64,000 nucleotides of DNA. Source: Nitrospirota bacterium (GTDB lineage: Bacteria > Nitrospirota > Thermodesulfovibrionia > Thermodesulfovibrionales > Dissulfurispiraceae). The notes beneath the pieces were generated by a model. It made no database searches. It had not been told where the DNA came from and saw only the letters and a program-made list of their open reading frames with translations. Location of the stretch: positions 248,001-312,000 of the forward strand of contig JBFMHE010000001.1 of assembly GCA_040752355.1 (NCBI GenBank), written 5' to 3'. The translations under genes were made by a program, and so were the position numbers. This document shows positions 1 to 64,000 of this stretch, one piece after another. The stretch's first letter is position 1, and each line of letters opens with the position of its first letter.

Positions 1-10
1 TGGTGATAAT

Positions 11-781
11 GTGAAACCGATTGACAATATGACCAACAATATGGCAAAAGAACTGTCGTCTCCACAAAAGGGCGGGCAGGCCCCTGATCAGAAGGCGTTT
101 GCCAGGGAGGTCGAGACCGTCTTCTTGAACGAATTTCTGAAGATCATGATGGAACAGACCTCATTCGGCAAGGACAAGGTCATCTCGTCGTTTATGCCCT
201 TAATCACCACCGAGATCGCCCGGTCTTTGGCAGAGCGTGGAATGGGCATAGGAGACTTTATCAGCAAAGGAGCAGAAATAAAAGGGACGTCTGAAGCATT
301 CCCGCTTCCCGAAAGCAGTACTTTAACAAATCGTGGCCGTACGGAGAACGATGTGCCGGGTGACAACGGCAATCCTGCTCCGGACTCTGAACGTAACGTT
401 ATACTCAGGCTTCCTGTAGAAGGGAGGATATCGTCCGGCTTCGGGCTGAGGCATGACCCGATCGACGGCAGACTGCGACCCCATCACGGTATGGATATCG
501 CGGTACCTGAAGGGACCCCGGTTGCTGCCGCTGCGTCTGGAATTGTAATATTCAGCGGATATTCAAATACTTATGGAAACTGTATTATAGTGAAACATGA
601 AGACGGTCGTACTACCCTCTATGCGCACAACGCGGTCAACAGGGTGAAGGCAGGAGATTCGATAAAAGCCGACGATATTATTGCACTTTCAGGATCAACG
701 GGGAAATCTACAGGACCCCACCTGCACTTCGAGGTGCGGAAAGACGGAGTACCGATAAACCCGATGGGGGAGATAGGCTAA
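11..781 (+). CDS. FlgJ-like rod-binding domain fused to M23 (LytM) peptidase
   Basis: This 256-aa protein has two parts. Residues about 28-85 resemble the N-terminal rod-binding domain of FlgJ, the flagellar rod-assembly protein, with the typical ending in which a helix is followed by GMGIGDFI. Residues about 131-256 are an M23 zinc peptidase: the HxxxD ligands are H159 and D162 and the HxH pair is H237/H239 in GPHLHFEVR, with H206 as a further conserved histidine. It would cut peptide cross-links in the cell wall so that the rod can pass. Proteobacterial FlgJ instead carries a glucosaminidase at this place, so the fusion is notable. The start used is GTG at 11; ATG codons at 29 and 41 are alternatives, and no clear ribosome binding site decides between them. 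There is no signal peptide, so export would go through the flagellar apparatus or be periplasmic by another route. It heads the flgM-flgN-flgK-flgL cluster. Confidence 0.85.
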   Translation: MKPIDNMTNNMAKELSSPQKGGQAPDQKAFAREVETVFLNEFLKIMMEQTSFGKDKVISSFMPLITTEIARSLAERGMGIGDFISKGAEIKGTSEAFPLPESSTLTNRGRTENDVPGDNGNPAPDSERNVILRLPVEGRISSGFGLRHDPIDGRLRPHHGMDIAVPEGTPVAAAASGIVIFSGYSNTYGNCIIVKHEDGRTTLYAHNAVNRVKAGDSIKADDIIALSGSTGKSTGPHLHFEVRKDGVPINPMGEIG

Positions 782-805
782 TGTTTTTTTAGAATCCTCC
801 GATAT
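779..805 (+). promoter_or_regulatory. Sigma-28 (FliA)-like promoter of flgM
   Basis: TAATGTTT (779-786), an 11-base spacer and TCCGATAT (798-805) match the FliA consensus TAAAGTTT-N11-GCCGATAA at 13 of 16 positions with exactly the right spacing. A TATAAT (803-808) overlaps it, so a sigma-70 promoter is an alternative, but no good -35 box lies 16-18 bases upstream of that. The site sits right after the upstream stop codon and about 45 bases before the flgM start, which fits late (class III) control of flgM and the hook-filament junction genes. Confidence 0.5.
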
Positions 806-849
806 AATGTAATAAGGACATGTATACAAACGATAAGGAGGATATGACC

Positions 850-1143
850 ATGAGGATTAACGACAAGATCGACAATGTAGGTGGAGTACAGAGGCCGGAT
901 ATTCCCCGGGAAAAAGCGGCGGTTGAGAAGCCCGAGGCGGCGGCAAAGACCGATCAGGTGACCTTCTCCGAGAAGGCGAAGGAGATCGCGAAGCTTCAGG
1001 CCGAGGCCGGCACTGTTCCCGAGATCAGGGCCGATCGGGTTGAAGAGGTTAAAAAAGCTATCACTTCAGGGACGTACACGGTAAAAGGTGAAGCGGTAGC
1101 AGGGAAATTGCTGAAGGAGGCTATCATTGACTCACTTGTATGA
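850..1143 (+). CDS. flgM: Anti-sigma-28 factor FlgM
   Basis: The 97-aa protein begins MRINDKIDN and has the FlgM layout: a flexible N-terminal half rich in Ala, Glu and Pro, then a C-terminal helical part (VTFSEKAKEIAKLQAE, and RADRVEEVKKAITSGTYTVKGEAVAGKLLKEAI) that in the family binds sigma-28 (FliA). It holds FliA inactive until the hook is finished and FlgM is exported. The start at 850 is chosen because the strong site AAGGAGG (835-841) is 8 bases upstream; ATG 844 would be only 2 bases away, and ATG 820 lies upstream of that site. The end overlaps flgN by 17 bases. Confidence 0.9.
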   Translation: MRINDKIDNVGGVQRPDIPREKAAVEKPEAAAKTDQVTFSEKAKEIAKLQAEAGTVPEIRADRVEEVKKAITSGTYTVKGEAVAGKLLKEAIIDSLV

Positions 1144-1564
1144 CGAGCTGATCGGTGTTCTCGAGAAAGAGTTTGCGTTATGCACCAGTCTCGTGGAGCT
1201 GCTGCAGAGAGAGAAAGAGGTGATCGTCAAACTCGATCCGGGCGCCCTTGAGCAGCTGCTCACCGAAAAAGAAGTGCTCACGACCAGTATTCGCGCGTGC
1301 GACGAGGCTCGTGAGCGGATACTCGATACCTTGCAGCTGAAGAACAAGACCCTCTCCGAGGTCGCCGCCTCTGCGGGCGAGCTTTACCGGGACAGGCTCG
1401 CCGACCTCTCGACGAAGTTTACGTCCATTATCGAAAGCATAACGGAGCTCAATGCTTTCAATAGCAAGCTTATCGAAAAGTCCCTTCACTACATAAAAAC
1501 ATCGTACAGATTTTTGAATACCTTCGATGTAGACGTCCGTCAAAAAGTTTCTCTGGAGGCGTGA
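1127..1564 (+). CDS. flgN: FlgN-family flagellar export chaperone
   Basis: This 145-aa, almost wholly helical protein has heptad-like leucine patterns over residues 5-115 and fits the FlgN chaperone family, which binds the C-termini of FlgK and FlgL and brings them to the flagellar export gate. Sequence identity in this family is low, so the call rests mainly on size, predicted helices and its place between flgM and flgK. The start is TTG at 1127, set 6 bases after GAAGGAGG (1113-1120); it overlaps the end of flgM, which suggests translational coupling. Confidence 0.8.
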   Translation: MTHLYDELIGVLEKEFALCTSLVELLQREKEVIVKLDPGALEQLLTEKEVLTTSIRACDEARERILDTLQLKNKTLSEVAASAGELYRDRLADLSTKFTSIIESITELNAFNSKLIEKSLHYIKTSYRFLNTFDVDVRQKVSLEA

Positions 1565-1565
1565 T

Positions 1566-3641
1566 ATGTCCATACTCGGTGTTTTCGACATCGGAAAGAC
1601 CGCGATGTACGTGACGAGGAAATCCCTCGATACGACGGCCCATAACGTTGCCAACATCAATACTCCCGGCTATACGAGACAGGAGCTCCTGCTCGAAAAC
1701 GTCCCTTCGGGAGCCTTCTCGAGCACGGGATTGAGCGGTCGCGGTGTCAAGACCACCGGGGTAACACGGCTCTACGACTCCTTCGTGTCGCTCCAGATAA
1801 AGACCGAGAAGTCGAATCTCGCCTACTGGGAGGCCTATGAGCAGGGCATTCTCAAGATCGAGAACGTCTTCAACGAGGCGTCCGAATCAGGCCTCTCTAC
1901 AGCGATGACCGATTTTTTCAATGCCTGGCAGGAGCTCGCCAATAATCCCGAAGGATATGCGGAAAGATCCCTGCTCATCAAAAAGGCCGAGTACCTCGCC
2001 TCGCGGGTGAACAGGGCCGCTGCCACGCTCGACGAGGAGCGCAACGAGCTGGTGAAGAGCAGCGAGTTCCTGGTCGACGAGGTGAACACCATAACGGCCA
2101 AGATAGCCGACCTGAATGAGAAGATATCCGCCTCCCCCGGCGCCCTCGATCTTATGGACCAGCGGGACAGCCTGGTGGAGCGGCTGAACGAGATCGTGAA
2201 GGTAACCACCTTCGAAGATAACGTAGGCCGGTACTCGGTCATGATCAGCGGCGTTCCTCTGGTGGACGGAGCCCGTGTATTTCAAATGGATACGAGCATC
2301 GATTTAAATAACGACCTGCATTTTTATGTCAATTTCACCTCTCCTACGGGAGCGCTTGTCGAATCCCGGGAGATATCGCAGTACATTACGGGCGGCGAGC
2401 TCAAAGCGAACTACTACTTGAGAGACACGCAAATACCCGAATATATAAACAAAATGAATGTCCTTGCCCTGAACCTCTCCGATGCGGTCAACTATTACCA
2501 CCGCCAGGGATACGGCGCGGACGGCTCGACAGGGAACAATTTTTTCAATCAGCTCTACACCGCGACAGAAACAGACGCTGGTGCTCCCAACAGCGCCTCG
2601 GTGACCTCGATGAAGGTGACCAATGATACGGTTTTTAATTACCATCAATACCGTATCACGTACGATAATACATTGCTGCCGGCGCCGCCTTTTGTCGTGC
2701 AGGATATAACCGACGGTACTACGTTAGCGGCCTACAATGCGGTTACTAACCCTTACGGAGTCCAGGTCAGCACCACAACAGCGGGGAGCACTACGTATAC
2801 GGATATCTCGTTCAACGGGATGACGGTAAGGATCAGCGACCAGGGCAGCACCCTGAGCAACGGCGATTCGTTCGATGTTCAACTGAACGCGAATGCCGCC
2901 CTCGAGATCGGCGTCACGCTGGTAGAGCCTCAGAAGATAGCGGCAGCCCAGGGCGAGGTGGTCACGGTCGACGACACGAACAACAGCATCAGGTTCAGCG
3001 AGAACGGCGGAACGAGCTTTGTTACGGCAACGATACCGTCCGGAAATTATACGAGATCGCAGCTCGCCGCGGTATTGCAGCAGGCGCTCCAGGGCGCTGA
3101 CAGCGGAACGAACTTCCTCTACGATGTTACGTATAACGCTGCGACGAGGAAATATACCGTAACCAATGCAGATACGCTCGGTGCAAATGACAACCCCAAT
3201 GCCATCGTGCTCGATTGGACGAATACCGCGTCGACGGCGAGAGGATTGTTCGGCTTTACCTCGAATTCGACCATCAGTGCCGCGGGCTCGGATATAAGCG
3301 ACAATGCGGTCTATCCGGTCCTCCCCGGAGATAACAGGAATGCAAAGGCGATTGCCGGCCTCGCCAACCAGGCCGTGGTCGCCGGAAGGAAGCCCATAGA
3401 TTTCTATCGTGAAATTGTCTCCGACGTAGGGGTCGAGTCGTTATCGGCGAAGGACAGCCAGAAGTTCCAGAGAGCGCTTGTTGATGAGCTCGAGGGCAGG
3501 AGACAGCAGATTTCGGGCATAAGCCTCGATGAAGAGGCGGCCAATCTCATAAAGTACCAGAAGTCTTTCGAAGCCGCAGCCAAGATGATCGGTATTGCCG
3601 ACGAGCTCCTTGAAGTCCTGTTGGGGATGACCGGGAGGTAG
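1566..3641 (+). CDS. flgK: Flagellar hook-associated protein 1 FlgK
   Basis: The 691-aa protein starts with the FlgK/FlgE-type N-terminal D0 motif (DTTAHNVANINTPGYTRQE, residues about 22-40) and ends with the matching C-terminal helix (EEAANLIKYQKSFEAAAKMIGIADELLEVLLGM is the family pattern, residues about 655-688). The two ends form the coiled D0/D1 core; the middle (about 250-590) is variable and beta-rich and would face outward. FlgK forms the first layer of the hook-filament junction. It is longer than enterobacterial FlgK (about 550 aa) because of this enlarged middle, which holds a flagellin-like stretch near residues 470-570 (IPSGNYTRSQLAAVLQQAL). The gene starts 2 bases after flgN and ends 3 bases before flgL. 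Confidence 0.93.
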   Translation: MSILGVFDIGKTAMYVTRKSLDTTAHNVANINTPGYTRQELLLENVPSGAFSSTGLSGRGVKTTGVTRLYDSFVSLQIKTEKSNLAYWEAYEQGILKIENVFNEASESGLSTAMTDFFNAWQELANNPEGYAERSLLIKKAEYLASRVNRAAATLDEERNELVKSSEFLVDEVNTITAKIADLNEKISASPGALDLMDQRDSLVERLNEIVKVTTFEDNVGRYSVMISGVPLVDGARVFQMDTSIDLNNDLHFYVNFTSPTGALVESREISQYITGGELKANYYLRDTQIPEYINKMNVLALNLSDAVNYYHRQGYGADGSTGNNFFNQLYTATETDAGAPNSASVTSMKVTNDTVFNYHQYRITYDNTLLPAPPFVVQDITDGTTLAAYNAVTNPYGVQVSTTTAGSTTYTDISFNGMTVRISDQGSTLSNGDSFDVQLNANAALEIGVTLVEPQKIAAAQGEVVTVDDTNNSIRFSENGGTSFVTATIPSGNYTRSQLAAVLQQALQGADSGTNFLYDVTYNAATRKYTVTNADTLGANDNPNAIVLDWTNTASTARGLFGFTSNSTISAAGSDISDNAVYPVLPGDNRNAKAIAGLANQAVVAGRKPIDFYREIVSDVGVESLSAKDSQKFQRALVDELEGRRQQISGISLDEEAANLIKYQKSFEAAAKMIGIADELLEVLLGMTGR

Positions 3642-3643
3642 CC

Positions 3644-5095
3644 ATGAAGATCACGATGAAGATGTTCTATGACCGTTTCCTTTCCGGCATCCAGCGGAAT
3701 ATGAATGCTGTGATAAGGGACAGCGAGCAGCTCTCGACAGGCCGGCGGATCAGCAAGCCGTCCGACGACCCTACGGCGATGTCGAGGATCGTGAACTATA
3801 ATGTGCTCCTCTCATCCACCGGCGAGTACATGAGGGCGATCACGGCGGCAAAGAGCCCGCTCGAGGCCTTCGACGCATCTTTTGTAACCCTCACCGATAA
3901 CTTGACGAGGGCCACCGAGCTCGCCCTGAACGGCGCCAATGGCACCATGGACGCCCGGTCCCGGCAGATGATCGCAAAAGAGATCGACGGACTGATTGAG
4001 AGTTCCGTAGGCATTGCAAACACGAAAATCGGCGACCGGTACATATTCTCCGGCTTCCAGTCGGATACCGCGCCGATCAATACCACGACACGCGAATTCA
4101 TCTCGGATATGAATGCGCTCGAAATAGACATCGGTGTCAACGCGAAGATGAGGCTGAATATCTCGGCCGGCGATCTCTTCAGCTTTAAACGAAACAGCAC
4201 TGCCGATTCTCAAAATGCCATACTGCCGCCGTATAATTGGACTAATAGCGGAACCATAACTATCCCTGATGCTGATCCCATTTCCGCCCTTTACACGTCC
4301 TCCGGTGTGTTTACCAATCCGGCAGCTGACGTTCTTTCGGCAAATGGCGGGACGCTGACCATAACCCTCGGGGATAACGACGCATCACCAGTAACGGTTG
4401 CCATCGGCGCAGCTCAGGACGCCGATCTCAGTGGTGATTACAGCCTGAATGAAGTGCGGAACGCCATCAACGGACAGGCAGGGTCGAAAGTAAAGGCAGA
4501 GGTTGTCAATTTCAATACAACCGGCAACCCCGCAAATGATGATTACCGGATTGTCATTGCGTCGGTCCCTGCGGGAAACTCGGAAAAGATTAAGATTCAG
4601 GTTGCCTCTGCTGATGCTGCGGGGACCGGCCTTTACCGGCTCGGTTATGATCCCACCGGATCGCAATCGATGGTTCTGGGGACCGATATCACCAATTACA
4701 ATTATATTACCGATCCGACTAACGCAAACTACTACAGTTTCAATAATAATTACCTGAACGAGAATTACCTTTTAAGAGCACTGCACTTTCTGAAGACCGC
4801 GCTTGAGGCCAACGATACCGGAAGAGTACAGAAGTCGCTTGGATATCTGAATAGCATATCGGACAAGCTTTCCCAGATGACGGCCGAGGTAGGTGCGCGC
4901 CTGAACAAGCTGGATGCCGAGGAAAGGTATCACGATGACAGGGAGTATAATGTAAGGACCTATCTTTCCAGTGAACAGGATACGGATATGGCGAAAGTGA
5001 TAACCGATATGGCCCAGCGGCAGACTGCGCTCGAAAGCCTCAGGACTGTTTCGACTGATTTTATGCGCACGAGCCTTTTCGATTTCCTGCGATGA
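3644..5095 (+). CDS. flgL: Flagellar hook-associated protein 3 FlgL with enlarged middle
   Basis: The 483-aa protein has a flagellin-like N-terminal helix pair with the conserved STGRRISKPSDDP motif (residues about 31-43) and a C-terminal helix (residues about 395-483) that packs against it. FlgL is the second layer of the hook-filament junction and is exported with FlgN as chaperone. Typical FlgL is about 300 aa; the extra length is an insert at about 190-370. Inside it, SLNEVRNAINGQAGSKVKAEVV followed by DYRIVIAS resembles the flagellin hook-IN motif more common in FliC and FliD. ATG 3644 follows GGGAGG (3633-3638). Two GGA triplets just before the start could be CsrA sites. Confidence 0.92.
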   Translation: MKITMKMFYDRFLSGIQRNMNAVIRDSEQLSTGRRISKPSDDPTAMSRIVNYNVLLSSTGEYMRAITAAKSPLEAFDASFVTLTDNLTRATELALNGANGTMDARSRQMIAKEIDGLIESSVGIANTKIGDRYIFSGFQSDTAPINTTTREFISDMNALEIDIGVNAKMRLNISAGDLFSFKRNSTADSQNAILPPYNWTNSGTITIPDADPISALYTSSGVFTNPAADVLSANGGTLTITLGDNDASPVTVAIGAAQDADLSGDYSLNEVRNAINGQAGSKVKAEVVNFNTTGNPANDDYRIVIASVPAGNSEKIKIQVASADAAGTGLYRLGYDPTGSQSMVLGTDITNYNYITDPTNANYYSFNNNYLNENYLLRALHFLKTALEANDTGRVQKSLGYLNSISDKLSQMTAEVGARLNKLDAEERYHDDREYNVRTYLSSEQDTDMAKVITDMAQRQTALESLRTVSTDFMRTSLFDFLR

Positions 5096-5114
5096 TGTCC
5101 GAGATGAGGATCCA

Positions 5115-5336
5115 ATGCTTGTTTTAACCCGTAAGGCCGGACAGACGATAAATATAGGGGATACCATCTCGATCAAGATAGTGGAGATCGGCAACGGCTA
5201 CGTCAAGCTCGGGATCGAGGCGCCAAAAGAGCTGCCCATCTACCGTGAGGAGCTGTACGAAAAGCTGAAACAGTTGAATAAAGAGGCGGTGCACATGGAT
5301 ATTGATAAACTCAAGGACTTTTTAGGGTTGAAATAA
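5115..5336 (+). CDS. csrA: Carbon storage regulator CsrA
   Basis: The 73-aa protein matches CsrA along its length: it begins MLVLTRKAGQTINIGD, the classic first strand with the RNA-binding LTR residues, and continues with the KLGIEAPKELPIYREE segment whose late Arg contributes to RNA binding. CsrA dimers bind GGA motifs in mRNA leaders and block translation; in many flagellated bacteria the main target is flagellin mRNA. FliW, encoded next, is its protein antagonist. The ribosome site AGGA (5107-5110) lies within AGGAT, itself CsrA-site-like, so autoregulation is possible. Confidence 0.96.
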   Translation: MLVLTRKAGQTINIGDTISIKIVEIGNGYVKLGIEAPKELPIYREELYEKLKQLNKEAVHMDIDKLKDFLGLK

Positions 5337-5355
5337 GGAGCAGGAGCAGAATGGC

Positions 5356-5790
5356 ATGAAGCTAAAGACGACTCGATTTGGTGAAATAGACGTCGATGAG
5401 GGGAGGGTCATTACGTTTCCTCTGGGCGTTCCGGGTTTCCCTGAACTGAAGCGGTACGTTCTTGTCGAATATAAGGAGCCGGTGAAGTGGCTGCAGTCAG
5501 CGGACGACCCCGATGTGGCGTTTATCGTAACCGATCCCTTCGTTATTTTCCCTGACTATTCGATTACCATAGATGATGAGACCGAGAGTTACCTCGGGAT
5601 AAGGGAGTCCAAAGATGTCGTGACGCTCACTATTCTTACCGTCGGTAATAATGCTATCACCGCTAATTTGAAGGCCCCGATAATCGTAAACAGCGCCACG
5701 CTCAAAGCGGTACAGGTACTGCTTGAGGATGAGCGGTATTCATTCAGAGCTCCTCTCCCGCCACTTCCCAAAACAACAGAAACACCTTAG
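5356..5790 (+). CDS. fliW: Flagellar assembly factor FliW
   Basis: The 144-aa protein has the FliW family signatures: a N-terminal TRFGEIDVDEGRVITFPLG, then GVPGFPELKRYVLVE, and a C-terminal part with NLKAPIIVNSATLKAVQVLLED. FliW binds CsrA allosterically and relieves flagellin mRNA repression, and it also binds flagellin, so the three form a partner switch that matches flagellin synthesis to export. An earlier ATG at 5351 is followed at once by a stop, so ATG 5356 is the start. It lies 19 bases after csrA and closes the flagellar block. Confidence 0.95.
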   Translation: MKLKTTRFGEIDVDEGRVITFPLGVPGFPELKRYVLVEYKEPVKWLQSADDPDVAFIVTDPFVIFPDYSITIDDETESYLGIRESKDVVTLTILTVGNNAITANLKAPIIVNSATLKAVQVLLEDERYSFRAPLPPLPKTTETP

Positions 5791-5840
5791 TCAGGGCGAT
5801 ATGCCTGCGCTGCAAGGCGCCATCGAAGCTGATCTGCTTT

Positions 5841-5869
5841 TTGAAAAAATCCTGCGGACGTGTTATTTT
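5841..5869 (+). promoter_or_regulatory. Sigma-70-type promoter of greA
   Basis: TTGAAA (5841-5846), a 17-base spacer and TATTTT (5864-5869) lie about 55 bases before greA in the gap after fliW. The -35 matches 5 of 6 and the -10 matches 4 of 6 consensus positions. This would start a new transcription unit after the flagellar genes. Confidence 0.45.
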
Positions 5870-5922
5870 AATATCATTAAAAAAACAAGGGCAGTTGTTT
5901 TGCAAGGAGGTTCTGTACCGTA

Positions 5923-6396
5923 ATGAGCCGCGTGCCGATGACCCCCGAGGGCTACCAGAAGCTGAAAGACGAGCTCGAGCGGCTGTTGAAGGTCGAGCGG
6001 CCGAAGAATATCCAGGACATTGCCGAAGCCCGTGCGCACGGCGACCTGTCGGAAAATGCCGAGTACCATGCTGCGAAGGAGCGGCAGTCGTTCATAGAAG
6101 GCCGCATTCAGGAGCTCCAGGGAAAGCTGGCCCTGGCCGATGTCATCGATCCTGCCAGGATAAACCAGTCGCGTATCGCCTTCGGCGCCACGGTGAAGGT
6201 GCTCGATGTCGAGGCCGACACCGAGTACGAGTTCGTTCTGGTCGGCCCCGATGAGGCGGACGTCAAGAGCGGCAAGATATCGATCAGCTCTCCGGTCGGC
6301 AGGGCGCTGATCGGCAAAGAGGTCGGCGATGTCGCTATGGTCAAGGCCCCGGCCAGGACCATCGAATACGAAATCGTAGAGATCAACTTTGTCTAG
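5923..6396 (+). CDS. greA: Transcription elongation factor GreA
   Basis: The 157-aa protein is full length for GreA. It opens with [16 protein letters not shown], carries the [15 protein letters not shown] tip of the N-terminal coiled coil with the acidic residues that enter the polymerase channel, and has the C-terminal FKBP-like domain with [16 protein letters not shown]. GreA stimulates transcript cleavage by backtracked RNA polymerase. The start follows a strong AAGGAGG (5904-5910). The stop codon overlaps the TTG start of the next gene. Confidence 0.97.
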
Positions 6397-7171
6397 CGCA
6401 GCGCCCGTATCGCGATCCTTCAGAGCGGAGATCGTCGAGAACAGCTCCCGGGGGAACTCCTTCAAGCTTTTGGCGGTAACGCCGCTCACCGGGACCATCT
6501 CGCCAGAACCCGGGCAGTTCTATATGCTCCAGGCTGCGGACAGCTACGATCCTCTCCTGAAGCGCCCCTTCAGCATTTTCGAGAGCGCGGGCGAGCAGCT
6601 GAAATTCCTCTATCGCATACGGGGAAAAGGGACGCTGTCGCTCTCCCGCCTCAAAGAAGGCGCGCGCATCACTATAATAGGCCCCCTGGGAAACAGCTAT
6701 CCCGATCCGCAGGGCGATTTCATCGCTGTTGCCGGGGGGGTAGGCATAGCCTCGCTCTTTCCTCTCCTGAGTAAACATGCAGGGAAAGCGCATCTTTTTT
6801 ATGGGGCGAGGAACAGCGATGAGCTGGTCTTCGCGACGGAATCGGGAACGCTGGTAAAGGGCATATCGATAGCTACCGATGATGGCTCTGCGGGAGAGAA
6901 AGGCTTCATAACAGAGCACCTGCGGCACTGCCTGGGTGCTCTGCCCGGCCCCGCTCATCGTCTTCCGGTCTACGCCTGCGGACCCACCCCCATGCTTAAG
7001 GCGGTGGCCCAAATGGCACATGAGAGAGGACTGTCCTGCTACGTCTCGCTCGAGGAGCATATGGCCTGCGGCATCGGCGCGTGTCTCGGCTGCATGGTGA
7101 AGACCGTATCGGGGCAGAAGAGGGTCTGCAAAGAGGGGCCCGTATTCGAGGCCGGGGACGTTGTATGGTGA
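6389..7171 (+). CDS. pyrK: Dihydroorotate dehydrogenase electron transfer subunit (PyrK-like)
   Basis: The 260-aa protein belongs to the ferredoxin-reductase-like family: FAD-binding part with KRPFSIF (about 58-64), NAD-binding part with [13 protein letters not shown] (about 113-125) and [12 protein letters not shown]. The C-terminal [2Fe-2S] motif CGIGACLGC plus a later Cys gives C227, C232, C235 and C247, as in PyrK. It would take electrons from the FMN of PyrD and pass them to NAD. It directly precedes pyrD and overlaps it by 7 bases, which supports a PyrDB-PyrK heterotetramer for pyrimidine synthesis. The start is TTG 6389; the next in-frame ATG would remove the conserved N-terminal strand. 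Confidence 0.9.
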
Positions 7172-8088
7172 ACCTTTCCGTCAAGATCGGCTCGTTGGCG
7201 CTGAAGAACCCGGTGATGACCGCATCGGGCACCTTCGGGTACGGCGAGGAGTACGCCGAGTTTTTCGATCTGAACGAGCTGGGCGCCATTGTGGTCAAAG
7301 GGCTCTCGGTCACTCCGCGCCAGGGGAATCCGACTCCCCGGATCGTCGAGACCCCTGCAGGGATGCTCAATGCCATAGGCCTCCAGAATATCGGGATCAA
7401 AGCGTTCATTCAGGATAAGCTTCCCTTTCTGCGCCGGTTCGCCACGCCCGTCATCGCCAACTTCTTCGGAGATACGATCAATGAATACGTGCGGGCTGCC
7501 GAAGAGCTCAGTGCCGCCGGAGGCGTGCACGCACTCGAGATGAACATCTCCTGCCCCAACAAGCAGGCCGGCTGGATCGTCTTCGGCACCGATCCGAAGA
7601 CCATGGAGCAGGTGGTCAGCGCAGTGAGAAAGACGACCTCGCTGCCGTTGATCGTGAAGCTTTCTCCCAATGTAACCGATATCGGCTGCATGGCGAGGGT
7701 TGCCGAGCAGTGCGGCGCGGATGCAGTATCCGTCATCAACACCCTTACCGGGATGGTGGTGGATATAAAAAAGAGGAGGCCGGTGCTCGCCAATGCCACG
7801 GGCGGGCTGTCGGGCCCGGCTATTCGTCCCATTGCGGTGCGCATGGTCTGGGAGGTGTACAAAGCGGTCAAGATTCCGGTAATCGGCATGGGAGGGATCA
7901 TGACTGCCCGGGATGCCCTGGAGTTCTTCATCGCGGGGGCGCGGGCCATTGCCGTCGGCACCGCGAACTTCATCAATCCTGTCGCCCCTGTCGAGATCCG
8001 CAACGGCATCGCCGAATTCCTCCGGGAAGAGGGCCTCTCCGACATCAATGATATCGTCGGCAGCCTTTCGATAACGCCTAAAACGTAG
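7165..8088 (+). CDS. pyrD: Dihydroorotate dehydrogenase, class 1B catalytic subunit
   Basis: The 307-aa protein oxidises dihydroorotate to orotate in pyrimidine synthesis. It is a full-length TIM barrel with GNPTPRIVETPAGMLNAIGLQN (FMN and substrate contacts) and NISCPNK, where C130 is the catalytic base typical of class 1 enzymes; class 1B is inferred from the adjacent pyrK. FMN phosphate loops are seen as GGLSGPAI and GMGGIMTARDALEF. ATG 7165 is chosen because it gives the family N-terminus [17 protein letters not shown]; the reading frame is open further upstream but that stretch lies inside pyrK. Confidence 0.95.
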   Translation: MVNLSVKIGSLALKNPVMTASGTFGYGEEYAEFFDLNELGAIVVKGLSVTPRQGNPTPRIVETPAGMLNAIGLQNIGIKAFIQDKLPFLRRFATPVIANFFGDTINEYVRAAEELSAAGGVHALEMNISCPNKQAGWIVFGTDPKTMEQVVSAVRKTTSLPLIVKLSPNVTDIGCMARVAEQCGADAVSVINTLTGMVVDIKKRRPVLANATGGLSGPAIRPIAVRMVWEVYKAVKIPVIGMGGIMTARDALEFFIAGARAIAVGTANFINPVAPVEIRNGIAEFLREEGLSDINDIVGSLSITPKT

Positions 8089-8102
8089 CCTCAGAAGGTC
8101 TC

Positions 8103-8888
8103 ATGAGCGATGACCGCATCATAACGCTGACCACCGACTTCGGCCTCAAAGACCCCTTTGTCGGCGAGATGAAGGGAGCGGTCCTGACGATCCACCGGCC
8201 GGCCATTCTTGTGGATATCACTCACGAAATCACCTCGCACGACATACGTGAGGGCGCCTTTGTGATCGGCAGCAGCTACCGTTATTTTCCGTCCGGGACG
8301 ATTCATGTCGCCGTTGTCGATCCCGGTGTCGGCTCCGAACGGAGGCCGATCATCGTCGAGGCTGATGGCCATTGCTTTGTGGGACCCGACAACGGGATAT
8401 TCTCATTCCCCCTTTCTCTCTTCCCTGACGCCAGGGTGTTTCATAGTACGGAGGAGCGTTATATGCTCGCACAAGAGAGCCCGACCTTCCAGGGGCGGGA
8501 TATCTTTGCCCCGGTCGCAGCGTGGCTGGCGAAAGGTACGAAGGTCGAGGAGCTCGGTCCCCGGATCAATGACCCGGAGGTCTTCTCCCTCCCGCTGCCC
8601 CGCATCGAAGGGGAAACCGTAACAGGAGAAGTGATAAGCATCGACAAGTTCGGCAATGCCATTACTACTATAACGAAAAACGATCTCTCCTCGTTCGGCG
8701 ACCGGTACAGCGCAGCGCTCAATGGTACGCCGGTATCGCCGCTGAAGTACTACGGCGAGGCACGGGACCGTAATCTCCACTGCCTCATCAACAGCTCGGG
8801 ATACCTCGAGCTCTTCGTGGCCCTCGGGAGCGCAGCCGCGCTCTTCTCTATCAAGAGAGGCGATCGTGTCGTGGTCCGTCCGGGATAA
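8103..8888 (+). CDS. SAM hydroxide adenosyltransferase / DUF62 family protein
   Basis: The 261-aa protein belongs to the DUF62 family, relatives of the fluorinase and chlorinase that in most bacteria hydrolyse S-adenosylmethionine to adenosine and methionine. Family motifs are TLTTDFGLKDPFVGEMKG (9-26), VVDPGVGSERRPI (71-83), GPDNGIFS (94-101) and GRDIFAPVAA (131-140). The hydrolase triad known from archaeal members is Asp-Arg-His; the Asp and Arg are kept (D73 and R80/R81) but the histidine that normally precedes GRDIF appears as Q130. The enzyme may thus be altered or inactive. It sits 14 bases after pyrD and is the last gene before the thiamine riboswitch. Confidence 0.85.
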   Translation: MSDDRIITLTTDFGLKDPFVGEMKGAVLTIHRPAILVDITHEITSHDIREGAFVIGSSYRYFPSGTIHVAVVDPGVGSERRPIIVEADGHCFVGPDNGIFSFPLSLFPDARVFHSTEERYMLAQESPTFQGRDIFAPVAAWLAKGTKVEELGPRINDPEVFSLPLPRIEGETVTGEVISIDKFGNAITTITKNDLSSFGDRYSAALNGTPVSPLKYYGEARDRNLHCLINSSGYLELFVALGSAAALFSIKRGDRVVVRPG

Positions 8889-8925
8889 CGCGCCCGTCTC
8901 CCTCTATCCCTTTGTAAACATTTGA

Positions 8926-8955
8926 TTGACAACGGACGCGAGGGTATTCTATGCT
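8926..8955 (+). promoter_or_regulatory. Sigma-70-type promoter of the thi operon
   Basis: A perfect TTGACA (8926-8931) is followed after 18 bases by TATGCT (8950-8955, 4 of 6 matches). The expected start of transcription, about 8961-8962, coincides with the 5' strand of the riboswitch P1 helix, so the mRNA would begin with the aptamer. Confidence 0.6.
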
Positions 8956-8959
8956 TTAA

Positions 8960-9056
8960 CTATCCCTGGGGGAGGCTTCAGGCCTGAGAGTTTCCGGATT
9001 GCTGGGAAGACCCCTACAACCTGATCCAGGTAATTCTGGCGGAGGGAGTGGGAATA
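8960..9056 (+). promoter_or_regulatory. TPP riboswitch aptamer (THI element)
   Basis: The region carries the conserved blocks of the thiamin pyrophosphate aptamer in order: GGGGGAGGC (8968-8976), GGCCTGAGAG (8981-8990), ACCTGATCCAGGTAA with following TTCTGGCGGAGGGA (about 9018-9047). It lies upstream of thiS-thiG-thiE-thiC. TATCCC (8961-8966) can close P1 with GGGAATA (9050-9056). CTATCCCTGG (8960-8969) is also a perfect 10-base complement of CCAGGGATAG (9094-9103) in the terminator, giving an alternative fold. High TPP should favour P1 and the terminator and shut the operon off. Confidence 0.95.
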
Positions 9057-9080
9057 CTGCGATAGACGATAACCGAGCGT

Positions 9081-9113
9081 CCTCTATTCCTGACCAGGGA
9101 TAGAGGATTTTTG
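9081..9113 (+). terminator. Intrinsic terminator of the TPP riboswitch expression platform
   Basis: CCTCTATTCC (9081-9090) and GGGATAGAGG (9097-9106) form a stem of about ten pairs including a G-T pair around a short loop, followed by ATTTTTG. It lies between the aptamer and the thiS ribosome site, so it is the likely off-state of the riboswitch. Confidence 0.85.
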
Positions 9114-9129
9114 TTTGAGGAGACTGACG

Positions 9130-9360
9130 ATGAGAGTGACCATCAACGGTGAGGCGCAAGAGACAGCAGCGACGACCGTAGCCGGACTGCTCAGGGAGCT
9201 CAAGGTCGCTCCCGAGAGGGTCGCCGTCGAGGTGAACCTCACGATCGTCAAGAGAGCCGATTTCGAGCAGTATACGCTCAATGAGGGCGATACCGTAGAG
9301 ATAGTGAATTTCGTCGGAGGTGGAGGAGCATGGGAGATGCACTGGTTATCAAGGGTATAG
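9130..9360 (+). CDS. thiS: Sulfur carrier protein ThiS with C-terminal extension
   Basis: The 76-aa protein is a ubiquitin-like sulfur carrier for thiazole synthesis: [10 protein letters not shown] start, [12 protein letters not shown] in the middle and the [14 protein letters not shown] end. ThiS normally finishes in Gly-Gly, whose carboxylate is adenylated and turned into a thiocarboxylate. Here the frame reads on after G63-G66 for ten more residues, [10 protein letters not shown], before a stop. Unless this is a sequencing error, the tail must be removed before sulfur loading, or the protein is non-functional. The start is ATG 9130 with AGGAG 8 bases upstream. It overlaps the start of thiG by 31 bases. 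Confidence 0.85.
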
Positions 9361-10100
9361 AGTTCAGGTCGCGGCTCTGGGTCGGCACCGGCAAGTACAA
9401 GGACTTCGATGAGACGAAGCGCGCTGTCGAGGCCTCGGGCGCCGATGTCGTGACCGTTGCGGTGCGGCGGGTCAATATAACGGACCGGAAGTCCGAGAAC
9501 CTGCTCGATTACATCGATCCCAAGAAGTACAAGATACTTCCCAATACCGCCGGATGCTATACGGTCGAGGACGCGCTCCGCTATTCACGGCTCGCGCGCG
9601 AGGCAGGCGTTTCGGATATGATCAAGCTCGAGGTGATCGGCGATGAAAAGACGCTCTTTCCCGATACCATAGGCCTCCTGAAGGCGACGGAGATCCTCGC
9701 GAAGGAGGGCTTCATCGTATTCCCGTATACGAACGACGACCCGATCATGGCGAAGCGCCTGGAAGACGCCGGTGCTGCGGCGGTTATGCCGCTCGGCGCT
9801 CCTATCGGCTCGGGACTCGGCCTGCGCAATCCTTACAATATAAAGATCATTCTCGAGTTTTCGAAGGTGCCGGTCATCGTCGATGCCGGTGTCGGGACAG
9901 CGTCGGATGCGACGATCGCCATGGAGCTCGGCTGCGATGCGGTGCTCATCAATACCGCAATTGCAAGCGCGAAGGATCCCATCACCATGGCAGAGGCGAT
10001 GAAACACGCCACCCTTGCGGGGCGGCTGGCCTACAGAGCAGGCCGCATCGGCAAGAAGCTCTATGCAACGGCGAGCAGCCCTCTCGAAGGGATGCTCTAA
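9330..10100 (+). CDS. thiG: Thiazole synthase ThiG
   Basis: The 256-aa TIM-barrel enzyme joins deoxyxylulose phosphate, dehydroglycine and the ThiS thiocarboxylate into the thiazole of thiamin. Recognisable family segments are [46 protein letters not shown] (with the Schiff-base lysine), and the phosphate-binding [10 protein letters not shown] and [12 protein letters not shown]. Start ATG 9330 lies just after GGAGG within the thiS reading frame. A dehydroglycine source (ThiH or ThiO) is not encoded in this window. Confidence 0.96.
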
Positions 10101-10107
10101 GAGTCGC

Positions 10108-10135
10108 GATGAGTGATGAGTGATGAGTGATGAGT
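10108..10135 (+). repeat. Four tandem GATGAGT units between thiG and thiE
   Basis: Four exact copies of the 7-mer GATGAGT fill 10108-10135, almost the whole gap between thiG and thiE. They contain ATG and TGA codons in several frames, leave no recognisable ribosome binding site, and run into the GTG start of thiE. The origin is unknown; replication slippage is one explanation. Confidence 0.9.
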
Positions 10136-10778
10136 GACAAGGAAACGGTCCATAGAGTTCAGGCTTTACCTGATCACCGATAGAGCGCTGTTTCCCGATA
10201 CAACGGCATTGCTCCGGGCTGTCGAGATGGCGCTGAGGGCCGGGGTCAAAGCGGTGCAGCTGCGCGAGAAAGACCTGCCGACGAGACCGCTGCTCGACCT
10301 GGCGCACCGCATGCGGGAGCTGACGAGCCGGTTCAGAGCGCGGCTCTTCATAAACGACAGAGCGGATATCGCGCTCTGTACCGATGCCGACGGCGTTCAC
10401 CTGGGGCAGTCGAGCATGCCTCCGTCAGCAGTAAGAGGCATTGTCGGAGAGCGCATGCTCATAGGCGTCTCGACGCATGGCGTCGATGAACTCGTTGCTG
10501 CGGAGAGAGAGGGAGCCGATTTCGTTACCTACGGTCCGTTGTACGCCACGCCCTCGAAGCTGCGCTACGGCGCGCCGGTGGGAGTGGGATCACTGAAGGA
10601 GGTCATCGTGCGTACGCCCATGCCGGTGTTCGGCATCGGGGGGATCAAGAAAGAGATGATAAAGGATGTGATGGCGTCCGGAGCTCATGGTGTCGCCCTC
10701 ATCAGCGGCATCCTGGGCGTCCGTGACATCACGAGCGCTGCAGAACAATATCTGAACCTAGTGGGAGAGCGGGTATGA
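10134..10778 (+). CDS. thiE: Thiamine-phosphate synthase ThiE
   Basis: The 214-aa TIM-barrel enzyme couples the pyrimidine and thiazole halves of thiamin. Family motifs are LYLITDR (12-18), VQLREKDLPTRPLL, LFINDRADIALCTDADGVHLGQ and the phosphate-binding VFGIGGI near residue 165. The start is GTG 10134, the only start codon after the in-frame TGA at 10131 that keeps the LYLITDR strand. The tandem repeat in front leaves it without a clear ribosome site. The stop overlaps the thiC start by 4 bases. Confidence 0.93.
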   Translation: MTRKRSIEFRLYLITDRALFPDTTALLRAVEMALRAGVKAVQLREKDLPTRPLLDLAHRMRELTSRFRARLFINDRADIALCTDADGVHLGQSSMPPSAVRGIVGERMLIGVSTHGVDELVAAEREGADFVTYGPLYATPSKLRYGAPVGVGSLKEVIVRTPMPVFGIGGIKKEMIKDVMASGAHGVALISGILGVRDITSAAEQYLNLVGERV

Positions 10779-12061
10779 CGACAAGAATAGAGCAGGCGAA
10801 GAAAGGCACTATCACCGAAGAAATGAGAGCGGTTGCCGCTGCCGAGGGCATCTCTCCCGAACGGCTGGCGATGGATATCGCCGAGGGAGTTACCGTGATC
10901 TCGCGCAATGCGCTCCATGACATAGCGCCGTTGGGCATCGGCAGGGGATTGCGGACGAAGATCAATGCGAATATCGGAACCTCGAAGGACAGGATCGATT
11001 ACGAGGAAGAGCTGCGGAAGCTCGATGTGCTGGTGAAGTACGGCGCCGATGCGGTCATGGACCTCTCGACGGGCGGCGCCATTAAGGATCTGAGGGCGGC
11101 GCTGATCGCCCGATCGCCCGTCGCCGTCGGAACGGTCCCGATCTACGAGGCCGTGGTGAGGGCGGTGGAGCAGTACGGCAAGATCTCGAAGCTCTCTGCC
11201 GACGACCTGTTCGAGGTGATCGAAGACCACGCACGTGCGGGAGTCGACTTCGTTACGGTCCATTGCGGCATTACCCAGAGGGCGATCGCGCGCCTCCGCG
11301 AGGACCGCCGCATTCTCGATGTGGTGAGCAGGGGAGGGGCCTTTCTCCTCGAATGGATGATTTACAACGACAGGGAGAACCCTCTCTATGAGCAGTACGA
11401 CCGGCTCCTCGAGATGTCGAGGAAGTATGACCTGACGCTGAGTCTCGGCGACGGGTTCAGGCCCGGCTGTCTTGCCGATGCAACGGACCGCAGCCAGCTG
11501 GAAGAGCTCCTGACCCTCGGAGAGCTGAGAGACCGGGCGCTCGCGGCGGGAGTCCAGACCATCATCGAAGGTCCTGGCCATGTGCCGTTGAACCAGGTGG
11601 AGCTGAATATCAAGATGCAAAAGGAAATCTGCAAAGGCGCTCCCTTCTATGTCCTCGGCCCCCTGGTGACCGATATCGCCATGGGATACGACCATATCGC
11701 CGCCGCTATCGGCGGCGCCATCGCCGGTGCTGCCGGCGCCGACTTCCTCTGTTATGTGACGCCTGCCGAGCATATCAAGCTGCCCGACCTGGAGGATGTG
11801 CGGGAGGGGGTCATCGCTTCGAAGATCGCGGCGCATGCCGCCGATATAGCAAAGGGCGTTCCGGGTGCGATCGAGAAGGACCGGAAGATGGCGCGCTGCC
11901 GGAAACATCTCGATTGGGAGGGGCAGATAGCGCTCAGTCTCAATCCCGACAAAGTGAGGGAGTGGCGGAACCTCGTGCCGCCCCGGGAGAAAGAGGTCTG
12001 CAGCATGTGCGGCGAGTTCTGTGCCATCAAGACGGTGGAGCGGGCATTGCAGGGGAAATAG
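10775..12061 (+). CDS. thiC: Phosphomethylpyrimidine synthase ThiC (short form)
   Basis: The 428-aa radical-SAM enzyme turns aminoimidazole ribotide into the pyrimidine half of thiamin. Conserved stretches include GLRTKINANIGTS, DLSTGG, FVTVHCGIT, LSLGDGFRPGC and EGPGHVPL. The cluster-binding cysteines are near the C-terminus: C409, C412 and C416 in EVCSMCGEFCAIK, a C-x2-C-x3-C pattern, one residue tighter than the textbook C-x2-C-x4-C of the long proteobacterial form. ATG 10775 overlaps the thiE stop. It closes the TPP-controlled thiS-G-E-C set. Confidence 0.96.
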   Translation: MTTRIEQAKKGTITEEMRAVAAAEGISPERLAMDIAEGVTVISRNALHDIAPLGIGRGLRTKINANIGTSKDRIDYEEELRKLDVLVKYGADAVMDLSTGGAIKDLRAALIARSPVAVGTVPIYEAVVRAVEQYGKISKLSADDLFEVIEDHARAGVDFVTVHCGITQRAIARLREDRRILDVVSRGGAFLLEWMIYNDRENPLYEQYDRLLEMSRKYDLTLSLGDGFRPGCLADATDRSQLEELLTLGELRDRALAAGVQTIIEGPGHVPLNQVELNIKMQKEICKGAPFYVLGPLVTDIAMGYDHIAAAIGGAIAGAAGADFLCYVTPAEHIKLPDLEDVREGVIASKIAAHAADIAKGVPGAIEKDRKMARCRKHLDWEGQIALSLNPDKVREWRNLVPPREKEVCSMCGEFCAIKTVERALQGK

Positions 12062-12094
12062 ACCGCTCCCGCAGAGGTCAGGAGGCCTCAGCGC

Positions 12095-12640
12095 ATGATG
12101 ATCATCACTGAAGATGAATACCGCAGGATGCCCGAGGAGGTCCGGGGTATCTGCGCGGAGAATGAGCATCCCGGGCTCGAGGGGCGGCGGACGCTGCTGA
12201 CAACGGGCGACGGGAAAGAGGCCCGTTTGATCGAAGGTGAAGATCTCATCATTCTGAGAGGACGCTATCTCGGGGAGTCGGCGGAGCAGCCTCCCCTCCC
12301 GGGGCATTTCGTCATTATTACCGAAAACGACGACCCGCACGCCCCAGCCGGCACGCTCGGCGTCATAGAGGGGATCGTGGGGCAGTTCAGCGAGCACTAT
12401 CTGGTCTGCTTCAACCCTCAGCCGGTGCCGCTCAAGGACGACAGGCTCTGCAGCGCTACCGGAAGTCCTACCTACCGGATAAGGGCCCATGAGCTTGTCT
12501 TCACCAAGAGGACCACGTCGCAGATGTTCAGGCGCCGGAGGCCGGGAAGCTCGTGCAGGGAGCTCGGAGAGAAGTATATCGACGAGGTCTTTCTCTTCGA
12601 GCTCAAGACCTCGTTCGAGAAGAGAAGGGCAGGCGCATGA
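12095..12640 (+). CDS. Hypothetical protein, unknown function
   Basis: I do not recognise this 181-aa protein. It has no signal peptide or membrane segment and is rich in charged residues. The middle (about 45-125) alternates short hydrophobic strands, as in EDLIILRGRYLG, GHFVIITENDD and VEGIVGQFSEHYLVCFN-like strands, suggesting a small beta barrel; the C-terminal 50 residues are basic and helical. The start ATG 12095 (ATG 12098 next) follows CAGGAGG (12078-12085 region). It may be carried on the thiamine transcript, 33 bases after thiC, but nothing in it points to thiamine. Confidence 0.7.
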   Translation: MMIITEDEYRRMPEEVRGICAENEHPGLEGRRTLLTTGDGKEARLIEGEDLIILRGRYLGESAEQPPLPGHFVIITENDDPHAPAGTLGVIEGIVGQFSEHYLVCFNPQPVPLKDDRLCSATGSPTYRIRAHELVFTKRTTSQMFRRRRPGSSCRELGEKYIDEVFLFELKTSFEKRRAGA

Positions 12641-12653
12641 AGGCGCCGCCTTT

Positions 12654-13205
12654 TTACCGGGGCTCTCTAAAAAAGATGACCCACTCGTCGAACCGCCTCA
12701 GCTGGGCGTCGCCGTACTGAGCGATAGAGGCGCGCACCTCCTCCAGCGGCTTCTCGTCGCTGAGGCTCTCCTCTCTCTTCGAGTAAAACTTGTCGGCAAA
12801 GCAGATGATCCTTTCTTCAAGGGTAAGCGGAAGCATCTCTCTCCTGGGCAGGGGTAAGCGGTGCTGGTCGATATCCTCGACTGTCAGTCCTGTGCCCACA
12901 TGGCGCTCGCAGACGAGGGCATGCCGGGGAAGGCCCTCCTCTTCGAGCAGGGCCCGGCCGAGGTATCCGTGGGCAATATACGGATTCGATCCGTAGCAGC
13001 CGAGCTTCGGAGCGTCGGTCAGGAAGATGCCTATGTCATGCAGCATGGCCGCTTCCTCGATGAACTCCAGATCGGGGGCATACTCCTTCATCCGCTCCGC
13101 GACCCTGAGCGCCTTGCCGGCAACGAGCCTGCTGTGGTGAACGAGAAGAGAGTACGCCTTCGAGCCCGGGGGATAATAACGTTGTATGAGCTCCATTACA
13201 TCCAT
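12654..13205 (-). CDS. HD-domain phosphohydrolase-like protein
   Basis: The 183-aa protein has the HD-domain metal-binding pattern: an early histidine pair (H23/H24), the signature H56-D57 in MLHDIGIF, further histidines H79 and H102, and a late acidic position in ICFADKFYSKREE. Such small HD proteins are often called putative nucleotidohydrolases; the substrate here is unknown. It is transcribed away from nrdJ and converges on the unknown gene upstream. The ATG at 13205 has no ribosome site in the 25-base divergent gap. Confidence 0.88.
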   Translation of the reverse strand: MDVMELIQRYYPPGSKAYSLLVHHSRLVAGKALRVAERMKEYAPDLEFIEEAAMLHDIGIFLTDAPKLGCYGSNPYIAHGYLGRALLEEEGLPRHALVCERHVGTGLTVEDIDQHRLPLPRREMLPLTLEERIICFADKFYSKREESLSDEKPLEEVRASIAQYGDAQLRRFDEWVIFFREPR

Positions 13206-13230
13206 TCGGATAGTATAGTATAATTCTGGT
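13206..13230. promoter_or_regulatory. Divergent promoter region, possibly leaderless both ways
   Basis: Only 25 bases separate the divergent ATGs of the HD gene (13205) and nrdJ (13231). On the + strand a perfect TATAAT (13219-13224) ends 6 bases before the nrdJ ATG; on the - strand two overlapping TATACT boxes lie 6-11 bases before the HD ATG. No Shine-Dalgarno sequence exists for either gene, so transcripts would start at or very near the start codons. The -35 boxes are not obvious. Confidence 0.5.
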
Positions 13231-14928
13231 ATGGAATTATCTGAAAATGCGATGAAAATACTGCAGGCGCGCTATCTCCTCAAGGATGAGCACGCCCGTG
13301 TCGTCGAGACGCCCGAGCAGATGTTCAGGCGCGTTGCCCGGAGTGTCGCGGACGCGGAAATGCGCTACAGCGACGATGCGCGGTATTGGGAAGAGCGCTA
13401 TTACGAGCTGATGACCTCAATGAAATTTCTCCCCAATTCTCCGGCGCTGATGAATGCGGGCAAGGACCTGGGACAGCTCGCCGCATGCTTCGTTCTCCCT
13501 GTCGAGGATTCGATGGTGAGCATCTTCGATACCCTGAAGAATGCCGCGATGATCCTCCAGAGCGGCGGCGGGACGGGCTTCTCGTTCTCCCATCTGAGGC
13601 CCAAGGCCGATGTCGTCCATTCGACCGGCGGGGTTGCGAGCGGTCCTGTCTCGTTCATAAAGATTTACAATACCGCCACCGATGTCATCAAGCAGGGAGG
13701 CGCCCGTCGCGGCGCGAACATGGGCATTCTCAGGGTAGACCATCCCGATATCCTGGAGTTCATAAGGGTCAAGCGTGACAGCAGAGAGCTGACCAACTTC
13801 AATATTTCGGTCTCGGTCACCGACGCCTTCATGGAGGCCCTCAAGCGGGACGAGGACTATGACCTGATCAACCCGCGCTCCGGCGAGCCTGCCGGCAGGC
13901 TCAGGGCGCGCCTCGTCTTCGACGAGATCGCGCAGAGCGCCTGGGAGACCGGGGACCCCGGCCTCATATTCATCGACAGGATCAACAGGGCCAACCCGAC
14001 GCCCCATATCGGCCGGTTCGAGAGCACCAACCCCTGCGGCGAGCAGCCGCTCCTGCCCTATGAGGCGTGCGTGCTCGGATCGATGAATCTATCGCGATAT
14101 GTGGCCCGGGGAGATATCCTTTTCGATGCCCTCGCGCAGGATGTGAAGACAGCGGTGCGGTTCCTCGACGATGCCATAGAGGTCAACCATTATCCGCTCC
14201 CCGCCATCGAGCGCATGCATAAAGGCAACCGCAAGATAGGGCTCGGCGTGATGGGCTGGGCGGATATGCTCATCCTCCTCGGCATTCCCTATAACCAGAA
14301 GAAGGCGTTCGCGCTCGCCCGGAGGATCATGAAATTCATCCGCGATGCGGCACGCGAGGCATCGGTCGAGCTGGCCGAGAAGCGGGGGGTCTTTCCCAAT
14401 TTCAAGGGCTCCCTTTACGATGCGCCCGGTATGCCCAGAGTGAGGAACGCGACCACGACGACCGTAGCGCCCACCGGCACCATCGCTACGATCGCCGGCT
14501 GTTCGAGCGGCATCGAGCCGCTCTTTGCCATTGCCTACAAGCGATTCGTGATCAACACGGAGCTGCACGAGGTGAACAAATACTTCGTCGCCGTCGCAAA
14601 GGAACGCGGCTTTTATTCCGAAGAGCTCATGCACAAGGTCATGAAGGCGGGGCACCTGAGAGGAATCAAAGAGGTACCGGCGGAGGTGAAGAGGCTCTTC
14701 AGGACGGCACTCGAGATCCCCTACGAAGACCACGTCGAGATGCAGGTGGCGTTCCAGGAATATACCGACAACGCGGTCTCGAAGACGATCAATCTCCCCC
14801 ACAAAGCAAAAAGGGAGGATGTGGAGCGGGCCTATCTTCTCGCCTATGAGAAGGGCGCGAAAGGCATTACCGTCTTTCGTTACGGCGCCCGGAAGGGCAC
14901 CCTGGTCAGGTTCGCGGACGCTGATTGA
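13231..14928 (+). CDS. nrdJ: Adenosylcobalamin-dependent (class II) ribonucleotide reductase
   Basis: The 565-aa protein reduces ribonucleotides to deoxyribonucleotides using adenosylcobalamin. It starts LSENAMKILQARYLLKDE, typical of NrdJ, and carries C86 (AACFVLP), the thiyl-radical cysteine C269 in NPCGEQPL and C280 in YEACVLGSMNLS; C86 and C280 would be the redox pair. The phosphate-binding ATTTTVAPTGTIATIAGCSSGIEP follows. The protein stops shortly after KGITVFRYGARKGTLV, so it lacks the C-terminal cysteine tail that many class II enzymes use for re-reduction. Thioredoxin or a separate partner may act directly. The first ATG after an in-frame stop is 13231, so an unusually short or absent leader is likely. 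Confidence 0.93.
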   Translation: MELSENAMKILQARYLLKDEHARVVETPEQMFRRVARSVADAEMRYSDDARYWEERYYELMTSMKFLPNSPALMNAGKDLGQLAACFVLPVEDSMVSIFDTLKNAAMILQSGGGTGFSFSHLRPKADVVHSTGGVASGPVSFIKIYNTATDVIKQGGARRGANMGILRVDHPDILEFIRVKRDSRELTNFNISVSVTDAFMEALKRDEDYDLINPRSGEPAGRLRARLVFDEIAQSAWETGDPGLIFIDRINRANPTPHIGRFESTNPCGEQPLLPYEACVLGSMNLSRYVARGDILFDALAQDVKTAVRFLDDAIEVNHYPLPAIERMHKGNRKIGLGVMGWADMLILLGIPYNQKKAFALARRIMKFIRDAAREASVELAEKRGVFPNFKGSLYDAPGMPRVRNATTTTVAPTGTIATIAGCSSGIEPLFAIAYKRFVINTELHEVNKYFVAVAKERGFYSEELMHKVMKAGHLRGIKEVPAEVKRLFRTALEIPYEDHVEMQVAFQEYTDNAVSKTINLPHKAKREDVERAYLLAYEKGAKGITVFRYGARKGTLVRFADAD

Positions 14929-15680
14929 TGCTCTTCCTCATTAAAAAAGCGGTGGCTCCCTTCCTCGTCCCTCCCGGGTTCTTTATTACGCTCCTTGCGA
15001 TTTCTGCCGGTTATTTTTTTTACCGGAAGCAGCGGCGGGCGGGAGCGGTGAATCTGCTCATCGCCGCGCTGCTCTGGTCCCTCTCGATCGCTCCTGTATC
15101 GAACGCCCTGCTGCAGGGGCTCGAAAGCGGCTTCTCCCTCCCGAAGGACCCCCACGGAGACGTGATCATTCTCCTGGGAGGCGGTGTCTATGGGAGCGCC
15201 CCCGATCTTACCGGCACCGGCATGCCCTCCGAAGAGATGCTCGGGCGCATCGTCACTGCTGCACGGCTCCAGAGAGGACTCGATATCCCCTTGATCGTTT
15301 CGGGCGGCGCGGTGTATGAGGGCGATAAGGCCGAGGCGCCTATTGTACGCCGCGTGCTCGTCGATCTCGGGATCCCCGGCCGGAAGATCATCCTGGAGGA
15401 GAAGAGCAGAGACACCATCGAGAACGCAACGTATACCGCGGAGCTCTGCAAGCGCTACGGCTTCAACGGGCCTCTCCTCGTAACCTCAGCTTCTCACATG
15501 AGGCGTGCGGTCATGAGCTTTCGCAAAATCGGGCTGCAGGTTACGCCGGTCCCTTCCAATTTCAAGACAGGGAGCGGTGCAGCGTACGGGTGGGAGGACT
15601 ATCTCCCCCGGAGTCTCGAAGGCTCGGCGATTGCATTTAAGGAATACTTGGGATTATTATTTTATACGTTTGCCTATTGA
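14928..15680 (+). CDS. YdcF/DUF218-family inner membrane protein
   Basis: The 250-aa protein begins with two membrane helices (about 7-30 and 40-62) followed by a DUF218 domain: DVIILLGGGVYG, LGRIVTAARLQRG, PLIVSGGAVYEG, and the typical EEKSRDTIENATYTAEL then LLVTSASHMRRAVMSF. Members include YdcF, SanA and ElyC, which act in envelope or vancomycin-resistance phenotypes; the reaction is not established. ATG 14928 is preferred over TTG 14925; it shares a base with the nrdJ stop codon, suggesting coupling. Confidence 0.85.
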   Translation: MLFLIKKAVAPFLVPPGFFITLLAISAGYFFYRKQRRAGAVNLLIAALLWSLSIAPVSNALLQGLESGFSLPKDPHGDVIILLGGGVYGSAPDLTGTGMPSEEMLGRIVTAARLQRGLDIPLIVSGGAVYEGDKAEAPIVRRVLVDLGIPGRKIILEEKSRDTIENATYTAELCKRYGFNGPLLVTSASHMRRAVMSFRKIGLQVTPVPSNFKTGSGAAYGWEDYLPRSLEGSAIAFKEYLGLLFYTFAY

Positions 15681-15692
15681 GGAGGTCCCGTT

Positions 15693-16421
15693 ATGATTCT
15701 GGGCGTTAATATCGACCATGTGGCGACAGTGCGCGAGGCGCGGAAGACCTTCGAGCCCGACCCGGTGATGGCGGCCACCCTCGCGATCCTCGGGGGAGCC
15801 GACGGCATAACGCTCCATCTCAGGGAGGACCGGAGGCACGCAAAGGACCGGGACCTCCGGCTGCTCAGGGAGGTCGTGCCCTGCGAGCTGAACCTCGAGA
15901 TGGCGGCCACGGATGCAATGGTCCGCATCGCCCGTGAGGTCAAGCCCGACCTCGTCACCATCGTCCCGGAAAAACGCCAGGAATTGACGACCGAGGGCGG
16001 CCTCGACATGGCCGGCCAGAAGGCCCCGCTCAAGGAAGCGATAAAGAAGATCCATAAGGCGGGCATCCCGGTGAGCCTCTTCATCAATCCCCATATCATC
16101 GATGTGGATATCGCCCGCGAGATCGGCGCCGATATGGTCGAGATCCATACCGGCCTCTATGCCAATGCCAGGGGAAAGAGGCAGGGGCAGGAGCTGCACC
16201 GGATCGTCGAGGCCGCGGCGATGGCGCATAGGCAGGAGCTGCTGGTCAATGCAGGCCACGGGCTCAACTACTTCAATGTCGGCGGCATCGCCAGGATAGG
16301 GGGGATGCGGGGCCTGTATATCGGACACAGCATCATAGCGCGCGCCGTGCTCGTCGGCATCGAGCGCGCGGTGCGAGAGATGAAGGAGCTGATCGAGAAG
16401 GCTCCCGAGCAATCCTGCTGA
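15693..16421 (+). CDS. pdxJ: Pyridoxine 5'-phosphate synthase PdxJ
   Basis: The 242-aa enzyme condenses deoxyxylulose phosphate with aminoacetone phosphate to give pyridoxine phosphate. It is full length and shows the family motifs [39 protein letters not shown] and [11 protein letters not shown]. The start ATG follows GAGGAGG by 8 bases. It uses the same C5 precursor as thiG. It is followed 7 bases later by acpS, a common neighbour in many bacteria. Confidence 0.97.
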
Positions 16422-16428
16422 GAGCGGT

Positions 16429-16815
16429 GTGGTGGTCTTCGGCATAGGAGTCGACATCGTCGAGATAGACCGCATTCGGAAGGCGGTGGAGCGATGGGAT
16501 GAGCGGTTCCTGCAGAGGCTGTTTACCGGGAAAGAGATCGCCCACTGCCTCGAGAAAAGAGATCCGGCCCCTTCCCTGGCTGCACGGTTCGCCGCAAAAG
16601 AGGCCCTGGTCAAGGCCCTGGGCAGGCATATCCCCTTTACCGATATCGAGATACTGAACGAGCCCTCCGGCAAGCCGGTCATCAGCTTCCGGGCGGTCCT
16701 TCCTGACGTTGGCGTGGATCATCGTTCCCTCACCGCCCATCTCACCATGTCGCACGAGCGGCAGCATGCCGTGGCGACCGTTCTACTTGAAAGAAAAATA
16801 ACCGGGAAGGTATAA
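16429..16815 (+). CDS. acpS: Holo-[acyl-carrier-protein] synthase AcpS
   Basis: The 128-aa protein transfers phosphopantetheine from CoA to acyl carrier protein. It has the standard motifs GIGVDIVEIDRIRKA (with the metal-binding Asp) and ARFAAKEALVKALG (with the metal-binding Glu), and ends with the SLTAHLTMSHERQHAVATVLLE strand. The start is GTG 16429, with GTG 16432 as alternative. Its 3' end holds the promoter for the next operon. Confidence 0.96.
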   Translation: MVVFGIGVDIVEIDRIRKAVERWDERFLQRLFTGKEIAHCLEKRDPAPSLAARFAAKEALVKALGRHIPFTDIEILNEPSGKPVISFRAVLPDVGVDHRSLTAHLTMSHERQHAVATVLLERKITGKV

Positions 16816-16816
16816 T
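16787..16816 (+). promoter_or_regulatory. Sigma-70-type promoter of etfB-etfA-fabD
   Basis: TTGAAA (16787-16792), 18 bases and a perfect TATAAT (16811-16816) overlap the last codons and stop of acpS. The transcript would start near 16823, leaving a leader of about 60 bases before etfB. Confidence 0.6.
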
Positions 16817-16884
16817 GGTTGTTTGATTTTTCCGTGTATTACTGCTGGTAAGGCTAAGAGTTACCTTTGTTGCAGGAGGATGTC

Positions 16885-17667
16885 GTGAATGCTATTGTCT
16901 GCATAAAACAGGTCCCCGATACCGCCGAGGTGAGGATCAATCCCGAGACCAATACATTGATCCGGGAGGGGGTGCCGAGCATCATTAATCCTTACGACCT
17001 CCATGCCCTGGAGGCGGCTCTCCAGCTGAGAGAGAAGCTCGGGGGCAAGGTGACGGTCATTACCATGGGCCCTCCCCAGGCCGAGGAGGCGCTGAGGGAG
17101 GCCGTCGCCATGGGCGCTGATGAGGTCAGACTCATCTCCGACCGCGCCTTTGCCGGGGCTGATACCTGGGCAACCGCGTACGCCCTTTATAAAGCGGTCG
17201 AGACGATCGGTTTCGATATAATCCTCTGCGGCAAGCAGGCGATCGACGGCGATACCGCACAGGTCGGGCCCGAGATGGCCGAGTTTCTCAACATCCCGCA
17301 TATCTCCTATGTCCGGAAGATCGATGACGCCACCCCTGCCTCGATCAGAGTCCAGAGAATGATGGACGACGGCTATGACGTGGTCGAATCGCCGCTGCCG
17401 GTGCTGCTGACGGTGGTGAAAGAGCTCAATACCCCGCGGCTGCCCTCGCTGAAAGGAAAGATGGCGGCCAAGAAGGCGGTCATCACCAGGATGGATCTTG
17501 CCGCCATAGGCGCCGAGGAGGCCAATGTAGGACTGAAAGGCTCCCCGACCCAGGTGAAGAACATCTTCGCACCGCAGGCCAAGGCCGACCGGAAGGTGCT
17601 CCAGGGGAACATCGAGGAACAGGTGGCGGCGCTGGTGAACGAGCTGAGGGGGTTGAAATGCGTATAG
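16885..17667 (+). CDS. etfB: Electron transfer flavoprotein beta subunit
   Basis: The 260-aa subunit binds AMP or FAD and pairs with EtfA. Two stretches resemble those of flavin-bifurcating EtfB: INPYDLHALEAALQLRE (about 34-50) and SDRAFAGADTWATAYAL (about 85-101), followed by CGKQAIDGDTAQVGPE. A bifurcating Etf splits NADH electrons between ferredoxin and a higher-potential acceptor. The start GTG 16885 gives the family N-terminus MNAIVCIKQVPDT and follows AGGAGGA (16874-16880). It overlaps etfA by 10 bases. Confidence 0.93.
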   Translation: MNAIVCIKQVPDTAEVRINPETNTLIREGVPSIINPYDLHALEAALQLREKLGGKVTVITMGPPQAEEALREAVAMGADEVRLISDRAFAGADTWATAYALYKAVETIGFDIILCGKQAIDGDTAQVGPEMAEFLNIPHISYVRKIDDATPASIRVQRMMDDGYDVVESPLPVLLTVVKELNTPRLPSLKGKMAAKKAVITRMDLAAIGAEEANVGLKGSPTQVKNIFAPQAKADRKVLQGNIEEQVAALVNELRGLKCV

Positions 17668-18848
17668 AGGTCAAGAGAGACCAGTGTTCGGGATGCGAGC
17701 AGTGCCTCGAGTCCTGCCCGTACACCGCCATCGAGATGAAAGAGGGCAAAGCCCTTATCAATGAATACTGCCAGTTCTGCAGGACCTGCCTGAACGTCTG
17801 CCCTGAAGGCGCGATCGTCGAGATCGCCGAAGAGGGCGATGTGAAAGAGGTAGACCTCTCTGCCTACAAAGGCGTCTGGGTCTTTGCGGAGCAGCGCGAG
17901 GGCAAAGCTGTCCCTGTAGCCCTTGAGCTTATCGGGGCAGGGCGGAGGCTCGCCGATGAGCTGAAGACCGATCTCACCGCCGTGCTCTTCGGAGCATCGG
18001 ATGCAGAGGGGCGGGAGCTTATCAAGTGGGGAGCCGATACGGTGTATCATTGCAGCGATGCGCTCTTCGATGCCTTCAACGATGAGCCGTACGCGCAGCT
18101 CCTGACCTCGCTGATCAACCGGCATAAGCCCGCCATCGTCCTCGCCGGCGCCACGCCTATCGGCAGGTCGTTCATCCCCCGCGTTGCAGCGCGGCTCAAG
18201 ACCGGGCTGACCGCCGACTGCACCGCCCTCGAGATCGACAAGGAGACGGGCAATCTCCTCCAGGTACGGCCCGCCTTCGGCGGCAACATCATGGCCACGA
18301 TCCTCTGTCCGAATTACCGCCCGCAGATCGCGACAGTGCGGCCCCGGGTGATGAAGCGCGCCGCGTATGATGCCGCCAGGAGCGGCGAGATCATTCCGGT
18401 TAAAGCGGAAAACGTCACCTGCACGACGAAGGTGCTCGAGACCATTAAAGAGGCATCTGAATGCCTGGTGAATCTCCAGGATGCGGAGGTGATCGTCGCC
18501 GGCGGACGGGGTGTGGGCGATGCAAAGGGGTTCAAACTGCTCGAGGAGCTTGCGGAGCTTCTCGGCGGCGCTGTCGGCGCATCGAGAGCAGCGGTCGACG
18601 AGGGCTGGATACCGTATCGCCACCAGGTAGGGCAGACGGGCAAGACGGTCTGTCCCAAGGTCTATATCGCCTGCGGTATCTCCGGCGCTGTCCAGCACCT
18701 GGTCGGCATGCAGTCGTCGGATGTCATCATCGCCATAAACAAGAACCCCGAGGCGCCGATCTTCGATGTCGCCACCTACGGCATCGTCGGCGATGTTGCC
18801 GAGGTGGTGCCTGCGCTGATCAAGAAGCTGAAAGAGGTAAAACAGTAA
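17658..18848 (+). CDS. etfA: Electron transfer flavoprotein alpha subunit with N-terminal 2x[4Fe-4S] ferredoxin domain
   Basis: The 396-aa protein is EtfA with an added bacterial ferredoxin domain at residues 1-60: C10, C13, C16, C20 and C38, C41, C44, C48 form two C-x2-C-x2-C-x3-C motifs. The Etf part holds VLAGATPIGRSFIPRVAARL, then the C-terminal FAD domain with VIVAGGRGVGDAKGF, HQVGQTGKTVCPKVYIACGISGAVQHL and NKNPEAPIFDVATYGIVGD. Such fused EtfA subunits occur in anaerobes and wire the flavin to iron-sulfur partners. The dehydrogenase or oxidoreductase partner is not in the window; the next gene is fabD, joined by a shared stop/start. Confidence 0.94.
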   Translation: MRIEVKRDQCSGCEQCLESCPYTAIEMKEGKALINEYCQFCRTCLNVCPEGAIVEIAEEGDVKEVDLSAYKGVWVFAEQREGKAVPVALELIGAGRRLADELKTDLTAVLFGASDAEGRELIKWGADTVYHCSDALFDAFNDEPYAQLLTSLINRHKPAIVLAGATPIGRSFIPRVAARLKTGLTADCTALEIDKETGNLLQVRPAFGGNIMATILCPNYRPQIATVRPRVMKRAAYDAARSGEIIPVKAENVTCTTKVLETIKEASECLVNLQDAEVIVAGGRGVGDAKGFKLLEELAELLGGAVGASRAAVDEGWIPYRHQVGQTGKTVCPKVYIACGISGAVQHLVGMQSSDVIIAINKNPEAPIFDVATYGIVGDVAEVVPALIKKLKEVKQ

Positions 18849-19777
18849 TGGGGCCCTGCTTCGTCTTTCCCGGGCAGGGATCGCAGGCGGTCGGCATGGG
18901 GCGAGACCTCTATGATCGCTACGATGAGGTGAAGCGCCTTTACGCCGAAGCGTCGGAGGTTCTCGGCTATGATGCGGCGGAGCTGAGCTTCAATGGTCCT
19001 GCCGAAGAGCTCAACAAGACCGCAAAGACCCAGCCCTGCCTGCTCGTGGCGAGCGTTGCGGCCGCTGCCGCGCTCGGGCTTAAAGGCATCCGGCCTTCGG
19101 TCGTAGCCGGACACAGCCTGGGCGAGTATTCGGCGCTCGTTGCAGCGGGGAGCATCTCGTTCAGGGATGCGGTGAAGGTAACCGCGATACGGGGGAGCAT
19201 CATGCAGGAGGCGGTCCCCGAGGGCAAGGGGCTCATGGCCGCCATACTCGGGCTCGACCGCGCTGCGGTCGATGAGCTCTGCCGCGCCGCAGCTTCGGGG
19301 TACGTCGGTGTTGCCAATTATAACTGTCCCGGACAGATCGTCATCTCCGGCGAGAAAGCCGCGGTCGAAGAAACGATGAATAAAGCGAAAGAGGCGGGCG
19401 CAAAGAGAGCCCTCGCCCTCGCCGTGAGCGTTCCCTCCCATTGCAAGCTCATGACCGAGGCAGGCAAGAGGCTCGAGGAAGAGCTCGGGAAGATCGAGAT
19501 CGGCGACGCCCGCATCGCCTTTGTCAATAATACCGGCGCGCAATTCATCTCACGCGCCGACGAGATACGGAAATCGCTGGTCCTGCAGCTGAGCGAGTCC
19601 GTACTGTGGGAAGATTGCATAAAGACCATCGCCGCCTCCGGCGTCTCCCGCTTTATCGAGGTCGGGCCGGGCAAGGTGCTGGCCGGACTGATCAAGCGCA
19701 TCGAGCCCTCGGCAGCGATATCCACTGTCGAGAACAGCGAAACGCTCGAGAGGACCGTAGCGGAACTGCAGAGTTGA
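18848..19777 (+). CDS. fabD: Malonyl-CoA:ACP transacylase FabD
   Basis: The 309-aa enzyme loads malonyl groups onto acyl carrier protein for fatty-acid synthesis. It carries FVFPGQGSQAVGMG (6-19), the nucleophile S90 in AGHSLGEYSALVAAG, the VPSHCKLM histidine and the C-terminal FIEVGPGKVLAGLIKRI. ATG 18848 shares its first base with the etfA stop. Its place after etfBA suggests that these genes are transcribed together, although a functional link of Etf with fatty-acid synthesis is not known. Confidence 0.96.
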   Translation: MGPCFVFPGQGSQAVGMGRDLYDRYDEVKRLYAEASEVLGYDAAELSFNGPAEELNKTAKTQPCLLVASVAAAAALGLKGIRPSVVAGHSLGEYSALVAAGSISFRDAVKVTAIRGSIMQEAVPEGKGLMAAILGLDRAAVDELCRAAASGYVGVANYNCPGQIVISGEKAAVEETMNKAKEAGAKRALALAVSVPSHCKLMTEAGKRLEEELGKIEIGDARIAFVNNTGAQFISRADEIRKSLVLQLSESVLWEDCIKTIAASGVSRFIEVGPGKVLAGLIKRIEPSAAISTVENSETLERTVAELQS

Positions 19778-19819
19778 GCCATCATCCAGGCATACTATAT
19801 CGCTATCAAGGGAGCTTAT

Positions 19820-20746
19820 ATGAAGAAAAAGGTCTCGGTCATTGGCGCAGGCAACGTGGGCGCGTCGCTCGCCCAGATGATCGTTCAGCAGGGGCTTGCC
19901 GATGTGGTGCTGTTCGATATCGCCGAAGGAATTCCGCAGGGAAAGGCGCTCGACCTCGCCGAGGCCTGCCCGGTCTGGGGCTCGTCCTCGTCTGTCGTCG
20001 GGACGAACGATTATGCGGCGACAGAGGGCTCGGATATCATCGTTATCACCGCAGGACTCGCCCGCAAGCCGGGTATGAGCAGGGATGACCTGCTGCACGC
20101 CAATGCGAAGGTCGTCGCCGATGTTGCGGAGAATACCGCCAGGCGGTCGCCGGAGGCGATCATCATTGTCGTTACCAACCCCATGGATGTCATGGCGCAG
20201 GTGAGCCTCAAGGTCTCGGGCTTTGCATCGCGCCGCGTCGTGGGCATGGGAGGTGTCCTCGATGCCGCCCGCTTCAGGACCTTCGTGGCCTGGGAGCTCA
20301 AGGTCTCTCCCGAAGATGTGGAGGCCCTGGTTTGCGGCGGCCACGGCGATCTGATGGTGCCGATGCCTCGGTTTACTACGGTGCGGGGCGTCTCGATTAC
20401 CGAGCTGCTTCCGAAAGAGCGGATCGATGCCCTTGTCGAGAGGACGAGGCACGGCGGCGCGGAGATCGTTTCATTGCTGAAGACCGGCAGCGCCTACTAT
20501 GCTCCCGCGGCTTCGACCTGCCAGATGGTCGAGGCGGTCCTTCTCGATAAGCAACGGATGATGCCCTGCTCCGCCTATCTGGACGGCGAGTACGGAGCAC
20601 AAGGAGTTTATACCGGCGTGCCCGTCATCCTGGGAGAGGGGGGCGTCGAGAAGATCGTCGAACTGAAGCTCACCACGCAGGAGCAGCAGGAACTCGATAA
20701 ATCGATCGGAGCGGTCAAGATGCTCGTCGAAAAACTGAATCTCTAA
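19820..20746 (+). CDS. mdh: Malate dehydrogenase (LDH-like type)
   Basis: The 308-aa enzyme interconverts malate and oxaloacetate with NAD. It starts with the Rossmann motif [15 protein letters not shown], has Asp at the end of the second strand (LFDIAEG) for NAD preference, and shows the substrate loop [14 protein letters not shown] whose second Arg marks malate rather than lactate specificity. The catalytic pair appears as the conserved VTNPMDVM Asp region and [10 protein letters not shown] with the catalytic His. AGGGAGC lies before ATG 19820. Confidence 0.95.
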
Positions 20747-20758
20747 CGGAGGATCGAC

Positions 20759-21172
20759 ATGGAAAGGACCTTGTCCATTATCAAACCCGACGCGGTAAAG
20801 AAGAACGTTATCGGTGAGATCGTCGGCAGATTCGAGAAGAAGGGGCTGCGGATCGCAGCGATGAAGAAGATTCATCTCTCCAAGGAGGAGGCAGAGGGCT
20901 TCTATATAGTCCATAAAGACAAGCCCTTTTACGGCAGTCTCACCGGCTTCATGTCGGAGGGGCCTATTGTCGTGATGGTCCTCGAGGGCGAAAACGCCAT
21001 CGCGAAGAACAGGGAGATCATGGGCGCGACGAATCCCGCGAACGCGGCGCCCGGAACCATCAGGAAGGACTTCGCCGAGAGCATAGAGCGCAACGCGGTC
21101 CACGGCTCGGATGCGCCCGAGACCGCGAAGTTCGAGATCGCCTACTTCTTCTCCGCCCTCGAAATCCTGTAG
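20759..21172 (+). CDS. ndk: Nucleoside diphosphate kinase
   Basis: The 137-aa enzyme moves the terminal phosphate between nucleoside triphosphates and diphosphates. It has the starting [20 protein letters not shown] strand and the active-site [16 protein letters not shown], where the histidine is phosphorylated. The start follows CGGAGG (about 20747-20752), 12 bases after mdh, so the two are probably co-transcribed. Confidence 0.97.
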
Positions 21173-21200
21173 CTGAAGGACGCTCACTCTGTAATGGGCA

Positions 21201-21236
21201 GGCATTCCGGGAGCGCTCCCCTGCTTCCGGAGTGCC
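21201..21236 (+). other. Stem-loop after ndk, possible weak terminator
   Basis: GGCATTCCGG (21201-21210) pairs with CCGGAGTGCC (21227-21236), with one G-T pair, and the loop contains the small palindrome GAGCGCTC. No T-run follows, so intrinsic termination is uncertain; it may instead stabilise the 3' end of the ndk mRNA. Confidence 0.4.
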
Positions 21237-21267
21237 CGCTCGTTGCAGGTGCTCATCATCCCCTCGC

Positions 21268-21297
21268 TTGCCATAACGTCCTGGCGGTGGATATAAT
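21268..21297 (+). promoter_or_regulatory. Sigma-70-type promoter of ubiD
   Basis: TTGCCA (21268-21273, 5 of 6) and a perfect TATAAT (21292-21297) are separated by 18 bases, 33 bases before the ubiD ATG. Confidence 0.6.
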
Positions 21298-21329
21298 AAA
21301 AAATTAATCTACGGTAGCAATGGAGTGTT

Positions 21330-22793
21330 ATGGCATACAAAGATCTGCGTGACTTTCTTTCCGCGCTCGACAAGAGAGGGCTGCTTCATAGAGTGCCCGT
21401 CGAGGTCGATCCCCTCCTCGAGATCGCCGAGATTACCGACCGGATGTGCAAGAGTCAGGGCGGCGGAAAGGCCCTCTTCTTCGAAAAGGTAAAGGGTTCG
21501 TCCTATCCCGTAGTAACGAACATCTTCGGCTCCTTCGAGAGGATGAGCCTCTCGCTCGAAGTGAACGAGCTCGATGATGTAGCGCGGCGCATCGAGGAGC
21601 TGCTCCACCAGGCCCCGCCCAAGAGCCTTATCGAAAAGCTCGCCCTGCTGCCGAAGCTCTTCGAGTTTTCGAAGTACCTGCCCCGGACGGTCAAGAGCGC
21701 GCCCTGCCAGGAGGTTGTCGAGAGGGACAACCCCGATCTGGGCAAGTTCCCCATCCTCAAGTGCTGGCCCGGCGACGGGCAGCCGACCGACGAGGGCCGT
21801 TTCATCACCTTTCCGATGGTCTTCACCAGGGACCCCGAGACAGGCCGGCAGAACTGCGGCATGTACCGCATCCACGTTTATGACAAGGTGACGACCGGCA
21901 TGCACTGGCATATTCACAAGGACGGTGCGCGTCATTACGACAAATACAAGGCCCTCGACCGCAGAATGCCTGCAGCGATCGCGGTCGGAAGCGACCCGTC
22001 CGTCATCTATGCATCGAGCGCGCCGCTCCCCGAGTCGATCGACGAGATGCTGTTTGCGGGTTTTCTGCGGAGGGAGCCGGTCCAGATGGTGAAGTGCATT
22101 ACTTCGGATATCGAGGTGCCGGCCAACAGCGAGCTGGTGATCGAGGGATATCTCGAGCCGGGGGAGATGCGTATCGAAGGGCCTTTCGGAGACCATACGG
22201 GCTTCTATTCGGCGGCGGATTACTACCCGGTCTTCCATGTCACCTGCATCACCCACCGCAAGGACCTCGTTTATCCTGCAACGATCGTCGGCAAGCCGCC
22301 CATGGAGGACTGCTACATGGGCAAGGCGACGGAGCGCATCTTCCTTCCCTTAATGAAGCTCGACTTCCCCGAGATCAAGGACATCAACCTGCCTATGGAG
22401 GGCGTCTTTCACAACTGCGCCCTCATCTCGATCAAGAAGAGCTACCCCGGACAGGGAAAGAAGATCATCCACGGGCTCTGGGGCAAGGGGCAGATGATGT
22501 TCGCCAAGCTGCTCGTCATCGTCGACGACGACGTGGATGTCCAGAACCTCTCCTATACGGCATGGCGCGTCCTGAACAATACGGACTGGCGGCGGGATGT
22601 CGTCATCGCCGAAGGGCCGCTCGACGATCTCGACCACGCCGCCAACTTCCCGCGCTACGGCTCGAAGATGGGCATAGACGCCACACGGAAGACGAGGGAG
22701 GAAGGCATGATGCGCGACTGGCCGCCCGAGATCTTCATGTCCGATGACATCAAGCAGCTCGTCGATCGCCGGTGGAAGGAGTACGGGTTTTAG
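21330..22793 (+). CDS. ubiD: UbiD-family decarboxylase, probably quinone biosynthesis
   Basis: The 487-aa protein is a UbiD-type decarboxylase that uses prenylated FMN. Family stretches include the N-terminal MAYKDLRDFLSALDKRGLLHRV, the middle NCGMYRIHVYDKVTTGMHWHIHKDG, VGSDPSVIYASSAPLP, EGPFGDHTGFYS (with catalytic acidic residues), and GKATERIFLPLMKLDFPEI. Related proteins decarboxylate 4-hydroxy-3-polyprenylbenzoate or act in the futalosine route to menaquinone; the exact substrate cannot be read from sequence. A UbiX partner is not in this window. Confidence 0.9.
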   Translation: MAYKDLRDFLSALDKRGLLHRVPVEVDPLLEIAEITDRMCKSQGGGKALFFEKVKGSSYPVVTNIFGSFERMSLSLEVNELDDVARRIEELLHQAPPKSLIEKLALLPKLFEFSKYLPRTVKSAPCQEVVERDNPDLGKFPILKCWPGDGQPTDEGRFITFPMVFTRDPETGRQNCGMYRIHVYDKVTTGMHWHIHKDGARHYDKYKALDRRMPAAIAVGSDPSVIYASSAPLPESIDEMLFAGFLRREPVQMVKCITSDIEVPANSELVIEGYLEPGEMRIEGPFGDHTGFYSAADYYPVFHVTCITHRKDLVYPATIVGKPPMEDCYMGKATERIFLPLMKLDFPEIKDINLPMEGVFHNCALISIKKSYPGQGKKIIHGLWGKGQMMFAKLLVIVDDDVDVQNLSYTAWRVLNNTDWRRDVVIAEGPLDDLDHAANFPRYGSKMGIDATRKTREEGMMRDWPPEIFMSDDIKQLVDRRWKEYGF

Positions 22794-22842
22794 CGCTTGA
22801 GCTCACCGGGAACGGCTGGCAAGCCGCGATCCCCTGAAGCGC
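22793..22842. other. Long nested stem-loop between convergent ubiD and parE
   Basis: GCGCTT (22793-22798) pairs with AAGCGC (22837-22842); inside, GGGA pairs with TCCC and CGGCT with AGCCG around a short loop. The element fills the gap between the two convergent genes, where it could end transcription from both sides, but neither side has a T-run. Confidence 0.35.
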
Positions 22843-22846
22843 AAGG

Positions 22847-23143
22847 TTATGGCGACATTTCATCTGCGGGTAATATCTGCTTTCCATGGCGAATGGTGAG
22901 AGCAGAAACCTGTTTTTTTTCGATACGGTAAATTATTCGATAATTGCCGTAAATCAATTCTCTGAAATTCTGATTACTGATTTCCGGCACTACGCGACCG
23001 CTCTCAGGAAATGACTTCAGCCGCTCAACTTTGGCAAAAACCGCATTCACCCAATTTTCTGCTGCCGCCGTATCGTCCTGGGCAATATACACGGCTATTT
23101 CAGCAGCTCGCTCTATTGCGAGAGGGGACCAAATTATTCTCAC
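22847..23143 (-). CDS. ParE/RelE-family toxin
   Basis: The 98-aa protein fits the ParE/RelE toxin fold: MRIIWSPLAIERAAEIAVYIAQ start, FPESGRVVPEI in the middle, and the NFRELIYGNYRIIYRIE strand pair with a late RHGKQ. ParE members poison gyrase and RelE members cut mRNA; family membership alone does not tell which applies. Its ATG overlaps the antitoxin stop by 4 bases, the usual order of antitoxin then toxin. Confidence 0.9.
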   Translation of the reverse strand: MRIIWSPLAIERAAEIAVYIAQDDTAAAENWVNAVFAKVERLKSFPESGRVVPEISNQNFRELIYGNYRIIYRIEKKQVSALTIRHGKQILPADEMSP

Positions 23144-23421
23144 TTTCTCACTCGCTTCAACACAGCCGCCTTTGCATCCTTGTTTTCTACTCTCGCACCA
23201 CCTTCCAACTGGCTGATTGAAGCTTGTATGTCCTGAAGGAGCTCTATCTTCTCCTGCATGGCTTCATATTCCCGCACATCGAGCAAAACGGCTACGCCTT
23301 TGCCATGCTGTGTGATGATCAGAGGTCTTTTGGTGTCATGAACCTTTTTAAGAAAGGAAGCAATCCCTGTTCTGACCTCCGACATCGACCTGATATCCTC
23401 ATCAATTTTTAATCGCGGCAT
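23140..23421 (-). CDS. Phd/YefM-family antitoxin
   Basis: The 93-aa protein begins MPRLKIDEDIRSMSEVRTGIASFLKKVHDTKRPLIITQHGKGVAVLL, the typical Phd/YefM DNA-binding part in which a conserved strand follows TKRPLIITQHG. The C-terminal half, rich in Glu, Gln and basic residues, would wrap the toxin. ATG at 23421 is used because GAGGTG lies 4 bases upstream of it; an in-frame GTG at 23433 is the alternative. It should repress its own promoter by binding the palindrome at 23441-23468. Confidence 0.9.
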   Translation of the reverse strand: MPRLKIDEDIRSMSEVRTGIASFLKKVHDTKRPLIITQHGKGVAVLLDVREYEAMQEKIELLQDIQASISQLEGGARVENKDAKAAVLKRVRK

Positions 23422-23440
23422 AGGGCACCTCACATACTCA

Positions 23441-23480
23441 TATTTAGTACATTATAGCGTACTAAATAATGTCCTAGCAA
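23441..23480 (-). promoter_or_regulatory. Toxin-antitoxin promoter with palindromic operator
   Basis: On the reverse strand TTGCTA (23480-23475), 18 bases and a perfect TATAAT (23456-23451) form the promoter. The -10 box lies in the 8-base centre of a perfect inverted repeat, TATTTAGTAC (23441-23450) and GTACTAAATA (23459-23468). Binding of the antitoxin here would cover the promoter, the usual autoregulation of such operons. Confidence 0.75.
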
Positions 23481-23576
23481 GTATATTCATTTATGGCAGA
23501 ACGCCTGAGCTCATGGGGAGGCGAGGCAGTTTCCCGCCGATTCCATAAAGTGAAATGTTAAGTATCCAACTAAGTT

Positions 23577-23723
23577 TTAGTTCCACGGAGAGAACGTAGT
23601 TTGACACTTTCCACAAATAGGCCGCGCAAACGCGCTGTGGAACTTAATTTTATTTTTCGCGCCGCATGAAAGACAAGGAATAATTGCATACCCGTTTCCC
23701 TCAACATGAGATATTACCAACAA
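23577..23723 (-). pseudogene. Zinc-ribbon remnant or very small ORF
   Basis: The reverse strand encodes about 48 residues ending IIPCLSCGAKNKIKFHSAFARPICGKCQTTF. The two CxxC pairs and their spacing resemble the N-terminal zinc ribbon of thioredoxin 2-type and similar proteins. There is no ATG in frame; two TTG codons at 23723 and 23720 could start it. The frame is open further upstream, but that part looks random. It may be the remnant of a decayed gene, or a small zinc-ribbon protein. Confidence 0.35.
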
Positions 23724-23783
23724 GGCCCCCCGATGACGAATTGCCTCTGTAGAGCATCGGGCGAGAAAACCGGCAGCGTAACA

Positions 23784-23833
23784 AAACAGGGCAGATCGGG
23801 TGCTGCAAAGGCACTTCCTGATCTGCCCTGTTT
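23784..23833 (+). terminator. Strong intrinsic terminator hairpin
   Basis: AAACAGGGCAGATC (23784-23797) pairs perfectly with GATCTGCCCTGTTT (23820-23833), and the stem can extend inward with GGTGC/GGCAC-type pairing. TTTCTTTT follows on the + side. No gene is visible upstream on the + strand, so what it terminates is unclear; it may shield the region from read-through or end a small RNA. Confidence 0.75.
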
Positions 23834-23999
23834 CTTTTCCCCTTCTTTTGATCGTTTTCTTCTTGAGCACCTGAAGAAGAACCCCTCCCCCTTTGTCAGA
23901 AGCTTCTGGCTGTTTATATTGTGCCAGAGTACTCTGCGTATCCTTACTTCTATCAGGAGGGGAGTTCACTGCTGCTTTTCTCTTTTCGCAAAAATTAAC

Positions 24000-24028
24000 T
24001 TGACAATGAAGACGGAAGCTGATTTAAT
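24000..24028 (+). promoter_or_regulatory. Strong sigma-70-type promoter in the non-coding region
   Basis: A perfect TTGACA (24000-24005), exactly 17 bases and TTTAAT (24023-24028, 5 of 6) form one of the best promoters in the window. Transcription would begin near 24035, some 315 bases before the 2105-aa gene and 200 bases before a strong terminator. Confidence 0.65.
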
Positions 24029-24034
24029 AACCGT

Positions 24035-24273
24035 TATTATTTCTCTCGTTTTTTAAAGCGAGAGCCCTTATCGCCTCTGCTGCCTCTCCTGATAGATACC
24101 GGGCAACACCGGGTGCTATACATGCTGTACGGTTGAATTCTGCTGTGGAGTCTTGAGCTTGCCGGAAAGCAGGCGATCATTACTTCGGAGGCGCGGTGCG
24201 TGGCTGTTGCATCGAACAGGAGCAATGAACAAAATCCCGTATTCGGCAGTGCTGCCGAATACGGGATTTTTTT
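24035..24273 (+). ncRNA. Candidate small RNA or regulated leader
   Basis: Promoter and terminator bound a potential transcript of about 240 bases with no convincing ORF. Visible structure includes a hairpin CTCTCG...CGAGAG (about 24045-24066), a stem GCTTGC/GCAGGC (about 24159-24177) with a GGAAA-containing loop, and the final terminator. It matches no riboswitch class I can name. Either it is a stand-alone RNA, or it is the leader of the gene at 24350 with attenuation at the terminator. Confidence 0.4.
24231..24273 (+). terminator. Very strong intrinsic terminator upstream of the 2105-aa gene
   Basis: ATCCCGTATTCGGCAG (24234-24249) and CTGCCGAATACGGGAT (24252-24267) form a perfect 16-pair stem around a 2-base gap, extendable with A-T pairs, followed by seven T in a row (24267-24273). 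It ends 77 bases before the start of the large gene. Confidence 0.9.
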
Positions 24274-24303
24274 AATCAGATACCGATGCTGAGAGCGGCT
24301 AAG

Positions 24304-24329
24304 AATACATAGCATGTATTACGTATAGT
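24304..24329 (+). promoter_or_regulatory. Inverted repeat and -10 box before the 2105-aa gene
   Basis: AATACAT (24304-24310) and ATGTATT (24314-24320) form a perfect palindrome with a 3-base centre. TATAGT (24324-24329) resembles a -10 box; no good -35 lies at the usual distance, and that space is taken by the palindrome. This could be an activator-dependent or repressed promoter that drives the gene independently of the upstream terminator. Confidence 0.35.
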
Positions 24330-24349
24330 GCTCATGTCCGGGGGGGAAC

Positions 24350-27300
24350 GTGAAAGTAAAAGATATCTTATGCGTCCTGCTGTATCCTAGCGGTGCTCTT
24401 CTTTTCATTCTGTCCTTACTCTCTCTTCCTGCCGTCGCTTCGGAAGTTGATCTTGAGCGCGATCTCCAGAGCATTCTTGAAGTAAGCAGGAGCAGTGCGG
24501 TTAAGGCGCTCGAAGCAGTTCAGTCAGGCGCTCCTTCTACCGATGAAGTAGCCCGGATCAAAACTCTTGCCGAAGACATAAAGGCATCGTATCTATTGCT
24601 GCAGGAGCGCTTCAAACTGCGGGAGGAATCGATACGGGCGCTCGGGCCGAAGGCATTGGAGCGGCATCAGGCGATGGTCGCTCGCTATATCAAAGGCATT
24701 GAAGACTATCTCGGCGCGGTCGATGCCCTTTCGCCGGACAGCGCCGTCACGCACGGACAGCTCGACAACCTTATAGCACTTCTCGATCGGATCGTCAAAA
24801 AAAAGAAACAGCCTTTGCTGGGTGCGCTTCCGTACAAGAACACCAATTACCCGTCGAATGTGCCGAGTGCAGCCCCTCCTATACAGCCTGCGTATAAGGG
24901 CGGCAACAGGTCGATCAGTCCTGATGACCTGAAAGATACGGCCGAGGCGCCGCTCTCGGCCGAGATCGCGACGCTCGCCCAATCGCTGAACTGGAATCCG
25001 GTCTCGATCTACGAGTGGGTAAAGAATACGGTCGACACGGAATGGTACTGGGGCTGCATGAAGGGCGCGGAAGAGACATTGCGCCAGAAGAGCGGCAATG
25101 ACTGCGACCAGGCTGCCTTGCTGGTCGCCTTGCTCCGGGCTTCCGGCTTCCCCTCGCGCTATGTGAGAGGGACCATCGAATTCTACCCTGACATCGAAAG
25201 CGTTAAGAACCTCACCGGCATCGATGATCCGGCAGTGATAGCGGAGTTCTTCCAGAAGACCGGCATTCCCTTCACTCCTGTCATTGCAGGAGGGAGAATC
25301 GCCAACTTCCAGGTAGAGCATATATGGGTCGAGAGCCATATCCCCTATGCCAATTACCGGGGTGCTCTTATTGATGATCATGGAAAAGCGTGGCTCGGCC
25401 TTGATACGAGCATAAAAGCAGCCGGATACACGTACAACAGTCCTGCTGCCATCCCGCCGGATATTTCCCTGGCAGAAATACGGGAGGGTTATCTGGGCTC
25501 GTCGCAGACACTGACGCCGCTCGAATACACGAGAGCGTATCTCATTGAACGCCTTTCAGCCTCGCATCCGGACATTACCTACAACGATCTGTTATGGACG
25601 AGAAGCCTCGTCCCGGAAGTGATGAATATCATTCCGGCAAGCATGCAGTTCAACCAGAAAAAGATAACCCACGAATACACCGCACTGCCTGAGGAGATAA
25701 AACATCGGGTAAAGGTTACTGCCCAAGCTGCGGGCAATGAGCTCTTCAGTATCACCCTCGATGCCCACGCGCTTTCGAATAGAAAGATCGTGCTGACCTA
25801 CGAACCCGAATCGAGCGAAGATCATGAAATCATCAATGCCTATGGAGGCCTGGACAATACCCCCTCCTATCTCGTCCGGCTGCGGCCGGTGCTGAAAGTC
25901 GAGGATGAGCGGCTGATCGTCGGCAGGGACGGCCTGCCGATGGGCGCTGACTACGATCTTACGATCGAGCTGGTGTCGCCGAACGGCGTGGAGCGGATTG
26001 CCAATACCTACATAGCGGGTAACCTCTCGGTCATCGGGTTCGTAGCGCAGAAGGCAGTGGCGCCGGCTGAAATGGCTGCCGAGGAGAAAAATGCGGAGCG
26101 CCTCATGTACGAAGAGGCGCTGCGGTACATCGACCGCTGGAACCAATCGGAGGACGAGCTCGCCTCGCTGCTGCACCTCGTGCTGGCGAGGCCGGCGCCG
26201 ACCGTCGCGGTCGTCGGAGGTGTGGTCGATGTTACCTACCTGCTCGATACGCCGCACGGATTCGAGTGGAAGGGCGTCTCGATCGACGCGGCGCTCCGCG
26301 CCGCATCTCCGCTTGCCCGCCGGCTCCTGCGAGATCGCGATGCTCGACACCGGCTGTTTATGCAACTCTCCGCGCTCCAGGGATCGGCGCTCGAACATAG
26401 CATCTTCCAAGACGACTTCCAGGTCGAGTCGATATCGACCGCGAAACTTTTCGGCATAGCGCAGGACACGCAGCCCTCGGCGCCGCTCATAACCATCACT
26501 TCGACAAATATCGCTGCGGTACTGCCGACGTTCCCCTTTGACGAAAACATAAAAGATGATATCAGGAACGCCGTCAATCAGCGCCTCGTCGTGCACATTC
26601 CTCAATCAGCGCTCGTGTATGAGGACTGGTCCGGGACCGGATACATCAAAGAGAACCCCGAGACGGGCGAAGCAGGATACATGCTCAGCGGCATGCTCGC
26701 GGGCGGCATGACCGCATGGGGACTGGATAGGTGGCCCGAGTATTATGCCGAGCGGCTCAGTAATCCCTACTCGGAGCCGGCGAGCTACGATCCGTATTCG
26801 GCATATTACATTCAGAAAATAACCGAGACCGACCTGCAGAAAGGAACGGTCGGTGAACCGCTCTCGACTGATCTGCAGGTGGTGGTCTTCACCAAGAAGA
26901 TGCAGCCTTTGAAAGGGGTCGATGTCATTTTCACTGTCAAGGCTGGCGGCGGGAAGTTCAGTAACGGCCTGACCACCATGATAGTGAAGACGGACTACAG
27001 GGGAGTAGCTTCTGCTCAGTTGACCCTCGGTGAGAAGACTTCTGCAAACCCTACGTACTGGCGCGAGCCGGGGAATATCTACAGTCAGCAGATAGGAGAG
27101 AATATCGTCAGCGCTGCGGTGCTCTCTTCAGGAACCCCTATAGAGAAGCCTTTTACCGCCTATGCATTTCCGAAAAAGCCCTATACATTGAAATCGGCGC
27201 ATGGTGACGGTGTGGCGGGTTACATCCTTACGTTCTCCGGATTTGTAGCAACCTCCGTTGAGGATGCGTATGGAAACCCGGTAGCGAATATCCCTGTGCA

Positions 27301-30300
27301 GTTCGAGATGCTTTCGGCCCTCGATCAATCCGGATGTGACAACCCTAATCAGGATACGAGGCAGGGGGTATTGGTGGAAACAGGCGACCCTTGCATAGAG
27401 AGTGCGCCGACAATAGGCCAATGCGCTACCCAAAACTCAGCTATCGAAGAGGTGACGGACAGCACCGGGAGCGCTGCGGTACAGGTAATCCTGGGAGCAA
27501 TTCCCGGCGCGCACTATCCGATCAGAGCGACGTATGGAGCACAGAGCAGGACATTCACTCACACTACGTACAACTTCGGCAACTGCTGGGGGACTGCCGA
27601 TCCCTCGTCGGCACTCCTCGTCCAGTACGTCTATCCTGCCGATCAGTACGGCAATAACATCGATGCCGCAAAAGTGGGGACCGAGATACCTGTAATGGCA
27701 AAGATCAACTTCATCAATGAGAACGAGACCACGAAAGAGATACTCGTTAGATGCGGGGAGGACGTATTTGTCTGCAATAAAATCGTCGGCAGCAGGACCT
27801 ATGACACAGTGACGGAGTTCACTGCGGCTTCGGTGACCTTCAGCGGACAACCGGGAGCGCCGGCAGGAGGCGGGGTATACAAGGGGACCTATACGCTTGC
27901 TCCCGGCAAGAACGAGATCGTTATAGACGCGAGCGCTGCCATAGAGGTCACCAGAACGCTTGTATGCCCGAGCTGCAAGGAGGCGACACTGCTCAATACC
28001 CAGAGCAGCAGTATTACCATGGAAGTCTATGGGGTGGATATGCAGGTCGATCCTTTACCCACTATTCTCACCGACGAAAGCGGGCATACGCAAAGAGATA
28101 TTACCATAGACTACACCGTAAGTCCGGCGGACTACCAGGCATTAGCCGCTTTCGTGATTATTTCAAAGGATGGAGACCCGACAGCCTTTATTCCTATGAA
28201 AACAGCCTGGGGTGATACCGGAGGAAAAGACACCGCAACGCTCTCAAAGGGGTTCTGGTTTGACGCAAACAGCACGTATGAGGTGGAAGTTGTTCTCAAT
28301 CCGGGGACGGGAGTCGAAATCAGGAGTGAAAAGAGGAAGATATCCGTTGCTGAAGTAACGGTATCGGACGATACCGGCAAGACCATCAAGCCTAAAGATG
28401 GAGATGAGGTAAGGTTTGGAGACGGCAATAGGGCTGCAAAGAGATATTACCTGGACCTGAAGTCAGCAGTTCTTGCAGAGTCCTGCGATAAGCTCACCGG
28501 CAGGATACGAGTAGTGGATAAGAACGGAGAAATAATCGCCGCTCCCGGGCCTGATTACTCTCCAAGTGAGTACGAGCTTGATTTTTCCTTATCAGACGGT
28601 AAGTGCATAGTAAAGGTGAAGGATGCAGGTGAGGCAAAGCAAAGATTTATCATATCCAATCTGCCGAAGGCTGCGCTCGTAGATAGACCGGCAGATTTCA
28701 CCGATATTGCCGTCTTGTATGGAGGCATAGGCAATAAGCTCGAGATAGAGATAGAGGGAGCCAGAAGAGGGATTCCGATAGAACCGGTGGGCGTGATCGT
28801 GATCGGTGTAGACGGGCTGAGACAGGATGTGCTGTATCCGCCGGACCGGCAGGACGTGAACGACCCTTATGGCAACTACTATGTAGACCCTGCCGGTCTG
28901 CCCGGACTCGGACAATTGCTCGTAGGCAGTCCGCAGGACCCTGCAACCCAGCAGTACATTATGCTGCCGAAGGTGACGGCGATATTCCCCTCGATCACGC
29001 TTGCAAGCTGGGCCTCGATATTCACCGGGAAGATGCCCAGGGAGACGGGGATACTCGGCAATGAGTTCTTTGCGAGAGATTTAAACTTCAGTGTGCCTCA
29101 AAGGTTCAACAATCCTGCAGGAATCGTTTCGTTTGACGGCGGAGCGTTCAGAGGGTACAGCAGTATCCTCCCGTTCTCGTCTGATTTTTTTATCCCGTAT
29201 CAGAGCGACTGGCGCGTATCGGCATCTGCCAGCGGCACACCGCAAAACGATGTGAATATTCTGAAACCCAAAACGCTCTTCGAGAGTATAAATGAAATAC
29301 CGGAAGTGAGGAAATATTTCAGCGACAAAGGGGGTGACCCGGTCGTCGTCGCAAGTTCCCATTATGCAAGGGGAGCGCACTGGCTTACATGGGATATAGA
29401 ATTTCGATTGGGGGAATCGGAGCTCCTGGATCAGGCGAGCTGGGATAAGCTCGACGACTATTTGACGGGAAAGTATAGGGATGGAGTATTTGGACTACTG
29501 GGGAGAAACAAGGTCCCGTTTTCAGCGCTTACCGTCTGGTATATCCCGGGGCTGGACCATAAGGCGCATTTCTTCGGCCTGGATGGATACAGGAGTTATT
29601 TCATAAGCAACACGGATATGTACATCAAGAAGATGGTGGCAAGGCTCAAGGAGCTGGATGAATTTGACAACAAGATATTCATCATCGTCGCGGACCATGG
29701 GCATACGGCAATGCCGACTAATATGACCTATAGAGATAGAAACTGGCTGGGAGTTACAGTGGTTAAACCGGCAGAGATATCCTGTAAGCTGAAGCTAAAT
29801 TTGGCCGATCCATTAAATCCTGAGGATTATACGAGTGCTCAAAAAGCTGAACTTGCCAATAATAATCTCCATATATGGGAGTTGGCGGAGATGTTGAAAT
29901 CTATTGGTGAGCTTGGATTAGCACCGTATAAGGTTTTAGCACCAAAAGAGATAGCGGACTTATATAAGGTAAAAGATAGAGTAACAGGCAAAGTAATCAA
30001 GCTCCCATATGGAGCAGCGGAGAGAAGTGATGAGGCTGACTTAATCGTAGGACTGAATGGTCCGATGGCCCATGTGTATGTGACCAATAAGAGCAAATTG
30101 GGTAATATTGCAGAATTATTAAGACTTGCGTTATCAGGGCACTATCCAGCAGAAGCTTTAAAATGGTGGGATATGGATGGTCTTGATTACTTGGATTTAA
30201 AAGAGACTGCGGTAGGGAGATTGAAAGCCTCAAGCGACAAAATACTTGTCCGTGTCTCAGGCGATTACTGCGTTTTTGGTGGAGTAAACGATGATGGCAG

Positions 30301-30667
30301 CCCTAAATGCGCCAGTGTCGATCCATTTGTTTCTTCAGAATATGTAAATGCATGGGAAAGGACAAATGGGATGAATCATACACAAAGGAGTGGAGATATA
30401 GTTCTCGTAATGAAAGATGATATGGGTGACATCAATCAACGCTATACTACCGGAGTGGCCTGTAAATCCTGGCATGGAAGTTTGAATCGTAGTGATTCTT
30501 ATGTGCCATTCATATTCGCATATCCAGGAGGGAGTAAATTAGAGATAGATAAAATTTTACAGAAAGATACCTTATGCAGGACTGGGTATAGTAACTGCAA
30601 AGGCAATTGGAATCTGACTGACATAGTCAATGAGACAATTTCTGCACAGTACCAACAGGAGGATTGA
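24350..30667 (+). CDS. Exported transglutaminase-like / type I phosphodiesterase fusion protein
   Basis: This 2105-aa protein starts with a signal peptide or anchor (about 1-31, ending LPAVAS). A transglutaminase-like domain covers about 200-360 with a full Cys-His-Asp triad: C252 in GNDCDQA, H324 in VEHIWVE and D352 in LGLDTS. Beta-rich regions follow; about 840-1080 resemble invasin-type Ig repeats (LSTDLQVVVFTKKMQPLKGVDV; DAYGNPVANIPVQF). From about 1480 comes an alkaline-phosphatase-superfamily phosphodiesterase with metal and catalytic residues D1488 (GVDGLR), T1550 (FPSITLASW), D1736/H1740 (GLDHKAH) and D1782/H1783/H1785 (DHGH). The start is GTG 24350 after GGGGGAA. The last 900 bases of the gene are visibly richer in A+T. 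I infer an envelope or secreted enzyme that processes protein cross-links and phosphodiesters; substrates are unknown. Confidence 0.85.
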   Translation: MKVKDILCVLLYPSGALLFILSLLSLPAVASEVDLERDLQSILEVSRSSAVKALEAVQSGAPSTDEVARIKTLAEDIKASYLLLQERFKLREESIRALGPKALERHQAMVARYIKGIEDYLGAVDALSPDSAVTHGQLDNLIALLDRIVKKKKQPLLGALPYKNTNYPSNVPSAAPPIQPAYKGGNRSISPDDLKDTAEAPLSAEIATLAQSLNWNPVSIYEWVKNTVDTEWYWGCMKGAEETLRQKSGNDCDQAALLVALLRASGFPSRYVRGTIEFYPDIESVKNLTGIDDPAVIAEFFQKTGIPFTPVIAGGRIANFQVEHIWVESHIPYANYRGALIDDHGKAWLGLDTSIKAAGYTYNSPAAIPPDISLAEIREGYLGSSQTLTPLEYTRAYLIERLSASHPDITYNDLLWTRSLVPEVMNIIPASMQFNQKKITHEYTALPEEIKHRVKVTAQAAGNELFSITLDAHALSNRKIVLTYEPESSEDHEIINAYGGLDNTPSYLVRLRPVLKVEDERLIVGRDGLPMGADYDLTIELVSPNGVERIANTYIAGNLSVIGFVAQKAVAPAEMAAEEKNAERLMYEEALRYIDRWNQSEDELASLLHLVLARPAPTVAVVGGVVDVTYLLDTPHGFEWKGVSIDAALRAASPLARRLLRDRDARHRLFMQLSALQGSALEHSIFQDDFQVESISTAKLFGIAQDTQPSAPLITITSTNIAAVLPTFPFDENIKDDIRNAVNQRLVVHIPQSALVYEDWSGTGYIKENPETGEAGYMLSGMLAGGMTAWGLDRWPEYYAERLSNPYSEPASYDPYSAYYIQKITETDLQKGTVGEPLSTDLQVVVFTKKMQPLKGVDVIFTVKAGGGKFSNGLTTMIVKTDYRGVASAQLTLGEKTSANPTYWREPGNIYSQQIGENIVSAAVLSSGTPIEKPFTAYAFPKKPYTLKSAHGDGVAGYILTFSGFVATSVEDAYGNPVANIPVQFEMLSALDQSGCDNPNQDTRQGVLVETGDPCIESAPTIGQCATQNSAIEEVTDSTGSAAVQVILGAIPGAHYPIRATYGAQSRTFTHTTYNFGNCWGTADPSSALLVQYVYPADQYGNNIDAAKVGTEIPVMAKINFINENETTKEILVRCGEDVFVCNKIVGSRTYDTVTEFTAASVTFSGQPGAPAGGGVYKGTYTLAPGKNEIVIDASAAIEVTRTLVCPSCKEATLLNTQSSSITMEVYGVDMQVDPLPTILTDESGHTQRDITIDYTVSPADYQALAAFVIISKDGDPTAFIPMKTAWGDTGGKDTATLSKGFWFDANSTYEVEVVLNPGTGVEIRSEKRKISVAEVTVSDDTGKTIKPKDGDEVRFGDGNRAAKRYYLDLKSAVLAESCDKLTGRIRVVDKNGEIIAAPGPDYSPSEYELDFSLSDGKCIVKVKDAGEAKQRFIISNLPKAALVDRPADFTDIAVLYGGIGNKLEIEIEGARRGIPIEPVGVIVIGVDGLRQDVLYPPDRQDVNDPYGNYYVDPAGLPGLGQLLVGSPQDPATQQYIMLPKVTAIFPSITLASWASIFTGKMPRETGILGNEFFARDLNFSVPQRFNNPAGIVSFDGGAFRGYSSILPFSSDFFIPYQSDWRVSASASGTPQNDVNILKPKTLFESINEIPEVRKYFSDKGGDPVVVASSHYARGAHWLTWDIEFRLGESELLDQASWDKLDDYLTGKYRDGVFGLLGRNKVPFSALTVWYIPGLDHKAHFFGLDGYRSYFISNTDMYIKKMVARLKELDEFDNKIFIIVADHGHTAMPTNMTYRDRNWLGVTVVKPAEISCKLKLNLADPLNPEDYTSAQKAELANNNLHIWELAEMLKSIGELGLAPYKVLAPKEIADLYKVKDRVTGKVIKLPYGAAERSDEADLIVGLNGPMAHVYVTNKSKLGNIAELLRLALSGHYPAEALKWWDMDGLDYLDLKETAVGRLKASSDKILVRVSGDYCVFGGVNDDGSPKCASVDPFVSSEYVNAWERTNGMNHTQRSGDIVLVMKDDMGDINQRYTTGVACKSWHGSLNRSDSYVPFIFAYPGGSKLEIDKILQKDTLCRTGYSNCKGNWNLTDIVNETISAQYQQED

Positions 30668-30668
30668 C

Positions 30669-31514
30669 ATGAGGAAGAACTTAGCAATAATACTATTACT
30701 ATTCCCTGTTTTGAGCTTTTCTCAAGAGTTAGCGACATTCTTGATACTTAATGATATAGGTGCATATAAATATAGACCTAAAAGGACGGGTGAAATGTAT
30801 GGCAGCAGTGGTACTCTGATACCAACAGGTCATTTTGATTCAGACCATAATGATACTACGTACAAGACGAGATATGTGCATCCTGTAACAATCTTGGGTG
30901 TTGACGTTCAGGTCACCCAACATGCGGGCAGCGATTCGGATAAATGGCTGCTGCATGAGGTGGAGCGGGTATTTAGGAACTACTATGGGATGCCCGGAGA
31001 TAGCTATGTCATAAGGCAGATAAACGGCAATAGCATAATGGCTGCAGGTACAGGAGGATGGCGCTATGTGTGGCTGAGTGGCAATAAGGTGGTGAACATA
31101 CAATACACCGATCTTCAGATGAGCAAGTCTGAACCGCTCGAAGTTGTGCAAGCATATCTGACAAAGCACCCATCAACACTTCCTGTCATGTCCTCCTCTG
31201 ATTTAAGAACACCTGAAAACAAGGCCAAATGGATCAAAGACGAGATGGAACGGAGGTTGTGGCTCTGTGACAAGTGGAGCATGCAGTATCAGCTAGGTAA
31301 GGTAACGCAGAGTGACATGATCAGAGAACTGGTCGAGCACATGACAGTCTTTCTGGACTACCGGGACAGATACTACGGCATCAAGGCAGATGATGAGAAG
31401 ATGGCTCTTTCAAACTATCTGCTTCAGAACAACGGCACAGCTATCAGGAACAGGCTTTCAGAATACAAGACGTGGTGGGGCGCAAACAAGGGGAGGGTAA
31501 TCAGCCTGCCGTAG
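30669..31514 (+). CDS. Secreted protein of unknown function
   Basis: The 281-aa protein has a clear signal peptide (MRKNLAIILLLFPVLSFS, then QE). The first half is beta-rich with aromatic residues (GGWRYVWLSGNKVVNIQYTD); the second half is helical (about 175-270), from WIKDEMERRLWLCDKW to the end. I do not recognise a family. AGGAGG (30657-30662) gives the start at ATG 30669, 1 base after the preceding stop, so it is surely co-transcribed with the large fusion gene. Its base composition is AT-rich, like the end of that gene. It may be a partner or inhibitor of it, but this is only a guess from position. Confidence 0.75.
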   Translation: MRKNLAIILLLFPVLSFSQELATFLILNDIGAYKYRPKRTGEMYGSSGTLIPTGHFDSDHNDTTYKTRYVHPVTILGVDVQVTQHAGSDSDKWLLHEVERVFRNYYGMPGDSYVIRQINGNSIMAAGTGGWRYVWLSGNKVVNIQYTDLQMSKSEPLEVVQAYLTKHPSTLPVMSSSDLRTPENKAKWIKDEMERRLWLCDKWSMQYQLGKVTQSDMIRELVEHMTVFLDYRDRYYGIKADDEKMALSNYLLQNNGTAIRNRLSEYKTWWGANKGRVISLP

Positions 31515-31596
31515 AATAAGTATGCAATGAGGAAGAGAGGATGGCAACTGTATAGAGCGATCAAGTGGCTGACGACTGCTATAACAGGTGAAAGGT

Positions 31597-32010
31597 ATGA
31601 ACAAAAAGAAGAGTGATAAGAGATTCTGGACAATTTTGGTTTTGTTGCTGATAAGTGGAGGGAGTTTGTTTTTTTCAGCAACAGGAGTGTTTTCAGGATA
31701 CTCCTCTGCCGCTGCTGCATCCCTCGACATCATCCAGCTCCTTAAGATTTCTCCGCAGGACCAGCGGGCGATTATCAAGACGGCTGACGGACAGATGCAG
31801 ATCATCAAGGTCGGTGATTCGCTCGGAGAGGACGGCAAGGTGGTTGAGATTGTGCAGGGAAGAGTCGTTATCGAAGAGCAGACAGAGCAGGGCGTCGAGA
31901 CGGTAATTATCCGGCTCGAAGGCGGGAAACAGAAGATCGAGCGCGTACGAAAGGCGCCTGAAAAGCAGCAGGCGCTGCATGCGCCGACAATCAAGAAAAG
32001 CAAAGAATGA
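31597..32010 (+). CDS. GspC/PilP-like inner membrane protein
   Basis: The 137-aa protein has one membrane helix (about 12-38) with a short basic cytoplasmic start, then a periplasmic part in which IKTADGQMQIIKVGDSLGEDGKVVEIVQGRVVIEE (about 57-92; family-like, read as two strands around KVGDSLG) resembles the homology region of GspC and PilP. These proteins link the inner-membrane platform of type II secretion or type IV pili to the outer-membrane secretin. The usual C-terminal PDZ or coiled-coil part of GspC is absent; the tail is basic. ATG 31597 is preferred; GTG 31588 is in frame. It stands alone, without other secretion genes, directly before the 6151-aa gene. Confidence 0.65.
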   Translation: MNKKKSDKRFWTILVLLLISGGSLFFSATGVFSGYSSAAAASLDIIQLLKISPQDQRAIIKTADGQMQIIKVGDSLGEDGKVVEIVQGRVVIEEQTEQGVETVIIRLEGGKQKIERVRKAPEKQQALHAPTIKKSKE

Positions 32011-32126
32011 CAACGTCGTTGCTGATTGATAGAACAGGGCTGTACGCGGAGCGATCAGGGAGTTACTTGCTTTTATGCATTAATCATCGCTATTAACTGA
32101 ATACATTATTCCGAGGGGGAAGAACA

Positions 32127-35100
32127 ATGCTGGGAGAATTCTTCAGGAGCGTCGGCCGGCTGAAATTACTGTATTGTATCATGGTCGTGAGCCTCTTCTT
32201 GTCCCTCCCCAAACGCTCTTACCCCCAGGACTTTACCGCCCAGACCCTCGGCGATTACGGCAGCATTACCGTTATGGAAGTAACGGGCAATTACGATGCA
32301 TTGAAGCCCGACGGCACTCTCCATAATGTCCCTCGCGAAATCATCGCAAAAGAGTTCTTCAGAACGCATAAAGATGAGTACGATTTTCTCATCATCTTCT
32401 CCAACTTCGATTTCAAAATGCCGGAGGCAGAGGCTGAGGCCTTCTATCTCGGCGTCAAAAACGATACCCGGGGAATAGGAAAGCCGCTCTTCGATTACAC
32501 GCAGTCGACAGGGAGTAACGGAAAGCTTCAGGGCATCGTTGACATGGGGTATACCGCCAAACTGGTGATGGATCCCCTGAATCCCGGATTCGAAGAAACA
32601 CTCTATATTCTCGACCATGAGCTGCTGCACCGGTGGGGAGCATACGTGAAATTCAGGGATGCGAACGGCGCGATCAGCACCGCGCTGCTCGGCAGGGATG
32701 GAGCGCACTGGAGCTATCTGCTCGATTCGTACGGCTCGGTGCTTTACGGTAACCAATGGCAGAACAACAACGACGGGTCCTTCACCTCGACTGCTGCACG
32801 AAAGTATTATAGTCCCCTCGATCTTTACTTGATGGGCTTCACTGATAAGTCGCAGGTTCCGCCCATGCTGCTTATCGAGAGCCCGCATATCGACCCTACG
32901 CAATTGCCGAAGGTCGGCAGTACTATCACGGGCACGCCGCGCTACGTTACCATCGACGATATTATCGCGGCTGAGGGCGAAAGGATCCCCGGCGTTTCGG
33001 AGTCGCAGCAGTCCTTCAGTGCGGCATTCATATTCATTACGACGCCCGGCACCTATACCGGCGATGAGCTGTACGGTCTTGAGACGGTACGGGATGGATG
33101 GCAGACGAGGTTTTCTATTGTCACGGACGGCAGAGGGCTTGTTCAGGTAGCGGTCAAACCGAAGGATGATACACCGACCAATCCTGGCGTTATACCGCCT
33201 CCTGCGAATCCCCGGACCCTGCCGCCGAGCATCAATGACGGTGTCACATGGCTGGTCAACAGTCAGCAGGCCGACGGCAGCTGGATGGACCTCACGCAGA
33301 CACGAGAGCGCGATACTGCGGAAGTTGTGTTTGCGCTGCGGAGCTTTGGTGCAGCGGAGCCGAGCTATACGACGGGGCTCCAGTGGCTCAGCGGGATAAA
33401 CCCGGTGAATATCGATTATCTCTCGCGGAAGATTGCGGCACTCTCAGTCTCGGGACAGGACGTAGGTACGCTCGTGAGCGATCTGCTCTCCCGGCAGAAT
33501 GCTGATGGAGGGTGGGGCAGCGGCAAAGCTTACATGAGCAATACGCCTGACACTGCCCTGGCGTTGAAGACGCTGGCTGCTGTCGGGTACACGGATCAAT
33601 CTGTCATTTCCAAGACCATCGACTATCTTAAAACCCGGCAGAACGCTGACGGAGGATGGGGAAGCGATGACGGGAGCAGCACTATCGAGGTCACGGCAAA
33701 CGTGCTCTCGGCATTCAGCCGATACCGGAATGCATACCAGCTGCAGGACTCTATAGCCCCGGCTATTGCATCGATTATGCAAAAGCAAAACCCCGACGGC
33801 GGCTTTGGAAACAGCCCGAGCACTATCTACGATTCAGCGCGAGCGGTCTTGATTCTGAAAGAGTTCGATGCGCCTGGAGAGAGCACGGACAAGGCACTTG
33901 CCTATATTCTTGCCCACCAATCGGAGAATGGAAGCTGGTATGAGAGCCCGTACCAGACAGCGCTCGCTGTAAACGCGGTATGGAAAGCGACCGTTGATCC
34001 CGATCTGGCGATCAAGAACAGCGATATCACATTCACTCCCTCTACGGTCACGAGCCTTCCGGCAACCGTTACGGTTACGGCGACCATAGCGAATACTGGG
34101 CGTACCGACGTGCCCCAGGCAACAATCGTGCTCTATGAGGGGACGCCTGCCCAATCGAGCAAGGCAGGAGAGCAGACCGTTGCCGTCGCCGGTCAGTCAA
34201 CGGCGGTCGTAACGTTCCCCGTTACTATCAGAGATGGCAATGAGCATTGGTTTTTCATTGCACTTGACCCTGATAATCTCGTGAAAGAGTCAAACGAGGC
34301 GAACAATGCGGCTTTAAATATCATCAACCCTGAGGCGACGTATGATTTCGAGATACACTCTTCCGATGTTACGGTCTCTCAGAACCCCGTGGATATCTAT
34401 CAGAATGTAGCGATTACCTCAAAGATAACCAACAGGGGCACCATGAATGCCTACAATGTCCAGGTGAAATATTACCTTGACGAGCCTGGAGCGCCTTTTG
34501 AAATCGCGACGCAGACGGTACAGATTCCTGCAAACACCACTATAAGTAATGAAGTTATCTGGAAAGCAGATAAAGCGGGCACGGACCTCCCTCTTATTGT
34601 TCTCGCCGATCCCTTCGATACGTTTACCGAGCTTTCGGAGGCCAATAATAGAGCAACAACCTCGCTCACCGTGAACGGCTCGACCGATCCCAACCTGGCC
34701 ATATCGTACAAGGATATCGTCATTACGCCCAGTCCGGCGAACGACCGCGGAAACGCAATCATCTCAGCCGTTGTAAAAAACAATGGTTTTTCTGCAGCGT
34801 CCAATATAGCGGTGAGCTTCTATAAAGGCGTGCCGGGGGCGGATGGCATCCTTATCGGCACGCGAACAATCCTCTCTCTCGGTCCCGGCGAAAGTGCAGC
34901 GGCTTCCGTAGATTGGTTGAATATCCAGGGTTCGGGCGAGAGGATTATCTATGTCCAGGTCGACCCCGCTCACCAGATAACTGAGGTAAGTGAGGATGAC
35001 AACGATGCATTTGTAACTCTGGCGATTCGCAGCCTGCCTGACCTTGCCGTATCGTCCAACGCATTAGTACTTACCCCTGCCACGCCGAAAGAGGGGGATT

Positions 35101-38100
35101 CCGTCTCGATCAACGTTACTGTCCAGAACAGGGGAGAGCAGGGCGCCGCGAACGTGCTGCTCAGGATGAGCGAGGGAGGCACGGTGATCGGCTCTCAGAT
35201 CATATCCTCGATTGCAGGCAATTCCCAGGCTGCGGTGCCGTTCACCTATGCTACTGCAGGGAAGAAAGGATCTCATCAGATAACGGTCGTCGTCGATCCT
35301 GATAGTGCCATCATGGAACAAAGCAAGGAAAACAACAGCGCCTCGCGAAGCTTCGGCGTGCAGGATGCGAATCTCTGGCTCACTGAACGCTATATCTCTC
35401 CGAATGGCGATGGAATAAAAGACAATACGCAGTTCTCCTTCAGGCTGGATGTGGCGCAGACCGTGCAGATCGTCCTTATCGATGAGAAGGGAGCAGCGGT
35501 AAGGACCTTCAGCGGCATCGATTTCGAAAATACCACCGGGGGAATGATCACCTGGGACGGCCTGAATGATGAAGGGACGGTAGTTGATGACGGCGATTAT
35601 CAGATCCAGGTGGTCGACACAAATGGAAGAACACTCGGCAGCCTGCTCATCACCGTTGATACTAACCGATCACCGCTGGCAGAGGCGATAAGCACCAGGT
35701 ACCTACTCAACAGCAATCTCACCTGCATGCTGCCTCAAATATACAATAGCCAGTGGGCATGGTTTCCGGATGAAAGCGGGATTCTCTTCAGAATCTACGA
35801 TCCTGATCAGAACGCTCCTGAATATCCGACCGGTCTTTATGCGATGTCGCCTGATGGCGATGATATTCTCAGATTGATACCGGCACAGTGGGGTTGGGGG
35901 GGCGATCCGCTCTATGACTACCGCTTATCTGACTATGCGCTGTCTCCGAATGGAGAGAAAGTCATACTTACTGTCATAAAGCGCAGCAAGAAGGTCTGGA
36001 ACGATGGCTCCAGCCAGCTCTGGATTGTGGATAGAGATGGAAGGAATTTGACACTGCTCGACTCCTTTGATCTATCTAAAGAATGGAGATTCCTGGAGGA
36101 TGTCGCATGGTCTCCTGACGGGGAGTATGTACTCTACAAAGCAACAAATCCCACCGAATTGCGGATTATTACTTCAAGCGGCGGCGGTAAGGCCGTTATT
36201 GATGCAAATAATGAAGGGAATATCAGTTTCAGCTTTCTCAGGTGGTCGCCCGAAGACAGAAAAGTAGCATACCCCTTCAGCTTTTATGATTCTGAATGGT
36301 ATTACAGCGAGACAGTAAGAATCGCGGACATAACAGGCAGCAAGACGGATATCTTTATGCTCAATGGATCATTGACCGAATTAGAGTGGCTCACCAGCCA
36401 GAAACTGCTTATGAGGGAGGAGCACTATCAATCAAATGAGCTCTGGCTTATAGATGCAAGCGGTGCAGGAAATCACAGGAAATTATCTGATAGCGCCACT
36501 GCCTTCAGTGTCAGCCCCGACAAGACCCGCTTTGTTTTTATCGATGCAACACCTCAGAAATGGGACATGGTGCTTTTTGATGAGGAAACCGGCGGTACCG
36601 TTCTCCATGAGTCGCGCTCATTCGAATGGTTTGAAAGCATCAGAGATCTCGCATGGGCCTCGGACGGTACAAAATTGGCATTTATCGATCTTGCTTATGA
36701 AAAAATAGATGACTGCCACTATAACGGATATCTCGTTGTTATTGACTTAAGGACTATGGAGAAGAGGGCGTTTAAGGTCTCGGATGCTGAAGACACCTGC
36801 ATTGTCCCCACGTCGTATCATGTTTATACGATGGAAGGCGGCTCATGGAAAGAGCGGGGAGTGCTTCACTATGACTCGACCTATACAACAAAAGAGCTGG
36901 ATCTCACAAGGCATCTGGGTGCAACGGCAGGCGCCTACAGCATCAGAATAGCTCAGCAGGGTCTCGATGCCGCCCATATCGATTATGCGGCACTCTCTAT
37001 CAATGGCAGGCAGTACGGGCCGGTACAGGCTAAAAATCTTTCGAGTGGAGAGGACATTCTCAAGAAGGTTACTGCGAAGGATAACGATGTTGCCGATGCA
37101 CACAATGCAACGATTGACTTCGAATGGGAGCATGTTCCCGGTGGCGGCAGGATCTCTCTGGTGCTGCACGCACGGGAAGAGGACCTCAGCAAACGCAAGG
37201 CATCACCCTTCAGATATCCGGATACCGGGTACTATCCAGTCCAGCTGGAGCACAGCGCTCCGATTACCGTGGACGGCGCTCTTACGTCTGAAGACGGGCT
37301 TCCCCATCCTCTTTTCAGGACCTATTCACGACCTGTTACCGGTCATCCTCCAGGGTATAGTTACGGCTATGTAAAGACGGATGGAAGCTATCTCTACGGG
37401 GTCCTCGATTTTACCTCGGATAACACTGTTGATAGCGGCAGGGATTGGGGATCAATGGAGATAGCAACTCCCCACGGCAGCAAGACCTATGTTCTCAACG
37501 ATGTTCGCCAGGAATACGGGAAGACCTCTTTTACCTACACCGCTGCCGTTAATTATCAGCATAAGGTCTATGAGTTCAAGATACCGCTCAGTGAAATAGG
37601 AGCTGAAGAAGGGGACACCATCAATGTTGCCTTCCGCGCCTACGGCACTGCCGCAGGCGGGGGGAGTGCCGACGGTATTTACTACGAAGGCCATTTGCAG
37701 TGGCTCAGCGATAACCTCTCACTCATCGCCCAGGATACCAATGGCGCTTTTACTCTTAACTCAGACAGCGGTGGAAAGTCATATCTGCCGGTTGAAGGTG
37801 AATTGAGGGGAGTATCTCCATTGGGTAGATATGTAAATTATGAAGCCTCTATCGACCCTTCGAGCGCCTGCTCCGGCAGGGGCTATAGCGATCTGTGGGC
37901 GATGAGCTCTCTGCTCAATCTTACTGCTGATGTGAGGGCCGCCAAAGAAAAGTCCTTTGTTGTGCTTAAAGGAATCGCAGCGGACCTCAACTTCGAGGGA
38001 TATAAACTCGAATATGCCGATGTGAAACAGCCGAACAGTTGGAACCTTATCAGTCCGCCTTCTGATATCCCGGTCGTGAACGGTCCGCTCGCAGCCTGGG

Positions 38101-41100
38101 TGCCTCCCTATGAGGGGACATTCTACGTTAAACTGACGGTCTGGGATAAGGCGGGAAATACGAGGAGCGAAAGAAAGCGGGTATCCTGGGGACTCTCATC
38201 AGCAATAACCGGCATCTATAAGAGCCTTGAGCAGTTCTCGCCCAATGAGGATGGGATAAAAGACAGCTTCGAGCTCCATTACAGAATCTTGGAACCGGTG
38301 CATCTGGAGTTCACTATATTTGATGAGAACAGCAACCTTGTACGGACGCTTCTGAGGGACTACACCGTTCCGGCAGAAGACTTCATCGTCTGGGACGGCA
38401 GCGATGAATCCGGCAGAATCGTGCCGGATGGTAACTACTTGGTCAGGATTTTTGACTATGAGTTTTTTGTCGAGGTCGATACGACCCCGCCGACGCTCAA
38501 GCTAAAGATAAGCCCGTTTGACCAAGGGACTCACACCGTTGAGCTTTCAGGCTATGCCGTTGACAAGGAACTGAAACAGTGGGTTATCGAGTACGGTGAG
38601 GGCGAGAACCCCCGGGAGTGGTATGAGTATGCGAGCGGAGATGGTCTGCTCGTGGAAAGAGATGCCCGGGGAGAGGCCGTTCTCGATCCGCTAAAGGAAA
38701 CGAGAATACAGAAATTTCCTGAAGGATTAGTTGAGAGGCTGGTCGGGAAGCGGTTCAGAATTTCGGCGGAGGATTTTGCAGGTAATAGAAGTACGGTAGT
38801 GGCAAACCTTCTCGAAGAAAAGATAGCGCTTCTCCAGTGGGATGACATGCCTGTATTGGCTTCACCGGTACTGCCTGCTGCTAAGGCAAGGCCCGGGCTT
38901 CACAACATTAAGGGACTGGAGACCGTAGGGCTGCCCTTGAGCAGCATGACCATGGAGTATTGGAATGGAGCGCAATGGCAGGAGGCGGCGTCGATAATGG
39001 ATCCGCAATCGGGCATCGTGGTTCTGCAATGGGACACCTCCAGTCTGGATATTGAGGACATCGGTGCCATAAGGATAAAGGCCGTTGACCAGATCGGAAA
39101 CGCTTATTATTCCAGTACGCTCGTTACGGAATCGATATTCGGGATAAGCAGCACCTGTAATGCGGAGGCCGTCGCCTCGAATTCTCTCTTTGAAGATATT
39201 ACCTCCCTAAGGCTTTCTGTACAAAGCAAACAGGATAGCCGTTATGCAGAATGGACTGATTACAAGATCTATGACATCGCCGCAGGCAGCGCCGTGCCGA
39301 AAGGACTGTTTTTTCTGCCGCTCCCCTTAACGACGAACGGTATGGAGTACGGCATCAGGATGACCGGTATCGGTGTCGGTGGAACAGTGTATGTGAGTAG
39401 TACCGCACAGTATCCGCCGTTGTGCCTGAATGTCACCCTAAACGTAGAGTACGCCGAGACGGAATGCGGTACCTTATCGAACAAAGCGAAACTCTCGACA
39501 AAGATCGAGGGCCAAAGCCTGAAGGGGGATGTAGCATTAAAAACATTGGAGTATTCGCTCGTGAAACCGGATGGCCGACAGCTCCTCCGTAGATTTGACA
39601 TACCCAAAGAGGGAATGGGGAGTATCGTGATCGATACCGCTTCCCTGGCGGAGGGAGCGTATACGGTAGAAGCAGCCGTCAAATATACCGATCTCGCCGA
39701 AGGCAGTACTCTTGAGCAGCCTGCTGAAAAGACGCTTGTAGTCGACCATACGCTTCCCAATGCTCAAATAACCTATCCCGGAAAAAACCTTATGATCTGC
39801 CCCGTGCGAATCTCCGATCCCAAAGGTGACTGGTATGGGATACCGGTGGAGGGTATCGCGACGGATAACGGCGACATGGACAGATATGAGCTGTACTACA
39901 GTATCGGTGAGAATCCGGATGTATGGGTTCCTGCTATCACGAGGCTGAACGGCAAAGATATCCCTGTTTCGGGAAATAAACCTATAAAAGGCCAGTTAGG
40001 GCTGTGGGACATCTCCGCCCTGAGAGGAACGAGCTACTCACTCCACCTGAAAGTGATCGACAGTGCTGGAAACGTAAGCTGCGCTCCCGCAAGTTTCTCA
40101 ATGGATACCCTGGTCGAGATACCGCTGCTTTCAAACGACAAATATTTGTTCTCGCCAAATAGCGACGGGATGCTCGACGATGTAGCGACAACTTATAGAA
40201 TCGAGGAATACACTACCGTTGATATAGAAGCGTTCAAGGCGCTGAGACAGGCGGACGGCTCGTACCTTCTCGATGCAGCGCCGATCAAAACCATGGCCGC
40301 GGGTCTCCCGCACCTGGGCGGACAGGGAAGCCTTCTCTGGGACGGCAACGATGGTTCCGGAGTTCCCGTGCCTGACGGCGTTTACGGGATTGCGGTGCTC
40401 GCAAAGGATTCCTGTGGAAACACCGCTATGAAGTGGGCGGCTGCCGAAGTGGACACCACTGCGCCTACAACGGTGATTTCCCATCCCCTTCCTTCTGATC
40501 CGCTCGGCACCATTGTCGAGGTAAAGGGGACGGCAAGCGATCTGCATTTCAAGAACTATGTAGTGGAAATAGGCCAGGGTGATGCTCCTGAAGCCTGGAG
40601 CACGGTTTCATCATCAACCCCTATCCCTGTCGTAAACAATATGCTCGGCACATGGAACACGTTCGGCCTCGACGGGCGCTGGACTATCAGGCTTACGGCA
40701 TACGACACTGTTGGAAACAAGAATGAAACAAAAACGACTGTCGATCTGGGGGCAAGGAAAACGCTTATTAAAGACCTTGGAGTGGCGCCACGGCTCTTCT
40801 CGCCGAACAGCGACGGCAGGCTCGACACCACTGCGGTAGCATACGAGCTCACCGATGCCTGCCAGGTGCAGATTGAGATTCTCGATTCCGCTGGTGTGGT
40901 GAGAAAAACGTATACCGGCACGACGCCGTCGGCCGGACGTTACACCTATTCCTGGGACGGCAGGGACTCCACGGGAACGGCGATGGTTCCCGACGGAAGC
41001 TATACCGTTAAGTTTACTGCAGCGCTCTCGTCGAACCCCCCAATTGCGCAGACCGAGTCGGTAACCGTGTCCGTCGATACGACGATGCCGACCGTGGATA

Positions 41101-44100
41101 TGAAACAGCCCGTCAGCGAAGCCTATTTCAAAAGTGATATCGCGGTCAACGGGACTATCGCTGATACTAACATTCTCGAATATGCGGTAAGTTACTCCGG
41201 CGGTTCCTCTGCCGCGCTGCTCGATCAAGCCAGCCAGAGCAGAGAGGGCTATACCTTTGGCCTGCTCAGCGAGCTTGCCGAAGGCAATTACCTTCTCACC
41301 GTTAAGGCGAAAGACCTTGCTGAAAACACCAACGAGAAGAACATTGCCTTTGTTATCGACAGAACACCGCCGAAAGTCACCCTTGATACGCCGAAAGGAG
41401 GAGAATACCACGGTTCGGACAAAGGCATCATTACTGTTACGGGCGCCATTGTCGAGCAAAATCTCGAAATGTATGCGCTGCGCTACGGGGCTGGGGACGT
41501 TCCTGCGCAGTGGATCGATCTGCTGAGCGGGGCAGCGGTTCCTTCCAATCCGCAGCTCTACTCGTGGAAGGTCGGCAAGAATGACGGTATTCCCGACGGC
41601 GCGTATACGGTGCAGCTCTCTGCAAAAGACAAGGCCGGATCGACAGGAGAAGCGCGTGCAAAGATCATCGTTGATAATACCCTGCCCGAGGCGGCGATCA
41701 CGTCGCTCAAGGATGGTGAATATGTCCGGTCTGCAATCGAAGTCAGAGGAAGCGCATCGGATACGAACCTTGATACGTACACGCTCGAAGTTTCGGAAGG
41801 GGTGTGCAGCGCCGCGTTCAAATGGATCACGATCAAAGCCTCGACAGCTTCGGTAAAGGACGGCATCCTGGCGACGTGGCAGACATTGCCGCCTGATGGA
41901 GCGTACTGTCTCAGACTCACTGTGCTCGACAAGGTCGGCAACAAGGCCGAGACGAGCGCCGGGATAAAGGTCGATACGCATCCGCCGGCAGCGCCGGTGC
42001 TCTCGGGCAAGATCGAGAGCAAATCCAATGCGCGGCTTGAGTGGACACCGAATGGAGAGTCCGACCTTGGCGGATACGCCCTTTACCGGAACGGACAGAA
42101 GGTTACCGCATCGGTGATAAAGGAGAGTACCTATTTCGACCAGAACCTCGCAGAGGGCGAGTACTCCTATATCGTTACTGCAATCGATAGGGCTGGCAAT
42201 GAGAGCGCTCACTCGAACGAGATAAAGCTCAAAGTTGATATGACAGGCCCTGATGCCAGAGTTCGCGCTCCACAAAATGGAGCAAAGATAAGCGGACTTG
42301 TCGATATCAAAGGGACTGCGTACAGTCCCGATGATTTCAAGCAGTACAGGGTGTATATCGGGCGGGAGACGAATCCATCGGAGTGGGGTCTCATCAGAAC
42401 CTCTCCCTTAGCCGTAGCCTATGGCTCTTTGGCCCAATGGGATACTCTGGGGCTGTCCGAGGACATCTATTCGATAAAGCTGGAAGCAGAAGACCTCACG
42501 GGCAACACGACCGTACACCACATCACGGTTGCAATCGATAACGCTCCTCCTTCTGCGCCTCTGCTCATCTCGGCAGTGCCGAACGGTTCGGAAATAGCGC
42601 TTACCTGGAATGCGAACACCGAATCGGACCTCGCCGGCTATCTCCTGTATCGCAATGACCAGCTTGCCAATGTCTCGGGAATCGTCGTAGGAGACCTCAA
42701 AGCGTACTTGATCGCGGCAACGTCGTATCTCAATAAGGCGCTGCCTGACGGCAAGCATAAATACTATCTGGTAGCAGTGGACCAGGCAGGAAACATGAGC
42801 GAGCAATCCAATGCGCTCGAAGTCACGATCGACACCCGTCCACCACATGCAACGATTGTCGAGCCGCTGAATGCATCAAAGTTCCAGGGGAAAGTCCTTG
42901 TGAAGGCGGAGTCCCCTGACACTGATATCGCGTCGGTAGCGTTCCAGTTCAAGAGGGCACAGGATAGTGCGTGGACCAATCTCGGTACCCCCGTTCTGCA
43001 GTTGCCCTATGCTCTTACCATGGACCCGCTCAGTCTGGGCATGATCTATGGCGATTACCACCTCCGCGCAATAGCCACTGACCAGGGAGGCAAGACCGAT
43101 CCTTCGCCTGCCTTTATAACAGTTACCTTTACGGATCTGACCCCGCCTGATGCACCGATCGATCTGAAGGCATTGACCAGCGGAGTCGATGTCACGCTCA
43201 CATGGAGCATGACCTCTGAGGCGGACGCGAAGGGATATTACCTTTACCGGATATCCGAAGGATCGAAGGTAAAAATCAATAGCGCAATGATCAGTGAAAA
43301 GACGTTCAAAGATAACGGGCTTCCCGACGGTACCTATACCTATGAAGTCACTGCTGCCGATACCTATAACAACGAAAGCAAGCCCTCAAACGCTGCATCG
43401 GCAAAGATCTATGCTCCTCTCCTGACACAGCCGTATACCCCTGCGAGTCAGAAAACAATTCCGCTGGCCGGGAGCGGCGCTGGTCCATACAATTCGGTCG
43501 AGTTCTTTGATGATAATGGTTCCGGAACGGTTTCCGTGGGTTCGACGATTACTGACGGGCAGGGGAACTTCACCTTCAATGCGGTGCTTGCGCTCGGTCT
43601 GAACAAGCTGACTGCCAGGGCAACGGACAATGCCGGCAATACCAGCAGGACCTCGGAGATTGTAGCAGTCGTTTACAACGAGCCGCCGACGCCCCCGACG
43701 GGGCTGACAGCAGCAGCGCAGGACTATACGGTTTCGCTCACCTGGGATACTCATCCTGAGGCGGATGTCGTTGGGTACAATCTCTACAGGAACGACGAAA
43801 GGATAAACCAGCCGGTGCCGGTATATTCCGGAACAGCAGATGCCTCTTCCTACTATTCGTATCCTTCGAATGCATTCGATGGCGATCCTTATACGTATTG
43901 GGCGTCGCGATACGGTTATGGCACGTTCAATCCTGCCTGGTGGGAGATAGCACTGCCTGCTCCTGAATTGATCAGCCATATTTCGATCTTGTGGGGCAGC
44001 AGGACAGACTCTCAAGGGAATGAAATGCTCTATGCGGGAAAGGACTTCGAGATCCAGGTATGGACCGGCTATAACTGGATTACACAGGCGAAGGTGACCG

Positions 44101-47100
44101 GGAATACTGCTAAAGACACCGGTTTTGACTTTTCCCCTTCTTACAGGACTGATAGAATCAGGATTTATGTGACCGATACAACAGATTCCCAATACTCAAA
44201 GCAGGTTAGGATCTCGGAGGTCGGCCTTATCAAAGAAAACCCGATAGCCGCAGTATCGTACCACGACAGTAACCTTCGTGATGATAATTATACGTATACG
44301 CTTACCGCTGTCGATTACTACGGGCTCGAAAGCAGCCCTTCTCAGAGCGCGACAGCCGCAGTGGGAGATGTCGTCCCTCCTGCAGCGCCGCTCGGACTCA
44401 CTGCCGCTGCCGTTGGTTCAGCGATCAACCTTACGTGGACGGCGGATGCAGAACCTGAAGTGGTCGGGTTCAACATATACCGGAACACCGGTCAGGGCTG
44501 GATGAAGATCAATGCTTCACCCGTGGCGGCAACGATCTATAGCGATACCGGCCTGCCGAACGGCACGTATATGTACCGGGTTACGGCCCTGGATGCCGTT
44601 CTGAACGAAAGCGCGCCATCTAATGATGCATCGGCAACCGTCTCTACCATTCCGCCGCAGACGCCAACGCATCTTACGGTCGCCCTGGTGCCGGAAGGGA
44701 GCGCACTCGATCTTGCCTGGAGGTATACCGGCGAGCCGGTAAGCGGTTTTGCGCTCTACAGGAGCACAACCGCGGGAGGACCGTATTCGAGAGTGTTCAA
44801 CGCTCCGGACGGCACAGTGTCCCATCGCGATACGGGTCTAACAAACCGTGTTCCCTACTACTATGTAGTTGCCGCAATCGACGCACTCGGCAATCAGAGC
44901 GGCTATTCCAATGAGGTTATGGACATACCGGCTGACACGATCTCTGCTGCGCCGCCGAAGCTCTTCTATCCGACCATGCCCGGAATACCTGTGGTACGGT
45001 ACACCGATAGGACCGCTGTTGCAGGGAAAGCAGAGCCCGGGATGACTGTCGAGCTTTTCCAGAACGGTGTTTCAGCCGGCACCACCGCGGCTGCGGCGAC
45101 CGATATCGCATCACTTGAAATTCCCCTCGACAGAGATGCCTACGACTTTGCGCTCTCACCGGACGGGCAGCTGCTCGTCCAGGTGAAGAATGATTCCCTG
45201 TGGCTCCAGAATCTCTCTACCGGGGAGACGAGGCAAATAGTTCGAGATGGATACGGTCCGGTCTGGTCTCCTGAGGGGAGAAAACTCGCCTATCGATTCA
45301 CCGATGAGCAATGGAATGAGCGTATTGGCATATACGACTTCTCGACAGGGAAGATCATTCCGTTGACCGATGACCACAACGTGTATGAAAGGAAACCCTC
45401 GTGGTCATTCGACGGTATGACGGTTGCCTTTATCAGCACACGCAGTGGATCGGATGACGTGTGGATAAAAGATCTCGCGACAGGAGCCGTATCACAGATT
45501 ACTGAAAATAAGCACGTCGACAATGCAAAGCTCTCTCCTGATGGAACGAAGCTTGCCTATTTCATAGGGGGAGTGCTTACTGCAATCGATATCGCGAACG
45601 GGAGCTCCGTGCAGATAGACGATAATGCTGATGCATACTCCCTCGAGTGGTCTCCCGACAGCACGAAGCTGGCATTCGTGAGCTATAGAAACGGCAGGTC
45701 GGATATCTTCATAACCGATACGGCAGGCCAGAGCCAAACGCAGCTCTCTTATATCAATACCGACACCTTCAACCCGTTGTGGTCCCCCGATGGACAGCGT
45801 ATCCTCTATGCAACCTGGGATAGCAGAGGCCCGATGCTCTGGACCGCTGCTGCAGAGGGACAAGGCCAGGATCATATGCTGAAACAGCTTGTGCAGAGCA
45901 TCGATATGCTCTTCTGGCCGCAATCGGGCGACATCGCCCATGCCGATAACGGCGTAATGACTGCAATCCGCCCTGCAGGACACTTTATCTTTAGCGAAGT
46001 AGTGCTCTCTCGAGGGGAGAACACTTTTTATGCCGTTGCCATTGACGATTCGGGCAATGCAAGCCAGCCCTCCGGAACCATCTCTGTTACGCTGGATACT
46101 GCTTTGATGCCTGACCTGGAGATATCCCTGGATGATATTTTCATCTATCCTCCTTACCCGAACAAGGGGGAAGAGGTCGCCGCCTATGTCTCGGTATGGA
46201 ACAGAGGGGGGATCGCTGTTGCCGACGCCGCACTCGACCTTTATCTCCTTGAGCCTGCAGGGACGATGGATCTGCTCACGACGACCACGATAGCCTCTAT
46301 AGCACCGGGTGCGGCAGAGGTCGTTCATCTGCCGTGGAGTGCGGATAGGATCGGCACGTACACAATCATCGCGATGGCGGATCCCGGTGGTGCCCTCCGC
46401 GAAAGTAACGAAGAGAACAACCTTGCCATGAAAGCGGTGAGCGTCATGAGCAGTGAGGGCATCGTCATGACACTGAAGACCGATGCCGACAGCTATCAGA
46501 CAAACGCGGATGCAACGATCTCGGTAACGCTGGGCAATTCCGGCAGAGAGGTCGATGGTACGCTTATGCTGACGATCGAGGACGACAGCGGCGTTCCCCT
46601 TGCACAGCTGAATCCGGTGGGAGTATCACTGCCGTACGCTGCGACTAGAGATATTGGATTCGTCTGGAACACGGGCGTGACCTATTCGGGCCACTACCGC
46701 GGGGTAGCCCGCCTGAGCAACGGCTCGGGTATTCTGGCTGAGAGCACAGCTTCCTTTACGATATCACCCGATCTGACGGTGACTGCTGCCGTAACCACCG
46801 ACAAGGCCGAGTACGGCGCTCAAGAAAAGGTAGCGGTACATGTCGACCTGAAAAATATCGGAAGTAACTACGTCATTCAGGAATTGACCGCACGCCTCAC
46901 CATCGCCAGGAATGACGCTCTCATTGTCTTCTCTGAGGAAACAGTGCTCAGAAATCTCATGCCGCAGACGACTAACGAACTGAATGCACAATGGGACACC
47001 GGGCTTTCAGTCCCCGGCGCATATAGTGCATCCGTCGAAGCCGTTATCGACAACCGCATTGTCGCTACCGGCACGACCCTCTTCATGGTGGGCCAGTCGG

Positions 47101-50100
47101 GGGATATCTCCGGCAGCATAACAGCGACTCCGGCTGCCGCGGTCTATAATCAGCCGGTTCACATTGCATATGTTCTCAAAAATAACGGGAACAGCGCGAT
47201 CAGCGCGCTTCCCGTGAAGATCACGATTATCGATTCCGAGACTCAGACGGTCATGGACAGCGGTGAGGCACTTGTTGCTCTGCCGATGGGCGGTTCTCAG
47301 GCAGGCTCGATGAGCTTTGATACGCGGGGATATCGATTAAGAGGCTATACAGCAACGCTCAAAGTCATGCAAGAGGGGAGCGCAAAAACAGTCTCGACCA
47401 CCTCATTTGTAGTCAGGGATGCAACACCCCCTTCTATTTCCGTGCTGGCGCCTCTCGCTGACAGCTACTACAAAGCACGGTTTGATCTTGCCGCGCTCGT
47501 CACGGACGATGTCTCGGGCCTGGACAAGGTCGAGTATAGCGTCGATGGAGACGTATGGAAGCTTCTGCCAGCAGCAGATCGTGCGGCCGGGCGCTATTCG
47601 CTGCCCTGGACCCCTGCAAAGAGTGACGAAGGCGCCCATACCATAAGCTTCAGGGCAACAGATGCGTCGGGGAACAGTGCCGTTACCAGCGGGATACCTT
47701 TTCTCATTGATATCACTCCTCCGGCCATTTCCCTCTCCGGAGCAGAGCAGGGCAAGTACTACAGCAACGATGTAACACCTGTTTATAGCGCCTCGGATTC
47801 TCATCTCCTCACCGTAACCGGGATTCTTAATGGAGTCTCGTTTACGAGCGGGACAACAATCGTTGCTGAAGGCGGCTACGAGCTTGTGATTACGGCGACC
47901 GATAGAGCTGGGAATATGTCAAAGTATCCCTACACATTCATGATCGATAAAACCAAGCCCTCCGGCAGTATAGCACTCCAAGGCGCTCAGTTCGAACAAA
48001 ACGATTTGCTCATGGTTGCGGGGACGACTGTCTTTTCCCTCAGCGGCAAGGATGAGGGGAGCGCTATCTCAGGGCTTGCAAAGCTCGAATACAGAATCAA
48101 TGAGAGCCCCTGGAGCATCTATCACAATCCCTTTGTCCTTGCCGGTGTAAGCGACGGAGCGGTTCGGATCGACTACCGGGCGGTCGATCGGGCGAATAAT
48201 GTTGAGGATTTCCATACGCTCTCGGTTATTGCCGATACGGCCTCTCCGTTAACAACGCTCTCGGTCGGTGCTCCCCGGCATACTACGCAAACGGGTGAGC
48301 TATACGCCACAAAGAGCTCCGTGATAACCCTCTCGGCCTCCGACGCATCGAGCGGAGTGGCTAAAACGGAGTACCGGATCGACAACGGGGAATGGACAGT
48401 ATATGCGCCGTTCACCATCGCGCTCGAAGGAGCGCATACCCTTTCGTATCGCAGTATCGATAACCTCGGTGCCGTCGAAGAAACAAGGGAAGCGGTTATC
48501 GTTATCGACAACACCCCGCCGGTTACGGTGCTCACTGCCAGCGAACCGATCTACCGCGGCAGTGACGGGACCCTCTACGTACGCGGGAACACGATCTTTA
48601 CTCTTGCAGCAGCCGATACTCTTTCGGGAGCCGCGGGAGCAGAATACCGTATCGATGGGGGATCGTGGACTGCGTATGCGCCATTCACCCTGAGTAACGG
48701 AGGCCGCCATACTATCCATTACAGGAGCAGCGATAGTGTGGGGAATATCGAAATAGAGAATTCGCTCGATGTTGTGCTCGATGATACGCTGCCGGTATCA
48801 GTGCTCGGTATCGGGGCACCGCAGTATAGCGCAAACGGAGCCCTCTACATAAACGGCACGACGGCAATAACCATAACAGCAACGAGCAGCGGAAGCGGGA
48901 TAAAGAGCATCGAGTACCGTATCGACAGCGGCCCTTATGCTGCTTATACCGGGCCGGTTACGCTCGGTATCCACCCCGAAGGTGAACACACCGTCACCTA
49001 CTACGCTACCGATAATTTAGGTGCAAGAGAAATCGCACGGGATAAAACGGTTGTGCTCGATATGACGCCGCCCCAGACGACGATTACTGTTTCCGATCCT
49101 CTCGAAGGGAGCGGCAGCATCTCAACAAAGACACTCTTTACATTGCAAGCGACTGATGCGCGCTCGGGAGTAAAGGCACTTATGTATAACGTTGACGACG
49201 GGGCCTGGCAGCAGTATGCCGGGAGCTTCAGCCTCTCCGGTCAGAGCGCAGGCGTGCATACCATAGCCTACAAGGCGGTAGATAACGTGCACAACGCGGA
49301 GGCGCCGAAGACGATGACCGTTACCCTCAAGAGCGCTGAATTGGATGTCGAAAAAGACATCTCTACGGATACCGCTGTTCTCATTGGAGCATGGGAGGAT
49401 ACTCCCGGTGTCTGCAGAAAGAGACATGACCTCAGTGCCCTTGAGCAGATGCTCACCGCACACGGCATCAAATACCGGGCCGTTTCTACCCAGGATGAGT
49501 TTATAGAAGCTCTGCGCTCCGGAAGATATCCGGTTTATCTGCTTCTCGATCTGAAGGAGGGGCATATCAGCAGGGAGATAACAGAGGCGGTGCACTATGG
49601 GGATGGGTTGGTCTTCATAAAAACAAAACCCGATGCAGAGCACGCGCTCGATGCGCTCGGCGTCGCGTTCAAAGGACACAGCAGCCAGAGAGGACTGTCC
49701 ATCACGGTGAAACAGAGTCCGATAAGCGATGCAGGAGTCTTGCCGACGAATGCAGGCGGTAAAGTCATGAAAGCCGAAATTACCTCGTCTACCACGCACA
49801 GCCTCGGGGAAGTAATCGATAGGAAGCGGACCTATCCGGTCATTACTGCCAACCAGTACGGGAGAGGTAAAGTTGTTCTGTTCAGCTTCGATCTGATCAA
49901 CTGTCCCGACAAGGTGAGAGCCGGCGCTCTCCTGGCAAACGCACTCGGTTACGTTGTCCCTGAGGAGCGCCCGGTCAGGCCTCTCGAGAGCGTACCGGTT
50001 ATGATCGAGGTGGGGAGTGCACAGGGGCCTCTGAGTATAAAGGTCACGGAGCGCCTGCCGAACGACGCTGCTGCGGAGAGCGCCACCCCGCCACTGGTCC

Positions 50101-50582
50101 AGACGGAAGGAATGATCGTCTGGCAGCAGGCCATAGCTGACCATGAAAGAGCGCAGTTCGAGTATTTCCTTATCCTCCCCGATGCGAGGGGAACATTCAC
50201 TCCGATAACCGAGCTTGAGTATGAGGCGGGCGGCTCCTATAGCACGTACGGCACCTATCCTCTCCCGTTGACGGTGCAGCATACCTCTATAGAGTTACAG
50301 GATAAGATCATAACCGAGCTGATGGCGATGTATCCGGCCTCTCCCTCCGATGCTGCGAATCTGCATAGAGCGATTGATGTTATTTCTCGCCTTGACCGTG
50401 CTGCCGGGCTTCGCCACGAGATGGAAGTAAACATCGACAGACTGCTCTTGGCGGCAGATCTGCTGAAGGCCCTCTCGTTCGATGCCTCGAGCGTGCGGCT
50501 GAAAGTTGATGAGCTGCTGAAGGTATGGGAGGCGAAATGGTACCGCTCCAACGAGGAGTTATGCAGTGCGGATTGGCAGTGA
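32127..50582 (+). CDS. Giant multidomain exoprotein (6151 aa)
   Basis: An N-terminal hydrophobic segment (about 12-30) suggests export. Then come: a metallopeptidase-like region with HELLH (H164, E165, H168); an alpha-toroid of prenyltransferase/squalene-cyclase type with repeated QNADGGWG motifs (about 370-625); four CARDB domains (about 626-1075); four FlgD-like domains marked by SPNxDGxxD (at 1091, 2038, 2676, 2892); a TolB/PD40-type beta-propeller (about 1205-1550); a possible sugar-binding jelly roll (about 1705-1860); Ig-like domains; six Fn3 domains (about 3287-4270), one interrupted by an F5/8-type discoidin domain (about 3898-4036); a second propeller inside an Ig domain (about 4330-4602); another CARDB (from about 4662); OmpL47-like repeats (about 5275-5735); a ThuA/glutaminase-like domain (about 5738-5952) and a helical end. 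It is intact over 18 kb. The architecture suggests a surface or secreted adhesin with enzymatic ends, perhaps processed. Confidence 0.85.
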   Translation: MLGEFFRSVGRLKLLYCIMVVSLFLSLPKRSYPQDFTAQTLGDYGSITVMEVTGNYDALKPDGTLHNVPREIIAKEFFRTHKDEYDFLIIFSNFDFKMPEAEAEAFYLGVKNDTRGIGKPLFDYTQSTGSNGKLQGIVDMGYTAKLVMDPLNPGFEETLYILDHELLHRWGAYVKFRDANGAISTALLGRDGAHWSYLLDSYGSVLYGNQWQNNNDGSFTSTAARKYYSPLDLYLMGFTDKSQVPPMLLIESPHIDPTQLPKVGSTITGTPRYVTIDDIIAAEGERIPGVSESQQSFSAAFIFITTPGTYTGDELYGLETVRDGWQTRFSIVTDGRGLVQVAVKPKDDTPTNPGVIPPPANPRTLPPSINDGVTWLVNSQQADGSWMDLTQTRERDTAEVVFALRSFGAAEPSYTTGLQWLSGINPVNIDYLSRKIAALSVSGQDVGTLVSDLLSRQNADGGWGSGKAYMSNTPDTALALKTLAAVGYTDQSVISKTIDYLKTRQNADGGWGSDDGSSTIEVTANVLSAFSRYRNAYQLQDSIAPAIASIMQKQNPDGGFGNSPSTIYDSARAVLILKEFDAPGESTDKALAYILAHQSENGSWYESPYQTALAVNAVWKATVDPDLAIKNSDITFTPSTVTSLPATVTVTATIANTGRTDVPQATIVLYEGTPAQSSKAGEQTVAVAGQSTAVVTFPVTIRDGNEHWFFIALDPDNLVKESNEANNAALNIINPEATYDFEIHSSDVTVSQNPVDIYQNVAITSKITNRGTMNAYNVQVKYYLDEPGAPFEIATQTVQIPANTTISNEVIWKADKAGTDLPLIVLADPFDTFTELSEANNRATTSLTVNGSTDPNLAISYKDIVITPSPANDRGNAIISAVVKNNGFSAASNIAVSFYKGVPGADGILIGTRTILSLGPGESAAASVDWLNIQGSGERIIYVQVDPAHQITEVSEDDNDAFVTLAIRSLPDLAVSSNALVLTPATPKEGDSVSINVTVQNRGEQGAANVLLRMSEGGTVIGSQIISSIAGNSQAAVPFTYATAGKKGSHQITVVVDPDSAIMEQSKENNSASRSFGVQDANLWLTERYISPNGDGIKDNTQFSFRLDVAQTVQIVLIDEKGAAVRTFSGIDFENTTGGMITWDGLNDEGTVVDDGDYQIQVVDTNGRTLGSLLITVDTNRSPLAEAISTRYLLNSNLTCMLPQIYNSQWAWFPDESGILFRIYDPDQNAPEYPTGLYAMSPDGDDILRLIPAQWGWGGDPLYDYRLSDYALSPNGEKVILTVIKRSKKVWNDGSSQLWIVDRDGRNLTLLDSFDLSKEWRFLEDVAWSPDGEYVLYKATNPTELRIITSSGGGKAVIDANNEGNISFSFLRWSPEDRKVAYPFSFYDSEWYYSETVRIADITGSKTDIFMLNGSLTELEWLTSQKLLMREEHYQSNELWLIDASGAGNHRKLSDSATAFSVSPDKTRFVFIDATPQKWDMVLFDEETGGTVLHESRSFEWFESIRDLAWASDGTKLAFIDLAYEKIDDCHYNGYLVVIDLRTMEKRAFKVSDAEDTCIVPTSYHVYTMEGGSWKERGVLHYDSTYTTKELDLTRHLGATAGAYSIRIAQQGLDAAHIDYAALSINGRQYGPVQAKNLSSGEDILKKVTAKDNDVADAHNATIDFEWEHVPGGGRISLVLHAREEDLSKRKASPFRYPDTGYYPVQLEHSAPITVDGALTSEDGLPHPLFRTYSRPVTGHPPGYSYGYVKTDGSYLYGVLDFTSDNTVDSGRDWGSMEIATPHGSKTYVLNDVRQEYGKTSFTYTAAVNYQHKVYEFKIPLSEIGAEEGDTINVAFRAYGTAAGGGSADGIYYEGHLQWLSDNLSLIAQDTNGAFTLNSDSGGKSYLPVEGELRGVSPLGRYVNYEASIDPSSACSGRGYSDLWAMSSLLNLTADVRAAKEKSFVVLKGIAADLNFEGYKLEYADVKQPNSWNLISPPSDIPVVNGPLAAWVPPYEGTFYVKLTVWDKAGNTRSERKRVSWGLSSAITGIYKSLEQFSPNEDGIKDSFELHYRILEPVHLEFTIFDENSNLVRTLLRDYTVPAEDFIVWDGSDESGRIVPDGNYLVRIFDYEFFVEVDTTPPTLKLKISPFDQGTHTVELSGYAVDKELKQWVIEYGEGENPREWYEYASGDGLLVERDARGEAVLDPLKETRIQKFPEGLVERLVGKRFRISAEDFAGNRSTVVANLLEEKIALLQWDDMPVLASPVLPAAKARPGLHNIKGLETVGLPLSSMTMEYWNGAQWQEAASIMDPQSGIVVLQWDTSSLDIEDIGAIRIKAVDQIGNAYYSSTLVTESIFGISSTCNAEAVASNSLFEDITSLRLSVQSKQDSRYAEWTDYKIYDIAAGSAVPKGLFFLPLPLTTNGMEYGIRMTGIGVGGTVYVSSTAQYPPLCLNVTLNVEYAETECGTLSNKAKLSTKIEGQSLKGDVALKTLEYSLVKPDGRQLLRRFDIPKEGMGSIVIDTASLAEGAYTVEAAVKYTDLAEGSTLEQPAEKTLVVDHTLPNAQITYPGKNLMICPVRISDPKGDWYGIPVEGIATDNGDMDRYELYYSIGENPDVWVPAITRLNGKDIPVSGNKPIKGQLGLWDISALRGTSYSLHLKVIDSAGNVSCAPASFSMDTLVEIPLLSNDKYLFSPNSDGMLDDVATTYRIEEYTTVDIEAFKALRQADGSYLLDAAPIKTMAAGLPHLGGQGSLLWDGNDGSGVPVPDGVYGIAVLAKDSCGNTAMKWAAAEVDTTAPTTVISHPLPSDPLGTIVEVKGTASDLHFKNYVVEIGQGDAPEAWSTVSSSTPIPVVNNMLGTWNTFGLDGRWTIRLTAYDTVGNKNETKTTVDLGARKTLIKDLGVAPRLFSPNSDGRLDTTAVAYELTDACQVQIEILDSAGVVRKTYTGTTPSAGRYTYSWDGRDSTGTAMVPDGSYTVKFTAALSSNPPIAQTESVTVSVDTTMPTVDMKQPVSEAYFKSDIAVNGTIADTNILEYAVSYSGGSSAALLDQASQSREGYTFGLLSELAEGNYLLTVKAKDLAENTNEKNIAFVIDRTPPKVTLDTPKGGEYHGSDKGIITVTGAIVEQNLEMYALRYGAGDVPAQWIDLLSGAAVPSNPQLYSWKVGKNDGIPDGAYTVQLSAKDKAGSTGEARAKIIVDNTLPEAAITSLKDGEYVRSAIEVRGSASDTNLDTYTLEVSEGVCSAAFKWITIKASTASVKDGILATWQTLPPDGAYCLRLTVLDKVGNKAETSAGIKVDTHPPAAPVLSGKIESKSNARLEWTPNGESDLGGYALYRNGQKVTASVIKESTYFDQNLAEGEYSYIVTAIDRAGNESAHSNEIKLKVDMTGPDARVRAPQNGAKISGLVDIKGTAYSPDDFKQYRVYIGRETNPSEWGLIRTSPLAVAYGSLAQWDTLGLSEDIYSIKLEAEDLTGNTTVHHITVAIDNAPPSAPLLISAVPNGSEIALTWNANTESDLAGYLLYRNDQLANVSGIVVGDLKAYLIAATSYLNKALPDGKHKYYLVAVDQAGNMSEQSNALEVTIDTRPPHATIVEPLNASKFQGKVLVKAESPDTDIASVAFQFKRAQDSAWTNLGTPVLQLPYALTMDPLSLGMIYGDYHLRAIATDQGGKTDPSPAFITVTFTDLTPPDAPIDLKALTSGVDVTLTWSMTSEADAKGYYLYRISEGSKVKINSAMISEKTFKDNGLPDGTYTYEVTAADTYNNESKPSNAASAKIYAPLLTQPYTPASQKTIPLAGSGAGPYNSVEFFDDNGSGTVSVGSTITDGQGNFTFNAVLALGLNKLTARATDNAGNTSRTSEIVAVVYNEPPTPPTGLTAAAQDYTVSLTWDTHPEADVVGYNLYRNDERINQPVPVYSGTADASSYYSYPSNAFDGDPYTYWASRYGYGTFNPAWWEIALPAPELISHISILWGSRTDSQGNEMLYAGKDFEIQVWTGYNWITQAKVTGNTAKDTGFDFSPSYRTDRIRIYVTDTTDSQYSKQVRISEVGLIKENPIAAVSYHDSNLRDDNYTYTLTAVDYYGLESSPSQSATAAVGDVVPPAAPLGLTAAAVGSAINLTWTADAEPEVVGFNIYRNTGQGWMKINASPVAATIYSDTGLPNGTYMYRVTALDAVLNESAPSNDASATVSTIPPQTPTHLTVALVPEGSALDLAWRYTGEPVSGFALYRSTTAGGPYSRVFNAPDGTVSHRDTGLTNRVPYYYVVAAIDALGNQSGYSNEVMDIPADTISAAPPKLFYPTMPGIPVVRYTDRTAVAGKAEPGMTVELFQNGVSAGTTAAAATDIASLEIPLDRDAYDFALSPDGQLLVQVKNDSLWLQNLSTGETRQIVRDGYGPVWSPEGRKLAYRFTDEQWNERIGIYDFSTGKIIPLTDDHNVYERKPSWSFDGMTVAFISTRSGSDDVWIKDLATGAVSQITENKHVDNAKLSPDGTKLAYFIGGVLTAIDIANGSSVQIDDNADAYSLEWSPDSTKLAFVSYRNGRSDIFITDTAGQSQTQLSYINTDTFNPLWSPDGQRILYATWDSRGPMLWTAAAEGQGQDHMLKQLVQSIDMLFWPQSGDIAHADNGVMTAIRPAGHFIFSEVVLSRGENTFYAVAIDDSGNASQPSGTISVTLDTALMPDLEISLDDIFIYPPYPNKGEEVAAYVSVWNRGGIAVADAALDLYLLEPAGTMDLLTTTTIASIAPGAAEVVHLPWSADRIGTYTIIAMADPGGALRESNEENNLAMKAVSVMSSEGIVMTLKTDADSYQTNADATISVTLGNSGREVDGTLMLTIEDDSGVPLAQLNPVGVSLPYAATRDIGFVWNTGVTYSGHYRGVARLSNGSGILAESTASFTISPDLTVTAAVTTDKAEYGAQEKVAVHVDLKNIGSNYVIQELTARLTIARNDALIVFSEETVLRNLMPQTTNELNAQWDTGLSVPGAYSASVEAVIDNRIVATGTTLFMVGQSGDISGSITATPAAAVYNQPVHIAYVLKNNGNSAISALPVKITIIDSETQTVMDSGEALVALPMGGSQAGSMSFDTRGYRLRGYTATLKVMQEGSAKTVSTTSFVVRDATPPSISVLAPLADSYYKARFDLAALVTDDVSGLDKVEYSVDGDVWKLLPAADRAAGRYSLPWTPAKSDEGAHTISFRATDASGNSAVTSGIPFLIDITPPAISLSGAEQGKYYSNDVTPVYSASDSHLLTVTGILNGVSFTSGTTIVAEGGYELVITATDRAGNMSKYPYTFMIDKTKPSGSIALQGAQFEQNDLLMVAGTTVFSLSGKDEGSAISGLAKLEYRINESPWSIYHNPFVLAGVSDGAVRIDYRAVDRANNVEDFHTLSVIADTASPLTTLSVGAPRHTTQTGELYATKSSVITLSASDASSGVAKTEYRIDNGEWTVYAPFTIALEGAHTLSYRSIDNLGAVEETREAVIVIDNTPPVTVLTASEPIYRGSDGTLYVRGNTIFTLAAADTLSGAAGAEYRIDGGSWTAYAPFTLSNGGRHTIHYRSSDSVGNIEIENSLDVVLDDTLPVSVLGIGAPQYSANGALYINGTTAITITATSSGSGIKSIEYRIDSGPYAAYTGPVTLGIHPEGEHTVTYYATDNLGAREIARDKTVVLDMTPPQTTITVSDPLEGSGSISTKTLFTLQATDARSGVKALMYNVDDGAWQQYAGSFSLSGQSAGVHTIAYKAVDNVHNAEAPKTMTVTLKSAELDVEKDISTDTAVLIGAWEDTPGVCRKRHDLSALEQMLTAHGIKYRAVSTQDEFIEALRSGRYPVYLLLDLKEGHISREITEAVHYGDGLVFIKTKPDAEHALDALGVAFKGHSSQRGLSITVKQSPISDAGVLPTNAGGKVMKAEITSSTTHSLGEVIDRKRTYPVITANQYGRGKVVLFSFDLINCPDKVRAGALLANALGYVVPEERPVRPLESVPVMIEVGSAQGPLSIKVTERLPNDAAAESATPPLVQTEGMIVWQQAIADHERAQFEYFLILPDARGTFTPITELEYEAGGSYSTYGTYPLPLTVQHTSIELQDKIITELMAMYPASPSDAANLHRAIDVISRLDRAAGLRHEMEVNIDRLLLAADLLKALSFDASSVRLKVDELLKVWEAKWYRSNEELCSADWQ

Positions 50583-51030
50583 AGACGACTGTACATAGAG
50601 CGGCCATTCAGTGCGGGAAAGAAGAGGGAGATAACCGTAAAGCTCTGATGCACTGAACCGTTCTGACAGAGGCGATCAGCTCCATGTTGCTCGAACATTC
50701 AGGGCGGCATATAATTTTATAGAGGGTGTATTCGCGATTCCGGGGGAGGTCGTTGTGGCGATATGCCGTCAGGCCCTCTCTCGTCAGGAAGGCCATCCTT
50801 GTGTCCGACGCTCCGTCCTTGCATATTCCGGGAAGACCTGTCCTGATCCTTTCCGCGCGTTGCGGTCTTCCTCCTGTACGCTGCACTCGATAACCATCTG
50901 GACCTGCTGTCGGGCCTCTGAACCGTAGCGATCATGAGATAACTAATGATGCGACGTTTCATCAGCGCAGCAGCGATTATGGTTTTCTTTACCCGCAGCG
51001 CAGGAGATATGCTGCGCTGCGTTGACGGCC
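50583..51030. other. Intergenic region without a supported gene
   Basis: About 450 bases between the giant gene and the nuo promoter. An AT-rich patch (about 50708-50722) resembles promoter DNA but has no clear partner box. Open frames exist on the reverse strand (for example 50608-50886) but have no ribosome site and no recognisable product. No clear terminator hairpin was found for the giant gene. Confidence 0.5.
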
Positions 51031-51058
51031 TTGACATTACCGGGGGGCGTGCTAAGGT
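51031..51058 (+). promoter_or_regulatory. Possible promoter of the nuo operon
   Basis: A perfect TTGACA (51031-51036) with TAAGGT (51053-51058) 16 bases later, a weak -10. It would start transcription about 15 bases before nuoA, just upstream of its GGGGAGGAG ribosome site. Confidence 0.4.
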
Positions 51059-51080
51059 AAGAGTAGGGGAGGAGTACGGC

Positions 51081-51500
51081 ATGAATGCTTTCGAATCCTA
51101 CGCGGCTCCCCTCTGGCCCCTGGCAGTCTACTTCCTCGCCGTCGTCGCCCTCGTCGTCTTCATGCTGACCTTCTCGTATCTTCTGGGGCAGAGGCATACG
51201 GAGAGACGTACCGGTCAACCCTATGAATCGGGCGTGCCCGTAACCGGCTCCGCACGGCTGCGCATCGATATCAAATATTATCTGCTCGCCATATTCTTCG
51301 TTATCTTCGATATCGAAGCGGCGTTCCTCTTCGCCTGGGCTGTCGCGGTCCGCGAAGCGGGCTGGGCGGGATACGCAGAGGTCGTGATCTTCATCGCGGT
51401 CCTGCTCGCCGCGCTCGTCTATCTCTGGAGAGACGGTGCGCTCGACTGGGGAATGCCCTGGCGCAGGCATTATCGGGGCAGATCGCGAGAGGCGGGGTGA
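51081..51500 (+). CDS. nuoA: NADH-quinone oxidoreductase subunit A
   Basis: The 139-aa membrane subunit of complex I has three helices (about 10-35, 68-90, 98-118) and the family motifs YESGVPVTGSARLRIDIKYYLLAIFFVIFDIEAAFLF. ATG 51081 is chosen because GGGGAGGAG lies 5-13 bases upstream and it gives the family N-terminus; the frame is open further upstream. First gene of the nuo operon, 6 bases before nuoB. Confidence 0.96.
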   Translation: MNAFESYAAPLWPLAVYFLAVVALVVFMLTFSYLLGQRHTERRTGQPYESGVPVTGSARLRIDIKYYLLAIFFVIFDIEAAFLFAWAVAVREAGWAGYAEVVIFIAVLLAALVYLWRDGALDWGMPWRRHYRGRSREAG

Positions 51501-51506
51501 GCTGAG

Positions 51507-52139
51507 ATGGAATGGTCACTGCAGAGCGCAAACGCAGCGACGGCGGACGAGACCGCTCCCGCGCCGGCAGCTACCCGCAGGAGCGTGGCGCTCGCAAAGC
51601 TCCAGGACCTCCTGTCCTGGGGACGGAAGAACTCGCTCTGGCCCTTTAACTTCGGCCTCTCCTGCTGTTACATCGAGCTGGCCTCGAGCCTCACGAGCAA
51701 GTTCGATATCGCCCGCTTCGGCGCCGAGGTGCTCCGGAGCACGCCCCGCGAGGCGGATGTGATGGTCGTCGCCGGCACGGTGTTTATCAAAGCGGCGCCC
51801 ATGGTAAAGCGCCTCTATGAGCAGATGATGGAGCCGCGCTGGGTCATCTCGATGGGCTCGTGCGCGAACTCCGGCGGCATGTACGATGTGTACAGCGTGG
51901 TCCAGGGGGTCGACTCGTTCCTCCCGGTCGATGTCTATGTCCAGGGATGCCCGCCGCGCCCCGAGACGCTCATGGAGGGACTCCTGCTGCTCCGGGACCT
52001 CGTCGGCAGGGAGCGGCGGCCTCTGAGCTGGGCGGTCGGTCCGCAGCAGGTCGAGAAGCCGGTAATGCCGATCATGCGGGACCTCAAGCGTTCCGGGAGA
52101 CGGCGGGTTACGGAGCTGCTCCCCCCGGACGAGATATGA
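51507..52139 (+). CDS. nuoB: NADH-quinone oxidoreductase subunit B
   Basis: The 210-aa subunit holds the terminal N2 [4Fe-4S] cluster that passes electrons to quinone. Its ligands are visible as adjacent C53-C54 in [10 protein letters not shown]119 in MGSCANSGG and C148 in QGCPPRPE. The C-terminal 40 residues are a charged extension. The stop overlaps the nuoC-D start by 4 bases. Confidence 0.97.
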
Positions 52140-53908
52140 CGACCATCGGCGCCAGCGTACAAACGCCAAACAGCACGATCATCCGGGAGCTGCAGAGCGC
52201 CTTCGGCGATGCCGCAGTCGTGCCGCAGGCTACCCGTGACGATATCCCTACCGTCTGGACGACGAGGGAGAATATAGGCGCTATCCTGAGACACCTCAAG
52301 ACGGACATCGAAAGGCCGTATACGATGCTCTACGATCTCACCGCAATCGACGAGCGGGTGCGCGGACACAGGGAGGGCCAGCCGGACAGCGACTTCACGG
52401 TCGTCTATCACCTCCTTTCCTTCGACCGGAACGAAGATGTGAGGATCAAGGTTCCGCTGAGAGGCGAGCACCCCCCCATGCCCTCGGTAACCGGCATCTG
52501 GCGCTGCGCGGACTGGTACGAGTGCGAGGTCTGGGACATGTTCGGCGTCCCCTTCGAAGGGCATCCTCATCTGAGGAGAATCCTGATGCCGCCCACCTGG
52601 AAGGGGCACCCCCTGCGTAAAGAGCATCCCGCTCGCCGCACCGAGCTGGGCAGGTTCAGGCTGCCCGAGGAAGAGGATATCAGGGAAGAGGAGGCGATGG
52701 TATTCCGTCCGGAGCAGTGGGGGCTCCCTTCCCGCAAAGACGGCACGGACTACATGTTCCTCAATCTCGGCCCTCACCACACCGGCACGCACGGCGTGCT
52801 CCGGATCGTCCTCGATCTCGACGGGGAAGAGATCGTCGAGACGATATTCGACATCGGCTTTCACCACCGCGCAGCAGAGAAGACCGGGGAGCGGCAGACG
52901 TGGCACGCCTATATTCCCTATACCGACAGGATCGACTACCTTTCCGGCGTGCTGAACGAATTCCCCTACGTCCTTGCCGTCGAACAGCTCGCCGGCATAG
53001 AGGCGCCCGACAGGGCAAAGGTGATCCGCATCATGCTCGCCGAGCTGTATCGCATCGCGAGCCACCTCGTATGGTACGGCACCTTTGCCGGGGACCTGGG
53101 ACAGCTCTCGCCGGTCTTTTTCACCTTTAACGACCGGGAGCGCTTCTACGCCGTCGCCGAAGCGATCTGCGGATTCCGGCTCCACCCCGGCTGGTTCCGC
53201 ATCGGCGGCGTGGCTGCCGATCTCCCGAAGGGGTGGGATGCGCTGGTGCGCGACTTCCTCGCCTATATGCCGAAGCGCCTTAAAGAGTACGACCGTCTCA
53301 TACTGCAGAACGGCATTGTCAAGGCGCGCACGAAGGGCGTCGGCGTATTGACCCGTGACGAGGCGATCGAGTGGGGAGTGACCGGGCCCAACCTGCGCGC
53401 CTGCGGGTTCGCGTGGGACTTCCGCAAGAGTCGTCCCTATTCGGGATACGAGCAGTTCGAGTTCGACATCCCCACGGCAGCGCGCGGCGACTCGTACGAC
53501 CGCGCGGTGGTGCGCGTCGAGGAGATGCGGCAGAGCCTGCGCATTGTCGAGCAGTGCCTCGATGCCATGCCTGCCGGACCTTACAAGTCAGACCACCCGC
53601 TGGCGACGCCGCCGAGGAAAGAGCGGACGATGTACGATATCGAGACGCTCATCGCCCACTTTCTGAATGTGAGCTGGGGGCCGGTGGTCCCTCCCGGCGA
53701 GGCGGCCTTCGGCATCGAGTCGGCAAAGGGGAACACTACCTGCTATCTCGTCAGCGACGGCGCTGCGCAGTCCTACCGCACCCGCATCCGCACCCCTTCG
53801 TTCCCGCACCTCCAGGCGGTCCCGGAGATGACACGCGGACTGAATATATCGGATCTCATCGCGATCCTGGGAAGTATCGATTTCATCATGGGAGATGTCG
53901 ATAGATGA
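52136..53908 (+). CDS. nuoCD: NADH-quinone oxidoreductase fused subunits C and D
   Basis: The 590-aa protein joins NuoC (about 1-190, with [26 protein letters not shown]) and NuoD (about 200-590, with [50 protein letters not shown] and the [14 protein letters not shown] and [18 protein letters not shown] ends). The two parts form much of the quinone-site arm; the fusion is known from E. coli and others. ATG 52136 overlaps the nuoB stop. An AT-rich element follows before nuoE. Confidence 0.97.
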
Positions 53909-54031
53909 GGCAAATTCCAAACTCCAGATTCCAGACAAAAAGGAAAAAACAAACACGGAAAAACTGTTCTTGTTTGGAGTTTTGAAATTGTTTGGACTTT
54001 GGAATTTGAGATTTGGAGTTTAGGAAGCATT
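53909..54031. repeat. AT-rich dyad element inside the nuo operon
   Basis: This 123-base gap is strikingly AT-rich against its GC-rich neighbours and consists of variations of TTTGGAATTTG and TTTGGAGTTT. CAAATTCCAAA (53911-53921) is the perfect inverted copy of TTTGGAATTTG (53998-54008), and AAACTCC (53919-53925) also matches GGAGTTT runs on the right. It could fold into a long imperfect hairpin in the nuo mRNA. It is the only large gap among otherwise overlapping nuo genes. Confidence 0.75.
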
Positions 54032-54508
54032 ATGCTGACCGAGCAAGAGCGGCAGGAGATCGAGGCGGAGGTCGGGCAGTATGCCAACAGGAGGGCTGCG
54101 TGCATCGACGCGCTGAAGATTCTTCAGCGCCACAGGGGCTGGGTGTCGGACGAGGGTATCCGCGACCTCTCCTGCATGCTCGGGATGACTCCCGAAGAGC
54201 TCGACAGCGTTGCCACGTTCTACAATCTCATTTTCCGGAAGCCGGTGGGCAGGCATATCGTGCTCCTCTGCAATACGATCAGCTGCTGGATCATGGGATA
54301 CGAAGGCATTTTCAACCATGTCTCGGGACGGCTCGGTATCGGCTTCGGGCAGACGACGGAGGACGGGCGGTTCACCCTCCTGCCCATTCCCTGCCTCGGG
54401 GCCTGCGACCGGGCGCCGGCGATGATGATCGATGATGAGCTCTATACCGATCTCACTCCTGAACGCATCGATGCACTACTCAGCACGTACAGGAGCGATG
54501 GAACATGA
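54032..54508 (+). CDS. nuoE: NADH-quinone oxidoreductase subunit E
   Basis: The 158-aa subunit carries the N1a [2Fe-2S] cluster. The four cysteines are in LLCNTISCW and PCLGACDRAP. The N-terminal helical part includes YANRRAACIDALKILQRHRGWVS. ATG 54032 gives the family start LTEQERQEIEAEV; a frame open upstream lies in the AT-rich element. The stop overlaps the nuoF start by 4 bases. Confidence 0.96.
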   Translation: MLTEQERQEIEAEVGQYANRRAACIDALKILQRHRGWVSDEGIRDLSCMLGMTPEELDSVATFYNLIFRKPVGRHIVLLCNTISCWIMGYEGIFNHVSGRLGIGFGQTTEDGRFTLLPIPCLGACDRAPAMMIDDELYTDLTPERIDALLSTYRSDGT

Positions 54509-55779
54509 CGGAACGCCCGCTCACCGGAACGATGCGGCCCGACCGCTCACCCCTGAGCCTGACCGAATATGAGCGGAGCGGCGGCTATCGCGCGGTGAGG
54601 AAGGCGCTCCGCATGGAGCCCCGTGCGCTCCAGCAGATGGTGAAGGAGTCGAACCTGCGCGGCCGCGGAGGCGGGGGATTCAACACGGGCCTCAAGTGGA
54701 GCTTTGTTCCCCTGGAAGATGATGCGCCGCGGCCCAGGTATGTGGTCGCGAACGCGGATGAAATGGAACCGGGTGCCTTCAAGGACCGCCTCCTGCTCGA
54801 GGGCAATCCCCACCAGCTCATCGAAGGCATGATGATCGCGGCGCATGCCGTTCAGGCGGAGCATGCTTACGTGTTTCTCAGGTGGGAGTACAAGCGCGCC
54901 GAGCGGCATGTAAAGAGGGCGATCGCTGAGGCGTATGACGCCGGCTATCTCGGCAGAGACCGGTCCGGCCCGGGCGCCGGGCTCGAGATGCATCTTCATG
55001 TCAGCGCTGGACGGTATATGTGCGGCGAGGAGACCGGCCTGCTGAACTCGCTCGAAGGAAAGCGCGCCACCCCGCGCTCGAAGCCGCCTTATCCCCAGGT
55101 GAGCGGGCTGTGGGGCAGACCGACCGTGGTGAACAACGTCGAGACTCTCGCGAATGTCCCGCATATCGTCGATCACGGCGTCGAATGGTACAAGGGATTG
55201 AGCAGAAGCGGCGACGGCGGAACGAAGCTCTACGGCGCCAGCGGGAGGGTAAAGCGGCCCGGCTTATGGGAGCTTCCCATGGGAACTCCACTGGGCGAAC
55301 TTATAGAAGAGCGAGCAGGTGGTATGCGCGACGGTTTTTCTTTCCGGGCGGTGATACCCGGCGGCGCTTCCACGGAGTTCATGACGGAGGAGCAGTTCGG
55401 GGTGAAGATGGACTTCGACTCGGTCACGGAGGCGGGCAGCAGGCTCGGGACCGGAACGATGACCGTCATCGACGACAAGACCTGCCCTGTGGGTGCGCTG
55501 CTCAATCTCGAACAGTTCTTTGCACAGGAGTCGTGCGGGTGGTGCACGCCCTGCCGCGAGGGCCTGCCCTGGGTGGTGAAGACCCTCCGGGCCATCGAGA
55601 ACGGGCAGGGCGAACCCGAGGATATGGAAGTGCTCGAAATGCATATCGACGGCCTGTGGCTCGGAAGGACCTTCTGCGCCCTGGCGCCGGGGGCTATGGA
55701 GCCGTTGAAGAGCGGGTTGAGGCTCTTCAGAGATGATTTCGAGCGGCACATAAGAGAGGGACGGTGCCCGTATCGATAA
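54505..55779 (+). CDS. nuoF: NADH-quinone oxidoreductase subunit F
   Basis: The 424-aa subunit is the NADH- and FMN-binding entry of complex I. Signatures are LRGRGGGGFNTGLKW (NADH), ANADEMEPGAFKDR and GRYMCGEETGLLNSLEGKRATPR (FMN), and the N3 [4Fe-4S] ligands in SCGWCTPCREG with a later Cys in GRTFCALAPG. The length is normal. It begins ATGA-coupled to nuoE and ends 9 bases before nuoG. Confidence 0.97.
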   Translation: MTERPLTGTMRPDRSPLSLTEYERSGGYRAVRKALRMEPRALQQMVKESNLRGRGGGGFNTGLKWSFVPLEDDAPRPRYVVANADEMEPGAFKDRLLLEGNPHQLIEGMMIAAHAVQAEHAYVFLRWEYKRAERHVKRAIAEAYDAGYLGRDRSGPGAGLEMHLHVSAGRYMCGEETGLLNSLEGKRATPRSKPPYPQVSGLWGRPTVVNNVETLANVPHIVDHGVEWYKGLSRSGDGGTKLYGASGRVKRPGLWELPMGTPLGELIEERAGGMRDGFSFRAVIPGGASTEFMTEEQFGVKMDFDSVTEAGSRLGTGTMTVIDDKTCPVGALLNLEQFFAQESCGWCTPCREGLPWVVKTLRAIENGQGEPEDMEVLEMHIDGLWLGRTFCALAPGAMEPLKSGLRLFRDDFERHIREGRCPYR

Positions 55780-55788
55780 AAGAGCAAC

Positions 55789-58236
55789 ATGAAAAAACAG
55801 ACCGCTAACATGGCAATTATTTATATCGACAGCAAGCCTTATGAGGTGAAGGACGGCCAGAACCTGCTCCATGCCTGCCTCTCGCTCGGCTTCGATATCC
55901 CCTACTTCTGCTGGCATCCGGCGCTGCATTCGGTCGGCGCCTGCAGGCAGTGCGCGGTGAAACAGTTCAGGGACGAGCGGGATGAGAAGGGGAGGATCGT
56001 CATGGCGTGCATGACACCGGCTGCCGACGGTACGCGCATATCGATAGACGATCCCGAAGCGAAGGCGTTCCGCAAGAGTGTTATCGAGTGGCTTATGGTC
56101 AACCATCCCCACGACTGTCCTGTCTGCGACGAAGGGGGCGAGTGCCATCTGCAGGACATGACGCTCATGGCCGGCCACACATCCCGGAGGTTCCGCTTCA
56201 GGAAGCGCTCCTATCCGAACCAGTACCTCGGCCCTTTGCTGTCCCACGAGATGAACCGCTGCATTCAGTGCTACCGCTGCGTCCGCTTCTATCGCGACTA
56301 TGCAGGGGGACGCGACCTGGAGGTGTTCGCCCTGCGCGACCGGGTCTTTTTCGGCCGCTCCGAGGACGGCGCGCTCCGGAACGAGTTCAGCGGCAATCTC
56401 GTCGAGATATGCCCTACCGGGGTATTTACCGACAAGACCTTCAAGAAGCACTATACCCGGAAGTGGGATCTCCAGACAGCGCCCTCGATCTGCGTGCAGT
56501 GCGGGGTGGGCTGCAATACCATTCCGGCTGAGCGGTACAGGAAGCTGCGGCGGATACGCAACCGCTACAACGGCGAGGTGAACCGGTACTTCCTCTGTGA
56601 CCGGGGGCGGTACGGCTACGAATTCGTGAACAGCGATCAGCGTGTCCGAGAGCCGACAGCGCGGTCCGTAACGGACCACAACGAGGCGTCGGGAACCGGA
56701 GCCAGACCCGGAAAGGAAGAAAGGATGACGGCGGAGACGGCGGTCCGCTCTGTTGCCGCTCTCCTCGCTTCCGGTGCGCGGACGATCGGCATCGGATCGC
56801 CGCGCGCATCACTCGAAGCGAACTTCGCCCTGCGCATGCTGGTCGGCCCGGAACACTTTTATAGGGGTATATCCGACAGGGATACGCGCATGGTCTCCCT
56901 GATCATCGATATCCTCGAAAACGGGCCTGCCCGCTCTCCCTCGCTCCGTGATGTGGAATCTGCGGACGCGATCCTGGTCCTCGGCGAGGCGGTGGCGGAT
57001 ACCGCGCCGGTGCTCAGCCTCGCGCTGCGCCAGGCGGTGCGGCAGAGACAGTTCGAGATCGCGAAAAGATTGCGCATACCGCTCTGGGATGACGGCGCGG
57101 TCCGCGCGGCTGCGCAGGATGAGAAGAGTCCTCTCTTCCTTGTAACTCCCCACCCGACGAAGCTCCGGGACATCGCCGCTCTCTCGTACCAGGCAGAGCC
57201 CGACGACATCGCGCGGCTCGGGTTTGCCCTCGCCCATGAGCTCGATAACGAGCTCTCCCCGGTCGAGGGGCTCGACGATGCGATGCGCACGCATGCCGCT
57301 GTCATGGCACAGGCGTTGATGAATGCGAAGCGGCCTCTCGTGGTCTCGGGAACGGGCTGCGGCAGCGAGGCGGTGATACGGGCTGCGGCGAACGTGGCGT
57401 GGGCCTTATGCACCGGCGAGAAGAGCGCGGGCCTCAGCTTTGTCGTCCCTGAATGCAATACCTTCGGCCTCGGCCTCATCGGAGGAGGCAGCTTGAATGA
57501 GGCGTTCACCGCTGCACGGCAGGGAAGGGTCGATGCAGTCGTCATCCTCGAAAACGACCTCTTTCTCCGTGCCGACAACGATGCAGTGGACAGCTTCTTC
57601 AAGAATGCAGGGCACACTATCGTGATAGACCACACCATGACGCCTACGGCATCCAGGGCCGGTGTAGTGCTTCCCGCCGCCGCCTTCGCAGAGGCCGACG
57701 GTACGCTGGTGAACCTCGAGGGCCGCGCACAGCGTTTCTACCAGGTCTTCGTGCCGGACGGCATTATCCAGGAGAGCTGGCGCTGGCTGCGGGACATCAT
57801 GGCAGCAGCGGGGCGTGCAGAGGTCCGTGAGTGGAAAGGACTGGATGCGGTCATCGCGAGCCTGACCGAAGCGCTGCCCCTCTTCGGACCGGTCCGCGAT
57901 ATCGCGCCGCCCGCGGGCTTCAGGATTGCCGGAATGAGAATCCCCCGCCAGTCGCACCGGAACAGCGGACGCACGGCGATCGTCGCGAACGAGACCGTCT
58001 TCGAACCGAGGCCGCCGGGAGATCCCGACTCCCCGCTCGCCTTTACCATGGAAGGCTTCCCGGGGATGCCCCCGCCTGCGTTGATTCCGCGCTTCTGGGC
58101 GCCGGGCTGGAACTCGCCACAGGCAGTGATCAAGTTCCAGAGCGAGGTGGACGGTCCGCTCCGCGGCGGAGACCCGGGCAGACGGTTGATCGAGCCGTCG
58201 GCGAGGGTAAAAAATGCTGTAGAGGTGGCACGATGA
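55789..58236 (+). CDS. nuoG: NADH-quinone oxidoreductase subunit G
   Basis: The 815-aa subunit carries the iron-sulfur chain. It begins with a [2Fe-2S] domain ([15 protein letters not shown]), then the His-ligated N5 motif [18 protein letters not shown], the N4-type [11 protein letters not shown], and an extra cluster site: C235, C238, C242 in CVQCGVGC and C270 in FLCDRG, as in the N7 cluster of E. coli-type NuoG. The rest is a molybdopterin-oxidoreductase-like domain without cofactor function. ATG 55789 is used; ATG 55810 is possible. The TGA overlaps the nuoH start. Confidence 0.95.
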
Positions 58237-59189
58237 AGAGCGTCGTTATTCCGCTCGCGATCATCGTCGTCGTCTTGTCCGTCCTGACGACCGTCAGCGC
58301 AGGGCTCATCTGGCTCGAGCGGAGGCTCCTCGCCCTCTGGCAGGACCGCTACGGCCCCAACCGGGTAGGGCCCTTCGGCCTGCTCCAGGTGGTCGCCGAT
58401 ATGATAAAGATCTTTTCGAAGGAGGACTGGGTCCCTCCCTTCGCCGACAAGCCGTTATTCGTGCTCGCCCCGGCCATTATCATGATCACCACCTTCATGT
58501 CCTTTGCCGTCATCCCCTTTGTCCCGGGCGTTCAAGTGGTGGATCTGAATATCGGGCTCCTCTTCTTCCTCGCCATGTCCTCGCTCGGCGTATACAGCAT
58601 AGTCCTTGCAGGGTGGGCCTCGAACAGCAAGTACGCCCTGATCGGGGGGCTGCGGGGAGCGGCGCAGATGCTGAGCTACGAGGTCTTCATGGGGCTCTCG
58701 CTCATGGGCGTGGTGATGCTCGCCGGCTCTTTCGACCTCCGCGATATCGTCGAGACGCAGAGGGGATCATGGTTTGCCATACCGCAGTTCCCGGGTCTGA
58801 TAATTTTCCTGATTGCAGGGGTGGCCGAGACGCACCGGCTCCCCTTCGACCTGCCCGAAGCCGAGAACGAGCTGGTGGCGGGCTTCCATGCGGAATACTC
58901 GGGGATGAAGTTCGGCATGTTCTTCGTGGGCGAGTATCTCGGCATCACCCTCATCGCTGCGATGATAACGACCCTGTTTTTCGGGGGGTGGCTCGGCCCG
59001 GTCCTGCCGCCTTTCGTCTGGTTCTTTCTCAAGACCTTTATAATCATCGGTCTGTTCATCCTGTTCCGTGCCTCCTTCCCCCGGCTCAGGTTCGATCAGC
59101 TGATGGCCTTCGGCTGGAAGGTGATGCTGCCCCTGGCGCTGCTGAATCTCCTGGTGACCGGCGGCGTCCTGCTGGCAAGAAGATCGTGA
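58233..59189 (+). CDS. nuoH: NADH-quinone oxidoreductase subunit H
   Basis: The 318-aa membrane subunit with about eight helices forms the lower quinone chamber. It carries [24 protein letters not shown], then [11 protein letters not shown], the [23 protein letters not shown] loop and [20 protein letters not shown], which line the quinone path. ATG 58233 is 4-base coupled to nuoG. Confidence 0.97.
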
Positions 59190-59198
59190 GGTGCAGCC

Positions 59199-59714
59199 GT
59201 GCTCAGTCTGTTACGCGCCTTGGGAATCATGCTTCTGCACACGTTCCGCAGGAGGGTGACGCTCCAGTACCCCGAAGAGAAGCAGCGTCTTCCCGCCCGC
59301 TGGAGGGGCCGCATCATCCTCTCGCGCGACCCTGACGGCGGAGAGCGGTGCGTCGCCTGCTATCTCTGTGCAGCAGCCTGTCCCGTGGACTGCATAGCGC
59401 TCCAGATGGCGGTGGACGGGACCGGGAGGCGCTATCCCTCGTTCTTCCGCATCAACTTCTCGCGCTGCATCTTCTGCGGCTACTGCGAAGAGGCATGTCC
59501 GACCTGCGCCATTCAGCTTACGCCGGATTACGAAATGTCCGAATACGGGCGGCAGGCGCTGGTCTACGAAAAAGAGGACCTGCTGATCAGCGGGCAGGGG
59601 AAGTACCACGGCTACAACTATTACAAGGTAGCGGGGATCGCGATAGGAGGAAAAGCAAAGGGCGAAGGCATCGAGGAGGAGCCCCCGGTGGAGGTGAGGA
59701 GCGTGCTGCCGTGA
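59199..59714 (+). CDS. nuoI: NADH-quinone oxidoreductase subunit I
   Basis: The 171-aa subunit holds clusters N6a and N6b between NuoG and NuoB: C51, C54, C57, C61 and C90, C93, C96, C100. A N-terminal amphipathic helix would lie on the membrane. The start is GTG 59199 after GAGGTG. The stop overlaps the GTG of nuoJ by 4 bases. Confidence 0.97.
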
Positions 59715-60241
59715 GCGAGCTCTTTTATATAGCTTCGGCAATCGCCGTCGTCTCGACGGCCATGGTGGTTACGAGGCTGAACGCGGTCCACGCGCTCCTC
59801 TACCTGATCGTCTCGCTGCTCTCGGTGGCGCTGGTCTTCCTCTCTCTGGGCGCGCCGTTCGCAGCGGCGCTCGAGGTGATCATTTATGCGGGCGCTATCA
59901 TGGTGCTCTTCGTCTTCGTCATCATGATGCTCGCTATGGGGCCGAATAACAGCTCTCAGGAAAGAGGGGTTCTGGCCCCGAGGGTATGGATAGGGCCGGG
60001 CTTCCTGGCCTCGATCCTGGTGATCGAGCTGCTCTTTCTTTTTCTGCGCAGCCCGGCGCCGGCGGCTGCCGGTCTGCCTGTCGAGCCGAAGCAGGTCGGC
60101 ATCTCTCTTTTCGGCCCTTATATGATCGGTGTCGAGCTCGCATCGCTGCTCCTCCTTTCAGGAATCGTCGGCGCCTATCATCTGGGACGGCGGGACAGAG
60201 GGAGCAAGCCGAACGGACGGGACCGGGGGGAGCGGCGATGA
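59711..60241 (+). CDS. nuoJ: NADH-quinone oxidoreductase subunit J
   Basis: The 176-aa membrane subunit has five predicted helices and the family motif [24 protein letters not shown] (about residues 54-77; the conserved glycine and tyrosine are involved in the channel switch). The start GTG overlaps the nuoI stop; the C-terminus is unusually basic (about 155-176). It overlaps nuoK by 4 bases. Confidence 0.95.
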
Positions 60242-60546
60242 ACGCGGTACCGGCCGAGCACGGTCTCATCGTCGCAGCGCTGCTCTTTACCATCGGGCTG
60301 GTCGGCGTGATGGTGCGCCGCACGACGATCTTCTTGCTCATGTCCATAGAGATCATGCTGAACGCGGCAGGGCTCGCTTTCATTGCCGCAGGCTCGCGCT
60401 GGGGGCAGCCCGACGGACAGGTCATGTTCATCTTCATCCTCGCGATGGCCGCTGCCGAAGTGTCCGTCGGCCTCGCCCTGATCCTCCAGATCTACCATAA
60501 ACTGAAAACGTTGGATGCGGATGCAGTCAGCACCATGAGGAACTGA
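60238..60546 (+). CDS. nuoK: NADH-quinone oxidoreductase subunit K
   Basis: The 102-aa subunit has three membrane helices with the two buried glutamates of the family in [15 protein letters not shown] and [14 protein letters not shown], which take part in proton transfer. ATG 60238 overlaps nuoJ; the stop shares a base with the nuoL start. Confidence 0.97.
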
Positions 60547-62449
60547 TGATGAAGGCGCTGCTCTGGCTCATCCCTGCCTTTCCCTTTGCCGGGTTCCTGG
60601 TCCTCGCGCTTGCGGGCAGGCATCTTCCGCGTCCTGCGGCGGCGACGGCGGGTGCCGCTGCGACGGGACTCTCGATGGCCGCTGCCCTGACGCTCGGGAC
60701 GGCATTCCTCGCAGCGCCGCCGCAAGGGCACGCGCTCTCGAGCGCGCTCTGGACCTGGATATCGGTGGAGGGGTTCGCCCCGGCGATAGCGTTTCGTCTC
60801 GATGCGCTCTCGCTGGTCATGATGCTGGTGATCACGACCGTCGGCTTCCTGATACAGCTCTACTCGGTCGAGTTCATGGAGAATGAGGAGGGATACAGCA
60901 GGTTTTTCGCTTTTACGAACCTCTTCATCTTCTCGATGCTCGTGCTCGTCCTGGCCGACAATCTCCTGCTGCTCTACCTCGGATGGGAGGGAGTGGGCCT
61001 CTGCAGCTATCTCCTCATAGGGTTCTGGTACCGGGATCCGGCAAACGGGTATGCTGCGCGCAAGGCCTTCGTGGTGACCCGCGTCGGCGACGCGGCGCTC
61101 GCCCTGGGCCTGTTCCTGCTTTTTTCGCACCTCGGCACGCTCCATATTCAGGAGCTTATGGCACGGGCTGAGCGATTGTGGACGCCGGATGCGCTGCTGC
61201 CGGTCGCTGCCGCAGCGCTGCTCCTGGCCGGAGCGGTAGGGAAATCGGCGCAGCTCCCGCTCCAGGTCTGGCTTCCCGATGCCATGGCCGGGCCCACGCC
61301 GGTGAGCGCCCTGATCCACGCAGCGACCATGGTGACCGCAGGCGTATACCTCATCGCCCGCACCAACGTGATCTTCCAGCTTGCGCCCTCCGTACAGTTC
61401 CTCGTGGCCTTGATCGGCGCCTCGACCATGCTCCTCGCGGGGTTCAGCGCGCTCGCCCAGCGGGACATAAAGCGCGTGCTCGCCTATTCCACGATGAGCC
61501 AGATCGGCTATATGTTTCTCGCCCTCGGGGTCGGCGCCTGGTCCGCCGCTATATTCCATTTCATGACGCACGCCTTCTTCAAGGCGCTCCTCTTCCTGGG
61601 TGCGGGCGCGGTCATCGTGAGCCTCCATCATGAGCACGACCTGTCCAGGATGGGCGGACTCCGGCGGCAGATGCCGCTCGTCTTCTGGCCCTTTCTCATC
61701 GGGGCGCTCTCCCTGTCCGCCCTCCCGGTGGTGACCGCCGGCTTCTACAGCAAAGACCTGATCCTTTACCGCGTCTGGGCCTCGGGCGCTGCGGGACCCT
61801 GGCTCTGGACGGCAGGTGTCCTGGGTACGTTCATAACCTCTCTGTACACCTTCAGAATGGTCTTCTCCATCTTCTTCGGAACGATGAAGACAGGCATTTC
61901 GGCGAGGCCGGGGGCGCTCATGCTCGCGCCCCTCGTCGTGCTGGCTATTCCCTCACTGGTTGCGGGAGTGATCGAGATGCCCGGTACGTTCAGCTATATC
62001 GGGGGGAACCTGCACCTCTTCACCAGCCTGATGCACACGGCGCTGCCCCCTTTCGCAGAGGTCCATCTCAGGGGCAGCGTCGAGGTCGTTCTGGAGGCGG
62101 TTATCGAGGCTGTACAGCTGTCGGGAATTCTCCTCGCGTATCTTCTGTTCCTCCGCAGGACCGATCTCGCCGCACGGCTCGCGGGGAGCCGCACAGGAGA
62201 GGCGGTGCGGAGCATCTGGTACGCGGGCTGGGGCTTCGATCGCCTTTACGATGCCCTGATCGTCAGGCCCTTTCTCTGGGCGGCGCGGGTGAACAGGAAT
62301 GATGTCATCGATCTCCTCTATCTCGGTGTCGCGCAGTCCGCCCGCGGGCTCAATCGCCTCGCTGTCTCATTGCAGACGGGAAAGGTCCGGTGGTACGCGT
62401 CGGGCATGGTCCTCGGCGCGGTCCTGCTCCTGGCGTTCGCGGTGCTGCT

Positions 62450-62453
<4 letters not shown>
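60546..62453 (+). CDS. nuoL: NADH-quinone oxidoreductase subunit L
   Basis: The 635-aa antiporter-like subunit pumps protons at the distal end of the membrane arm. Recognisable parts are LYLGWEGVGLCSYLLIGFWY (channel Glu), KSAQLPLQVWLPDAMAGPTPVSALIHAATMV (channel Lys and partner), AQRDIKRVLAYSTMSQIGYMF and FYSKDLI. The long C-terminal lateral helix region is present, giving normal full length. The first of two adjacent ATGs is used. Confidence 0.96.
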
Positions 62454-63997
<1,544 letters not shown>

Positions 63998-64000
63998 CCT

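What the first reader, a model, noticed from the sequence alone, without database searches (positions are those of the whole stretch)
32127..50582. 6151-aa protein combining metallopeptidase, alpha-toroid, propellers, discoidin and ThuA-like domains
The single open frame spans over 18 kb without interruption. It starts with an HELLH zinc motif, continues with a squalene-cyclase-like toroid with QNADGGWG repeats, and ends with a ThuA/glutaminase-like fold and a helical tail. Enzyme-like modules at both ends of a chain of adhesion-type domains is an architecture I do not recognise.
Basis: partly seen in the sequence, partly recalled or inferred. Interest (0 to 1): 0.65.

Follow-up and report, generated by a model that had tools for sequence, protein, structure and literature searches.

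The report
Conserved giant secreted zinc-peptidase scaffold protein
A real 6,151-residue bacterial protein, with a predicted zinc-cutting domain at its front and about 5,000 residues of binding and spacer domains behind it, turns out to be an undescribed family found in several bacterial phyla, nearly always one copy per genome and usually next to a small gene that looks like the docking part of a protein-export machine.

Summary
The frame 32127-50582 is open for 6,151 aa, and 15 other genomes carry full-length relatives (5,382-7,002 aa), collinear with it over aa 1-~5200. An assembly error is therefore excluded.

Domains: a Sec-type signal; a zincin-like domain whose HExxH-25-H motif is invariant in 46 relatives (AlphaFold2 pLDDT 95; no Pfam, NCBIfam or PDB relative found); a non-cyclase alpha-toroid; CARDB, Ig, propeller and discoidin modules; and a ThuA/GATase1-fold C-terminus without any invariant Cys or His. 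The C-terminal module is swapped in other lineages.

A 140-aa secreted protein just upstream carries a PilP/GspC-like HR domain, the kind that binds secretins. It lies next to 25 of 31 giants and none of 10 controls. Further upstream is a transglutaminase-like protein whose C-terminus is swapped (phosphodiesterase, lipase-like, RHS repeats with a SUKH immunity gene).

Best reading: a giant surface or extracellular metallopeptidase-adhesin scaffold, exported through Sec and a T2SS/T4P secretin with a dedicated HR adaptor, working with a variable effector. Export route and function are inferred. No description was found in the papers searched. New variant of a known kind.

The parts
24350..30667 (+). 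Upstream cassette gene 1: 2,105-aa secreted protein, transglutaminase-like N-terminal part (aa 218-331) and a C-terminal type I phosphodiesterase/nucleotide pyrophosphatase domain (aa 1482-1801)
   Evidence: Pfam Transglut_core 3.7e-9, Phosphodiest 4e-20. N-terminal part recurs upstream of giants in L029, L036, L037, L040, L065, G042, G046 with a different C-terminus in most. Strong homologues in 5 of 6 giant-bearing genomes and 1 of 54 others.
30630..31514 (+). Upstream cassette gene 2: 294-aa secreted protein of unknown family; overlaps gene 1 by 38 bases
   Evidence: No Pfam/NCBIfam hit; homologues in the same place in L028, L032, L067.
31588..32010 (+). Small secreted HR-domain protein (140 aa), PilP/GspC-like, 116 bases before the giant
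   Evidence: Pfam T2SSC 4.5e-4 and PilP 6e-4, both below cut-off; 13 of 19 family members hit T2SSC; best PDB rows of the profile are PilP, PilP and later GspC at E 0.09-0.5; its weak hits in other genomes are PilP of pilMNOPQ operons and GspC with a PDZ domain.
32127..50582 (+). The giant: 6,151-aa secreted protein
   Evidence: Single open frame; collinear relatives in 15 genomes.
32127..32228 (+). Sec-type signal peptide (aa 1-34)
   Evidence: Read from the sequence: basic start, hydrophobic core, small/polar end. No signal-peptide predictor was available.
32232..33146 (+). N-terminal zincin-like domain (aa 36-340)
   Evidence: Mobile unit: same domain sits at the C-terminus of other proteins (class B). 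AlphaFold2 pLDDT 95.2, pTM 0.91.
32616..32630 (+). HELLH zinc motif, aa 164-168
   Evidence: H, E and H invariant in 46 sequences.
32706..32711 (+). H194-W195, presumed third zinc ligand
   Evidence: Invariant in 46 sequences, 24-31 residues after HExxH.
33222..34046 (+). Alpha-alpha toroid, squalene-cyclase/prenyltransferase-like (aa 366-640), without DxDD
   Evidence: SQHop_cyclase_C 1.2e-17, Prenyltrans 7.7e-10, TED 1.3e-8; motif test.
34047..35351 (+). Four CARDB domains (aa 641-1075)
   Evidence: CARDB, 4 stretches, 2.2e-46.
35430..35627 (+). FlgD Ig-like domain (aa 1102-1167)
   Evidence: FlgD_ig 3.9e-7.
35694..36821 (+). Probable beta-propeller 1 (aa 1190-1565)
   Evidence: Weak: TolB model 3.5e-4, below cut-off.
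36822..37697 (+). Insert (aa 1566-1857) present in this protein and in G077 but not in the other 14 giants compared
   Evidence: Segment BLAST and the gap in pairwise alignments.
38271..43868 (+). Array of FlgD-Ig, Big_13, Big_3_3, RGI_lyase-type and other Ig-like domains (aa 2049-3914)
   Evidence: Pfam.
43869..44162 (+). Discoidin / F5/8 type C domain (aa 3915-4012)
   Evidence: F5_F8_type_C_2 4.3e-11.
45324..46046 (+). Beta-propeller 2, PD40/DPPIV-N-like (aa ~4400-4640)
   Evidence: PD40 7.6e-20, DPPIV_N 3.6e-16.
46110..46424 (+). Fifth CARDB domain (aa 4662-4766)
   Evidence: CARDB 1e-19.
47430..49325 (+). Big_7 and OmpL47-type Ig repeats (aa 5102-5733)
   Evidence: Big_7; NCBIfam barrel_OmpL47 7.1e-19, above cut-off.
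49368..49964 (+). ThuA/GATase1-fold domain (aa 5748-5946), no conserved nucleophile
   Evidence: AlphaFold2 pLDDT 86; ThuA-like 1t0b Z 17.8 rmsd 3.1 over 197, GATase1-like 3rht Z 18.6 rmsd 2.6 over 185; no invariant Cys/His.
49989..50573 (+). Beta-sandwich (aa 5955-6050) and four-helix tail (aa 6054-6149)
   Evidence: Secondary structure of the model; conserved in 11 relatives.

Best explanation
The ORF encodes a conserved giant secreted protein. Shown: the intact frame, the domain order, conservation across phyla, an invariant HExxH...H motif in a well-predicted N-terminal domain, and a recurring gene neighbourhood. Inferred: it leaves the cytoplasm through Sec, folds in the periplasm and crosses the outer membrane through a T2SS or type IV pilus secretin. 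The small upstream HR-domain protein would act as a dedicated docking adaptor by binding the secretin N0 ring, as PilP, GspC and GspB do. Outside, the roughly 5,000-residue array of CARDB, Ig, discoidin and propeller modules would serve as a reach-and-bind stalk to matrix or neighbouring cells. The N-terminal zincin would cut either the giant, its transglutaminase-effector partner or surface proteins. The C-terminal module (ThuA-like here) is an exchangeable, non-catalytic tip. The transglutaminase-like protein encoded upstream, with a swapped hydrolase or RHS C-terminus, would be a partner or cargo of the same system.
For: Open frame and collinear relatives. Invariant H, E, H, HW in 46 domains; motif kept in Acidobacteriota and Latescibacterota; zincin rows at the top of Foldseek though not significant. 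HR-protein homology to PilP/GspC from four directions (with 56). HR gene within ~820 bp upstream, same strand, in 25 of 31 giant loci, 7 of the 13 not used to build the profile, and 0 of 10 class B loci that share only the peptidase domain. In 60 related genomes strong HR hits occur in 5 of 6 giant-bearing and 0 of 54 others. Transglutaminase N-part in 5 of 6 versus 1 of 54. The host genome has two secretins, one PilQ-like (L085) and one GspD-like (L084). HR domains of GspB, GspC and PilP share a fold and bind secretin N0, and a signal-peptide-fused, membrane-free GspB still binds its secretin in vivo (PMC9239104). Variable C-termini with a SUKH immunity gene in L037.
Against: No experiment. 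The HR match is below Pfam's cut-off. Six of 31 giant loci lack an adjacent HR gene, G046 has none detected, and G053 has only a broken copy on another contig. Giant-bearing genomes are related, so the co-occurrence counts are not independent events. I know of no T2SS substrate of this size. No zinc-site geometry was measured and the predicted peptidase fold has no confident PDB match.
Confidence: 0.5

Rival explanations
1. A generic giant adhesin or matrix scaffold exported with no special help; the HR gene is a neighbour that serves the type IV pilus or T2SS itself (an assembly factor like GspB), and the peptidase domain matures the giant.
For: Most domains are adhesion-type. GspB-type HR proteins are assembly factors. 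Some giants lack the HR gene. Giant bacterial surface proteins without a dedicated secretin adaptor are common.
Against: Strong HR hits occur only in giant-bearing genomes (5 of 6 against 0 of 54) although several of the other genomes were shown to carry ordinary PilP/GspC. The gene is next to the giant, not in pil or gsp operons.
Confidence: 0.27
2. The giant is the delivery or anchoring scaffold of a polymorphic-effector system: the upstream transglutaminase protein carries an exchangeable effector, which the giant's zincin releases or its stalk presents to other cells.
For: Conserved N-part with swapped C-termini: phosphodiesterase, abhydrolase/lipase-like (L036, L040, G042), RHS repeats (L037). 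SUKH immunity gene after the RHS gene (L037), RHS-Stv gene (L039), RES-domain gene (L038). Transglutaminase and RHS modules with T2SS-type export are described in polymorphic toxins (PMC3482391). Co-occurrence 5 of 6 against 1 of 54.
Against: In the window the C-terminus is a phosphodiesterase, which may be nutritional (phosphate scavenging), and gene 2 is not a known immunity family. Some giants have no such gene nearby (L043, L051, L054). G047 has the transglutaminase protein without the giant. No physical link is shown.
Confidence: 0.2
3. Assembly artefact or fusion of several genes.
For: A few homologues are broken (G058, L039, L025, L042, L062).
Against: Fifteen other full-length collinear relatives from independent assemblies.
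Confidence: 0.01

Closest known systems
GspB/OutB, GspC and PilP HR-domain proteins of T2SS and type IV pili
   Same: The small upstream protein has the HR-type beta-domain by profile, is secreted, and its profile finds PilP and GspC in other genomes.
   Different: Single HR domain without PDZ, lipobox or evident permanent anchor, encoded beside the giant rather than in a pil/gsp operon; homology is below Pfam cut-off.
SslE/YghJ (M60-like zinc metalloprotease secreted by T2SS, E. coli; PMC4014459, PMC8881592)
   Same: Secreted zinc-metalloprotease motif in a large multi-domain surface protein linked to biofilm; secretin-dependent export.
   Different: SslE is about a quarter of the size (own knowledge) and belongs to M60; the present N-domain hits no Pfam family, and its route is only inferred.
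SiiE and LapA-type giant adhesins (T1SS)
   Same: Size (SiiE 595 kDa, PMC6272769) and Ig-array stalk.
   Different: N-terminal Sec-type signal instead of a C-terminal T1SS signal; no RTX repeats found by Pfam; carries an enzyme-like domain at the N-terminus.
Polymorphic toxin systems (PMC3482391)
   Same: Neighbour gene has a constant transglutaminase N-part and swapped C-termini, with RHS repeats and SUKH immunity in L037.
   Different: The giant itself is not a described component, and in the window the variable end is a phosphodiesterase without a recognised immunity gene.
ThuA / class I glutamine amidotransferase-like fold
   Same: Predicted C-terminal fold, Z 17-20 over 180-200 residues.
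   Different: No invariant Cys or His in 11 relatives; module replaced in other lineages.

Membership tests
Zincin metallopeptidase (superfamily level) | HExxH with a downstream third ligand | tested here: met
   H133, E134, H137, H163 (domain numbering) invariant in 46 sequences; distant relatives keep it.
Zincin metallopeptidase (superfamily level) | Zincin fold with zinc-site geometry | tested here: inconclusive
   High-confidence model, but Foldseek gave nothing at E<1e-3 (top rows M1 aminopeptidases, E 0.35 and worse) and VIA best Z 4.0.
Named Pfam/NCBIfam peptidase family | Score above curated cut-off | tested here: not met
   No NCBIfam hit; only stray sub-threshold reprolysin-like hits in 4 of 46 members; no PDB sequence hit.
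Squalene-hopene cyclase | DxDD catalytic motif | tested here: not met
   No DxDD in the toroid of 15 of 16 giants; one D-A-D-D in G077 at aa 858, in the longer stretch searched there.
Alpha-alpha toroid domain | Pfam match above cut-off | tested here: met
   SQHop_cyclase_C 64 bits against 26.1.
ThuA/GATase1-like | Flavodoxin-like GATase1 fold | tested here: met
   Z 17.8 with ThuA-like 1t0b (rmsd 3.1, 197 aligned); 18.6 with GATase1-like 3rht (rmsd 2.6, 185 aligned).
Class I glutamine amidotransferase (enzyme) | Conserved Cys nucleophile and His | tested here: not met
   Invariant columns of A4 contain no Cys or His.
GspC/PilP HR-domain family (small gene 31588-32010) | Pfam T2SSC or PilP above cut-off | tested here: not met
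   20.5 bits against 27 and 20.2 against 25.6.
GspC/PilP HR-domain family (small gene 31588-32010) | Profile recovers true PilP/GspC | tested here: met
   Weak hits in G021 and G002 are the PilP position of pilMNOPQ, in G024 a GspC with PDZ; PDB rows PilP and GspC.
GspC/PilP HR-domain family (small gene 31588-32010) | Binds secretin N0 domain | not testable with these tools
   Needs binding assay or complex prediction.
T1SS giant adhesin (RTX/LapA/SiiE) | C-terminal T1SS signal and RTX repeats, no Sec signal | tested here: not met
   Sec-type N-terminus by eye; no RTX family in the Pfam scans.
T9SS cargo | Type IX sorting domain at the C-terminus | tested here: not met
   CHU_C hits are internal and overlap FlgD_ig; the C-terminus is helical.
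Polymorphic toxin system (neighbour gene 24350-30667) | Constant N-part with swapped C-terminal domains | tested here: met
Polymorphic toxin system (neighbour gene 24350-30667) | Adjacent immunity gene | tested here: inconclusive
   SUKH gene in L037; the window's 294-aa gene has no family.

The most novel reading that the evidence does not exclude
A dedicated export-and-delivery cassette: a soluble single-HR-domain adaptor recruits a roughly 600-kDa zincin-headed scaffold to a T2SS/T4P secretin, and the scaffold's peptidase processes or presents an exchangeable transglutaminase-linked effector encoded in the same cluster. This would be an unrecognised branch of secretin-dependent secretion for giant proteins, with a new zincin family at its head.
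Probability: 0.2. Interest if true: 0.82.

Novelty: new variant of a known kind. Interest (0 to 1): 0.58.

Why it matters
Giant bacterial genes have been described as mostly strain-specific (cited in PMC11573180). This one keeps its order of modules over about 5,000 residues across phyla, so it is doing something that selection maintains. It carries a widespread putative peptidase domain with no curated family. If the HR protein is an adaptor, it would show how secretin systems can take on a very large cargo and would make the long-open question of secretin substrate recognition testable with one small soluble protein.

Tried and rejected
Assembly error: rejected. Active squalene/hopene cyclase: rejected, no DxDD. 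Thioester TED domain: no CGEQ. Active glutaminase end: no conserved nucleophile. T9SS or T1SS cargo: not supported. Phage origin: no match in phages; plasmids gave one distant Acidobacteriota hypothetical protein. RNA elements: none in 22500-52000. Promoter and terminator scans gave no more than chance. Named solved structure for the N-domain: none by sequence or fold; VIA rows at Z 4 or less were treated as noise. Literature searches for a description of this protein found none; that library holds only open-licence papers and no preprints.

Full report
1. The observation. The frame 32127-50582 (+) is one ORF of 6,151 aa starting with ATG. It begins with a Sec-type signal peptide (read by eye). 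HELLH lies at aa 164-168 and a further HW starts at aa 194. Pfam confirms a squalene-cyclase/prenyltransferase-type toroid, five CARDB domains, FlgD-Ig and other Ig-like domains, an F5/8 type C (discoidin) domain and a PD40 propeller. NCBIfam adds OmpL47-type repeats near the end. The N-terminal propeller rests on a weak TolB match.

2. It is a family, not an artefact. A search of 60 related genomes found the N-domain in nine, several in open frames of 5,822-6,448 aa. A scan of about 85,000 species genomes found 46 loci, mostly Nitrospirota and Thermodesulfobacteriota (Geobacteraceae, Desulfobulbaceae), with single cases in Gammaproteobacteria and elsewhere. In the genomes behind those loci, intact open frames cluster at 5,397-5,880 aa, with one of 7,011, and all but one of the 23 genomes gave a single match. 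I compared 16 full-length giants in 200-residue segments. Window segments up to about aa 5200 match in the same order in all of them, mostly at 30-70% identity; the exceptions are the insert at aa ~1566-1857 (shared only with G077) and parts of the first propeller. That excludes an assembly chimera and shows long-term selection on the whole chain. In a sample of 296 genomes of the phylum the domain occurs in 23, so distribution is patchy.

3. Two classes. In class A (the giants) the peptidase domain is N-terminal and followed by the toroid. In class B it sits near the C-terminus of other proteins. On a tree of 46 domains class B falls into two clusters, so the domain is a mobile module.

4. 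The N-terminal domain. In 46 relatives (down to 31% identity) H, E, H and the later H-W are invariant, with a 25-residue spacer in 42 of 46. The motif and a LDLYLMG signature recur in a Granulicella plasmid protein and in a Latescibacterota protein. AlphaFold2 gives pLDDT 95.2 and pTM 0.91. No family in Pfam or NCBIfam reaches its cut-off, no PDB chain matches by sequence, and Foldseek has no significant row, though its top rows are M1 aminopeptidases, which are zincins. I take it as a probable zinc peptidase of an uncurated family. Activity and zinc geometry are untested.

5. The C-terminal module. aa 5731-6151 folds with pLDDT 86. Residues 18-216 of the model match ThuA-like and GATase1-like proteins (1t0b Z 17.8, rmsd 3.1, 197 aligned; 3rht Z 18.6, rmsd 2.6, 185 aligned). 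The 11 relatives share no invariant Cys or His, so it is unlikely to be an amidotransferase. In other lineages it is replaced: a glycosidase-like barrel plus DUF7305 in G046, Ig repeats plus DUF7305 in G063 and G067, further Ig/fn3-type repeats in G065 and G069, and Calx-beta-like repeats in G077 (read by eye). The C-terminus is the exchangeable part.

6. The toroid lacks the cyclase DxDD and the CGEQ thioester motif. It is likely a binding or structural domain.

7. The neighbours. All four genes run in the same direction with short gaps (24350-30667, 30630-31514, 31588-32010, 32127-50582). The 140-aa protein at 31588-32010 matches T2SSC and PilP below cut-off; 13 of 19 relatives hit T2SSC. 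Its profile's best PDB rows are PilP, and GspC follows. Its weak hits in other genomes, when read out, are PilP in pilM-N-O-P-Q clusters and a GspC with a PDZ domain. I therefore call it an HR-domain protein. A homologue lies on the same strand just upstream of 25 of 31 class A giants (7 of the 13 loci not used to build the profile) and of none of 10 class B genes. In 60 genomes strong hits occur in 5 of 6 giant carriers and 0 of 54 others; one of the five (G053) is a broken copy on another contig. HR domains of GspB, GspC and PilP share a fold and bind secretin N0, and a soluble periplasmic GspB still binds its secretin (PMC9239104). The host genome has a PilQ-like and a GspD-like secretin.

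8. The transglutaminase-like gene. Its N-part is strongly conserved in 5 of 6 giant carriers and 1 of 54 others. Its C-terminus is swapped: phosphodiesterase here, alpha/beta hydrolases in L036, L040 and G042, RHS repeats in L037, with a SUKH immunity gene beside the RHS form. That is the pattern of polymorphic effectors (PMC3482391). Whether the window's phosphodiesterase is an effector or a nutrient enzyme is open.

9. Mechanism. Shown: intact gene, domain order, conservation, motif invariance, neighbourhood. Inferred: Sec export, secretin passage with the HR protein as adaptor, surface or extracellular location, peptidase activity, partnership with the transglutaminase protein. The co-occurrence numbers are not independent because carriers are related.

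10. Novelty. The building blocks are known; I found no description of this combination or of the N-domain family in the held papers. New variant of a known kind.

Noticed in passing
window 24350-30667; L036 3226-8772; L037 71-8674; L040 826-6894: Transglutaminase-like proteins with a constant N-part and swapped C-termini (phosphodiesterase, lipase-like, RHS), a SUKH immunity gene next to the RHS form: looks like an undescribed polymorphic-effector family in Nitrospirota and Geobacteraceae.
   Followed up: partly
L029 8577-9248, L040 7982-8644, L031 1401-2192, L038 5882-6895, L039 7867-8814: Y1/REP-type transposases repeatedly sit near the HR gene in the cassette (Pfam-confirmed in L029 only, the others by sequence likeness); they might help shuffle its exchangeable parts.
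   Followed up: no
L062 8927-9451 and 9495-9854: Two tandem HR-domain proteins precede the giant in the Olavius algarvensis Gamma 3 symbiont, where the giant's frame itself is broken.
   Followed up: no
window 36822-37697: A ~290-aa insert near propeller 1, shared only with the distant G077 giant; looks like a domain gained twice or lost many times.
   Followed up: no
L091 2363-4609 (Granulicella plasmid pACIX901) and L068: Distant relatives of the peptidase domain with HExxHRW...HW and LDLYLMG in Acidobacteriota and Latescibacterota: an uncurated zincin-like family.
   Followed up: partly
G000:C1:129957-130424: A second, distant transglutaminase-type protein (frame of 2,133 aa) in the same genome.
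   Followed up: no
L012 8274-10712 (G046): Where the HR gene is missing, an 812-aa protein without Pfam family sits directly before the giant.
   Followed up: no
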